Source: Antedon bifida (Eukaryota; Echinodermata; Crinoidea; Comatulida; Antedonidae). From it: a DNA stretch of 64,000 bases. The stretch spans positions 19,873,665 through 19,937,664 of the forward strand of contig OY727100.1 of NCBI GenBank assembly GCA_963402885.1. Reading direction: 5' to 3'. The notes below the pieces were generated by a model that was given only the letters and a program-made list of their open reading frames with translations, made no database searches and was not told the DNA's origin. Position numbers and translations under genes: made by a program. Shown piece after piece: positions 1-64,000 of the stretch (within the stretch, counting starts at the first letter, position 1; each line of letters begins with the position of its first letter).

Positions 1-682
1 TTTACACCGAAAATTAAAGATAACTTCAAAATTGTAGGCGCTAAATAACAAACAAAGCAAGTAATGTAGTTGGCAAAAAATCTATTTTGCCAAGTAAAAA
101 GAGCTATCATAATCAATGGATTTCGACTACTAGCTGAAAAACGATATCATACTATAGTATCAAGTTGTAGGCCTACTTTATTAATGTTTTAATTTCAGAT
201 AATTAATCATCATTTATTATCTCATTCTTTATATTTAACATAGATTACGTAATTTCAATCCATATTTATTATACGAATATTAATACCTCGCCAAGGTCAA
301 CAAATCTACGTATTGTGTCAATATTAATTAAGTATTGCTGCGAAACAGCTATTTATATTTTGCATAGAAATTTTACCTCCCGTCACGATTTATTGCTTGT
401 CAGATACGGAAGTTCGTTGTTTATGTTCAAAACATTGGCCTAAAGACGACCTAGGCTAAGTTTACTGTTTTTGCTTTCTGCGGGTAAAACCATTTATTGC
501 AGGCGACGATTTTACAGTGGGTCTTTTGTTATAAAATGAGAGGCGTTCTCATTTACATTCGGTTTGTGTCTCTTGGAGGGCCCTGCGTCAATAAAACTAT
601 TGCGTTATGAGATCTGCTCGCAGCACTCATATGTAGGCCCTACATTATTTATAATAAATAATAGTATTGTGGTTTTTTTCAG
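1..682. other. Intron of gene A (5' part), no feature seen
   Basis: AT-rich DNA leading to the acceptor at 681-682. I see no exon with a supported splice site and no clear repeat except one AGGCCT palindrome near 169. Upstream exons (signal peptide and N-terminal segment) must lie before the window. Confidence 0.5.
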
Positions 683-817
683 ATCCAGTTATAACGTCGG
701 AAGGGGACCCGCTGTTTAAGAGTATTAAAGAAGGGTACTCCGTAACAATCGAGTGTATTGTTAACTCGAAGAGCACATTTGAATGGTCTCGAACCAAACC
801 TTCTGATAAAATCCAAG
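683..817 (+). CDS. Gene A exon 1 in window: Ig1 first half
   Basis: Acceptor TTTTTTTCAG precedes 683 and donor GTATGG follows 817; phase 1 at both ends. Encodes the A-C strands of an Ig domain with the first core cysteine (TIECIV) and the core tryptophan (FEWSR). Its counterpart in gene B is 34680-34820. Confidence 0.8.
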
Positions 818-3800
818 GTATGGCTTAGTGTACATTATACTCGTATATAGTCGTTCATTGTAGACGCTACGATCCGAGTGTGCATGCGCAACTTACTTGG
901 CCATTCTTGGCTGCTTTAAACGTTTGTATACATTGGGATTATTATTTTCTTAAAACATTGTAACAAATAAAAACAATATTCGAATTCAATTTTTGCTTTC
1001 AATATAATTATTTTTGTTCTTTAAAAAATGCCTTTAACCATTTTTAGCTGTATTATATTATAATTTAATCCATTAATCGGAAACAATTATTGTAACAAAA
1101 AAAGAATATGTTTTTAGATATTCAATAAGCAAATGTATTTCTAGATTTTAATAGAATATTGAGCGGCGATGTCTTCAAGACACCGATAGAGGGCGACAAG
1201 AAGCTATCTTTATATCAAGTAGTAAACACAAATTGTTATACAAATGCCAATTTCCCTATAGCAGGATCAGAACTCTCACATTTCCAATAAAAGGACTAGT
1301 TAAAATATTATAACTGAGGACAATGTCCGAGTAGTATAATAGACAAATGTTTTTCAAGATTTTAATAGAATATTGAGCGGCGATATGTCTTCAAGACACC
1401 GATAGAGGGCGACAGGAAGCTCTCTTTATATCATAGCGGGATCAGAACTCTTGCATTTCCAATGAAAGGACTACTTGACATATTATCTGAGGACAATGTC
1501 CGAGTAGTATATGTTGACACGTTATTAAACACATCATTACAGTATTGTTGGTGGGTGCATTAAATGACTTGCATTTATTGTAATAAATAGTTCTCTTTTT
1601 TTTTGTTTATCACTTTTTTGTTTATGCAGAAATCGATTCGACAACAAGAAACAATCAATTTGAAATTAAAGAAAATGGTTTTAAAAACATATCAATGCTT
1701 ACGATTAAGCAGATGACAACGGACTATTCGGGGACATACGTGTGCGAAGCAACGCAAGCCGAAGGTCAATACGTACAACGTTTTCAATATGAAATACAGA
1801 CAATAGGTAACAACGATACGCCACAGTTATGATTTTTTTTCTTAACCTATGTTTTTATTGCTCTGTCTACACTATCAAACTGTATGTGACAAAAAATGTG
1901 AAGTGCGCATAATGATGATAACGATGACATCACTGCCATAATTGGGCACATCACACATTTTTTGTCAAACTCTTTTCATAGTGTAGCTATAAGTAAAGAT
2001 AGGTTTACTCGATATTTGATTTTGAATCCTTGACATTTTTCATACTTTTGCGCCTAACAATAGCCAACTAATGCTAGGCATTAAAAAAGGGAATAAACAT
2101 ACAGTTAGGTTGAAAACTGATAGCTTTTGATGTATACTTTAAATATACTTCGCTTGATTAGTTTTGATACCCATTATTTTTCACATGATTAATATTGCTG
2201 AACGTGTAGCGGTTATATTGTACGGTTAATAACACATTTTTATAGATACTATTTACATCTTGTTTTTAATAGTTGCTCCAAAAATTACAGACATCAAAGT
2301 AAACAACAGTTCAATTGGTAAAGGTTGTCTATTGGAGTTTAAAGAATCTGTTTTCCTTAGTATGAGCTGTGAGACTAATGGTTCTCCACTTCCAAACGTC
2401 TTGTGGCAGAGAACATCCAACAAGGATGATAAGGTGGCATTCATGAACGCATCGTTTCTCATATTTCCCAATTTGACACGAAAGTATGCCGGAGTCTACA
2501 CATGTAAAGCATGGAACGAGGCTGGTGTGGTGAACCGAACAGTGAATATATCAGTATTGCGTAAGTTACTGGCATCCTGCTATACGTATATAACATTTTC
2601 AACTTAATAAAGTTTATCGCAAATTGTGTGAGCGATGCATAATGGGAAGGGTTTGGGAGCAACAACCACCAATATATAAAGTTTGTATTATACGGTGGCG
2701 CTATTGCTCTCAAAACCCTTCCCATCATGCATTGTGCAATGACGTTTCTCGTGAAATCAAGGTATTTGCGATAACCCTTATTGTGTCATCTATACTATAA
2801 ATATTATACTATACTGTAAAACATTTTTACTATTTCAATACACCAGATAAACCAGAAATTACGTCCAGCTCTGATCAAGACAGACGTGTTGGGGTGGGCG
2901 AGCAACTCGCTATCTTCTGCAAGCACACTGGAAATCCACGCCCTGTGAACACCACGTGGTACAAGGACGGTGTACCCATACATTCAAATTCCATGTGGAT
3001 GACAGAGGATAGGTAGGCTTTCTTTTTAACCATGCACAGCTTATTTCGAACGTCAACTAATTCATCTTTTATTAAGATGTTTAGGCCTACATGGTTTGAT
3101 TCCAACTGACATTACCCCTTATATATTAACATCATTAGCCATAGAAAGCATTCTAAACCGCCCGATGATATTGGCCTACTGGATCATATCTGATGAGGAA
3201 AAGCCGTCCTAACCGAGATTTGAACTCGGAATTTTCTACTTGATATTTCCTAGAGCACGTGTTGGCTTTCCATGGATTGTTCGATTGGATAGCGACCCTT
3301 TAACAAACACCATACGCGTGGTTCGGTGGAACAGCGCTATAGTGTTCAATGTAAGCATGCGCAACTTAGATACAATTGATACGCCCTCATCTGCTAATAG
3401 CCCTTACATTTACACTATATATTTTTTATTTGTGTTTACAGCTTACTGGTGACAATTTCGTCAAAAGCAGACTATGGTGATTACACGTGTGAAATTAGTA
3501 ACTCGCAGGGTAAAACATCGAGAACATATGCTATTAGTGGTGAGCATCAACATAATCATTAATTCACTATTCCCTGGTTTAACTACTGTTATTATTCACA
3601 ACATATTTAATCACAAACACTCGTCACCATCCATTCACCATTATTATTATCGTCTACATGTTCGTATCGTCGTAACCATCACCACCACTACTATTACGTC
3701 ATTTTATCTATCATCACAATGTCGTCGTCATCGCCAACAGCAACAAACGATCATTAAGTCACCGTCACCATGTAGTCCTCATTCCCTCTATAATGTGATT

Positions 3801-6800
3801 ATCAACATTTTTTGAAAATGGGGATTTTTCACAAACGAACATTCTGCTGTCACCGCTATAAAAAAAGTTGGGTCATTATGTTGACATAATCACCCCAACT
3901 TTTTTTTAGACCGGAGCTACCTTTTAAGATACAGTAATGCTATTTTTCCCCTTTAAGGTCGTCCAAAGATGCCTACTATTCTCAGTGGAAATACGAGCAG
4001 AAAAGCAAATGAATACCATTTAAGATGGAAATCTAATGGTCACTACGTTGCTCACAAGTATTTCATAGTTCGTGTTATTCAAGTTAAAACAAATGTGGGC
4101 CCACGTATAACAAATGTAAGTGAATCGTAATTATCTCAGAGTTAGATAAAATGTAAGAAAGGATAAATATGTATTATATTACTATTTAATTAAAATTATT
4201 TCTTTTTTTGTTGAACCAAATAGGCCTAATGTAGACACAAATGGTATAAACGCTTAGTAGCGTTTCGTTGATATGCTGTCAACTTCTTCAAACTTCGGAA
4301 ATTGGTCTGTACAGTCTTAGAGATGCTGTGTGGCGCCACCAGTCGTCCTGTTGTTGACGATTTAGCGTTTCCGCTCTTTTCCTTCTCCTGCTTCAATTAT
4401 CTTCAATAAACTATCGTAAACATGCGGAAGATCATATTCTCCACTGTTGTGTAGGCCTATGCATATTGCTTTCTTAATCTTTCTTCTTTCTCTATCTTTT
4501 ATTCCTTTTCGATAACCTTTACTTTCCAATTTGGTACAGCTGGGTCTCCAAGACTGTACAGACCATTCCAAACAATAGTATGGTCTGGTCGTGACGTATC
4601 ACACGTGGTCAGCCCTACACCAGGAATCGCAGTTTTAGTTATAATTATATAACCTAACAAATATATTTGTACAGAGCTTTACATACTTAAATATACAGTC
4701 GTAAGAAAATTAACTTCGTCGTCCGATTTTGATTGTTAAGCAAAATATTGTGTTTTTTTTTCAATTAATGCTCAATGAAGAAATCATACTGCGCATACAT
4801 GAATACCTTTTGTTGTTGATATTTATGAGTTATGATATTACCAGTTGATGTAAACTTAATAAATCCTAGAAGAGCGCGGCAAAGACGTCCAAAGGGCGTA
4901 TTTATGTTTGATTCAACGCAGTGCTTTAGCACAATAGTTAGCGGGTTGAATCTTATTTCCGTTGCAAGTCCTTCTGATTCATTTTCCATGAATGTTTATT
5001 CTTTCGTTTGATGCTATATATCTAGGTTTACAGCAAAATCAGATACGTTATATAATAATTCTCGACAGTGTGGACCTCGTTTGGAATCACTTTTGCTTGT
5101 GATAGGCCTGCATCATAGGCCAAAAGAAGTCCTCACATTGTTTTAACATGTACTCCTTTCCCCCAACAGAACAATAATACTTTTAGCGATGGTATTGAAG
5201 TTCAACGAATTCGAGTTCCAGTGATTTCGTCGAAAAAACACTTCGCATTACGTTTACAAGCGCTTCGTCGTCAGATTTCGTATAAGATATTCGTCACACC
5301 GTATATTGAAGATGACATTTCTGGAGACGTGGCAAGCATTATAATACAGACACCTCTAGGTAGCATTATAATAATTATATGTATCTCTATAATACCCTTA
5401 TACAACAAGATGTGAAAATGGTATTAGTAGGAAAATGGTATTAGTAGTAGAATGGTCAAGTTTTTAAAATTGCACTATACACGTCAACTTAGCATAAGCC
5501 TACCTCGTTTTCACCTGATACTTAAGCTTGGTTCTCACTAGAGACGCAACACAAGGACGTAACGCAACGTAAGTGAGTTGACCAATCACAAGAGCGATGA
5601 ATTATTCGAACTGTCGCTTGTCATTGGTCAAAACGTTTGCGTTGCGTGTACGTCCTAGTGGGAACCAAGCTTAAGACAGAACCTCGTGTATGACTACCTG
5701 GTGTAGGCTACACAATTGCACACCTCGTTTAGACCCGATTCCTGACATGTCAACTCTTGAATACATTTAATCTATTGAATTTAGTTATATTATGAACTCT
5801 GTCGTTTCAGAGGATTACGTCCTTCAAGCAAGCGTAGCAACACCGACGCAGCCGAAAGGTAAGACACAACTATAATATGAATATTTTAACTTATGATTAC
5901 AATATGATTTCCAATATGGTAAGTAGGCCTACCTCGCCATCTATTGCTTAAGTCATTTTAAAGAAAAACATAGGAAAACAAAAATGGCAGATATTATTAT
6001 GCATGTTCGTAATAATAATTTTACAATTGATTTGCAATAATTATGGTAAGTAGGCCTACTTCGCCATTTCATTGCTTAAGTCATTTTAAAGAAAAACATA
6101 GGAAAACAAAAATGGCAGATATTATTATACATGTTCGCAATAATAATTTTAATATAGCATGCTTTATTAGAGAAATCAAATCCCACGATATTGCAGCGAA
6201 CTTGATCGGTTGTCATGACACATTCAATTGGAAACGCCTAAGAGTGATGATTTCAAAACTGTTTGCCTGCAATTTTCTAGATCCTGAATATGAACAGCGC
6301 CATCTATCTATTACTTAAGTCATTTTGAAGAAAAAATTAAGAAAACAAAAATGGCAGATATTATACATGCTTGTAATAATCATTTAAAACAAATATAAGA
6401 TCTTGAAGGAAACTTTGTAGCTACACACACCGTCTAAAGTAAAGACAATCAACATGAGCTAACGTTGTATTTATGCTGAGTTGCACACATAAGTTGACAT
6501 ACATTCAACATTGAGTAATCCAGTTAGTTAGAATCATTTAGTAGGTCTACGTAGTTACTGTAATGTATTGTATTGATGTTTGTAATGGACAGACACAAGC
6601 TACGTAAAACGAAAACAAAAACGTTTTTGTTGTTGCAAGGAGAAATAGACACATGCGCGGGCTAAATAATTATAAACATTATATTAAAAGAAATTGCGTA
6701 GGTCTGTCTTTCTTGTGTCGATCATCAATGCGAAAATTAAGTACACAATAATTTTCTCAACCTACAAAACAAAGGAGAAAAAGGCCTATATTAGGTGGTG

Positions 6801-8471
6801 CCTCATGTTACAGAAGAATAATCTACGTATATGGATTTCAGTTCACTCAGGTACCCTACAAATTAGAATTTAATACGTAACATGATTCTATTTCAACTCT
6901 CTTTGCCACAACATAAAATACATGATTTAAGTTACATGAAAACCTAGATTGATGTTAATATATCATACTTTAACAGCCGGCCAGTAGTATGAACAGTAAG
7001 AAACTAACTTGCAAACTCGTCATATAATATTTTTGTATCAGAAAAGATTGTGTGGATTCTTTAGATATGGTTTATCATAAGGAATAAACAGAGGGTTTAA
7101 CCATGTGATCTAATTTAAGTAGCTGAAATGATTGTAAAGTTTGCAGTAAAGTGCAGTTCATTAAAAAATGAAATAAAATAGGCCTATGTATCGAAGTTTT
7201 GGTCAACAAGAACATTAAACTTATCATTTTGTTTTTTATTATTATATAATTTATTTTAAACTTTTATTTATTATTAAAAGTAAAATGGTTTAACAGGAGA
7301 CGAAATTAAATTTGAGTATAAGAGCAGGTTTTTGGGGTTCCCGTCCGTCTTCAGAGAAACAAGCAAGCGTCGAAAAATGTCTCGACTTTACCTGTTTTCC
7401 ATTGGAAGCACATTGTATACATCATATCTGATACTAAACTTTTGTTGTGACAGACAAATGTCCGCTTCTCAATTAAACCTATAAGCAAACTGTAGACCCT
7501 AAATGTAGAACATATTAAAATGCTTCATTCCTAAAGAGCATACATGGTTAATTTTTGAAGAAATTTCATTTAAAGTAGAGAAATTATTTCGATTTTTTTT
7601 TCTTTTGTGACTTGAACCACCACTTTTATTCATTCAACGATATGTTGTATTTGTTATAAATCTAACAATCTTCACATATCTATTTGGTCATTGTAATTCT
7701 TCTTTTCGTATGTATTTAAACTTTTTATCCATAATTGATAGTTTTTATATATAACATTTATATGTGTATATAGAAAAAGAACCAAGTAAGCAATTCGAAC
7801 TTGTTATTTGAATACAACTAGCACAACAACCAAACTAAATTAGGATTAAGACATTTATTATAATGTTTCCCTTCTGATATATAGTTATACACCTCCATAG
7901 TTATACAAAAAAACAACAAAAAACGGAGTAGTACAATTACTGCTATCTTAATGTTTCATCAACAAATGTTGAGATGATCAATCCGTGAATGCGTGTCAAT
8001 TAAATATACGAATAGAAAATTGTCTTAATGTTTCATCAACAATAATGTTGAGATAATCAATCCGTGAATGCGTGGCAATTAAATATACGAATAGAAAATT
8101 AAATTAAAATGTAATTAATTTGATCACGAAGGTCGCAATTCATTAACTTGTATGCGATATTTCTTTTAGTCTAGAATTCTTTATTAGAGAAATCAAATAA
8201 CGCGATATTGCAGCGAACTTGATCTGTTGTCATGACATATTCATTTGGAAACGCCTAAGAGTGATGATTTCAAAACTGTTGCCTGCAATTTTCTAAATGC
8301 TGAATCTTATCTGTGTGTTTATATCTTATCCAATCACGTTTATTATTTATTTTTTGTATAGCTTATGCACAAATTCAGACATTGCCTGGAAATGGAGTTC
8401 GCCTGGCATTGATAAGTAACTTTTTGATCCCGGTTACTCTCTTAATGACGATGTCGATTGGATTCTTGTAA
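683..8471 (+). CDS. Gene A: GPI-anchored 3xIg + FN3 cell-surface protein (5' end outside window)
   Basis: Nine exons: 683-817, 1630-1806, 2273-2560, 2847-3012, 3442-3539, 3958-4115, 5170-5359, 5811-5858, 8362-8471. They total 1370 nt plus one base from the missing upstream exon, giving 456 residues and a TAA stop, with every junction in phase. Domain order: Ig1 (C in VTIECIV, W in FEWSR, then DYSGTYVCEA), Ig2 (LSMSCET, VLWQR, YAGVYTCKA), Ig3 (AIFCKH, TTWYKDG, DYGDYTCEI), FN3 (YHLRWKS core, second half ending near IIIQTPL), short Thr/Gln linker, then a C-terminal hydrophobic stretch with nothing after it. That end is typical of a GPI attachment signal, so the protein probably sits on the outer cell surface as an adhesion molecule or receptor. 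Signal peptide exons must lie upstream. It is a diverged paralogue of gene B. No orthologue or named family is assigned; contactin-, MDGA- or NCAM-like proteins share domain types only. Confidence 0.85.
1128..1520. repeat. 214-bp tandem duplication in gene A intron
   Basis: Two head-to-tail copies start at about 1143 and 1357, both reading AGATTTTAATAGAATATTGA, then sharing TCTTCAAGACACCGATAGAG, a GGATCAGAACTCT block and a GGACAATGTCCGAGTAGTAT end. The second copy lacks an internal ~40 bp. Lies in the intron that splits Ig1. Confidence 0.85.
1630..1806 (+). CDS. Gene A exon 2 in window: Ig1 second half
   Basis: Acceptor TTTATGCAG, donor GTAACA, phase 1 to 1. Encodes the D-G strands with the diagnostic DYSGTYVCEA motif that carries the second core cysteine. 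Counterpart in gene B: 36339-36503 (DAGSYQC). Confidence 0.85.
1860..1992. mobile_element. MITE-like element, family 2 (TGTCTACACTATCAAAC ends)
   Basis: Left end GCTCTGTCTACACTATCAAA; right end carries ...GTCAAACTCTTTTCATAGTG and TAGCTATAAG, an inverted, degraded copy of the left end. Internal TGACATCACTGCCATAATTG matches the core of the other copies (18488, 27801, 52471, 63485). Non-autonomous inverted-repeat element in the intron between Ig1 and Ig2. Confidence 0.75.
2273..2560 (+). CDS. Gene A exon 3 in window: Ig2, single exon
   Basis: Acceptor after TTTTTAATAG, donor GTAAGT, 288 nt, phase 1 to 1. A whole I-set-like Ig domain: LSMSCET, VLWQR, then YAGVYTCKAWNEAG. It holds several N-glycosylation sequons (NSS, NAS, NLT, NRT, NIS), fitting an extracellular domain. 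Counterpart in gene B: 38663-38971. Confidence 0.9.
2614..2774. mobile_element. 161-bp inverted-repeat element (TTATCGCAAAT ends)
   Basis: Starts TTATCGCAAAT and ends ATTTGCGATAA. Inner arms ATGGGAAGGGTTT / AAACCCTTCCCAT and GGGAGCAA / TTGCTCTC also pair, so nearly the whole element folds. No open frame. In the intron between Ig2 and Ig3. Confidence 0.8.
2847..3012 (+). CDS. Gene A exon 4 in window: Ig3 first half
   Basis: Acceptor CACCAG, donor GTAGGC, phase 1 in and phase 2 out. Encodes EQLAIFCKHTGNPRP and TTWYKDGVPI, the B-C strand core of an I-set Ig domain. Counterpart in gene B: 39512-39671, which ends in the same phase. Confidence 0.85.
3180..3290 (-). mobile_element. Possible tRNA-derived SINE head, minus strand
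   Basis: Reverse complement contains GAGTTCAAATCTCGG, close to an RNA polymerase III B box, preceded about 25-30 nt upstream by an A-box-like ACACGTGCTCTAGG stretch. Lies in the intron that splits Ig3. Could be chance; no poly-A end seen. Confidence 0.4.
3442..3539 (+). CDS. Gene A exon 5 in window: Ig3 second half
   Basis: Acceptor TGTTTACAG, donor GTGAGC, phase 2 in and 1 out. Encodes LLVTISSKADYGDYTCEISNSQG in outline: the F strand with DYGDYTC and the G strand with an N-x-x-G turn. Counterpart in gene B: 40301-40434, with DYGNYTC. Confidence 0.85.
3585..3785. repeat. Degenerate CAT/ACC trinucleotide-rich tract
   Basis: Runs of CACCATC, ATTATTATTATCGTC, ACCATCACCACCACTACTA and CGTCGTCATCG in the intron before the FN3 exons. 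The 113-codon frame over it is low-complexity and not coding. Confidence 0.7.
3860..3907. repeat. 48-bp near-perfect hairpin before FN3 exon
   Basis: AAAAAAAGTTGGGTCATTAT... pairs with ...ATAATCACCCCAACTTTTTTT around a 2-nt centre. It ends 50 bp upstream of the FN3 acceptor at 3957, so in RNA it would bring a stem close to the branch-point region. Confidence 0.8.
3958..4115 (+). CDS. Gene A exon 6 in window: FN3 first half
   Basis: Acceptor CCCTTTAAG, donor GTAAGT, phase 1 in and 0 out. Opens with GRPKMPTIL and carries the FN3 B-strand tryptophan (YHLRWKSN) followed by a C-strand KYFIVRVIQV. Counterpart in gene B: 49487-49632, with YILKWQVN and the same phase-0 exit. Confidence 0.75.
4116..5169. 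other. Gene A intron between FN3 halves, with fold-back
   Basis: Contains inverted copies of TGGTCTGTACAGTCTT at 4303-4322 and 4546-4565 (one mismatch region), spacing about 240 bp. Minus-strand frames here (4362-4571, 4765-4989) have no domain or splice support. Otherwise nothing recognisable. Confidence 0.6.
5170..5359 (+). CDS. Gene A exon 7 in window: FN3 second half
   Basis: Acceptor CCCCCAACAG, donor GTAGCA, phase 0 in and 1 out. Encodes the E-G strands: HFALRLQALRRQISYKIFVTP (the L...Y core spacing of FN3), then GDVASIIIQTP. Counterpart in gene B: 50913-51117. Confidence 0.75.
5521..5675. mobile_element. MITE-like element, family 1 (CTTAAGCTTGGTTC ends)
   Basis: Left end CTTAAGCTTGGTTCTCACTA and right end TAGTGGGAACCAAGCTTAAG form ~20-bp terminal inverted repeats; the interior also pairs (ACGCAAC / GTTGCGT, GACCAATCACAAG / CTTGTCATTGGTC). 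No coding capacity. Other copies: 30120-30270, 60761-60884 and a partial at 59504-59577. Confidence 0.85.
5811..5858 (+). CDS. Gene A exon 8 in window: 16-codon linker
   Basis: Acceptor GTCGTTTCAG, donor GTAAGA, 48 nt, phase 1 to 1, so it can be skipped without changing frame. Encodes EDYVLQASVATPTQPK, a Thr/Gln/Pro stalk between FN3 and the membrane anchor. Gene B has three such stalk exons. Confidence 0.7.
5917..6390. repeat. Triplicated ~100-bp unit in gene A last intron
   Basis: Units at about 5917-6020, 6041-6150 and 6297-6385 share CGCCATCTATTGCTTAAGTC-like starts and ACAAAAATGGCAGATATTAT ends, followed by TGTTCGTAATAATAATTTTA. Copies 1 and 2 are adjacent; copy 3 is separated by the 130-bp segment that recurs at 8176. 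Confidence 0.85.
6158..6290. repeat. 130-bp segment, duplicated at 8176-8305
   Basis: Both copies read CTTTATTAGAGAAATCAAAT, GATATTGCAGCGAACTTGAT and AAACGCCTAAGAGTGATGAT with a few substitutions. A much shorter, doubtful relative starting TTCTTTATTAGAGAAA lies at about 40187 in gene B. Identity suggests recent local duplication or a short unknown element. Confidence 0.8.
7946..8100. repeat. 77-bp tandem duplication
   Basis: TCTTAATGTTTCATCAACAA begins at 7946 and 8023; both copies continue through AATCCGTGAATGCGTG and end TACGAATAGAAAATT. Only small differences (a 2-bp insertion, GTGTC against GTGGC), so it is recent. Confidence 0.9.
8176..8305. repeat. Second copy of the 130-bp segment
   Basis: Copy of 6158-6290, in the same orientation, ending about 55 bp before the acceptor of gene A's last exon. 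Differs by several point changes and a one-base deletion (ACTGTTGCC against ACTGTTTGCC). Confidence 0.8.
8362..8471 (+). CDS. Gene A last exon: GPI-attachment signal and stop
   Basis: Acceptor TTTTTGTATAG, phase 1, stop TAA at 8469-8471. Encodes AYAQIQTLPGNGVRLALISN, then a hydrophobic run FLIPVTLLMTMSIGFL at the very C-terminus. Small residues (PGNG) suit a cleavage site, and there is no cytoplasmic tail, which is the pattern of a GPI signal rather than a transmembrane anchor. The 2.5 kb intron before it is full of local duplications. Confidence 0.75.
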
Positions 8472-8814
8472 TGAAATGCAAATGAAGTTTTTTTTTTGCG
8501 GACGAAGAATGAAATTATAAGAAGGCGTGGTAAGAGTCGATGAAGTTCAACCCGGATGTACAGAGACTTTGTTAGGAATAATGAAAATGGCAGCAGACTT
8601 TACAATAATCTTAACAGATGGAGTGACTAGACAATATACTGGTTCTTTTATAGAAATAAGTACATTAAGTTTAGGAAAAAGAATAACTATGATAGTCAGT
8701 GGAATATCAGCTACTATAAATAAAAGGGGTAGGAAATTGCATAATAACATATGTAAAACCATGTTTGAGAACCAAAACGCTGAGTTTTGTAGAATCAATC
8801 ATTATTATTAAATT

Positions 8815-8820
8815 AATAAA
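8815..8820 (+). promoter_or_regulatory. Probable polyadenylation signal of gene A
   Basis: AATAAA, with overlapping AATAAA-like copies just downstream, about 345 nt after the gene A stop codon. The interval 8472-8815 would be the 3' UTR. It contains a 94-codon open frame (8527-8811) that I do not regard as a gene. Confidence 0.55.
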
Positions 8821-11204
8821 TAAAATAAAAAATGTAAAAAATAAATTAACAATCCATATATTTGTTCGAAAAGTTAGAAAAGTATAATTTTAGAATGATT
8901 ACTGAGATTAAATACTTTCAAAAAGAAAATAACATTTATTTAAAAAATTAAACTGACAAGAAAAGCTTTATTTTTTATGTCGTCTGAACAAATATCAAAT
9001 AACAGAATTACCGTAATACATAGCGTACTTCACCTTTCCGATTCAAGTGTGAATGTACGTTGCAAATACCTGTAACACTTTTCGGTGTGAACAGACTGTT
9101 GTGATCTAATGTGTACCTATTTTTTATATGTTTAAAAAAGAGGACCAAATTATTGTAGCTGTCAAATTCAAATCGCATTGTTATGTTAAATAAGCAACAC
9201 AAGTAAGTTTTAGAACAAAATAGGTATTTTATATTTTCAAATTAATAATCAAAATATAGACAGTAAAAGATGCGTTCAGTCATTAAGTATTTATAGATGC
9301 TTAGCACATTTTGTGCTACGTCAGTTAATTGCTAGTGGACACTTACAACCGGTTTTCTGATTTTTGTATAAAATTATGAGAGGTGACTATTTGTAGTTTA
9401 CAAGTATAATCAGAATGCCCTGCGCCAAAATAGTTTAGCATATTCAAGGTTTTTTTTGGAAGGATTGATTGCAAAGGCTTCTGCGATGGAATTTTTAAAC
9501 TTAACATGACTTAGTAATAGTAAAGACTCTTGATTTAGAAAGCTTTAGAACTGTGTTGTTTGGAATAACCTATCAGATAGCTTTATTTCAGGTTACATTT
9601 CTAACCTTCTACATACCCATTCTTACGTTGCTTAACCTGGGTTTTATTTCGTATATATCGACATTACATTAAATTTATACTGATACAATATCAAGTAGAT
9701 AGTTTACTGTTTAAATATTATAGAGTAAGTTTTACTTTTATACGTGTATATATTCTTATTAAACTGGAGATTACGAATTTGAGAGTATAGATGAGAATTG
9801 TAATTATATACCTAGTTATAAGAATTATAATCGATACTTGTAAATATAGCATGATATTCAAGAAATAGAATGCATTTGAGTTGTTTATTGCTAAAGATTT
9901 GAAAGCAACAATGATTATCGTTGGCTAATATGAATTATTAACAGTAATTAGCGTAATGGTGTTTACTTCTCATGGAAGATATTCATCTTTAGTGCAAGTC
10001 TCATCAATTTTAAGTTAGTTAGGAAAATTGGATAGCTCATTGGTATGGCACCGGCGTCAGTCGCATCAGTGTGTAATAAAGATCGATTGAAAATTACATT
10101 ACCAACTCGCTTTAATTAAGATTGTTGGGGAGAAGTTACCTAGAGACAACTACAGTGTGACAGAAAGTCAATTACCCCTGCTATTTCCAATTAGTTTTAA
10201 CATCAGTTATTTATGTACAATGATAACATATTCATATAACGTTTAGTTCTTCATTAAACAACTTTTATTTCATAATACGATTTTTATTATGTAATTTTTT
10301 AGACGACGTAATGGCGAACTTACTGTAGTTTATACTGACTATCACTATACGCACAGTTTATGTGCTAGTATTATACTTTTTTAATACCGTACTAGTATAG
10401 TAAAATAAACATAAATAACATTAGGACGTTGTTTAATTCTTTAATTCCGAATTTTATTTCATAACATTTTCATAATGTAATTACTGTGCTTGTGACTATT
10501 TTTAAAAAGCGAATGACGCACATGAACCCAGTGTTTGAAAATTATTTTCACCCATAATTTCATGTATTTTATTTTGCGACTGATACAAGAGTATTTCAAT
10601 TTCAAATGGAGAGAAGAGGAAGAAATACCATAAAATCTAAATATAAATGATGGCAGATCTTAGAAACTGCCGAGTTGTAGGCCTAGATTGACAGAATTAA
10701 TAAAACAATACATAGTTTTAAAACTCTTATATAGCGCATATAAGCGGTCCACAGTCATAAGATAGGAAAATGGTGATAATTGTTAGATCAATGAAAGTGC
10801 TTACTGGGTCTTGAAATACTGTAAAGTAGCACACTGCCAGATTTAATGTGTTTCACTAAAAGAAAATAAAAGACAATTTACAATTGTTTCAATAGTGGGT
10901 AATTGTGTGTATTAATACAATCAATTGATTGATAAAGAAAGGGAAATAATATTGTTCAGAGATGAATTTAAGGACAAATAAATAAGCATATTGTAGAAAT
11001 GTTGAAAAGTGTTTTTTTTTTTGCTAACTACTGCCAGTAATTTAAGACAGTAATTGAACATCCGGGAAGTTTAATTCAATTCCCGCTTCAGGAAATAATC
11101 AGGAACCATTTACGATGGCATGAGCAACATTCATGAGCAACATTAATAATATAGTTTCGTCAAATGCATAGTAAACGCATTCTAGAAATATGAGCTGGGT
11201 TGCC

Positions 11205-11538
11205 TTAAAGATGTATTGTTCCCCAAAAACATGAAAATAAAGATTAATAAAATCAGGCTTTGAATATATTATTTTGTAGTTTTAATAAAGTTACTCACTT
11301 CCGTAGGAAAAAAAACCGGAAAAAATTAATGTTTTCACTTATAAAATAAAAAAAAACCATTGGCTGGCATCCAATTTGACTATTTTTTGCTTTAAATTAC
11401 AGTTTTTTTAGGTAAATGCATTTTTCGTCGATCAAATTTTTTGTCAAAGTGGATAACTATGAGGTGACATTAAAATGGCACATTCAAAAAAAAAAAAATA
11501 ACAAGAATTATTTTTTCAGGGGGACAATACATCTTTAA
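11205..11538. mobile_element. MITE-like element, family 3 (TTAAAGATGTATTGTCCC ends)
   Basis: Left end TTAAAGATGTATTGTTCCCC, right end GGGACAATACATCTTTAA: ~18-bp terminal inverted repeats. Interior 334 bp, A/T-rich with ATAAAATAAAAAA and GGTGACATTAAAATGGC blocks. A 553-bp relative is at 19457-20009. Confidence 0.8.
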
Positions 11539-13462
11539 TCAATTGGTCAATCTTCCAAGATTGATTTTTCCTAATGAAGAAAAAAACAACTAATGTAGGT
11601 ATCGGTTGGTGGTGCTCTTGCGGCTGCCCTGGGTCACCGATACTCTGTCCTGTTCAGATTGTAGTTTTAGGCTACTATACTTATATTGGCATATTACAAG
11701 CAATACTATACATCCGTTAGCAGCGGTTAGCTGTGTATGCAAATTACGTCCCAAGAAAGAACCAATCACAGGCTTGTATTAAAATAGAATTGTTAATGCA
11801 AACGGTATGTCAAAGGACAAATTGAAATCACTGAAGATAACATTGATGATGAACATAAATAGTGGTATGTATGTAACCGTTTGTTTATTATTATTATTAT
11901 TAGGGCCTATTGGATAAGAACTAGAGCCATATAGGCCTATTAGAAGCCAATTTTGTGTCCAAGAATTTGCGCTAACTATGCACATTTCTTAAGTGCGAGT
12001 TAGTTTGCAGAGCAATTCTCTATAGTTAATTGCATTGTTTTTACATTTCGTTGTTTAAAATCATGTTCACAGTAACTTATACATTTCGGTATTAATTTTT
12101 TTTTAGAACGTTTAAATAAATGGATTGTTTGATATCAAATTCGATAGATAAGGTCTTGTGTACACATAATCTACATAGAAATAGTGTGACACAAAGATGG
12201 ACGTTTAAAGTGTCATGTGACTTTTAAAAACTTGTAAACGGAATGTCGTAACTCTTCCAAAATGGCTACAGGGCCGAGCATCTATCAGCAATCAGGGTAC
12301 CGTAGGCCTACTTTATCTCATAATCATAATATTTTATATCGTATTTATAGTGATAAATCATGTCAAGAACGTTTTTTTCATGTTGTACATTGACTGAAGA
12401 AGTGTAGGGTATTGTACTGACGTGTTTTAGGCATGTGAAAATTCTACACCTGGAATTTCTTATGGTGCATTGTTTAGACAGTAGTGCTCGTTTCATCAAT
12501 GTAGCATGTATGCTAAATAGCAATACGACGTTTCTGCGACAATGTGTAGGTTAATTCAGCTGTCGGATAAATAGACAACTGCCAAAATAAAATGTGTCAA
12601 TTGCCGTCAATCAGCAAACGTAAAATTAATCTATTAATAGATGCAACACAAATCTTTCTACACGATCAAATTTAGTGATTGTATAGCCTACGATATCTCT
12701 GATCTATGGAATGCTATTCAGTTTCAGTGTAAGATGTTTACAGTGTAGATCTACGATCATTTCAGTATAACTTGTGTACGGTTAATTGTCGGATTTGTTT
12801 CTAATGTCGTAAATAGTGATACAAGCATCTACTAAACGCCATCTACATAAGCCAATATTACATAAAATAATAATTGTATGTCTACTAAAGAGGCCTATTT
12901 TCTTTCTTTTAAAGACACTAGACCTTCGTCTTTTTTTACCTAATTTAAGGTCATTAATTAACCTTAGAACGCACATTTAAGACAAGAAATGACCTGGTTT
13001 AATGCTGTTTTTTTAAAAATGTTTTTAAAGTTTTATTTTATGCATTATTTTTACAAAACGTTAACAATTGCAGGTCTAGTGTCTTTAATTATTAATTAGA
13101 CCTACAATCAAACACACGTATGTGGCGTAGGCCTAGTTTTTTTTCGACTTTCAATGATTTCAAAATAAATGCGAAATGCAAAATAAACCTGATTTTTATT
13201 ATTTGTTTTAGTATGAAGATAGTAAGTGTAGGAGAAATGGCAGAGTGGCATGATTTTGCATAATTGATGTGGTAGATTGTCCTGATACGCTTAGGGACTA
13301 ACACGCCAAATAGGATATGGACAGAAGAATAAAAAGCACACACGCAGACGACTGTCAAGTTCAGTGAGGCGTAGCGATTACGTAGGCCTCCTACGTTGGT
13401 GGTGCATTCAATGCAATCGAGTCACAGAGATGAGTTGATATTGTTCGTTGGAACCAAGGGAA

Positions 13463-13469
13463 TATATAA
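13463..13469 (+). promoter_or_regulatory. TATA-like sequence upstream of gene B
   Basis: TATATAA lies 30 nt before the start codon of gene B. If it works as a TATA box, the 5' UTR would be only a few bases, so it may instead lie within the UTR. Single weak motif in AT-rich DNA. Confidence 0.25.
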
Positions 13470-13498
13470 CTTCTACTACTTGTGCTGTATACGTTGCC

Positions 13499-13559
13499 AT
13501 GAAGATTAGTGAAGGTTTTTATGTGATGCTTTTGCTGTCTATACATGCCATATTTCACG
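13499..13559 (+). CDS. Gene B exon 1: signal peptide
   Basis: Starts at ATG 13499 in good context (G at -3, A at +4), donor GTAAGT, phase 1. Encodes MKISEGFYVMLLLSIHAIFH: a charged n-region and a hydrophobic core, as in a secretory signal peptide. It is separated from the next coding exon by 20.4 kb. Putting the signal peptide on its own phase-1 exon is common in IgSF genes. Confidence 0.75.
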
Positions 13560-16500
13560 GTAAGTTCTGTCAATTCTTTTAAATATTTGACATTTAATAG
13601 CAATAGGAAAATGGTATTTGATCTTAGTTGTGAGGTGTTTTTTTTATATTTTTTTAATTATTGATTTGCTCTACGTGATTTTCACACGGATGCACACGAA
13701 TACAATCTACTTGTGTGGCATGTTATAATATTAATAACGAACAACTGTATTCATTAAAAATATATATATAGGCCTATATATAGATAATATAAATTATACC
13801 TTTCCATGCGATACGCAACAATGTAGGCCTATAACGTAATTTCAAAGTTTCCGCCATATATCCGTTGTGATGTGACTGAAACAGTCTTTGTAACTTTTGT
13901 AGAACTGACTTGAGAATTTTCGAGATCACTTAAGGAGAATCTTCATTTACAACAAAACTTACTATTATTGAATTTCAAATGCTTAATATTAGATGTTCAT
14001 TAATATTATTGTAAAATTAATATTACTATTTATTTTTACAAATTACTAATTAAAATTACAATATCGTGGTGTATCGTAAAGGCGCGTGGGACGTTGAATT
14101 ACCGATCGTGGGTTCGAATCCAAAGTTCCCCGCATTTCTTGTATCCTAACTCACCCAGGTGTACAAATGGGTACCTGGTATAGGTCAAAACATAACTTCA
14201 ACATTGGATTTCATATTCGATTTGCAAATAAAGTAATACATAAAATAATCAAAAAGCTAAATCAAAACGATAAATATTGACTTTTGTTTGCTTTTGTTCA
14301 ATTAAATATTTGTTGTAACTACTTTTTGGGCAAAATTGAATAACTATTTGACATTACACCAAAACTCTTAAATGACGAAGTAGGCCTACATGCCGAAGAA
14401 CTAGATAATGTTATAAATACAGCTTCATTTTCCATTTCTTATCTATCTATCTTGGCATCATCCAAAATATTAATGAATTTTTTTAAAATTTTATTTAAAA
14501 AAAACACCTTTTATTAAATAGAATATTAGCGGTATACATTTAAATAGGACGGCCTTTGCCTCCGTGCTACATGTATGTTACGAATTGCAATAACGTTTTA
14601 CATCTCAAATTAATGTGAGCATAAAAAAGGCAGAACATAATAGTTTAATACATATATCTAACAGCAGCTATTAAGCACAATAATACATGTTAAATTTGTA
14701 GTAATGGCACACAATAGAATTTGTGTCAAATTGTTTCTCCATTTATATTGTACAATAACAAATAGGTTATACAATTATGCAAATCGTATTTGTTTCATCT
14801 ACTTTTTACTTGCCTTATTTTTACGTTCTTTCTAACGTCAAATTAATTATTTCTAACGTATAAAAACCTCTCCCTAACGTAAACAAATCTTCTTGCCAAC
14901 GTAAAAAAAACATTTTCGCTAACGTAAAAAAAACATCTCGCTATTGTGAAAAAACTTCTCGCTAATGTAAAAAAAAACCTTCTTTGCTAACGTCAAAAAA
15001 CATCTCGCTAGCGAAAAAAAAAATTATCGCTTACTTCAAAAACTTCTACCTATTCTATTGTTTCTGATCCCATCAATGTGAATTAGGCCTATACGTAAAA
15101 TCTTATTTTGCTATCAGAATCATATTGGCCTATAACCATTGACGGTTGTAGCCCACGTGGGCAGAATACTTGGTACACATCTGATGTAGGCAATTAATTG
15201 TATTCTTGAAATAGATCAACGCATTGACACATAACCCACGTAGGCCTACTTCTTGGAGAGCAAAGTAGTATTTTATTTGTTACTTGCATAGACCTGCTTC
15301 CAATATTTTCATTTTCACTAGTGCAGATAAAATATTTAGACGATTTCAAAATACAAGATACAGTACTTATAGTATTAAACTACGAACGATAGGCCTGTTT
15401 TATCTAGTGCATTATTTTATTATTTTCTCTATTATCTTCAATATTCTCTCTGTTGAAACTCTAGACGATTCAATTGTGTTAAAATCAAGATAGCTTGGGA
15501 AATGAACGCTTCGGGTTGTCTTTTTTGTTTGCATAATTAATTGATATTAGATTAAAAAACATGTTGACGAAAGCAATATATATGCATGCATTTACCACTA
15601 CTAGAACTAGACCTTCTGCTGTATTAACGACTGTTTAATACAGCTTTACACATTTCAAACTCAATAATATAGGCCCATATAAGTAGAAGACTAATGACTT
15701 ATCACAAACTCCATAGTTTGCAAGGAGGCGATTTAATCCAATTTATATAAAATCATGTGATAAACCAACTTTAAAGATATATTTCACAAATAAATATCAA
15801 ATAAAATAAATGTTAATAATAATTACTGGAATATGAAGCAGGCATCGAAATTAGAATCGCAAATTATAATTATTGAACGTCGATATGTAATTCAATGCTT
15901 TATTGTCAAGTAATCCTATATTATCATTATTACTATTGATTTTTCCAATCCATTGACGTTTATTTAACAAAAAAATACCAATTAATTCTAAGGAGGTAGT
16001 TTCTTTAATTACCACGTGTTGTGAGGTAATCATTTCCCAATTAGTACGTCGTCGGAAACCTTCAAAACGTGAAGTGGAATAAAGAATGTATTGTTATGGT
16101 TTATATCTGAGATTGCCGCGATGTATGTTTATTAAGTCGTATTTAGCTTACAGTAGCCAAATGACATCTCTTTAGGGAACTGATTATCAAGAACAGTTTG
16201 TGCTGTATTCTCATCATTATGTCCTACTCCTCTCCATTATCCTTGTCGTCCTCGTCCTCCTCCAGCTCATCATCATCATCATCATCATGTTCCTCCTCCT
16301 CTCCATCATCCTCCTCCTCATCATCATCATTTTCCTCATCCTCTACATCATCCACATCGTCCTCATCATCATAATCTCCAGTCACGATGTTGTAAAATGG
16401 AATATATGCACTCAATCTGTATGATAATTGTATAATTAACTACTATAATTGGGTAGGGAGCAAGCTCGGTGGTCTAGAGGTACAGAATGAACGTCTGGTT

Positions 16501-19500
16501 AGTGATCTGGAGGTCGTGGGATCGAATCATACCCGAGAATTAAGATTTTTTTCGCAAGTTTTCTCAAAGAAGTACAGTAGTAGATAAAGTATACAAAATG
16601 ATGTCAGAGTAGGGAAAACATCTGACCAATAACACAATCTGTATTGTGTTGTTATTATTCCTCCCAGTAAAATCTTCATATCTAATGAATTGCCATTGGT
16701 AGTGGCCATTTTGGAAAAAATCCTTGCACTGTCTAAAATAGTTAGATAATGTGTAGTAGGCCTAATTAGAATATTAACATACTCTGTGCTAATTCACGTT
16801 AAGCCACATCTTAAAACTATGCTTAAAACAAAATTCAGCATTTTTAATTACAATTTTGTTTGTTTTTTGGATGCTTGCGTGTTTGATGTAACGATACGTG
16901 AGTAATGGTGGTAATTCACAAAACATAGAGAATGCGAACGCTTATGCTTGGGATCCACGCATTGTGTGATGCTAGGTGTCCTTAGTCACATAGGCTATAT
17001 TAATCAACGTTCGTTAATGTCATGTTCGATGGCATCACTGTACTCATAATCATTATTCCTAATTATCAAATTAATTGATATTAGGTTTATCATCTTATTA
17101 ATACAACACATGACATGATTTTTAATTATCATCATCCACATTGTAATCACTGATCATCAGTTTTGTCATCAGTTAGGCCAAAAAGTGTTATGTTTCCAAA
17201 GCACAGAATAGATTGAAAAACTGGCTCTGGCGGATTTTCCCTCCAGGACGTTGTGTTAATTTTAAATTTACTAAGCCAACATCTAAAATAATAAATTAAT
17301 AAATGGTGCTATAAAAAGGCTCATGCATGTACTCGTTTATCTAAAAACAAGGCCATATACATGGCTGCAGTCGCGTGCTCAAGTTAGTGTTTACCAACCG
17401 ACCAACCGACCGACCGAAATAGTGAGCTGTAGAGTCGTCTAAAAAAAAGTCAACCGTATATTTTTTTTTTATTTTTTTTTTATTTGGTTTTGGTTATGGC
17501 TACATGACATTGAGGCTTTATAATTATTACATTCATCAGTGAAATATTCATTCCATCACATCATCAGTACAAATAGTAAGAACCGTCAGTTTTATCAATG
17601 TTACAAATTATTTATTATAGCCTATCGCCGCAACACGTGACTTGGTTATGTTACACCACTGAATTCCGCTCGTATCATTATTATGAATAATTTAGAGGTA
17701 ATACGTATGCAAAATGTGACACTGTGTTTTAAGATAACTGTAAAGTATAAAATAAAACAGAGAAATGTATATTATTCTGACTCATAATATGTTTGATTAC
17801 CTCTATTTCATTATACTAATTCGTAAATTTGCACTTTATCTGATCACCTGTTGAAGGCATAACCTATATGTTAGCGTACCTTAATTGTGAAATTATTCGA
17901 ATTAAGCCATGAGTCGATGCTAAGTACAAATCCTAACTTAGATTAATTGATTACATTATTGGAATGTATACTGTAGGTTGATTGATGCCGTATTATATCA
18001 TTATTGTACTGCCTATGCCTGTTGATGATCGATTCTATGTGTATATTTAGAACATTTAATTAAACTACTTTTAGTGTTTAGTGTGTTCCTGAAGATTAGC
18101 AGTAACTGTAAGTGATGCTTTAGTGTACAGAACAGTCATAATTGTCTACACATTATGACTGTATTTTGCATCGCCGTTTCTTGTTAATCTTTCTAACATT
18201 TTAACGTCATCCTTGTATTAAATTATATCATCCTGTTTATTACCATCATCGTCGTCATCATCATCATTATCATCATCATCGCCATCGTCTTCATCGCCAT
18301 CGTCATCCTCATCGATGGTTAAAATAACATAATTTGTTATATTATATTGTGCCTAAATGATTTAAACAGGAAGGCATTTTTTATAAAGTTCAGAAATCCA
18401 CCGTTTATCCTACTGAAACTATACCCACTGCGCATCTTTTTTATTTTCTAGGGAGTCACCAGATTGCTAACATTAATTTGTAACTACAAGCTCTGTCTAC
18501 ACTTACAAACTTTGTACGGAAAAAGCGATTTGCTCATATGGACATGATGATGTTATATCACTTCTATTATTTGGACATATCACTACCATATTTGAGCACA
18601 TCACTCCTTTCTTTCTTTTTTATCAAACTAGTATGTAGACAGAGCTTAACTCACACACATGATTTTGATTGTCCGCACTAACACCTGTTGACTCAGTAAT
18701 ACTCTTTTTTTCTACAGTGGCTTAGCTGCTTCAAATTATTACGCTTAGTATAATATCAGGCTTGAGATCCAAAATATCTGCTTGAAATTAGACTCACTGA
18801 TTCCATTATTGAAAATCGATAGTTATTGCAATGTCGCCTGTCTCTCTTAAGGCCTCTGGGTAATTGTCAATACGCAAGTTAGCTTCGTTGTCCTTATCCA
18901 CCCAAGAGTATGCGAGATAAATCTAAGAATAATAAACCATATTGTACTTAATGTTTTCTCAAATTTCATAAAAATGTCAGCATCGTAAAGCATTTTTCAA
19001 ATGATGAGTTGTTTGCGATGGCATTTTCACAATGCAATTGCAGCCTGTGATTATGAAATAAGGAATGTAACATCATAGCTACATACGTATTTTTAGCTTT
19101 ATTAACCAACCTGATTATTATCATAAAAAATGTATTTAATAGTAATAATTTTAGAAAAATCCAATTAGTTTGTATGTTGCTGTTGACGATTATGTCGACT
19201 AGGCTTCTGTGGCCTATAAGACAATTATATCGTCTGAATAAAACATGACGATTATGTGATGCACGAAGCAAGACACCCACCGTACACTTGTTTACAACGA
19301 AGGATGCATGCCTTTTTAAAAATTATTTTTAATATTAAAATCAAATTATTCCAGTGTACGACCGGGCGTGTTCACGAAACATAATTATTACAAACTTATT
19401 ATCTGAATAGAAAATTAGGACAATAATAGCATTGCATTTGCCTAGGCCTAAAGTAATTAAAGATGTATTGTCCCTTTGTCAAATTCCAAAAAAATAAAAA

Positions 19501-22500
19501 ATAAAAGATTTCGAAAAAAAGTGGGTCATTTTGAAGTATCATAATAGTTATTAACTTTAACCAAAAATTAGTTGAAAAAAAAATCATTTAACTGAAATAC
19601 AGACTTACACAGACAGTTTAAAAAATAACTTTGACTTCCAGTCAAAGTTTTCGATCAAAACATATCTCATAATGCAACGCGCTTACTACTCTGTATGCAT
19701 AATCATAAAACTTCCTTGCGATCTGTGTGAAAACACCTTCTCAACCGTGACGAGTTGTAAACAATCCTAATTAGCATCATGCATAATGTATAATCATGGT
19801 TTGAAATCTTTGTTTACTTTCGCTCGCGACGATTTTCCAGACGAAACGTAATCAAATTAATTTAGCTGTTAATTACGTAAAATTGTTGTTTTTGGCTCGA
19901 ATTTTCGACTTAAAGTGAATAACTTTAATATTACTTTGATATGGCCAATTTAAATTTAGAATATTCTGACCTTCATTTTTTTGTGTTTCAAGGGACAATA
20001 CATCTTTAAAGTTTTCATTTAATCTGAGATATGGATTTCGATGAAAATAATATTAAAGTCATATGTAGGAATTAATACAACGTATTAATGTTGGACTTGT
20101 TATTTCCATCAAAAGCAACTTTTCGAATTTATTTTGTTTTCTGTAGGACTTAACAAAAATATGTGCCTTTTTGTCGTCTTTTGTTATCGTATTAATCAAA
20201 CCTTATAAACGTTGACTTTTAAAAAAAAGTTTAAATAATCTTGTGTAAACTGTCATTTCAATTCAATCTAATTAAAGGACTTTCCCCAAGAATGTATTTG
20301 TCTTTTTTATTTTAGTCCATCACTAGTAAGTCGGTGTTTCGATTTGTGTCTGTAAAAATTACGTGATTGTTAGCTCAAGTATTATACGTATGAAACGCCA
20401 TGTGTGCTAACATAGTTATCTTTTTCTAATATTAATTCGAAACAAGGTCTAGAACCTAGACTAAATCTAGTATGAACCTATGTTTCCCTAATTGTGTGCG
20501 CGATCTATTGAATATTCATTAGTCTGTATTCCAATGACAAACTGTGACTCAATGAAACGGTTCATAATCCTCTTTTGAATCGTGTGAACGCCACGTGGTT
20601 TGTAACATAACAGATAGATATAATTGTATCTAGTTTGTGTCACGTGCGTACAACTATCTATTCAAGAATTTGATTTTACAGAATGTATGCTGAGGTAAAT
20701 ATAGGTCACGAATTCAGTCGATTATGTAATAACCTTGAGAAATATCATTGCGTAATGAATTGACCTCGTTTTCAGCGCGTAATGAATTGACCTCGTTTTC
20801 AGCGCGTTACATCTCAGTAGCTGAGAGCAAGGGGTAATTTTGATTTACGGAGAATGCTATTTTAGAATAAATTAGAATGCTCATTTGATATTTATTCAAT
20901 CATATTATTTTGTAGTTATAATAATTTCTTTATCAATCTTGAAGTTGCAAATGTATTTCTTTGTTTGAATATATAAATATACCGTAGTTGCTCCTTTTGA
21001 ATTAAACAAGTACAATACCAATGTTTTCATAAATGTAACCATTTGTTTGTTTTTTTTTTATTTTATAAACGTAAATAATATTTGATACACGGTTTCTAAA
21101 TGAGAATGACGAGTAACTCATAATTTTGTGCAGCATCATTATTTTCACCCGCCATGTTTATTCACCTTATTCAGCTGTACATATATTTATATATGTTTTA
21201 TTTGGTGATGGTATTTAAATAGTATAAAAATCATAATATACTCTCGAATTCTCTGTATCGTTTGTTGTTCCTTATTTTATTATTTGCATAGATTAGTAAT
21301 AATCCCTTTCATGAGGCATCATACGTATTTATTCTCATATGCATGTTTGAATTGATATGTTTTGAGTGTCTCAATTGTATTCAATAATACATATTTACCA
21401 TAGTATTTTTTTTATTAATGATTGTTCACATGGCAGCATTTTGCTTATGTCTGATGTGGTAGACACTGACTTTTGACCTCTCACCTGCCGACAGAATTGC
21501 GCGAGACATTGTTAGAGTCGCGCGCGAACTCTGGGCCTATTTTATCATGTTGTAAATATTCCAGACAGGGTACCTGGTTTTTCATTACCAACTGTTGGCT
21601 GCTGTCTATAACTGCTGAAACCCGTACCTTGTAGTCTGTCTCTTATTTTTATTGTTTCATACGTTAGCGTTACTTGCACAGTTGTTCTTTATCGTCAGCT
21701 GACTAGCTGACTTGCCAAACTTTCCATCTTCAAACTCACACGTTTGGTTTCTATATTTTTATGAATTGTTGCTTCAGTGCTTTAAGAATGATATTCACCT
21801 TTATAACGGGGTATATTATTAGAATGATGTGTCAGTCAGAGTAATAAACTTCTCATTTGCTTACTATATCACATATAATTATTACCTATACATTTAAGTG
21901 TGTCTTAAGCATCATCTTGCATTTCAGAATGCTATGCTTTGTCTTATTTTTCTTTTCACGTTTTATAATACTGTTATAGCTCAATTGTCGAAGGACGATT
22001 ATCATTCTTTATCTGCACGGTGTTTTAGTATTATACCATTGTCAACTATAACAATTATTGAACTGCATTCTTGAAAATTAACATCGTTATATACAAGTCA
22101 ATAGTCAAAATGCAATATGTATTTTGTTAATTATGCTGAATAGGTCAATTCATATTTCTATCATCATCTTCATATACGTTGGCATCATCAGTGTTCTTAT
22201 TGCCTTCAACCTAGTCTAGTTGCACAATTAACGATCAGTCCGTTCATATCAGGCTTTTTCTAGGGTAAGTTGGGTTTATGGGCGCAACTATCGCTAAATT
22301 TGGTAGGCGTAGGAACCACGGTAAATAAATAAGCATGAACGTAATATATATCGCATACATGTTTTACCTGTAATATCGCTACCTGGAGCTGTAGGTACCT
22401 GGCCATCGTTACTGTGGTACCGCCTGGGTTACATTTCCTGTTACCCGTGCGATATCTTATGTTTGGGTGTAATTAGACCTATTCAACAGGGCATATAATA

Positions 22501-25500
22501 TAAAGTAGGCCCTATTGAATAATTACACCCATTGTTATAATAGTATTATAAAAATGTCAATACTAAAACTAAAAATACTATCTTCTGTAACATAGCTTCT
22601 TGAATCGATTCTGCTCATACTCTAGTAAAAGTGAACTGTAAATAGATCACGTAGAATACTCTCTTAAATGTAAGACAGAAATAGTAGCAGGAAATGATTT
22701 GTCACAGTGTACATCTCGTATATTAAAATCTAACTTCCCTAGATAATGTAGAGCAAGTCCATTATGTTGTGCGCATTTGTTAAAGTCAGTGTGTACATTG
22801 TTCAATTGCGATTAATGGTTGCTTCTAATTCATCTTTTTACTGCAAACTCTTCTTTTGAATCCCATAAAGAACTGTCTATATTATATGAGAATAAAGTTG
22901 AGAAAATACAGATTGTTTAGGTTAATGGAGAATTGACTCTAATATTAGTAAAGCATAAACGCAGTATTGTATATGTCATGGCAACAAAATAAATATAGGC
23001 CATAAGTGCTATTAAATAATGATGAGTCCCATCGGTTTAATATCCAATCGTTATAATAAAGGATAATAAAATATGCTTTCACATTCACTACCGTGCTTAT
23101 ACATAACACACCTCTGTTCTGAAGTAAAATTGTATTCAATAACTCAATTACTTCCATCTTGAATAATTATCAAAGGCTCGGAGACAGGCCATTCAAAAAG
23201 GCTGTACTCTTTTTTCAAAAGCGATCGACCATTTTGGAAAACCAAAAGCTTCCGTAAAATAGTACCATTAAAAAACTTTTCCGTGCAATAGATCAAATGC
23301 TGAATCTAAATAGCACGTGATTGCCAATGAAATGACAATGGTATACTCAGGTGAGGTGTTATAACATTATTAATCGATGACCCTTCAATTTTTTGGCTAG
23401 GCCCTACTACTTCTTTTTTCTTAAATTAGACCTACATAGGCCTACATTATTGGCTGTTTTGGTAGTGTTCTGACAAGATTTCGTATTCAGGTATATTGGT
23501 TATCGTAGTTTCTACTTTTAAAGGTTCGTTTTGGAGGAAAACATAAATAATATTTGACTTAAACAAAGAAATAAGGATATCAATAAATTGTCATAGTCGG
23601 CTTTCATCGCAGCTCTGTTTTCATACTCAAAATCAATTCTTGCATATAACCTAAAAACAACTGAAAAGGTTAATACTTGGTTTAACCGAATTGTCCTCTA
23701 GGGAAATACATTTGTTTTATATCTTGTTAAACTAAGGGTTGAACTAACTCGTCTTCGTTCCTTGACATATCATTTCTCATTTTTATGATTACAATTTTCG
23801 CTTATTTCTATATTAAGACTTTCAACCATTTTGATCGTTACGTTAATTATACACATTAGTCTTTTTTATCGTAATTCATTTTCAATGCGGAATCAGTCAT
23901 AACGAAAGAGGATACCTGTTTCTATCTCACATCACATCAACTTATTTAAATACAAATTACATTATGTCATTTTTTCCCTTCAATATTATAAATTACATGA
24001 TTAGTACTCAATCGTCCCCCGTGGTCATTTTAAGTTCAAGAAAGAATTATTACTAAATTGACATTTTTTTACTATTATTAAACATAAATAACAGCAACTA
24101 ACGGACTTCAAATTGTATTAAATTCGTCTTTCCTTGTGACTCTTCTTCATTCTAAAAAACAATTCAGTGCAGTGGTTTACGTATTAATTGGAAAAAGCTT
24201 TCCAGATCCATTAGAAATACTTTAAAAGCTGGAAAATAAACACATCCAGATAAGTTGTTAATGCATTCAATATTCTATCACTTATGATCAAATGTTTAGT
24301 GACTTTAAAACCTAAACATAATGTGTTTTATCACCCTTATTGTTAGAAAATTAACTGCAGTATAACAGGCCATCACAATGGGGAAGTTCTACAATAAGAT
24401 AAATAATGGGTCTAGTTATTTATGCATGGTTTCATGACAAAATTGAAAATAAAGTGATCGAGCTTCACCATCATAAATCCTAGCCAAGTTTGTTTTGTTG
24501 TAAATTTTGTGTTATTGTATAATACCTTAAATTTAAAATTCAATTTTTTTTTTCAAATTCATAATTGTTTTAAACAACATGTAACTTTCTCAGAATGTAA
24601 AATAGGTATAACACAAGATGTTTTTAAATGTTTTCTTTACATTTCAGCAAACTGACCATTTAGTTATCAATTAATAAAGTAGTACCTTTACTGACCCTAC
24701 AGTTTCTAAAATTTTCAATCGTAGGTGTATTTTATATGGTTGTAATATTTAATTCGGCCTACGATAAGATAGTAAATTCACCAGTAACGATACCGTATTT
24801 ATGCTCTTTAAAATAAGTCAATTCGGAAATATTGTTGTCTTTGAAAATGATCAAAAAATGTAATAAAATCCAGTCGTATCTCATAGTTATTCCAAACCTC
24901 CCACTTAAGTAGGCCTCCCAACGTAAATGGCTCACCACAAGCTTTATAATTGGCTTACATCTGATTTGTAATAATCGCAGTAACAAATAACTTCTTGTAT
25001 CGTTGGATCCTATCCTTTTGCATGGCCTCCACAATCGAAGATTCTTGAACTCCCAGCATGTTGGATGGAAGAAAACTATCCGGTTGTACACTAAAGTAGG
25101 CCTCTCCTTGTGCATATTTCACTAACGATTTAATTGGCTTAATTCAGATTTGTAATACTCGTAGTATTTAATCACTTCTTATTCTTGTTGTGTATTTATA
25201 GTCCTCTTCCATAATGCACTTAAAGATAGGCCTAACGCAAAGATTACATCACTACGTAAGATAATACAAAGCATACTGTAGTTTGGCCTAGTGTAAACTA
25301 AACACAATATAATAAGGAGGTTTATACTTTACTGCAGAAAACCAATCTTTAAAAGAGGTCACTTTTATGTAGGTATAATTGTTTGATTTTCTTCAGGCAG
25401 TAGTAACAGTTTCTGTATGGCCATCCACCTATACCCATCCTCACCCCGCTATAACCCCCCTCACCCACCTCCCCATAACCATCCTTACCCCCCACCCCCC

Positions 25501-28500
25501 ATAACCATCCTCATCCTCCCCACCCCCATAACAACCATCCTCATCCCCCCTCCCCCATAACAACCATCCTCATCCCCCCTCCCCCATAACAACCATCCTC
25601 ATCCCCCTCCCCCATAACAACCATCCTCATCCCCCCTCCCCCATAACAACCATCCTCATCCCCCTCCCCCATAACAACCATCCTCATCCCCCTCCCCCAT
25701 AACAACCATCCTCATCCCCCCTCCCCCATAACAACCATCCTCATCCCCCCTCCCCCATAACAACCATCCTCATCCCCCTCCCCCATAACAACCATCCTCA
25801 TCCCCCTCCCCCATAACAACCATCCTCATCCCCCCTCCCCCATAACAACCATCCTCATCCCCCCTCCCCCATAACAACCATCCTCATCCCCCTCCCCCAT
25901 AACAACCATCCTCATCCCCCCTCCCCCATAACAACCATCCTCATCCCCCCTCCCCCATAACAACCATCCTCATCCCCCTCCCCCATAACAACCATCCTCA
26001 TCCCCCTCCCCCATAACAACCATCCTCATCCCCCCTCCCCCATAACAACCATCCTCATCCCCCCTCCCCCATAACAACCATCCTCATCCCCCCTCCCCCA
26101 TAACCAACCAGAATGATGGCAATTAAACCATAGCAATCATTATTAATTGTAAGTAGTCTGTATTAACAATTTTCAATATTATGAACCTTGTTCATTCGTT
26201 CCTCATTTCATATTATAATGTGGACAGAAAATGCATATGGGTCAAATATACAAAGCATCACTGCGTTCGATTGATTGATTCAGAAGAGTGACATGTGTAT
26301 ACATTTATACAATTCATCATCAGCAAAATTATCTAAAAAGAACACAATATTAGAACTCTATAAAAAGAGAAATATCTCACAATTTCACTTACAATTCTAG
26401 AACGTTTGGAACTGAATCTGTTAAAGATCTGACTAATTGAATGTGTTTAATGTTGCTTGTTAGAGCTCACAAGTACGTACTTTATATATCGCACATTTTA
26501 AGCATATCAAATACAGTAAATGAAACAGCACACACATTGTATATTGGAAAAATGACATACATCAAACTATTTTCTCGAACTCCAGACACGTTTAATTGCA
26601 AGAAATTGCAACGTCATCCATATGCAAATTTTGAATCACAACTTTTTTTTACAATATTTCCTTAATTTTAGCATGGTTTAAATATAATTTTTAAGGCCTG
26701 AAAGATAATACAATCCTTACAAAATATTGTTATTGTTGTATTGTTTATTTTTATTAAATTTGGCACCCGAATCTCTTGTATATGCAAATCTCCACAATAT
26801 TTGTCTAATATCATAGGACAAATTCCGTAATTCAACATACATAACTTGCCTATTATATTGACAAACTTAGGGACAAACGTGGTTTGTAAAATAACATTAT
26901 TATGATACTTTATTGTGTTTTAGTTTAAGTATTTCTGCAACGCAATCACACTATTAGGTAAGTCCAATAATATAACTATCAGCGGTTTCTTATCCCTACA
27001 ATGTAGAACGCCATATTAATGAGAATTTTTGCATCACTCTATCAAACATAATTTATTACCGTTTAGATTTATGTCATGATTAAACGGATAAATTACGTTT
27101 AAAGGGTTGATCACGAAACATACATAGGATAAAATAACTTCGCCACGTAATATATATCTATAACTATTGTAAATGTTACTATTTTCTTTGAAATTAAAAA
27201 TTATAAAGAATTAAAAATTGAAAAAAATGACCCGATATATTCTCAGTCCTGCATCTCTACAATAACATTATTCGTCCACGGTATCGTAGGCAAATTCAGA
27301 GAACAGTATCACGTAGAGGAAAAAAAGTTACGTTTAGCGTTATACTGGACTAATTTAGATATAGAGAATCGTCTTAAAGATAATTGCACAAAATAATGTC
27401 AGTCTTAATTTGTTTGTGCAAAATGAATGGACATTTAACTATGATCCATATATAATTTCTCAATATTTATCAGATGTAATGACTGAAAATGTATATTGAG
27501 ACTGTTATACAAAGAACAAAGTATATGAAATCAATCCTGAAAAGCAAAACTACCAAAATCTGAACCTGTGTAAATTAGAACAATAATGTTCATATCATGA
27601 TGTAAATTATCTTGATTCAAATGCAATAAGAGAATAGCATATTTTCTCAGCTTACATTCAGTTGTCATTTTTACTCGAATGCTTGTATTATTGATCCAAA
27701 TTTATACTTGTCAAAACAGGTCTTTATCGACTTAAATCACAGACACACACTATAACCACGGAGTAAAAAAAAATCTTCCATTCTATAACGTATCACCAGT
27801 AAAGCTCTTTCTACACTATCAAACTATAATATGTGACCAAAAAAATGTGATGTGCCTATAGACTTAATGATGTCATATCACTACCATATTTTAGCATATT
27901 ATTACTACCATATTTGTGCACATCACACTTTTTTATCGAACTAGTTTGATAGTGTAGACAGAGCTTAACAAAACCAATTACAATCATCCTATTCTATACA
28001 CCATCTATCCAATCATGGTTTATTTTACACATGATGATGTCATATCACTACCATATTTGGGTAAATCACACTTTTTATCAAAATAGTTTAAAGTGTAGAC
28101 AGACCTTTATGTATTTTTAAAAACTGGGAAACAGTTTTCTCAAACTTGCAAGTAGATAAGATGGGTGCGGTAGAAAACTGTTCCCAGTACCAAAAGAATT
28201 TAAGTCCGATAATTGAAAAAAATATAATCGTTTGTGATTTGTTTAAAACTGTTTTAGTCTTGTTTGAATCAAGGCTACAACAGGAACCCGCCTTGCCAAG
28301 ATATGAACTCGTAACAGTTCTTTGATCTTATGTCTGGCTGCGACAACAGTACTATACTATGTACATTATTCTCCGCGGCGCGTGGTGTCTGTTAAGGGGC
28401 ATGTCGCAGCCACAGATAAATCATTTGATATCCAGAGCTCAGCCTCCTGTGGTTAGATTGCCTTGTTTGAAATTAATAGTTGTAGTTCATTGCCAATTTT

Positions 28501-31500
28501 ATATGATTTTAATTTTATCTCTGAAAAAAAAAAGTGTACGTATTTCAGCTTTTGGTTTAGACTATAGTCATGGTTTTAACTATTATATGAAATAATAATA
28601 ATAATAACCTTTTATATTAATTAACTGTGCACGGAGCCTGCATTGGTGGTACTCTTGCATAATTCATGACACCCCCGCATGTGATTTATAGAAAAATAAT
28701 CAATAAGAAACTATAATCACTTATGCATTATGTAAATGTTAATCTTATTGTGTTTCTTTTGATAAGGTTAATTTTTCTATTTCTAAAAACAAAGACGACA
28801 TGATTATAAGGATGTATAACTGTTCAAGTTGCAACTCTTTGTTTTGGCATTTTCAATTTTCATCTAAAATTTAGAGTATTAAAATAATATTGAAAAACCA
28901 TCGTGCGTTAAGTTGAACGTTCATTGAAAATAATATTGCTTAAATTCCTGTCAGTCAAGCGCCAAAATGTATATATCGTCTGTCATCTTCTGGCCAATCA
29001 CAAGCCGAGATCGAAATCAAATTCTCGCGTTATAGTCCTAAGTGTTTCTAGCTAAAGGTAAAGTTAAATTATATTATGTTTAAACTAATTTACAGCGATA
29101 TAATGTCTGAAAAGTGAGTGCACATTGTGTTGAATTTGAAATGTATAGTTTAGTATATAGTCGATCTTTAGCTCAAGTAGTATACGTATGAATCGCCATA
29201 TGTGTTAAATTATTTATCTTTTTTATATTAAAATAAGTCAAAAGTCCGTCTAGAACTTAGACTAGCCTAGGCCTACGATTGGTTTAAAAGAAAAACATTT
29301 CGTATCTTTAACCACTTTCTCATAATCTAACTATTATATGAGAAGTTATTTCTGTTTGCGTTTCGTGAAATGATTCGTTGGCTTTAAAAGCCATATAGCC
29401 TATTAGAGAAAACACATCACAATTTTGAACTAATTCTAAAGATTTGCAAATATACCTTGGTGACTTACCTAAATGACAGGTTGAAGGAAACACAACTTTA
29501 CGATTCGTACCATTTGTCATAATAACATACACCATTAACATAAACTTTAAATCATAAACGCGTCATGAGTTTCGGCTTGTCTTTATGCTGGAAGCAAAAT
29601 TCTCCTGAGTTAAGAATTATCTCTTATTTTTAGGTAAGCTAGGGATTTCATTTTATGGGGAGGATAGTTTTTTAAGAATGTTTTATCACGATTACTGAGT
29701 GATAAATAGCTCTGTGGATTTCTATGTCGTCGGTTTGTCGAGACCATGTTTAAGTAAAAACTCAGATCTATAATAATGCTTTAAAATGTGTATATAGATC
29801 CAAAGATTTAAAATTACACTAAAAGTTCTTAATCATCTTTACTGCATTGACGTGTTGAGGAAGTCGTTTTGTTAAAGCTTCTCCAAGATTCAATTAAATT
29901 ATTTGTTCTACCTACGTCATCAAAAGGTTTTATTTATTGCTCTTTAAATTATCAAATATTTGTACTTGCCCTCAGTTAATGAGACATTTTGATTTAGAAT
30001 AATTGATTGATAAATTACCAAAGCAACCCAAACTAATCTTTGACATTTATAAGATAGCAACAAATTCAATAACTAAAATAACTTATTCTGCTGAATATCA
30101 ATCGTGGTGTGTGAACGTTATAGCTTGTTTTCTACTGGATGGGACGCATAAGCGCAAGCCAGTTGTCAATGAACGACATTTCGAATACTCATCGCTTGTG
30201 ATTAGGCAATGTACTTGCGATGCGCTTACGTCCTTCCTTCCGTTACGTCCTAATGGGAACCAAGCTTAAGCCGTTTTTCCAAGTTGTAAATATCTGTGTG
30301 AAAATGATTCATTAGGCCAACACTATTTGGGAATCTAATAATGTGTTAATCCTTGTAGACCTACCTCACCTATCTCTTTGTGAAGAGGGTCTACGCTCGA
30401 CCTACTACAACGCCGTTGTTGCGAATAATAATCCACTTAATAATGTAATATCTACACTTACTCGCTTCCGTTAGTTTTCAAAAACTTCCGAGGCTCAGAG
30501 GTAAACATGTGCCTAAGCAATAATATGTAGCGCATAGTAGAATGAGTGCGAGTGTAAGAAGTTTATGTTGGTAATTGAACATTTGAGCATAAAATGATAC
30601 TTATAGGGAACTACTAAATTATCCCAAACACGTCTTGAACGAAACTCTCAGTACAATTTTTATTAAAAGCGTAAACATAGTGGTAGCAACCACAATCACC
30701 ATTAAATATACGTTTCTTAACATATCTGAAACATCAGCAGCATAAGCATAAGTCATTGATATGTATTTGTACCGAGATTACATCTCGTACACCTTATTTC
30801 TTCTTCAAACTCAGAAACACGTGTTACGTACATATCAACCTTCATCTTCGTTTTTTGTTTTCATAGTTTTTGTAACAAACTTCCAAATACGTTTTTGACA
30901 TGAATTGAAACTCATAAAATCGGCAGTAACAAGTTCAACATAAAGGTTAATTAAAATGTGTCCTGTTCTTCGTTCTTCAAAGTGTGTGTTATTAATGTAC
31001 ACTGCTTACAGGCATTGTTTTGTGTTTTATCAATACCGATGTGTTTTTACTACAACATGCTATGATAGAGGTGACAAGGTACTTCGTATCTATGTCTTTT
31101 ATATGACACCATAAATAGAGACAATGTTGACGACGCATGCGTACAAGACGACATGTTTTCTTGTGCGTTTACATGAATCACGATATCCATAACTGTAATA
31201 TTACTGTATAGATAAAAAGGCAAAATTGAAAAAGAAAAATAGATTCATGTTTTACCTTGTATTTTCAAAATGACCACAATTTTAACAAATCTGTAGAGCT
31301 ATACTATGATTTCTTTGTATTAGGCCTACATGGTTTTAAACTGTCTGTCTGTCTCAACGTTTAGGCAAATTGTAATTATGTACCAAAATGCTTTATAGGC
31401 CTATTATGTTCCACTGTTCTCAGGTTGTAGTGTCTTCTTTCCATTATAATTTATTCGTGTTAGACAACAATTCCACCAACTGAACTTCTTTAAATGAAAT

Positions 31501-34500
31501 GCAAATAACCACGGCATGTTTATAGCACTATATTACCATATTAAAGTTCAAAATTACTAGGCAATCCCGAAAGTGATTTCTTTCTAATGAAACATACCCA
31601 ATTCCAACAACTGCATGTTTTCTTTTAAGAGCACTGCAATGCAAATAGTAAGCATGTGTTTGAACTGCATTACTATCAATTCCAAAATTAGTAAACAATA
31701 ATTAAACATACCTAGTCGATTTCATTCAGTAAAGCCTGTAAAATCTAATGTACCTATATAATGTTTTGGAATATCACTACCATATCTACCAACTATTTTG
31801 ATAGTGTAGACATAGCTTAATATTTGTTTTGATGATGACGATTTCCAATGTATGCCTTAGTAATTACCTGATTGTTTTCTTTGATTAGGTATCGCCATAC
31901 GTTTAAATTGACCTGTTCTAGATTTTGGCAAAGTAAATAACAGTATTGCTATTCTTTCGTTTGTAAATCTCTAGAACGTCCACTATTATACGTAACAATA
32001 ATGCAGCGCAGGTAGATTATACATCTTAAGTAACTATCTTTTATGTTTTGTTGCATTCTATTCTTATGTAAATATCTCCATTTCCTCTAACAATTACTAG
32101 TATATTTTTATTCTACGCAATCCAATTATCTCTAATTTATTTGTAGTTAGGATGTCATTATTAGATACGAATATGCCATCATTTTAAATCATAATTATAA
32201 TGTACATTTGTTATGCGCTAGTATCCATCGGCAAGATTCTGATTCTGCACAAAATGACACAAATAACAAAAGTACCGTCAATATAATAGCTAGACATAGG
32301 CCTAGGTTTCAACAGTATACTGTACAAACGTCTAAACTCATCATAAATATGAAGACTAATTTAATGTGTCCCTTTCACATATTCAAATAAAGGCAGCAAA
32401 GGGTCTGTAGCAGTATTTACTTTCCACGCCTTCTATCTCTTCTTTATTTAGAGAATACTATGTATTGACTTCAATGAAACCAATTTAAATCAAACATTGG
32501 AGGTTTGGAAGTGTCCATTTTAGGTGCATTTTTGAAAGTTTGTTACCTTATACCTATGCAAGTAACAGCAAACGGTCTGACAGTGGTTACATAAACTGAA
32601 ATTGCAACAAGTTTAAAAATAAAATGAATGCTTACATTTAGAAAAAAATTGGATTTGGAAGGAAATTGCAGAAGGTACATATAATTATAATCAGTGACTA
32701 AGAATTATTTCAGACAGAAGAAGGTTATATGATCGAATTAATCTGACTTTGAGGATGTTGAAAGTTTTGGAGAATGTTTACATGCTTTCATTGGTTCATT
32801 GGTTTGAAAAAGTAAAAATGCTACTTTGTAGAGTTTTGCTTTTTTCACACATTGCTGTGTTTTTTTTGTGTATAAAATGAATTGATAGAATCGTTGTAAG
32901 TCAACGACAGGTCGACCATGACCAAGCTTAGCATACTTAACAACTATCATGAACCTAATCATGCCATTGCATACGCTAATAATAAATACACTAGGCATAT
33001 ACACTGTCTATAATCTTCACTCGTAAAACCTTGAAATTGAATAAAGATTCGCTCGCAAAGCGGTAAATAACGATACTTAACCAAGCAAGCTCGGTTTAAG
33101 AAACTCTTTAATAAATGGGTTGATGGAATATTATTCAAACGGGGTAGTTCAGTCATTGTACGAGCCTTTTAAAAGCATGTAATTCGAAAGGAAGCTACGT
33201 TTAACCATGTTCTAGTTATGTTGCAAAGTAATTGAACCTTTGACCTATGATGATGATGAATAATTTTTCTGATTCAAAATGTGCAGTTTAATACAAGTTA
33301 CAAAGATGAATTTGTGTAATTTTAAATCTTCTAAAATACCGTCAGTAGTTTAGTTTGCAACCGTATATTACAAGGTGCTTTTGCTTTAAATTATCGCATG
33401 GAATTGTAGGTTTTTAGTCGCGTGCAACGCGACTCTACAGCTCACTACGTCGGTCGGTCGGTCGATTGGTCAGTTGGTCGGTTGGTCGGTAAACACTAAC
33501 TTGAGCACGCGACTGCAGCCATGTATGTGGCCTTGTTTTGTAGAGAACTACTAACCTGACAACACATCATATCACATGTATACTCTGCATCTCCATTCCA
33601 TTTTATTGATTCAAATTGTGAAATTGCTTACGAAGTAAAGAGATATATGAATGGTTTATTATTAGTTTATCTCCTAAAATACAATGCCCTGTCATGTTTG
33701 TATGTATTCGTATATTTCTAGGTATATATAGGCCTACAAATAATTATTAATTCCGTTTACTTTGAATTGTCTCATGAATACGCATTCAGTATACTCAGTC
33801 CCGGAGAACTAGACCTACATCGCGTCTTCATGATTAATAACCTATTCTATACAGTAGGTTTTTACCGAATCTCACTTGATTTTTTTTATTTATGTAGGCC
33901 TATACAATTATGTTATCCCATCCTTACATTGACTAAGTTCATATTAAGTATACATTATAGTATGATGTTTTAACTTGTGATTTTCTTTTCCATAGGAAAG
34001 TGTACATCATTAATATACGGTTCAACAGATATTCCATGCAAAGATGATAACTGCCTTTCTATACTCCCCCCTCTGACAAGTACTTCGACAGCACAGAAAA
34101 CAACATCTGAAGACACTCAGAATTCAACGCCACATCCAAAAAGCAATGGTACGTAAATATTTCATTTTTCTTTAATATTTCCTGTTTTATAATTATATTA
34201 AACTGCTTTATTTACATTTGCCATTTAACATACAGCACTCTAAAGCATATTTTTCATAAGAAGAATGTATTCAAGAAAAATCGAAAGTGTTTAGTTTATG
34301 CGCATGCGTATTATTTTATATTTCCATATATTTGTTTTTAAAAAATGGACAAACCAACAAGAGGTCATGATTCGTTTGAATAGCTCATTCGCCAAGTTGA
34401 AATCGGTTTTAAAGTTATGCCATAATGAAATAAAAAAGCCTTTCTGACAATGAAGTTGGCCGACATTCTTTGCTGCCCATTGTAAGAGTGCGGTTTCCTT

Positions 34501-37500
34501 TATTTTGAGCACTTATGAACAAAATGAGGTTTTTTCATTTGTGTATTCGTGATTTGATTCGGCTACTGGTACATTCTACAGTCGCAATGATCAATGTGTT
34601 TAGGCCTAAAACTAATTCCGTTAAAAGATTGACCTAGTATGGATTTTACTATTCTATATATTTCGTATCTTACTTTCAGAATCATTGAACCAGTCTGATC
34701 AGAAGGTTTATTTTCAAAACAATTCATCTATCACATTAGCTTGTCCAAGACTTGGGAATTACAAGCAAAGTTATGGAAAGTATAGGTGGACAAAAATTAA
34801 ACCAAACGTTGAAATATTAGGTATGTATTTTTTTAGAGAAAAAAATATTGGACACAATTACATCCATAGCGTCAGAGTGGCCAAGATATTTGATATTTTA
34901 GGAAAACAAATACACACAATGAATTCGTCATAAGTTTGTTTAGGACTTTGTGCTTAGATAGACCATTATAAGCAATTAATTATTATTTTCATAACTATAT
35001 ATTTTCACACATCAATCACATTTCTGACAGATGGTCACACATTAAAAGAAATGTTGACATTTAGGTAACTATTATTCAAATATATTTTCACAAAATAATC
35101 AGCCATCTCATTAGATTATCAAAGATTGTAAATTACAAAAAAATGTATTTTTTGGAATGCATGAAAAAAAATCATAGAAAAGTATATGTATTTACTCATC
35201 ATCATTATCAGCATTGTCAAATTGTCAATGGCATTATCATCAGCTTCATCACCATCATTAACATCATCGTCATCACCATCATCACCATCACCACCACCAC
35301 CACCACCAAAATCCTCATCATCATCATTTCTAAATATGGAGTAACTTAACCTTACTGATTTATACATATCGAAAAAAAAAGTAATTATGTGATATAATGC
35401 ACTGTGCTTTATGAGTTATTATTATTAGAGCGTTGAATATACCCATCATATACTTAATGGTTCGAGACTTACACAGCACATTCACTGACTTCATTAAAGG
35501 TGAACTGCCAAATAGGTGATATCTAAATGTTCATGATTAAATTTGGTTAGAAAAAATATGCATAGGTCAGTCATTTCAGAAAGAGACCCGCCGCGACTGC
35601 TTGCTCTTAGCAGTAGCTCTTAATCAATTAAAAATGTCACATTTTTATATATGTAAACGACATCTTTATCGATTTTTGAATTTGTTTGCAACTTGGTCGA
35701 TTTGACATTAAAAGTTTTACCAAAATACTACTGTAGTATGCACACAGTGCACACACTTGTTCCGCGCTAGAAAAATGATGTAGTTTAATTTGAAGCTATA
35801 TTTTGTAAGGTTTGCCCCGATGATAATTACTGATTTCCTGTGAGGTTTCTATAATTCGTCTAAATTACCTCCTCAGGGAGAATTCACTGCCTTATCAAAG
35901 AGTATCATCATTAACCTTTTCCAAACTTGTCTTGTCAAACAATGTCTTTCTCTCCTCCACCATCACTTGTTACTTTCTCTCCCACCAAACATTTTTTTAA
36001 ATGGGGTCTCTTGGTCTTAGAAGTATTTGCAATACATTTTAGAGATAATGGTTAATGTGAGTAACTATTATGGAACATCAAAATGGCATATTCAACTAAC
36101 AGAATTTGAAAGAAAAATTGTTTAAGAGGGACAATATATTTAATGTTTGTTCATGCAACATATTACTAGGTAATGATGATTATCATCATAAAAGAGATGA
36201 GGTATTATGACATGTTTAAATAACTATGCCACTACAGTGGTTTATGTACATGTACATCTTAACTCATAACCATGTGAGGTATTTCTCATGCCTCACATAC
36301 TGTAGTTAACGGTTATTCTTCTACTTTTCTAATAATAGTACTCAGTGAAGGGGCAGAACCTCTTCGACGCACAGATCTGAATTTAACAGTGAACAAGACA
36401 CATTACGTAATAACAATTCGGAATGCGAAAGCGACTGATGCCGGATCGTATCAATGTACAGTAGGCGAATCGGTCATACATACAGCACATGTTTTCATGA
36501 TAGGTACGTAAGATTATGTAAAAAAACATGTTTTTGTTTGTTAATGCGTGTGTTGTATACATGCTATTGTTGCATCATAGAAATTCCAACACAATAATTA
36601 CATCAGTATACCTGTATCGTTTGTTATTATGTTATACATGAGTGACTACTAGTGACTAATTTATATCCCTGCAGTACAGATTCATTACTGTTCAGTTTCC
36701 GTAACTCATTGCAGCTCAGGCGATCCTATGCAATATTGTGAAAAAAACATTCACAATATAAATACCTACAATATCCTACGAGAGATTGTTTTTTTGACTG
36801 CGATCCTACGAAATATTGTATTTTTGTCCGCGATCCTAAGAGATTTTTTTTTTGGACCGCTATATTACGAGGTATTGTTTGTTGATTGGAGATAGGAGAT
36901 ATTGATTATTTTTACCGCGATCCTACGAGGTTTTTTTTTTACCGTGATCGTATCAGGTTTTTAATTTTGCTGACAGTGATATTTCGAGTTATTGTTTTTT
37001 TTTTACTGATTAACATGGGAACAATGTTGATATATACACGTATTAGGTCACAGTTTGTTGAACCTTTTTTATTACAGGCCATTTCCTTGTTGAACTGTAA
37101 TTTCCAACAGGATAACCTCTTATCTAGTAAACCTAAACGAGCAACAACTAAAAAAATGAGCATGATACTTGAATGTTAAACTATTTATCATTAATATAAT
37201 TGGAAGTGTTCCATTTTTTTTATAAATAACTTACAGTGGTTGATTTCTTTTTACATTCAAAAAAGGTATTACAGAATTAAATGAAATGCGTAAATAAATC
37301 AGGTAAACCATAAATTTAAGTAATTTAGTAGAATTTTTTCCTTGCGTAATAAACGTACGTCTTGGTTTGATTTATAGTTCTATCTTCGGAAAATTTCATT
37401 TCGTAAAATATCCGATCTATTTATTTACCCCCGGAGGTAGCAAGTTTCTGATCTACTTAGCTCACGTACAAGCGATCACTGGTTGTCATCTACATATCGG

Positions 37501-40500
37501 GTATAGGTACTCATCTTCTATGCTTTCTCTGCAACGTGTTGTAAATTCAATGAATGCAATAATCACGAAATGCGATCTAACGAGTTGTTCGGACTGTCGA
37601 TGGTCACGTCATATCTCGTCATGATTATTGACTGACTGAATCAGATTAAGTGTACTCTTAGGCATGTTCACTTAAGCTATCGCCTTGTGATTATCAACTT
37701 GATACGGGAAGTATTGCGGCAAATTATGTAGCCTAGTTTGACAAACATTGCCCAGTTAGTAAATACAGCCTCTGGAATGTAAATACCGTAAATACAAAAA
37801 TCGATTTCAGTCTTTAACTTATTTGTTTAAAAGAGGATGTTTAGTGAAAGAAAATGGAAACCCATTTGAAACGTTTCCGGTCTATATAAAGATGCAATAA
37901 GTAGACCTTAACGCTTCCAATAAAGTCGGCGACAGTTAGTTGAGATGGCGGGGAGTAAAATCTAACAAATTAGGTAATTTAAGAAGATTTTTTATCTTCT
38001 CAAAAAGATTAAATTGTACTCTTTTTTTTAGAAAGAGGAAACATTTCGTTGTTAGGAAACAAACTCTGGTTATTATAGATTATGAAAACATTTAATATGC
38101 CCTCATTGCACATTACACAATAAAAATAATAAAATGTTTATTTACAACTTGTAATAAAACGGAAACCGATATTTCTTAAAACGGCTGTGATATTTTATAA
38201 CTTCTTGACAGTGGTTGAACTAGTTTTACAGTTGGTTCGAAGCCGTCAATTGTTTAAAGTAGTTTACTTTCTGTGTGATTTAATGATCACTGGGTATTTT
38301 AGTGACTCTGCGCGGTCACTAGGCGTTTTCACCGGGTTGAAGAAATAAAAACCAAAGTATGGTGATAGACAGCTTTAATTCTAAACATGACCATTATGTA
38401 CAAATTGTCTTACGCAGCAAACAAATGTCAAAAAGGAACTAATTAATTATTCATAAAAGAAACATATCAGATTGTGCATATAAACATTAATATAAGATTG
38501 ACAGAACACAAGTACAATATGAAACTATTCCAGTAATTAGTGTGGTGCATAAAATGTAAGAATTATTTTATTCCATCCCCACAAAATTTGCACTTTCCGA
38601 TGCCAAACTTATTCTACTTCTTTTTCGACATAATACAAGTGTTGTTTTCCTTTTTTCTTTAGAAGAACCAATTGTTACTAATATAGAACCGTATTCTAAA
38701 AAGCATTTACATTCCAGTAAGACAAATGTTAGACTATTTACACGCAATACTCAGATGATATTGTCTTGTTGGGCGCATGGTATACCAACACCTTTTGTGA
38801 CGTGGTTTCGAGCGGACAACCGTCAAATTCAAGGTCAACTTGTGCCAGATGAATACGTTGCAACGGTAGTAATCGCAAACATAACATTACAACATGCCGG
38901 CAAATATATATGTTATGCGAACAATTCTTTGGGACACTCAACACAGAAAGAGGTCGAAGTTATTGTTCAATGTAAGTCTATCGATTGTTGATATCTTGAA
39001 TACAAACCGGTAGAAACCGTTTTGTTTGCCGTGATTCCAAAATGCTGAATAAGAATATTTGGGCTAGCATATCAATATGTTGCAAGGCATGTTTTAGTAA
39101 ACAATGGTTTGTTTATCAAACCAGTTCTTTTTTTGTTGGAATGGGCTTCTTCCTAAGATTTAAGAAAACTAAAATTGAGAAAGTCATTGAGATGATTATT
39201 CTGATAACTCAAAAAACCAAAAACTAGTATATATAACCAAAATTAGTCTTGGTTAATTAAACGTTGATTTTCTTCACACTCCCATATTGATGCATTGACG
39301 TACGTAGTTCATTATCAAATTATCTCTTTTCATAAAGAAAAGTAAGACTCTTTGGAATATTATCAAATCAATACAAATTACTTGTCCTTTTATAGATAAG
39401 ATCAGGTAAATTTCAGGTACCAAAATATTGAATCTCTTCCATTGTGATAGCGATTGAATATCCTACTTTTTCCAGAAAACCACAAAACTTTCATTTATCT
39501 TCATTTTCTAGTCAGGCCTACAGCGGTTGCCGTAAAACCAGTGTTGAGGTACAGTATGGATGACGAATTTGTTACTCTTGCCTGCAAGATCAACGCAATA
39601 CCGAATGCTACTCTTAAGTGGTTTAAAGACGGTTCTCAGTTAGATACAACGAAAGATAAACACCAATTAAGGTAAATAATAATACACTAATGCAGCAAAA
39701 CCGTAGGTATATTTTCCACAGAAATGGTAAAGTATATTTCATAAAATATATTTTAATTGTTCCATTCTTCCTCATTAATTTGATGCCATCAAAAAGTGTA
39801 AACAACGATCCATGCATAATTATGTGAGAAGATGAGTAATTGGCTAGACTGCCGCCCTACTCTGACGTAAATCTTGAAACTAAATACATAATATGTATTT
39901 AGTTGTTATTATTGAGAACATAAATTCGAATGTCTTCCAGATCAGTAGACTGGCGTTCGTACCTCTTTTATGTATACTAAGAAAAACATTTCAAATATGG
40001 TTTCAATATTATATAAATGAAATTCGCAACTACAGCAGTAGCTTATTATAGAAAATGAATTGATTACAAACACATTATCGTTCCTATGCCAATAAAGAGT
40101 AGAAATCTATGTTCTTTTATTTCACAGAGCAACTGACTAAAACGTTAATGGCATACATATAAAACAATGTCAGTTTACGAGAACATTCTTTATTAGAGAA
40201 ACGCATAAAACATTCATCTGGTTATCGTACATGTGGTCTATGGGCGCTGAATATTTATTAATAAACCGGCTTTATTCCCTTAGTGATTATTATTCTGCAG
40301 GTTTCCGCTATACTGTCCCGATGATGGACTCATGAAATTTGTCCTGCTAACGGTTAAACCAAGGGATTATGGGAATTACACATGCATAGCAACAAATCCA
40401 CTTGGGAATGGTAGATCGTCAATTTTACTTTCAGGTAAGAGAAGACATAAACTATTTGCAGTAAACAATGTTTATATATATTTGAGGTTTATCATCAATA

Positions 40501-43500
40501 ATTAAACAGGACCTCAGCAAACAATAAGAAAATATTGAGTGTTGAAATATACAGACGTTCTGTGAGTTGTGTTCTTGTTCTCGTATTATTTTCAATTACC
40601 GGTATGTATTTTGTTAATTCATTTAGGTATTATCATTTGTCATCAATATTAGAGTATCTGGTTTAAACACTTATTAATATATGAGATTCCCCAGGGTATA
40701 TTTAAATGGTGTTGTTTCAATTATACTTTACTTAAATTACTTAATGTAAACAAAGTAGGCCTAAAATGCTTGAGTAATTTACCGCAATCAATACGAACTT
40801 CAAAATTCCATCCAGAGATTTTTAATGATATTTACACGGTGTCATAATTATATGGACGTACAAAATGAAGTAAAATGATTTAATAATCCATGTAAATAAA
40901 TATTTTAGGAGGTTATGTGACCTTAAAGCCGTGTGATCTAACATTATCAATTCATGAGATTTACTGCATTAAGCCAACAGAAGTAGAAATAACTACAATT
41001 ATGTATTTCTGATTTTTTTTAAAATTCATTTCTGTTCAAGTTCACTACAGTTCATTTAAAACCTATCATATATCTATCTTGACGATTTTTTTCTAAGAAT
41101 GTTTTTTGATAAACATGTTTTTAGTTTTTGGAGGTATAGTACTGTAATTTATAAAGTCGTGATATGAGTCTGTGTACATCACAATTCTCATGATTTGGTT
41201 TCAGAAAATAACTTAAATTATTAATACAACACAATAAAAAGAAAATCAGAAAGTGGCCGGTCAGTCTATCCATTTGTACTTATTGATTCAACCAGAACAC
41301 ATTTGATTCCCCCGATTCTCGACTTTATCTGGATTTCTCCAGATCATAGACATCAGCATCACAGTGTTTGTATGTATCACCTAGCATCATAGACATGGTG
41401 AACATAACCCTTACATAAAACAATCACCACGTGTGTTGTGGCTTGGTGGTTATGATGCTTGGCTACCACTCCAAGGGTCCTGGGTTCAAGTCCCGTCACA
41501 TGTCAGGATGTCAGGACAAAATTACAACTCCACTCCCAAAGACTTGTAATAATACTTTGTTTATGTAGAGCATTGTGTATATGTTTGTCTTGTGAACCTC
41601 TGAGCAATTGCTGGATGGATCATCCTCATTAAATATGGTTAAAAAAAATATAAATAAAATAAGATGCTGTATTACTAATTCCTACGATACTGAGCAACTA
41701 TCGTATGTGAGGACACATCACTGTAATCGGGTATTCTTAGCATTAGTTGATGAAAATAAAAATTTAAACAAGTAAACAACTTATTCATAAAAAAAGAGAA
41801 AAGAAAGAACTTGAAAACATCGTTTAACATTAGTTCCAAAAACCATACAAACGTTAAAAAAAACAAGACCGTATAAAAACATTAACAAAACCGTGTTAAT
41901 TTGATAATATTGATCATGATAATAATACTTATTACGGTATTATTACTATTATTATTTTTATGAAGAGTTAGAAAGGGATATAAACTGTTAAGGTTGGCAT
42001 GCAACTATTTACATAATTTTCAACCAGGAAATAAAATAGTCTTACAAATAGAATCTTTAACTGAATTTTAACATTCTGTCCTCCAATTTTGTTTAAATAA
42101 AAAAAAACATTTACAACATGAATTCCCTATAGAAATAGTTTATATTAATTTTATAGAAAGAGGTCGGTTGCAATCATTGAACCTTTATATCTGTACATGA
42201 TTACGTTGAACATATCTATTTTAAGAACTTGTAAAGAAATTCAGATACATAATATAAACTTTCATTTTAAACATCAAGTTCCACGAAATGATAAATATTA
42301 TTGATTTTAATGAAAAGGGAAAACACTCTAACTACTATGCATATTATTTTAAATATATTGTTAATCAGTATACAACTGAGGCTTGATCTTTATTCAAGTC
42401 CGATTGAGTAACCGTTTGTTTGCCCTTGCCGTGGTACAAAATACGTGCGCATGCGCAACACAATTTCAAATTAATACGATTTCACCGCGCCTTTTAGCGA
42501 GAATTCAACATATATCGTGTTAACTCTAGCTCTAAAACGTGAACACTACCTTTTATAAAAGAGACTGAGAGTCATTTTAATACTATTATGTTTTAAATAA
42601 AAATAATTTAGAACTAAACAAACTGCACTTTAAATTGGAAGCTCTCACTTAAGTCATGATGGTGAGGCCTTGAGCGTGAGAGGTGTACTATAAACGGAAT
42701 CCTTTCTGTAAATGACATTCTATTTTAAGCGTCAATAAAATGAAAATGTGCAGAGTTTAACACCCCTGATCATTGAAACGCATGAGTTAGAAATTCAATC
42801 ATTAACGTATTCATATGATATTCATTTCAATCTGACAGTAGCTATTACTTAGCCTTTTATCGATCCAGCGAAAGCTGATGTACTTTAAGAGAATTTTATC
42901 AACGACCAATCCTATCCGTTTTAATACTTCTTTCCAATAACAAAACCCATAATTGCAGTAATGATTACACGATAAAGCTATATAAAAATAAATTAGCTTT
43001 GATTCTTAGTGGCGATTATTTCCACACTTTGATACGCTCTAAGGAAGGTAGTATAAAAACAACGATTAAGATATAATTGCTCGTATAATCCCAAACAGTT
43101 CCTCATAGTATTATTAATATATTATGCCGTCTTCCTCGACGGTAAAGATGAGAGAGAACGTTTTTGTTATATACATGTCACTTATTCAGGTAAATTGGAA
43201 TTCATACAGACCGAACAATCGATTGTTCTAATTTTTGATGCTTTAAAAAGAAATACCAAAACATTTAAATGTATCGTTTCTCTTTACGATGTTAAGGCAA
43301 TTTATCACAATTATTGAAAATTAGAATACTGTAATATAACCTATCTAGCTTTATATCTGTTCATTTAAATCGGCATAGCGCATTACATCATTCAAAACAT
43401 TGATCTCAATGAATATTTACACTTTACTGGGAAGCATTCCTTAACTCTATAATGTGTAAATAACGATTATCATTCGGTACGAAGCAGCAAAGAAAGTGTT

Positions 43501-46500
43501 TGACCACACTTTACACTGTGTTCAATAAAGATCAAGACCGGCCTACAGATTCACATTGAACTACTGGTGCAGTTCTAGAAAATATGGATGTATTGTCTCC
43601 CACTGCAGAAACTTTCCATAACTCTCGCCCTAACCATATTGGTTGTATCTGTTGTTTTTTTTCAAATGTCGATGTACCCAACCCCTCTTCCACACACATC
43701 AGCCTCCCCCTTGCTTCGGGTTATTATTTATTTGACGGCATGAGTTAAGTTCCGTTGGAGTTGATACAATTCCTAATATAAAAATCATAACAATAAATCC
43801 AGCACCGATGAGTGTGTATAATCTCAACTAAAATAACCATACACACGTACATACAAGGTTAAGTTAACTTGAAAAAAACAATTGTATGCGGCACATCGTA
43901 CTAAACTAAACAAATAAAATCTAGAAAATGTTCAAAACAGTTTACTGTACTACATAACATTTCATCTGAAAGACGTTGAGACATTAGAGTAGTTGATATT
44001 TTGATACAAAACAATACATTAGAACATTAAGATTGAAGAACGACTACAGACTACAGTACTATCTCTGATGAATGCTTTTTCAGATAGGACAACATTTCTT
44101 TTTAACGATGGATAGAATTGAAATGAACATTACATACCAAAGACCTTTCAAACCAATTATCTGTACTAAAATGGATGGTCCTTTTAGAGTGAGATCACGT
44201 GTTGTGACAGTACATAGATGTCGCCTTAAACAACAATGTTACTTTAACTTGAGCTTTAAGCAAATTGACATGTCATTAGGATTTCACACATAACTACTGG
44301 TCTTATCTTATGTCCATAAATACGTATATACGAACCGAGAATTAAAAAGTACTGAATAATCTGCTGGTGATGGCAGTTGTTGTTTCGCCATTCGTCGGCC
44401 CGCGCCGGATGACTGTGCTGTTTCGCCATACGTCAGCCCGCACCGGATGTTTTTTTGTCTCAACCAATCGGAACAAAAATTACATGCACAGAAACTATGA
44501 GACAAATCTTTTATATATATTATTTCAATGATTAATTGAAAGCATGGCCTTGCCCAATGACTTTAACATTACTTTACGACGTTAGTTATTTAAAACAATA
44601 TTATGTTTCAATTATATCAACGAATCCGCTATAAGTTGAGTATTAGTATAGTGTGAGAAAGTCTTTAATCGGATGTCGTAGTTCATGAGTTATGGCAAAT
44701 TATGACGATGACGCTGTGTGAACGGTCGATAAGATCAGTTTATAACATTTGGAGTTCAAGAGATCCATATGGCTGTTCTACCGAACGTTAGCTGCATCGA
44801 TGAAATGTGCTGTTCTGTCGTATGTCAAGCCCGTTTCGGATGACATGTGCTCTTCTGTCGCACGTCAGACCCGTTCCGGATGACATGTGCTCTTCTGCCG
44901 CACGTCAGGACCGTTCCGTTTTACCGTATTTGACCGTACGTCTGCTCGCGCCGACCGGCATGTAGCCTACTGTTCTGCGGTACGTTCTGTAGGTCGGCCC
45001 TATCCGATTCGTACACTTACACAGTAGCCATACAGTTACCACGTGAACATTAAATACAGAATAGATAAGAATTAAAGTTTTAATTTGACATTCCATGGAA
45101 GTTAACGACAGAATACTAATTTGATATCATTAATTTTGCTTCAAAGTAACGATTTCGTGCGTTAATTTCTCAGGGGTAATTGATAGTCTCTGTCAATAAC
45201 GTCTGGGCAATTCTTTCTTGAACATTGATGTAAGAGAATGTTTGAAATCAGAAGGGTTTTGTTGAACATAATAATCGACAGCGTAATTTGATTTGGCACA
45301 ATTTGTATATTTTTGTCGTTACCGTGGATATTATACTGAAATATATCATATTTCTGATGGATTTGATTTATTATTCAGATGATAATAATTTATGAATGAT
45401 CTAGAGTCCTAGACTGCTATATAATGTGACTATTTTCTTAAATAGATTTGGTAGTATCATTGCTATCAGTGAATTGATAAATTCGTATCATGCGCCGTCC
45501 GGTTTTACAGTAGTTATAATTCACTGTAAAATGTATAATTATTGGTTCTATTACACGGCAGATGTGTGATGTTGTGCAACGCCAGGCTGTTGGGTGTTGC
45601 GCGTTCGACAACCTGTAGTTTCACTATTGAACCTCGCTGCTTTTTTAGTAAGGCAATCAATCGTTTAACTAAATAATATTCTCCGGATATTCAACTCATT
45701 CATTATTAACTATATAATATCATTGCTTCCAACATCAGCATTTTTCCAATATCTAAAATAAATCCTAAACACGAGGGAATAGTTTTTTTGTATATTTTGC
45801 TGACTACGTCACATGTTGCACGAGCTGGGTAACGACAGTGAGGAAGAAACGGATGACAAGTTAAAGCGATAAAAACATATAAATATGCCGGTTTCGCCAA
45901 CCATTTTCAGAATGTATAATTATCTTGTGAAAATATATATGTATTTCATAAAATAAATTTAATTGACATTTTTGTATTTCTTAAGTAGAATATATAAATT
46001 GGATTTGTCATATTGTATTGCTATTAAGTTGTAAATATTATTTAAATATATATCTAATTTTTAAACTTAATACATACTGGATGCACAAGATGAAAGTAAT
46101 GAGGAGAGTGTGAACGATTAAGTATTCAGTAATCTAAGAATAAAGTATAATTGCACGTTATCGCTATAATGAATCAATAACTATATATCGTTGGTTAAAT
46201 AATAACGAATGATTCATCTGATTTGGTTTGTTTTACGAAATTTAGATCAGATTAAAGTGTCGATAGTTCTTTGATTGATGATTGACCAACCAAAAGCGAT
46301 GTATTATTCGATTCTGCTTAGGCCTACATTCTTGTGTTGCATCTTATTGGAAAACAGACTTAGGTATAATGGTAGTGCGTCAGGGAAGTTTTTAGACGCT
46401 CACACTTTAAGGTCCGAAACTCGTCACAACAACGACGATGAAGATAATGTGGAGATAATGACGATGTGGAGATGATGAAGATAATGACGATGAAGATAAT

Positions 46501-49500
46501 GTGGAGATGTTAACGACGAAGATAATGTGGAGATGATGACGATGAAGATAATGTGGAGATGATGAAGATGAAGATAATGTGGAGATGATGACGACGAAGA
46601 TAATGTGGAGATGATGACAATGAAGATAATGTGGAGATGATGACGATGAAGATAATGTGGAGATGATGACGTTGAAGATAATGTGCAGATGATGACGATG
46701 AAGATAATGTGCAGATGATGACAATGAAGATAATGTGGAGATGATGAAGATGAAGAAAATGTGGATATGATGACGATGAAGATAAATGTGGAGATAATGA
46801 CGATGACGATAATCTGAAGATGATGACGATGAATATACTGTGGTGATAGTGACAATGAAGATAATGTGGAGATGATGACGATGAAGATAAATGTGAAGAT
46901 AATGACGATGACGATAATCTGGAGATGATGAAGATGAATATACTGTGGATATGATGACGATGAAGATAATGTGGAGGTAATGACGATGAAGATAATGTGG
47001 AGATGGTGACGATGAAGATAATGTGGAGATGATGACTATGAAGATAATGTGGAGATGATGACGATGAAGATAATGTGGAGATAATGACGATGACGATAAT
47101 CTGGAGATGATGACGATGAAGATAATGTGGAGATGATGACGATGAAGATAATGTGGAGATGATGACGATGAAGATAATGTGGAGATGATGACGATGAAGA
47201 TAATGTGGAGATGATGACGATGAAGATAATGTGGAGATGATGACGATGAAGATAATGTGGAGATGATGACGATGAAGATAATGTGGAGATGATGAAGATG
47301 AAGATATTGTGGAGATGATGACGATGAAGATAATGTGGAGATAATGACGATGAAGATAATGTGGAGATAATGACGATGAAGATAATGTGGAGATGATGAC
47401 GATGAAGATAATGTGGAGATGATGACGATGAAGATAATGTGGAAATGATGACGATGAAGATAATGTGGAGATGATGAAGATGAAGATAATGTGGAGATGA
47501 TGACGATGAAGATAATGTGGAGATGATGACGATGAAGATAATGTGGAGATGATGACGATGAAGATAATGTGGAGATGATGACGATGAAGATAATGTGGAG
47601 ATGATGACGATGAAGATAATGTGGAGATGATGACGATGAAGATAATGTGGAGATGATGACGATGAAGATAATGTGGAGATGATGACGATGAAGATAATGT
47701 GGAGATGATGACGATGAAGATAATGTGGAGATGATGATGATGACCATGATGATGCCACCGATAATGTCAGAGAGGGGTTTTCGAGCGTCAATAATATAAT
47801 TTATTGAAGATTATTTAAACTTAAATGCTCAAATTAGTTTCTCTACTGCCTAAAGGGAAAACAAAACTAACCATAGATCCAAGACCACTTTCCGCATCAT
47901 CATTATAGATTCCAATAACAGAAGTTAATTCAACTGATTAGCTTGAAACATTATTCCAAATGTGTATATATAACGACTGAGAAACCTTCAGATGTTTCTA
48001 AGTAATGTTAATGACATGAGCCACGTACACATTTAATTGAATTGCACCGACATGAAACAGTTTGAATGAAATTACTCATTAGCTAACTTGTTTGCTGTAA
48101 TTAAACTCTACGATATAATTCCAAATCTAATAACACACCAGAGGTTTTACAGTAAAATATTTCAACTAACTGTTTACCACGGCGAAATGGGTATATAAAT
48201 AATTTCAGGTTTCAAAAATTATAAGAAATCGATTATTATCAACACATTCTAGTTCTGGAATTCTCGAGAAGGCTAAACACTTGGTGGTGCCATTCACACC
48301 TAAATTATACTGGCAAAAAACCACTTTAAATCTTCAATTAAGTATACCACAACAAAAAACTCTTTTCTGAAATTTAAGCATACCCAATGTGCAATATTTA
48401 AATCTGCTTAACTCAGTTTGCAATGTCAAAATGTAGTATTATCTAAAGATCCAATGAAATGCTTGCCAAAGGTTAAAGTTCAAAGTGTTACCTCAAGACG
48501 TGTTAAATGTACCACAACAAAAAAACAAAGATGTTACCGAAATTGTAAACTTCCCCAACGTGCAGTATTTTAATTGAAATCTGATCAACTATGTTGTAAT
48601 AACAGATTATACACATGTTGATTTAGCTATGTCTGATCACATTAAGCAATTTTTATTGCATTCTGGTCATTTTTCTAAATTAGTTTAAAAGTTGAAGTGT
48701 CTGCAAACCTCATTTGTTTTAATCCTAGCCTCTTAATTTATAGCGACTTGGAATGTGAAAAGTGAAATTCAGAATTAATTTGAATTAAATATACGCAAAA
48801 AGTACTATAACGTCTCTTTTGCTTGTTGTTTTCGTTTAAGATGATTTAGACGAGCTTCCGTTAATGTATTTGGATGTAAGGCCGTTGGTTATGTGTACAT
48901 ATTTTCTGTGAACTCAGATACAATCCTAAAAACCTGCTTCCTTTCGACTGTAATTGGTTAGGAAAGAAACCGACTTATTGGCTTGTGTTGGTTTGGATTT
49001 AATTATTGCAGTTTATCTCAAGGAGCTTTCGATTTGCGACGATTGATGACCTATAGGAACAAGTTGGGTCATTTCAAAAACTGTTTTCTGGACATGCGCA
49101 CTGTGTTCTCTGGTTGGCTTATTGGTGAACTGGTTTTTGTTTTTGGTTGAACTTTTTTGTGCACTGTGTTATGGTCTAATGCACTATTTCAGTTAGCTGC
49201 TTATTGCACTTATGTTAATAATAATAATACTGTCTGATTATCTATATATTTCGATTTAAGTATTAAATTTACGTGTGTTGTCGGGATGTCCTTATCAAGT
49301 GTTTGCTTTATGGGATTTCGCTTCTCTTGATTTTCTGTACATAATTATGACCATTTGTTTTATTGAGAAAAGAAATATTAACGTTAATTTGATTTTATAA
49401 TTGTACCTTGCAGTACAGTACTCGTGTATATCTTGTAGTCAGTATATAATGCATATTATTTGTTTGTGTTTTGTATTTTTTTTTAGCAAAGCCAGTGGCA

Positions 49501-52500
49501 CCAATCATTGTAAGTAGTCCTATTGGTACAATGATGCACGAATATATCTTAAAATGGCAAGTTAATTCAACGTTCCGGCTACCACCTGTCAAACATTTTA
49601 AAATACAATATAAATTAGAGGTAGATTCTATAGTAAGTATACATTATATTTTATCAACACATTTGTATTTAAATTCTACTTTAAATCATTAAAAAGTACA
49701 TTTACAACTACAGCCTTGCAGGAAAATAACAAGTAAGTTTAAAGAAGATGCATTTTTTTCATGTTTTTACAAAATAATTGGTTTAATTCGGTGGTGTAGA
49801 CGTGGTACACCAACTTGCTTATTAAATTGGTCCTCTACTCGTCAACATTTTGAAATTTTACACAATAATTTATAAAAAATTGTTCAACACGATTTTACTT
49901 ATTAACAACATTACATTCTTCATCAGATGTACTGTAGGAGAGTACAAATACATTGATTCTCTACTCGTCACCCGCATTGATTTTGATTTTAAACTGTTTA
50001 AAGTGAAAACATTACATTTTTATTTTGATGCAGAGTACAAGTAGATAGTATAAAGTAGCGTTGCCAAAATTAACAATATTGCTAGAGGCAACGGTGATAT
50101 AAATCACTTTTTCTGATTAGTGAAATCTGTCTTAAATGTTAGTCAAAAGATTGTTGCGTGTTTGCAATTATTTTGAAATATCACAGTGTATTGTTATTCC
50201 TATTTTAACTAACGTATCTTTTATAGCTTATCAAACATTACTTATGGAATTTATATAATTGTGATGACGATAGTTACAATCCGTTATGCATGATTAATTT
50301 ATAGAATGACGTAATGCATAGACGGATAAAGATTTGTATTCGTTATGTAACGATCCAGATGTGTTGTCAATAAATTACGAAGGAATTAGCTAACTGCCAT
50401 TGCCAAGTGACTAGGGTGTGGTGTGTCCTTACGCTGGCTCCTTATATTACAATCGTATATCCGAAGTTTGTGTTGGTACAATAGTTTCATGTTTAAATGT
50501 AGGCCTATAATTTGATAATCTTATTAATGAATTCCAGGAAATATTGACACTTCACTATCTGATTTGCTTAATGCATATTACCTAACTGCGAGGTTTCTCT
50601 TCATTAGGCAGCTGATTTGATGAAACCAAATGAAAATAATTCGACCTAATTAGAATGATGTGTTTGCTCATTTAGTTAAAATGCAAACATTTTCTAGAAA
50701 TCAACTCATGTTTAGCTACCTGTAAAATCTCGTTTCTAGAATGTACAAAGTAATTTGTAGTCTTAACAAAATATGTTTTTTAAATTATTTATTTATTGAG
50801 AATCCATATAAGAAATAGTTATTATCCCATTGAAATTTGTCATTAGCTTGTTTAACTTTTGTAAAATAAAGACGACTGTTTTCAACCATGACAATAATGA
50901 TTGTTCTTTCAGGAAAATAATTTCAATGAATCGGAAACTGAATGGAAATGTAATAATTATACTCCAAGAAAAGAGGACTCTCAGGAAAATGTGGTATTTA
51001 ATACAACATTAGAAAACTTACGAAAAAATTCAACATATTTTGTAATCATGGAATCAACAAATTCGGCAAAGCCTCCAGAAAGAGGAGAAGCTGCGTTTTT
51101 TCAGTTCAAAACATCAGGTATTTACATAATTTAAATTATAATTCAATTCAATATAAAATTAAAAAACAAATAGACCAGTATAGATGGATTGGATGTATGT
51201 ACTAACTAAGTGACGTTGTTTGTCGCGGTAAATATAGGCCTACCAGTCCATAATCAGAGGGGTTTTTAAGAATATAACTTCAGATCTCGCCATAGTCATC
51301 ACTCGATTTAAGTAGCATCTTTCACACCTACTCCGATCCGGCTTTGGCAAATAAAATCGCATATCAATGCCGGAGATATGTGCTTTATAAGAGCTAAGCT
51401 TAGTAGTGTGTCACTGACTTTGATACTATGAAAAGTGATTAGAAAACACGCATTGAAACTTTGTATTGTTTGATAGAATTGAAAAGAGTTATTAACTTAA
51501 AGTATGATGAATGTCACATACCGAACCATAATCGTTCAGCCTACTTTATGCAACATGATAAGCTGAACAATAATAGCATTGTGTTTGATGTTAAGTATAT
51601 ATTTTACCTTTGGCTAGTATACAGCTAAATCACACAAAGAGATATGAAACATGTAACGCCTGCGTAACAAATACTTTTGCACCGTGATACACCGATTCTT
51701 TGTGCTGTATCTCCGGGTATGTGGTGCCTGTTTTAAAGTTATGCTTAAGTGTATATGTTACACTGCATCACATAATGTTTGTTAGTACCAAGAATTGGCA
51801 ACATAATAATGTAAATTGATAAATAGATACATTCTACTCAAATTGAAAATATGAAAGATTATACACAAACAAATGTGTATGTATCTTGAACTTCTTGTTT
51901 CTTTTTAACTGAATTGTTTGTAGTACAATAATTAAAAGGTACTAATCTGTGCAATTATTATATTTACAGCCGTGTTCATTACTCCAACAACAACAACACG
52001 TTAGTATCAACGTTGTAACAAACACCCTTCTAATGTGTTGCATAATAATCCCAAGTATTGCCATCCGTCATTACCTTAGTTGGTTTATCACTGTCTTCCT
52101 GACTCAGCTTTCGCTTTATGTATTAAGCTTTTAAGAATCAGTACTGCTGTATGTTTATTCCCGGTGTTACCCATTCATCACATTTCTCCTACTTTTTACC
52201 TCCTATATTGTTCGCTAAATCCATCATTGTCTTTTGTTTTTGTACAAATTTGGTACAAACATTAATGTAAATGAAAAATCGTTGTAAAATAATCTATAAT
52301 AAGCACACTAATGGTTAGATGTTCCGTTTATTTAAATGATTGATGCATTTAAACTTGAGTATCAATTAATCATCACGTATCAATTACCGTATCTTAGTAT
52401 TAACCAAAACCAACGTTCGTGACTTTGTGTCTATATCTTACTTTAAATCCTATTCTAACACTGATAAACTTTAAGCTCCGTCTACACTATTAAACTAGTT

Positions 52501-55500
52501 TGACAAAAAAGTGTGATTTGCCCAAACATGGTAGTGATATGACATCATCATGACCATATATCGGCACATAAAATTTGATAGTGTAGACAGAGCTTTAGTT
52601 TGCAAACGCTGAGTTTGACAAGTTTTCCAAAGTTTGCTCGTATGGACCAGTTGACAAAAACTTCGACAAACTACAGAAAACAAGTTTGCAGAAGTCCACA
52701 CTACAGTTACAGTAAATAAAAAAGAAAAATAATGTTGTTTCTTAATTAGAGAGGGATTGTTTATTTTATAATATTTTGTATTTTTGTATTTGTAGCAAAA
52801 CCAATTGAAGTCTCGTCAATTATTACGTCACAAAAAGATACCACTTTTACAAAAACAACAGCATCAGGTAAAATAGCTATACTTTTTAAATGTTATTGCG
52901 AAATTTTATTGACAAAATCCAAACATTTTAATTTACTTCATTGTGTTGTCAGTTGAGAGAAATTTAATTAATTTATTTATCCAGGTTAAATTAAGTTTAG
53001 TTAATTGTGTTGTCAGTTGAGAGAAATAAACTAAACTTAATTTAACCTGGATAAATGAATTAATTAAAAGTAAACGCAGAACATGGCGAAGGAGTTTTAT
53101 TCGTAACGTTATGGTCGGTTGTTGTGGAAGCTGTTCTATATCTATAGAGCTGTTGATTTTTCGTCACGCGGTATTGATTATTTAGTTCCATTCAACGGCC
53201 AGGTTTGCGATTAGGCCGGTAAAAAAAGTCTATTGCTCTACGGCGAAATTGTAAGCGGCCCCTTTCACTTGTTCTAGCCTTCTATATATGTTGATTCAAA
53301 TACGCGGTGTTTGCACTCGATTTAATGAATGAGAAATAATCGAAGAAATGAACTATGAATTAAGTAACGAGTTTATAGTAAATATTACATTTGATATATA
53401 TAATGTGCAACCTTTGAATGACCTCAAATCACACTTAAGATCAAGCGAAAGAATATACTAATAGTAGAGGGCGCCACATATGTCAACAAAAATGTGCATT
53501 TACGTCATAATACTAATTTATTTTCCATTCGTGTTATCAGTAGAATCATCAATATTATTACAATATTGTTTATAATAGTTAAGGTTTTACAACCAAACAT
53601 GAACACATACTCATTATTCACTTATAAACTGCAAACTGTACAAAGAATTCTAAACACATAATGACACAATCGTCATATTATTAATTATAAAAACAAATAG
53701 AAATAATATGATAAATTATCCGTTTAAATTTGCTTATGTTTTCTGAAATCCACATGAAACACTACGCGGTCATAAATCGTATATTTATTCAAATTTATTA
53801 TGCTTGTAAAATACAATTAAGGATTCTATCTTTCTCTGACGCTTTCGATGTCAAATCTTGGGAATTTAGAATAATTTAAATCCTGTATTTAGATTTATTT
53901 ATAATTAATTCGTCTTATACCTCCGACGTAGAATGTGTATGTATATAGTGCTGCTTTGAACACTGGGAGTCTTAAGCGAAATAATATAATATGACTTGTC
54001 TGTATGACGCCATTCGTGATAATGTTAGTTTTTAAGCACGTTGCATAAATCGTGGGATTAAATACCATAAAAATAATACCAGTGACTTTATAATTATAGT
54101 TATAATTAATTTCAAATCTACGTTCAAATCTAACTTTGCACAATCTTGTAGTATAACATTAGGCCTATCATACAGGACCTGATGTACCAAAAATGGTAGG
54201 CGTATTCGATTGGTCGCAGAGGAAGTTGAGGAGATATATGCTGATTCTGCTGAAAGCAGATCAGTCAAAGGCATACATTGGATACTATCGTGACGTGTAT
54301 GTTCGAGGAATACAATTCTCGAATTTTGGTACGCTTTGCGGATTATTTTTAGTCGCGTGCAAAGCGATTCTACAGCTCACTATGTCGGTCGGTCGATCGG
54401 TCGGTTGGTCGGTAAAGACTAACTTGAGCACGCCCTGCAGCCATGTATATGGCCTTGTTGAATAGAAAAATGGTGTTTGCGTGTCACAAACTAAATATAC
54501 TGTGTATCACCCTTATAATTAATTAGATACACCTCGCACAGTTATTACACGCTCATGGAAATAACCAATAAAAGAAGAACTAGGTTGGTGTAGTGTAAGA
54601 AAATTTACTAACCCCGATTTCTATTACTGAATCTAAACATACACTGTAATTTTAGAAATTTAATTTATCTAAACCATCCGTGTACAAAGTATGAGGTTTT
54701 GGACCGCTAGAGGCAAAATATTTCGTCTACACGTACACACCATGTTCTTGCTCAGCTAACTCATGCTCTGTCTTTAAGCTAAATTGAGATTATCAAAATT
54801 GAACTATTAAACTATTGGCATGCCATAATAGCCTAAATTGGAATGTCACTTTGTTAATTTCAAATGATTGAAGACTGTCCTTTGGGCGTGTCATAGTTAT
54901 GTTCAGTAAATATTGGGGATGTATATTAACATAGGACGGAATAAGTTAAATTCCAGAAAATTTGAATTTCATACATAATTTTAGTAACCTAACTGTAGGC
55001 CTATATAGAGTAAACCAAATTTCCTTAGATTAAATAATCTTAATAAACTTGATGTTTTCATTCTAGTACAACTGAAGATGTACAAAATAAGACAGCAGTC
55101 AGTGAAATGATTTTAAAAGTAGAACCTTTTCTTTGGTAAACCTCTATCTGAAGGGACACCTCTACCAGTGAAACTGACAAGAAATAACATGTTTTAACAT
55201 TATAGCCAACACTTACTCAGGGGACACCCATGGACATTAATGTATTTATAATATAATACTTACAAAGTTCAAGTTAGGCGTTTAAGCGTTAGAGTAGGTC
55301 AACATCACAATCAGTACGATGTTGCTGATGCAACCTATGGATCACTTTAAAGTTTAATCTTAAAAAAATACACTCTGTTCTTATCCTATAAAGGCATAAT
55401 TGTGATGTTTTCCATTTCTTGCATAATACATCTTATTCCTTCACTATTTCGACATTGTTATGTCAACGCTAATATAAATGACATCATTTTATAATACAAT

Positions 55501-58084
55501 TTGAAGTCTTGAGTTACATTAAGAAAGACAGTGCGTTATTAATGAGTTTCGCAAACAAGGTAATTCAAAGAGTTTGACGTAACAAGAACGAACAGACATA
55601 CTAACCAAGCACCGACCAATGATCTGAAGTTAATTGAAATTCTATAAGAAGATACATTCATTCGTCATTTCAATATAAATGGTTGTCTTAGTGGGTGGGC
55701 TAAATACTTTTCATTCATTAATTTTTTAATTCATTTATTTGGTCAAAATCATTAGTCAACATAAATGCACACTACAACAATAAAAATACACATACAATGG
55801 AGTTAAAAGTTTAAAAACAATCAAAATCAGAAAGCTTTAGTTAAAATATTCAAACATTACAGTCATAAAAGATTATAGTAAATTACGTTTATAAAGGTGT
55901 AAAAATACATTACAAATTGAGTGTATACAATATCATAGTAAAATACGTTTAAAAATTTGACATTTAACATTTGATTGCTAAAGACCAATTGGTTTTTTAT
56001 CACTCGTGCCTGTTTTACCTTTACTTATAAGGATAGTAATCTTGAGAAAGCCGAGACTAAACACTTCATTGTGATAACCGCAATTCTTCGGTCTGGACGC
56101 TGGCACGAACTTCCACCTTTTTACATTTTCTTAGATCTTGTTTCAAATATCTACAAAGATACCGTCCGTTAGAAAATACATTTATATTTATTCTCATTCA
56201 TAAACGATTTCATCTTATTTTATACATTATCTTTGTTTAGGTGCTGGAACTGCAAAAAGCATTTTAACGAGTTTCAGAAAAAATCAGAGAAAGGCATCAA
56301 CGCTGCACGCTCCAACAAACCCAGGTAACTTTTTAAATTCATCATGCAACATTAGTAGTCACAAGAGAGTTAATAGATATGGCCTTAAGGAATACAATAG
56401 TCTCAAAACCTAGCGAAATGCTATTTGGATTAATATTGGCGATCAATGGTCTTTAACAATGTATCGTCTGCTTATTTCAATTAGGAGCTTAATATGATAG
56501 CGATAATTCGAAAATTCCAATAATGATAAATAAATAATATATCTGCAATACTATATCATCTAGCTCAACTCATTTTATGGCGGGAATATTGTTCGGGAAT
56601 ATTGAAGTCTGCCGAACGCATTCACTGTCGATTTTAATTATTGTCTGCATGATATTGCAATGGAAGAGTTGCAAAAAATCAACACGTTTAATATATGAAG
56701 CTGTCTCTTGTGTATTAGGATCTATCTAATTATTTTCTTATCGAATTATACTACCGTATGTAGTCGTACGCCGCCTGTTAATGAAAATTAATGTGATTCT
56801 ATCTATCCTAGCCGTAAGCATAACCAATTCATACGCAGCGAATATTCCCCATTATATAAATATATATTTCATTTATGACTAAAAACGTCTGGGCTTCTAA
56901 AAAGCAAGCCAGAAGTACCAGCTTAACATTTACGACATTATATACCGTACAGTCCAAAAAGTTAAAATTTATAAAAACGAATAAAAAAAACTATACATGA
57001 TGTTGGAAATAAAAAATATATGACTTCTACATAAAAAAATATTAAGACAAATATATACCCAACTATACATAGAATGAAGTTATGTCATTGTTTTATTTAT
57101 TTATTCATTTTCATTTTGCTTAATTTAGGTAACTTCCCTCCCATTTCAACATATTTTTATAAATTCCATTAATCCACTGGGCCCATTCATAAATCATTTC
57201 ACATTCTGCGGCTTATATGGGTATTTTTTAGGCTTAATACTAAAAAGATCATTTATTGTAACATTACATGATTACAAGGTCAAGGTTAGAATAAGAAAAT
57301 GTATACGGCAACTACAATAATGATATTTGTAAAAATACCGCCTACTTTCGATTTAAAGTATTATAGTATTGTTTGTTTTATACTATAATCTCTTTGGTTT
57401 TAAAGTTTGCTATCAAAAATGTTTGGAATTCCCAAATCAGTTCAGTTGACAGTAATTTGGGCTCTCACTCTAGGATCTCATTAGGGCCCCCAATAATACT
57501 GTGATGGCGCTAGTTACACTTCGTTTATGCATGAGTAATTAATGAATGACGTAATGCATAAACGGGCATAAAAAGGGAGTACGATTTGAATTCGTGGTCG
57601 ACTGCGAATTCGGTAATCCAGTATCATTGCACAAGCCAGATTTGTTGTAATAAAGTACGAATGAATCGAGATGATTAAACAAATATTAAAAATAAATTAA
57701 CAAAATTAAGCATTGTAAAAAGTGTTATTGTTTTGATGGATAATAAGTAACGTTTTACAGATTAAAAAAAATACAATTACTTGGGTTATAGAAAGTTTAT
57801 AGGGAGGTCATTCAATTGTTGAAGTCCGGCTATTAAAATAACATAACTGACATGTAGTAGTTAATTTAAGACAGCATTTAATAATAGAATAGTTTTGTTA
57901 ATAAAAATGTATTTAAAAAATGTAATAATGTATTTAAAAAAAAAAATAAATTTAATTTTGTCTAGGCTTGGTACGAATGACATCAGCCGTGGCAGACACA
58001 ACTTATAACGAAGCTAGGACCAACAGAGTGGCCTCTCTATTGGTCATCATAGGCGTTTTGATATGCAAATTTCTAATGTTATGA
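13499..58084 (+). CDS. Gene B: complete GPI-anchored 3xIg + FN3 cell-surface protein, 592 aa
   Basis: Thirteen exons: 13499-13559, 33996-34148, 34680-34820, 36339-36503, 38663-38971, 39512-39671, 40301-40434, 49487-49632, 50913-51117, 51970-51999, 52796-52867, 56241-56324, 57966-58084. Sum 1779 nt = 592 codons plus TGA; all junctions are in phase. Residues 1-20 are a signal peptide. About 21-71 is a Ser/Thr-rich segment with four cysteines. Ig1 is ~72-173 (C93, W108, C158), Ig2 ~174-276 (C209, W221, C257), Ig3 ~277-374 (C301, W313, C358) and FN3 ~375-491. Thr/Ser/Lys-rich stalk ~492-565; C-terminal hydrophobic tail ~575-592 with no cytoplasmic part. Many N-glycosylation sequons. It is likely an outer-surface adhesion or recognition molecule. 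Same architecture and intron phases as gene A. Start chosen for the signal peptide, G at -3, and an in-frame TGA upstream at 13436-13438. No named family is claimed. Confidence 0.85.
14075..14192 (+). mobile_element. tRNA-derived SINE fragment
   Basis: Contains a near-consensus pol III B box (GGGTTCGAATCC) followed by a CTCACCCAGGTGTACAAATG motif and GGTACCTGG, a tail seen in tRNA-derived SINEs of marine animals. The A-box part is weak, so the 5' end may be truncated. Confidence 0.6.
14822..15045. repeat. Degenerate ~20-27-bp tandem repeat (CGCTAACGTAAAAAAA)
   Basis: About nine imperfect units of the form CTCGCTAACGTAAAAAAAC, with spacing varying by the length of the A run. No G-rich counterpart and no open frame of note. 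Confidence 0.75.
16205..16380. repeat. TCATCC/TCCTCC microsatellite tract
   Basis: Pyrimidine-rich run of CTCCTCC, CATCATCATC and CCTCATC words. It generates an acidic Asp/Glu frame on the minus strand (16224-16415) and a Leu/Ile-rich frame on the plus strand, both artefacts of the repeat. Confidence 0.85.
16449..16550 (+). mobile_element. tRNA-derived SINE or tRNA pseudogene head
   Basis: Reads AGCTCGGTGGTCTAGAGGTA (A-box like) and, about 30 nt on, GGAGGTCGTGGGATCGAATC (B-box like), then CCCGAG, which would close an acceptor-like stem. No intact cloverleaf is asserted. Confidence 0.6.
17344..17449 (-). mobile_element. Family 4 repeat (GGTC-core), inverted copy
   Basis: Starts AAAACAAGGCCATATACATG, contains GCAGTCGCGTGCTCAAGTTA and a CCAACCGACCAACCGACCGA core, ends GTGAGCTGTAGAGTCGTCTA. 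Reverse orientation of the copies at 33411 and 54346. Confidence 0.85.
18241..18315. repeat. ATC microsatellite
   Basis: ATCATCGTCGTCATCATCAT and related words over ~75 bp. Confidence 0.9.
18488..18648. mobile_element. MITE-like element, family 2
   Basis: Left AAGCTCTGTCTACACTTACA, right TATGTAGACAGAGCTTA. Interior has GACATGATGATGTTATATCA and CACTACCATATTTGAGCACA, shared with copies at 27801, 52471 and 63485. Confidence 0.85.
19457..20009. mobile_element. MITE-like element, family 3, long copy
   Basis: Left TTAAAGATGTATTGTCCC and right GGGACAATACATCTTTAA are exact 18-bp inverted repeats. Interior 517 bp, with an ACTTTGACTTCCAGTCAAAG palindrome near 19629. No transposase frame. Confidence 0.85.
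20750..20803. repeat. 27-bp tandem duplication
   Basis: GCGTAATGAATTGACCTCGT continuing TTTCAGC, repeated exactly once. Confidence 0.9.
22465..22530. repeat. Short inverted repeat (GGGTGTAATTA ends)
   Basis: GGGTGTAATTA at the left and TAATTACACCC at the right, with inner TATTCAACAGGG / CCCTATTGAATA also complementary. 66-bp hairpin. Confidence 0.7.
24909..25190. repeat. Diverged ~188-bp tandem duplication
   Basis: AGGCCTC... then TTTATAATTGGCTTACATCT and ATTTGTAATAATCGCAGTA in copy 1 match AGGCCTC... TTTAATTGGCTTAATTCAG and ATTTGTAATACTCGTAGTA in copy 2. Confidence 0.55.
25421..26103. repeat. C-rich minisatellite, ~20 units of 28-29 bp
   Basis: After a degenerate lead-in (25421-25527), about twenty units read ATAACAACCATCCTCATC followed by five or six C, T, then five C. 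Units differ only in the 5C/6C length. From 25449 to 26110 the + strand has no G at all; the minus strand carries G5-G6 runs. Located in gene B intron 1. Confidence 0.95.
27801..27967. mobile_element. MITE-like element, family 2
   Basis: Left AAAGCTCTTTCTACACTATC, right AGTTTGATAGTGTAGACAGA then GCTTA. Interior TGATGTCATATCACTACCAT with a second ACTACCATATTTGTGCACAT. A partial relative follows at 28027. Confidence 0.9.
28027..28110. mobile_element. Partial family 2 element
   Basis: ACATGATGATGTCATATCAC, ACCATATTTGGGTAAATCAC, AAAGTGTAGACAGACCTTT: right half of a family 2 element, 60 bp after the previous copy. Another right-end fragment is at 31771-31820. Confidence 0.75.
28124..28189. repeat. 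17-bp arm inverted repeat
   Basis: ACTGGGAAACAGTTTTCT and AGAAAACTGTTCCCAGT are complementary except for one extra A; loop ~31 bp. Confidence 0.75.
30120..30270. mobile_element. MITE-like element, family 1 (left end degraded)
   Basis: Right end CCTAATGGGAACCAAGCTTA plus AG matches the 5521-5675 element; interior CATCGCTTGTGATTAGGCAA matches the 60761 copy. The left inverted repeat is barely recognisable. Confidence 0.75.
31771..31820. mobile_element. Family 2 right-end fragment
   Basis: ATATCACTACCATATCTACC then TTTGATAGTGTAGACATAGC, 50 bp. Confidence 0.65.
33411..33540 (+). mobile_element. Family 4 repeat (GGTC-core)
   Basis: TTTTTAGTCGCGTGCAACGC (with GTCGCGTGCAACGCGAC, itself a palindrome), CTACAGCTCACTACGTC, a GGTCGGTCGGTCGATTGGTC core, TAAACACTAACTTGAGCACG and TGCAGCCATGTATGTGGCCT. 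Copies at 17344 (reverse) and 54346. Confidence 0.9.
33996..34148 (+). CDS. Gene B exon 2: Cys-containing, Ser/Thr-rich N-terminal segment
   Basis: Acceptor TTTTCCATAG, donor GTACGT, 153 nt, phase 1 to 1. Begins GKCTSLIYGSTDIPCKDDNC, in which three cysteines fall within 18 residues, followed by a PLTSTSTAQKTTSEDTQNST-like mucin-type stretch. No recognised domain. The sequence after signal cleavage probably starts here. Confidence 0.7.
34680..34820 (+). CDS. Gene B exon 3: Ig1 first half
   Basis: Acceptor TTACTTTCAG, donor GTATGT, 141 nt, phase 1 to 1. Encodes SSITLACPRLG and the core tryptophan in KYRWTKIKP. Sequons NQS and NSS. Paralogous to 683-817; both end shortly after a W-x(2-4)-K-P segment. 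Confidence 0.8.
34821..36338. other. Gene B intron between Ig1 halves
   Basis: Holds the CAT/CAC microsatellite at 35192-35332 and a partial relative of family 3 ending GAGGGACAATATATTTAATG near 36145. No other exon seen. Confidence 0.5.
35192..35332. repeat. CAT/CAC microsatellite
   Basis: CATCATCATTATCAGCATTG through CACCACCACCACCACCAAAA. Produces a Gly/Asp-rich frame on the minus strand and an Ile/Thr-rich frame on the plus strand, both artefacts. Confidence 0.9.
36339..36503 (+). CDS. Gene B exon 4: Ig1 second half
   Basis: Acceptor AATAATAG, donor GTACGT, 165 nt, phase 1 to 1. Encodes YVITIRNAKATDAGSYQCTV, the canonical D-A-G-x-Y-x-C F-strand motif, then a G strand ending HVFMI. Paralogous to 1630-1806. 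Confidence 0.85.
36504..38662. other. Gene B intron between Ig1 and Ig2
   Basis: Contains the degenerate tandem repeat 36718-37005 with an ATATTGTGAA / TTCACAATAT hairpin at its left end. The rest is AT-rich without recognisable features; small frames at 36886-37179 and 37367-37624 have no support. Confidence 0.5.
36718..37005. repeat. Degenerate ~38-bp tandem repeat (CGCGATCCTACGAGATATTG)
   Basis: Six to seven units of the form CGATCCTACGAGATATTGTT then a T run and GACCG; units vary in T-run length and point changes (CGATCCTAAGAGA, CGATCGTATCAGG). Confidence 0.75.
38663..38971 (+). CDS. Gene B exon 5: Ig2, single exon
   Basis: Acceptor TTTTTCTTTAG, donor GTAAGT, 309 nt, phase 1 to 1. Full Ig domain: MILSCWAHGIPTPFVTWFR, then ITLQHAGKYICYANNSLG with the A-N-x-x-G turn typical of I-set domains. 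Paralogous to 2273-2560. Confidence 0.9.
38972..39511. other. Gene B intron between Ig2 and Ig3, nothing recognised
   Basis: 540 bp, AT-rich, no repeat or RNA feature seen. Confidence 0.5.
39512..39671 (+). CDS. Gene B exon 6: Ig3 first half
   Basis: Acceptor CATTTTCTAG, donor GTAAAT, 160 nt, phase 1 in and 2 out. Encodes EFVTLACKINAIPNATLKWF with KDGSQL following. The phase-2 exit matches gene A exon 2847-3012 exactly. Confidence 0.85.
39672..40300. other. Gene B intron within Ig3
   Basis: 629 bp. Only a short, doubtful relative of the 6158 segment near 40187. Nothing else recognised. Confidence 0.45.
40301..40434 (+). CDS. Gene B exon 7: Ig3 second half
   Basis: Acceptor TATTCTGCAG, donor GTAAGA, 134 nt, phase 2 in and 1 out. 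Encodes MKFVLLTVKPRDYGNYTCIA followed by TNPLGNG. It has one extra cysteine (LYCPDD) compared with gene A's equivalent exon, a candidate for an additional disulphide or a free thiol. Confidence 0.85.
41437..41660 (+). mobile_element. tRNA-derived SINE, apparently full length
   Basis: Starts with GTGGCTTGGTGGTTATGATG (A-box region), then B box GGGTTCAAGTCCC about 35 nt on. A ~150-bp body includes GAACCTCTGAGCAATTGCTG and the element ends ATTAAATATGGTTAAAAAAA. This is the usual head-body-A-rich-tail order of a SINE. Confidence 0.8.
44376..44450. repeat. GC-rich tandem duplication (TTTCGCCATACGTCAGCCCG)
   Basis: Two ~36-bp units, TGTTTCGCCATTCGTCGGCC and TGTTTCGCCATACGTCAGCC, each ending CCGGATG. 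Much richer in G+C than its surroundings. Confidence 0.75.
44805..45000. repeat. GC-rich tandem array related to 44376
   Basis: Units of ~46 bp: TGTTCTGTCGTATGTCAAGC, TCTTCTGTCGCACGTCAGAC, TCTTCTGCCGCACGTCAGGA, each followed by CCGTTCCGGATGACATGTGC or a variant. The pattern decays into CCGTACGTCTGCTCGCGCCG. Confidence 0.75.
46437..47735. repeat. 26-bp satellite, ~50 units
   Basis: Unit ATGATGACGATGAAGATAAT then GTGGAG. The right two thirds are nearly uniform; the left part (46437-47110) has more variants (ACGACGAAG, ATACTGTGG, ATCTGAAG). Because 26 is not a multiple of 3 and no unit frame contains a stop on the minus strand, long minus frames of 446 and 251 codons arise. These are not genes. 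Confidence 0.95.
48341..48605. repeat. Diverged ~166-bp tandem duplication
   Basis: TACCACAACAAAAAACTCTT ... CCCAATGTGCAATATTTAAA in copy 1 against TACCACAACAAAAAAACAAA ... CCCAACGTGCAGTATTTTAA in copy 2. Confidence 0.6.
49487..49632 (+). CDS. Gene B exon 8: FN3 first half
   Basis: Acceptor TTTTTTTTAG, donor GTAAGT, 146 nt, phase 1 in and 0 out. Encodes AKPVAPIIV, then EYILKWQVN with the FN3 core tryptophan and a HFKIQYKLE strand. A second GTAAGT sits inside the exon (about 49510) but would break the domain. Preceded by the 9 kb repeat-filled intron. Confidence 0.8.
49633..50912. other. Gene B intron between FN3 halves
   Basis: Contains one copy of a repeat pair (50261-50390, partner at 57501-57670). 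Remaining sequence AT-rich, no exon seen. Confidence 0.55.
50261..50390. repeat. Repeat family 5, copy 1
   Basis: GTGATGACGATAGTTACAAT, CGTTATGCATGATTAATTTA, GAATGACGTAATGCATAGAC, then a later TTGTCAATAAATTACGA. Partner at 57501-57670. The TTATGCAT...ATGCATA core is an inverted repeat. Confidence 0.75.
50913..51117 (+). CDS. Gene B exon 9: FN3 second half
   Basis: Acceptor GTTCTTTCAG, donor GTATTT, 205 nt, phase 0 in and 1 out. Encodes TTLENLRKNSTYFVIMESTN, the L-x(6)-Y core of FN3 strands E-F, and ends AFFQFKTS, a typical G strand. Sequons include NES, NYT, NTT and NST. Confidence 0.8.
51118..51969. other. Gene B intron after FN3, nothing recognised
   Basis: 852 bp of AT-rich sequence between exons 9 and 10; no repeat or RNA gene seen. 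Confidence 0.5.
51970..51999 (+). CDS. Gene B exon 10: 30-nt stalk microexon (tentative)
   Basis: Acceptor TATATTTACAG, donor GTTAGT, phase 1 to 1. Encodes AVFITPTTTT, a Thr-rich stalk piece. The donor is weaker than consensus. Because the exon is symmetric, including or skipping it leaves the rest of gene B in frame, so it may be alternative or not real. Confidence 0.5.
52471..52597. mobile_element. MITE-like element, family 2, inverted orientation
   Basis: Left TTAAGCTCCGTCTACACTAT, right TTTGATAGTGTAGACAGAGC; interior CAAACATGGTAGTGATATGA and CATCATCATGACCATATATC. Between stalk exons 10 and 11. Confidence 0.85.
52796..52867 (+). CDS. Gene B exon 11: stalk
   Basis: Acceptor TATTTGTAG, donor GTAAAA, 72 nt, phase 1 to 1. 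Encodes AKPIEVSSIITSQKDTTFTK in part and continues Thr/Ser-rich. Similar in position to gene A's 16-codon linker exon 5811-5858. A 37-bp-arm fold-back begins about 70 bp downstream. Confidence 0.65.
52940..53065. repeat. A-B-A-B' fold-back: 24-bp direct repeat plus 37-bp inverted arms
   Basis: ATTGTGTTGTCAGTTGAGAG then AAAT occurs exactly at 52940-52963 and 53004-53027. Between and after them are 37-bp arms (52966-53002 and 53029-53065) that are reverse complements with one mismatch, sharing TATCCAGGTTAAATTAAGTT. Confidence 0.95.
53910..53985 (-). mobile_element. Possible LINE reverse-transcriptase C-terminal relic
   Basis: Minus-strand translation ends ...ALYTYTFYVGGIRRINYK, which resembles the R-T-D-x-Y-K-Y-S-F-x-P-x-x-I-R-x-W-N tail of CR1/RTE/jockey-type LINE polymerases only loosely, and the stronger relic at 58856. 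Very degraded. Confidence 0.3.
54346..54459 (+). mobile_element. Family 4 repeat (GGTC-core)
   Basis: TTTTTAGTCGCGTGCAAAGC, TACAGCTCACTATGTCGGTC, GATCGGTCGGTTGGTCGGTA, ACTAACTTGAGCACGCCCTG, CAGCCATGTATATGGCCTTG. Same orientation as 33411. Confidence 0.9.
56241..56324 (+). CDS. Gene B exon 12: basic stalk segment
   Basis: Acceptor CTTTGTTTAG, donor GTAACT, 84 nt, phase 1 to 1. Encodes GAGTAKSILTSFRKNQRKAS and continues to APTNP: a basic, unstructured-looking segment with no counterpart seen in gene A. The splice sites and symmetric phase support it, but no domain signature does. Confidence 0.6.
56325..57965. other. Gene B last intron
   Basis: 1.6 kb, contains repeat family 5 copy 2 (57501-57670); otherwise AT-rich with nothing recognised. 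Confidence 0.5.
57501..57670. repeat. Repeat family 5, copy 2
   Basis: GTGATGGCGCTAGTTACACT, CGTTTATGCATGAGTAATTA, GAATGACGTAATGCATAAAC, TTGTTGTAATAAAGTACGAA. CGTTTATGCAT and ATGCATAAACG are perfect inverted copies 25 bp apart. Confidence 0.8.
57966..58084 (+). CDS. Gene B exon 13: GPI-attachment signal and stop
   Basis: Acceptor TTTGTCTAG, stop TGA at 58082-58084. Encodes YNEARTNRVASLLVIIGVLI and ends CKFLML: small/polar residues, then a C-terminal hydrophobic run with nothing beyond it. This is a GPI-signal pattern, like gene A's last exon. A tail-inserted transmembrane helix without a cytoplasmic domain is the alternative. Confidence 0.75.
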
Positions 58085-58449
58085 GACAGCGAGTAATACC
58101 CATGTACAGACTTGTAAATAATTCATCAATTTCAATTAATTGAATATACCAATGAACAAGTAGGCCTACTGTTAAATAGTATTTGATGCAAAGTGGTGAG
58201 GATAATATAATTATTAACAGTGTATGTTTTTATACTTTATGTAAGTCTATTCACTTAGCACTGTATATTAAACTATGATTGCAAAAGGGGAAAATGGTGA
58301 ACCATTATGACGTCACAAACAATTGGTGAGTTTGATATAAATTCTAACAAACGGGATCTCCTAATGTTTTTATATGATAGAGTGAAAGTGTATGTAGAAA
58401 CCTGTAAAAACCATAACATATAGGTAATCTGTAACTTTACAACATTGAA

Positions 58450-58455
58450 AATAAA
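58450..58455 (+). promoter_or_regulatory. Probable polyadenylation signal of gene B
   Basis: AATAAA 366 nt after the gene B stop codon, followed within 25 nt by a perfect 14-bp hairpin (58479-58513). Gives a 3' UTR of about 390 nt, similar to that of gene A. Confidence 0.55.
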
Positions 58456-58478
58456 ACAATTCTCTTTGTGTGTATAAT

Positions 58479-58513
58479 CAGGGAAGAGTGAATTGTGATT
58501 TCACTCTTCCCTG
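58479..58513. repeat. Perfect 14-bp hairpin just past gene B polyA signal
   Basis: CAGGGAAGAGTGAA (58479-58492) pairs with TTCACTCTTCCCTG (58500-58513) across a 7-nt loop. It lies where cleavage or downstream elements would be expected. Confidence 0.7.
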
Positions 58514-58855
58514 GTATAATCATATAAAATTATGATTAGATCACCATTTCCCTCAATTACTATTGTTTTCTTTTTATGAAACAAGGACATTCACACTGTC
58601 CGTATTTTTTTTATTGTGTAATTGATTTGATGTAGACAAGAATTATTGATAGTATACAGGTTATGTGACACAATACAAAATCACCAGATTTGGCGCTACT
58701 GTGTCAAGATTTCTCAAGTATCATAAGAATAGTGTATCATAGACCAAAACACAACCTTTAACTTACAGATTCATTTATTGTCCATTATAAATGGAAATTA
58801 CAATGCTCATAAATTATCTTAGCTTGCCTAAAATAAATAAATATATGGGGACTAT

Positions 58856-58960
58856 CTAACACATCTTTTGTTATAATTCCTTATCCCAGCTGGGTAGAAC
58901 GAGTACTTGTAACGGTCCGTCTGCGCGTTCACTGTCCTCATCCTACCACTTCTAACGATA
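58856..58960 (-). mobile_element. LINE reverse-transcriptase C-terminal relic
   Basis: Minus-strand frame 59100-58852 contains MRTVNAQTDRYKYSFYPAGI then RNYNK. The TDRYKYSFYP block followed by I-R matches the conserved C-terminal tail of non-LTR retrotransposon polymerases (usual form R-T-D-x-Y-K-Y-S-F-F-P-x-x-I-R-x-W-N). Upstream polymerase motifs are not present, so it is a truncated copy. Confidence 0.5.
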
Positions 58961-59503
58961 ACGGAGCCGTGAATGTCGTTATGAAGAGGATGGTTGGTGT
59001 CTTCCAATATAGCATGAAACACATTGACAAGACGTTCGCTGTAGAAAGACTCAACATGATACAGGCACCGCATGTGATACAAAATGAGATGTATTAACAA
59101 ATATTCCTAGATACAGTAATGGACAGATACTGTAGTATGTGTAGATACAGCACTTGGAATCTGATAACATAAATATGTAACTGATTTGACAGTTGGTTCA
59201 ATAATTGAAATACGTCATCAGGACTGGATCACGTTATAAGCGTCATAATAATAAATAAATGAGGCTGAGAGTCATTGCATATAAATGGAATAATAGTATT
59301 GTTATTTTAAACTATTTACAAATCTGTTACAGTAGGTTGAAGTAAGTGGGAAAACGGGTTTATGTATAAAGTAGGTTTTAGACGTTGTAAATTTAATGGT
59401 TCACTCGAAATTGCCTTTGAATAATTGACAACTTCTCAATACGTCGATATAATTTACTCCTGCATCCCAATGGGTCAATCTATCATAAGGTAAAAGGAGG
59501 AAA

Positions 59504-59577
59504 CAGTTCCCACTTGGACGCAAGAAACCGAATTGACCAATGACAAGCAACAGTTCGAGTAATTCATCACTTAATTG
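59504..59577. mobile_element. Partial family 1 element
   Basis: CAGTTCCCACTTGGACGCAA and GACCAATGACAAGCAACAGT then TCGAGTAATTCATCAC match the left half of the copy at 60761. The right end is missing. Confidence 0.7.
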
Positions 59578-60760
59578 GAGGAGTCCCGGTTTTTTTAAGG
59601 CAGAGGGACGTTGCTTTTACTTAATAGATTCTGTAAGACCACCGCTCTTGTGTCTCGAAACTATTTCTACCGTATGACAGCGCACAGTGATTTCATTGTA
59701 GCTTACATCATTAGTTACTTTATGACATGGGATCACCCAAAGATTCCATATAAGACACCTCACATAATACTGGTATTGTCTATAGAAAGGCATACTGTAT
59801 TTCCACTGCCTTATGCTATAAATTTGATGGAGCTGTTGAAGCATCTTGGCCGATAGGTTCCGACGCCGCTGTGACAAATATATATCGATAGAAAGGTTAA
59901 GTTGTCGATGTAATATGATCGTTTTCTTGAACGGTTTAACATTGTAAAATAGAAAATTATGCAAACTATCAGAAAGCATTAGGCATATTACGTTACGTAA
60001 TATTATTATATAAACACTCAACGACTATATACATCATTTTGAAGCATTATGTCTTAACGAAAGGCAGTGTGGGTAATTTATGATGCATTTGATATTATAC
60101 AAGCAATATTTACCTACTAAGAAACACATTTGTAAAAAGAAAAGATAGATGAATGCATTAAATTTGAAAAAAACAAAATATTTCTGTGGGTGTTTATAAT
60201 CATCCGGGTTTCCACTCAGCATCATAGTAAAAGAAATGCTCTGTCGTTTGTATATTTCAAAGGGCCACCGCCTACCTGGGAATACCAGGTGACGTAGATT
60301 TATAATGTTTTATCTCAAAGAAATCAATACACACGTGCATTCATGCATCCTGCCCTGCAGGTGAATCTTGTTTGTATAATAGCAAATGTCTTTCAATTGG
60401 AAAACGATTGTGGATGATGTACATACATTGTCGATGTTGAAATATCAAAATGCCATTTGAAATGGCCATATGCTTAAACAAATTAATTTGTAATACTTCT
60501 AAGAAAAATATTGAATTAAAAAGTAGGCATAGATTTGTGTGTAACTGTAAATATCAGCTATTGTATAATCTCACTTTTGAAAATTGTATGCAAATTGTTA
60601 CTTTGAATTCAGTTTTATTCACTATCGTTACATTATTATTCATTAATGTACATTTTTCTCGTTTATATTTTCTTTTATTAATAAGAATATTAAATACAAT
60701 AATAATATTGTAAGTTGTGAATTCAATTTTGAGATATTGATTGTAGGTTGGTGATTGCCG

Positions 60761-60884
60761 GGTTCCCACTAGAGACAAGCAAGTACCAATGACAAGCGAC
60801 AGTTCGAATATTTCATCGCTTGTGATTGGTCAAATCACTTACACTACGCTTACGTTCTTGCATTGCGTCTCTAGTGGGAACCAA
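60761..60884. mobile_element. MITE-like element, family 1
   Basis: Left GGTTCCCACTAGAGAC, right GTCTCTAGTGGGAACC: 16-bp perfect terminal inverted repeats. Interior AATGACAAGCGACAGTTCGA and ATCGCTTGTGATTGGTCAAA shared with 5521-5675. Confidence 0.9.
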
Positions 60885-63484
60885 AGATTACTAATCCGCC
60901 TTCCGTACAATTTTTTTATTTCTGTACGCGAAAATCATGAATAATTCATAATTATGGCATTAAATTAATCAGGACATTATAAGGAGGCGCTATGTATTAA
61001 CAAAATGTGTGCCAACGGTTGTATCTGCATGCCAGCAATGGTATAGACTTTTGGTTGTGGACCTGAAACCCATCGAAATCTATGGTTTTTAACTAGTTGG
61101 GTTGATTATTAGAGTGTTAGGTTTAGTAGTAATATTAAGGAAATAGATCGGCAAGCTTGTAATTATCTAACATAGCAAATAATGTAATCTCTTGCATTAT
61201 TCATGATTTCTGCCTCAGACCTCAATAGAACAAATTTTAGTTTGGTAGGGTTTTTATTTCCTCAACAGCATAATATGTAATTCGATATGTGCCGGAAAAA
61301 TAATTTTCTACAACCCCCACACAAGTATATTGGAGATCTTAAAATAAAAATAGTGACATTTATATGTAAGGTTATACGATTTTTATAATCTTGAAATATG
61401 ATACCCCAGTTTAATTGTCATACTACTAACTACTAACTATTAGATACATCGACAAAGTAAGAACATTGCTGTACTTAGAAATGTTATATCTAAAGATTAG
61501 TTGAATGATGACCCTTCAAAAAACGAGCTTCACAAAAATGTGAAGCTTTAACCAAATGTGTCAAATTGTGTTGTTCCTGCTTTCTTACGCAATTTTCAAG
61601 ATGATCTTCTCTATAAATGAAATGCAGTAAATGCTCTTAAAAATCAATCAATGTTAAGCTGTGGAAAAGGTTTATGTTTATAATAATGGCATAGGCCTAG
61701 TGCTGCAAATTGAACAAAAAAAATCATTGTTAGGCCTAACTGATGCACATGGCATAATGTGTTATATTCGTGTTGAATGTGTGAATCAGCTAATTGTTAA
61801 AAATGGTCAAATAGAAAAATGTAACACGAGCATTCATTTTAATATTTTAAAGGCGTTTTAAAACAGATAGAGGGCGACGTTTCGGTTGAAATATTTGCAC
61901 TTTTTTGTAAAACGATTGTTGGTGACTGCAGGGTATGTACAATGATCTTAAAACTTAATAAAATTGATTTATACTGAAATAAAGTTTCTTTGTTTGTGTT
62001 ACTTGATTTATTTCATTCATTAGGAACAACCGCGTGAATGTATAGTGCATGGAGGTATACAACCATATTATGCGCAAGTCCATGACTAATATTATAGTGC
62101 CCTCTATAATAGTACAAACTCTTCCTGTCTGCGACGTTTCAATAAAAACATTTGCATACCACACACGGCGTGAAAATTTGCATATTAAAGAAAACAGATG
62201 TTGTTGAAGGAGCGTAACAATAGTTAGCAATGTCTTGTTGAAAACATATTATACAAAATAAGTCTGTCAGGATTCATAGTCTCCGGCCAAAATGATATTG
62301 AAATTCACTTTTTCGAATGCTGTAAGTACTGTATAAACATAAACACTTACAATTAGCTGTTATAACTAGACTACAAACTATAATGAATTAAGTATTAGTC
62401 CTATACATTTTAACACATTCAATCTTATTAATGGTGTCATTTAATAGTATCTCTCTAAAGTAATAAATAATAAATAAGTAACAAAGATCAAAGTTGTTCC
62501 CACGAAAGACAATACAAACATAAACAGTTACAATTTATGTAAATTGTATATATCCAATGTAATTAGATAAATATGGTGTCATTATGGTAGGCCTATTGGT
62601 GATTGTTAAGATTACTGAAATTATCCACTTCCCAGAGGCAAGATAAAACGAAATAACAAACATGAAACTGATGATGATAATAGATTGGAAGTAGGAAGGC
62701 CTACCGACAGATGACTTTAGGGCTTTAGGGTGAGTGTAGCTTATAAAAATATTAGATTTGTGATTAGTTTATTATCACAATGATGAAATGAACACGAATC
62801 TATCTTTGTGATTTGTAACTCCAATTCATACGATAATATTATTGAAGTGATTTACTCGTTGTATTAATTTAGGCTTTTGGTCATGTCTCCATGAAGATCG
62901 TGCATACTGTCATACTAGTAAATCATACAATGAAAGAACTCGGAAACTTAGTGAAGTACTTGGTCCATGTTAAAAGAATACATTTTTTTTTAAACCGATT
63001 TTCCTGAATTTCAATAGGCATATTCTGTAAGTATGTACCTATTTACCCCGATATTTAGTCATATGGCCATTGTGTTGCTTATAAATGTTGATGACAAAAT
63101 GACCCGTATAACATTCAGTTAACAATTTCTTTTCTGTTTTGTAATCGAATATACGTTCGTGTCCATTAAATGTAAAATGCACAACAACGGTACATTTGCG
63201 ATCTTAAAATCTACTTTTGCTTTTTATACTAAAATTCAAAACAGCTGTGAGATTGGATATACGCCCTCTCTAATTTTGAAAAAATAACGTCTAATTTCTC
63301 TTCAACCTGGACATACCTATTTTGGAGACACTTTCTTGTGAAAAGATAAAGGGTATATTCTTATGTTTTAACATTATTACTGAAAACCCCTATTCAGGGG
63401 TAATGTTGCCGGGACCCGAAGGTGTCCTTATAATAGAGGTTATTTAAAATTGATATTGACGATGATGAAGAAAAAAACTCCTAA

Positions 63485-63640
63485 TGCTCTGTCTACACTA
63501 TCAAACTAGTTTGACAAAAAGAGTGCCCAAATATGGTAGTGATATGCCCAAATATGGTAGTGATATGACATCATCATGTCCATATATAGGCACATCACAG
63601 TTTTTTGTCACACAAAGTTTGATAGTGAAGCCTGAGCTTA
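63485..63640. mobile_element. MITE-like element, family 2, with internal 21-bp duplication
   Basis: Left TGCTCTGTCTACACTATCAA, right GTTTGATAGTGAAGCCTGAG. Interior TGCCCAAATATGGTAGTGAT is tandemly repeated (period 21), then CATCATCATGTCCATATATA. Confidence 0.85.
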
Positions 63641-64000
63641 ACACAGATAACATTTTGACATTGATAATAATGGAAAACTGCTTTATTTATATTGAAATAA
63701 TAAAACAAAATGTTAGTAGGCAATTGAGGATAAAATAATAAACCGAACATTTTATTACACAGTATTTGTAATCATGCTGTATAAATTATCGTTAATGATC
63801 GGAGACGCGACTCAGATGAATGTTTTTTTTTCTGTGCCGCATTTTTTTATTTAGTGGCAATTCAACAGCTGTGCTTTATTGGTACTGCTCCCAAAATAAC
63901 TGTTTCTCAATAATAATAATATTATTATTTCCTGAAATAGTTAGATCATTTACCGATGGTACCGGTGCGTTCTTGACCGGCGGACAACTTACCTCCAGAA

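Follow-up and report, generated by a model that had tools for sequence, protein, structure and literature searches.

The window analysed here is a stretch of 64,000 nucleotides from the crinoid Antedon bifida (C13:19873665-19937664; contigs are numbered C1 and so on), and the genome searched for relatives comprised 315.6 Mb in 27 contigs. On the mitochondrial contig (C27, 15,844 bp), the conserved residues of ND1 stand at their places, as judged by eye, when AAA is translated as Asn and AGR as Ser, a code that indicates an echinoderm or a hemichordate; a 4.3 kb portion of it has 28% GC, similar to a published crinoid mitogenome with 72.73% AT (PMC8820819). It holds two genes on the plus strand, A and B, each with seven exons that code for three immunoglobulin (Ig) domains and a fourth domain of putative fibronectin type III (FN3) kind. 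Positions without a contig name refer to the window.

Exon structure of genes A and B

The seven exons of gene A span positions 683-5359. Ig1 is divided between exons Ig1a (683..817) and Ig1b (1630..1806), and Ig2 is coded by a single exon (2273..2560), all three entering and leaving in phase 1. Ig3 is divided between Ig3a (2847..3012, phase 1 to 2) and Ig3b (3442..3539, phase 2 to 1), and the fourth domain between FN3a (3958..4115, phase 1 to 0) and FN3b (5170..5359, phase 0 to 1). An Ig profile of our own making matched Ig1b (E=1.8e-11), Ig2, Ig3a and Ig3b. The fourth domain was unrecognised as FN3 by Pfam and gave one chance-level hit (E=0.81) in the PDB search; its two exons are putatively assigned to FN3 by homology to B and to gene C, described below.

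Gene B spans 34680-51117 with the same series of exons: Ig1a (34680..34820), Ig1b (36351..36503) and Ig2 (38663..38971), again entering and leaving in phase 1, followed by Ig3a (39512..39671, phase 1 to 2), Ig3b (40301..40434, phase 2 to 1), FN3a (49487..49620, phase 1 to 0) and FN3b (50913..51117, phase 0 to 1). The same profile matched Ig1b, Ig2, Ig3a and Ig3b, and profile support for the FN3 of B is weak, both Pfam matches falling below their cut-offs (PF25059 DSCAM FN3, E=0.014; fn3, E=0.13). The large intron of gene B contains, on the minus strand at 46407-47810, a long low-complexity repetitive stretch whose open frames, the longest of 467 aa, are built from a short repeated unit; the stretch coincides with strong GC skew at 44001-48000. 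Between A and B, at 24001-28000, the GC skew is strongly negative (-0.357).

Each of the 14 exons (seven in A, seven in B) is an open frame flanked by AG upstream and GT downstream, and the exit phases are identical in the two genes (1,1,1,2,1,0,1), as the preliminary description had claimed. Its three Ig domains per gene were likewise confirmed by Pfam, which recognised three Ig stretches (Ig_3, I-set) in A and B alike. From Ig1 to the start of FN3 the two proteins align colinearly with 76 identities in 323 positions (24%; 78.6 bits; E=2e-20, a value for a single pairwise comparison), and the residues in common include Cys, Trp and the Y-x-C core, in agreement with the earlier remark that mostly the structural core is shared. 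The introns at the domain boundaries occupy identical alignment columns in the two genes (124, 238 and 338). Within domains, the introns are at columns 60/60 in Ig1, at 301/292 in a gapped stretch of Ig3 and at 394/399 in a poorly aligned stretch of FN3. These results support the homology of A and B, their possession of one exon plan and an architecture of adhesion-type surface proteins.

Ends of the two genes

Both genes had been described as ending in a GPI-type exon. Candidates of this kind, each including a stop, do exist at 8362..8471 for gene A and at 57966..58084 for gene B, both on the plus strand and both tentative, and the latter reproduces the end coordinate, 58084, of the preliminary description. 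The region after A (5360-34600) yielded four GPI-type last-exon candidates against a mean of 2.55 in 20 shuffles of two-base blocks, a chance rate, while the stretch after B (51118-60000) yielded one, a count that stands without a shuffle of that stretch. A Ser/Thr-rich linker exon was tentatively placed in gene B at 52796..52867 (plus strand, phase 1 to 1), without homologue or control. At the other end, signal-peptide exons upstream of A numbered three candidates against a shuffled mean of 2.1, not above chance, and in 20001-34680 no candidate for B was found against a shuffled mean of 1.4; scans at two different thresholds returned chance-level candidates only. For gene C, the 20 kb read around the gene gave no convincing last exon. 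A GPI anchor for A and B is therefore plausible and nothing stronger, since GPI-type terminal exons occur at about chance rate and no signal exon was found for either gene; for the same reason transmembrane, secreted or longer forms are possible, as is one long gene.

Gene C and relatives of A and B in the genome

Whole-protein searches of the genome at E<=0.01 gave at least 53 matches for A (103 of 185 candidates scored) and at least 36 for B (101 of 120 candidates scored). In each search the first seven rows were the query gene's own exons, and among the matches listed there was no close copy of A or B, all non-self rows having at most 39% identity. In the same lists no exon of A was present among the matches of B, nor any exon of B among those of A. 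One gene of the same plan beyond A and B was found among the matches listed, namely gene C on the minus strand of another contig (C11:22931146-22923696), with seven exons and phases as in A and B; its Ig1a exon, 4.5 kb upstream of the remaining exons, is the least certain of the seven. The FN3 domain of C matched a Dscam chain in PDB (E=1.4e-5) and Pfam fn3 with E=2e-4 and 22.0 bits, under the 25-bit cut-off. Thus of the FN3 domain ascribed to both window genes, B shows a weak trace and A is unrecognised, and the assignment in both is supported by homology to C.

The three genes share the boundary columns 124, 238 and 338, and the intradomain introns of A, B and C lie at 60/60/58 in Ig1, 301/292/304 in Ig3 and 394/399/402 in FN3. 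Among the matches listed, the best match of B outside its own gene was the C11 stretch holding gene C (E=2.8e-7), and that of C was Ig2 of B (8.4e-7), so that Ig2 of B and Ig2 of C are reciprocal best matches. Pairwise scores for A-B, A-C and B-C were 44, 48 and 38 in Ig1, 81, 59 and 114.5 in Ig2, 80.5, 83.5 and 89 in Ig3, and 46.5, 65.5 and 80.5 in FN3; C rather than A is thus the higher-scoring partner of B in three of the four domains (Ig2, Ig3 and FN3). The exon plan is therefore an old family trait, and the tandem position of A and B is no mark of recent duplication. The earlier description of A and B as tandem paralogues is accordingly upheld as to position and homology, while A and B do not form a best-scoring pair. 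A tree of the Ig domains (21 rows, 18 inner branches, none well supported) held neither the Ig1 nor the Ig2 domains together, each set needing three changes; only Ig3 grouped, in 68% of the bootstrap trees of this weak tree.

Seven more Ig loci with weak matches were found besides A, B and C (C13:18.67, C13:22.91, C14:3.557, C1:9.58, C7:9.10, C13:17.64 and C16:15.40 Mb), so that the family may extend beyond these three to more genes with this plan. A further Ig locus lies at C14:1.81 Mb (L038).

Other Ig genes in the genome

The search for flanking paralogues proposed in the preliminary description was carried out over 100 kb on each side of the window, and it yielded one relative in plan, gene E, the nearest within that range; besides A, B and E, our Ig profile matched solely other kinds of Ig frame there. 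Gene E (C13:19939590-19941574, minus strand, 2-4 kb to the right of the window) is a two-Ig gene convergent with gene B, with exons Ig1a, Ig1b and Ig2 followed by a stop, and has a GC-AG intron. No Ig3 exon for it was found in about 16 kb, including window positions 50001-64000 on the minus strand. Gene D (C1:9922322-9924554, minus strand), also with two Ig domains, stops after Ig2, and 15 kb downstream contained no Ig3 exon; a search with its protein at E<=0.01 gave 102 matches, and many of these are Ig frames without introns. Both D and E keep the phases of Ig1a, Ig1b and Ig2.

Ig genes of other kinds were observed elsewhere. At C13:19778989-19779943, 94 kb to the left of the window, lies an Ig-type frame pair on the plus strand, V-like and then C2-like (L010). 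About 67 kb to the right of the window begins a tandem cluster that belongs to a different Ig family, with multi-exon genes on both strands (C13:20004387-20700178), and 27 of the 32 matches to one of its exons fall within this 0.7 Mb. Within the 50 kb of the cluster that were read, each V-like or C2-like Ig domain occupies a whole exon and some copies exceed 90% identity, and the Ig frames at 20.00-20.04 Mb are whole-Ig exons, unlike the plan of A and B; the cluster looks like a genuine recent expansion. On C7, 21 intronless genes stand in a row on one strand (C7:24694622-24729786, part of which is locus L035), mostly about 1.68 kb apart and each with one open frame of 488-534 aa; the three in L035 read as a signal peptide, three Ig domains, a transmembrane stretch and a tail. 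At E<=1e-10, 84 of 87 rows fell on C7, many of them at 18.4-18.7 Mb. Long single-frame genes of 1306-1341 aa with Ig domains occur in at least three copies at C14:3572719-3622120 (L037, C14:3.62 Mb).

Discussion

The preliminary description had interpreted the strong divergence of A and B on a fixed scaffold as the sign of an expanding family of recognition or adhesion receptors. Our results do not support this: no close copy of A or B occurs among the matches listed, and in three of the four domains B is closer to C than it is to A. The divergence of A and B can be explained by great age, with no need for selection, and a dN/dS ratio for this pair would be saturated at 24% identity. Expansion of Ig families in this genome is that of other families, and A and B appear to be ancient relatives of neural adhesion proteins already described, not members of a freshly expanding recognition family. 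We consider it probable that A and B belong to a small and dispersed family of three Ig domains plus FN3, in which they are old and diverged, and that they are tethered to the surface, perhaps by GPI. On this view their plan was inherited from a common ancestor and kept by C, and their most likely action is like that of Elff, Klingon and the IgLONs.

By analogy with these proteins, the outer Ig domains would bind like or unlike Ig proteins on the adjacent cell, FN3 would form the stalk, and the protein would be held at the surface, in adhesion contacts, by a tether of GPI or another kind; the contacts would most likely be neural or epithelial. We infer the FN3 of A, and the anchor, secretion, binding, tissue and function of A and B, and the action proposed for them is drawn from the known action of Elff (PMC13015403), Klingon (PMC12804075, PMC10863630) and the IgLONs (PMC5288359).

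Other readings of the locus deserve consideration. The exit phase of the last FN3 exon of A and the entry phase of the first Ig exon of B are both 1 and would fit, the last exon of A is a mere candidate, and a first exon of B was not found. A and B might therefore form a single long gene in which an Ig-Ig-Ig-FN3 cassette is duplicated, giving six Ig and two FN3 domains. The two cassettes are on the same strand, the scan of 20001-34680 gave no signal exon for B above chance, and GPI-type exons after A occur at chance rate. However, 29 kb lie between the cassettes, a candidate stop-bearing last exon is present at 8362-8471, and no second cassette was seen in the 20 kb read around gene C, so we regard a single gene as unlikely. 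Less probable still is the proposal that A and B form part of an expanding group of immune or self/non-self receptors. In its favour, the two are strongly diverged, the contig is rich in Ig genes around them, and a multi-copy Ig cluster begins about 67 kb to the right. Against it, that cluster has whole-Ig exons and a different plan, close copies of A or B are lacking among the matches listed, and the sole same-plan gene found there, C, lies on another contig and is closer than A to B.

Since phase 1 is the general rule for introns at Ig borders, it might be argued that the two Ig-FN3 genes are unrelated and resemble each other in plan by chance or by general Ig conventions, the more so as their similarity to each other is no greater than their similarity to titin and each is absent from the other's listed per-exon genome matches. 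Against this, the intradomain introns have phases 1, 2 and 0 in A, B and C alike, which under equal phase odds and independence is expected by chance about once in 27 for the pair and once in 729 for the trio; domain order, the unsplit Ig2 and the end-to-end alignment agree as well, and separate origins appear the least probable of the explanations weighed here. Only slightly more credible, and offered as speculation, is the wider proposal that A, B and C together with the two-Ig genes D and E constitute a single adhesion system of deuterostomes, whose short members would be soluble and bind the long, tethered members, as Dprs do DIPs, and in which B and the convergent E would be a linked receptor-ligand pair.

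If the family of A, B and C is the echinoderm branch of the Elff/RIG-3 type, a neural adhesion architecture of flies and worms would reach a deuterostome phylum, and the exon plan would be usable as a marker of descent where identity has fallen to about 24%. The result also sets an old conserved scaffold apart from the genome sites where Ig families have really multiplied.

In the two PDB searches, the best 60 of 158 and the best 60 of 156 matches included titin, DSCAM, contactins, neurotrimin, OPCML and DIPs, and no row among them was named Elff, Fipi or RIG-3. Titin had the top score in both searches, thus sequence alone singles out no family of the Elff type. Our literature searches found no paper on a crinoid or echinoderm family of this kind, which is not a claim of absence from print. 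An Ig adhesion gene known from echinoderms, kirrelL, is required for skeletogenic cell fusion and is described as intronless in all echinoderms studied there (PMC8903837). A and B are multi-exon. kirrelL is more relevant to the intronless arrays, and the array on C7 may be connected with the idea of retrotransposition that the same account raises for kirrelL (PMC8903837).

The IgLONs (LSAMP, NTM, OPCML, NEGR1 and IgLON5) are described as consisting of three Ig domains and a GPI anchor without FN3, and their Ig1 is coded by two exons according to a figure legend (PMC5288359). A and B resemble them in their three Ig domains, in an Ig1 spread over two exons and in PDB matches to neurotrimin and OPCML, and differ in carrying a fourth domain of putative FN3 type after Ig3, seen directly in C and attributed to A and B by homology. 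Klingon of Drosophila is an Ig protein with a GPI anchor that mediates homophilic adhesion in neural wiring, and its domain content is reported as similar to that of Dprs and DIPs (PMC10863630, PMC12804075); its likeness to A and B is one of description. Drosophila Elff (CG33543), a member of the NCAM family, is predicted to be GPI-linked with three Ig domains and one FN3, and Fipi and C. elegans RIG-3 are mentioned together with it (PMC13015403). Of these Elff-type features, three Ig domains are present in each of A and B, while FN3 is recognised in C, weak in B and unrecognised in A. The comparison is by description; the host lineages are distant, the GPI anchor of A and B is putative, and the likeness lies in the architecture of three Ig domains plus FN3 stated for Elff (PMC13015403).
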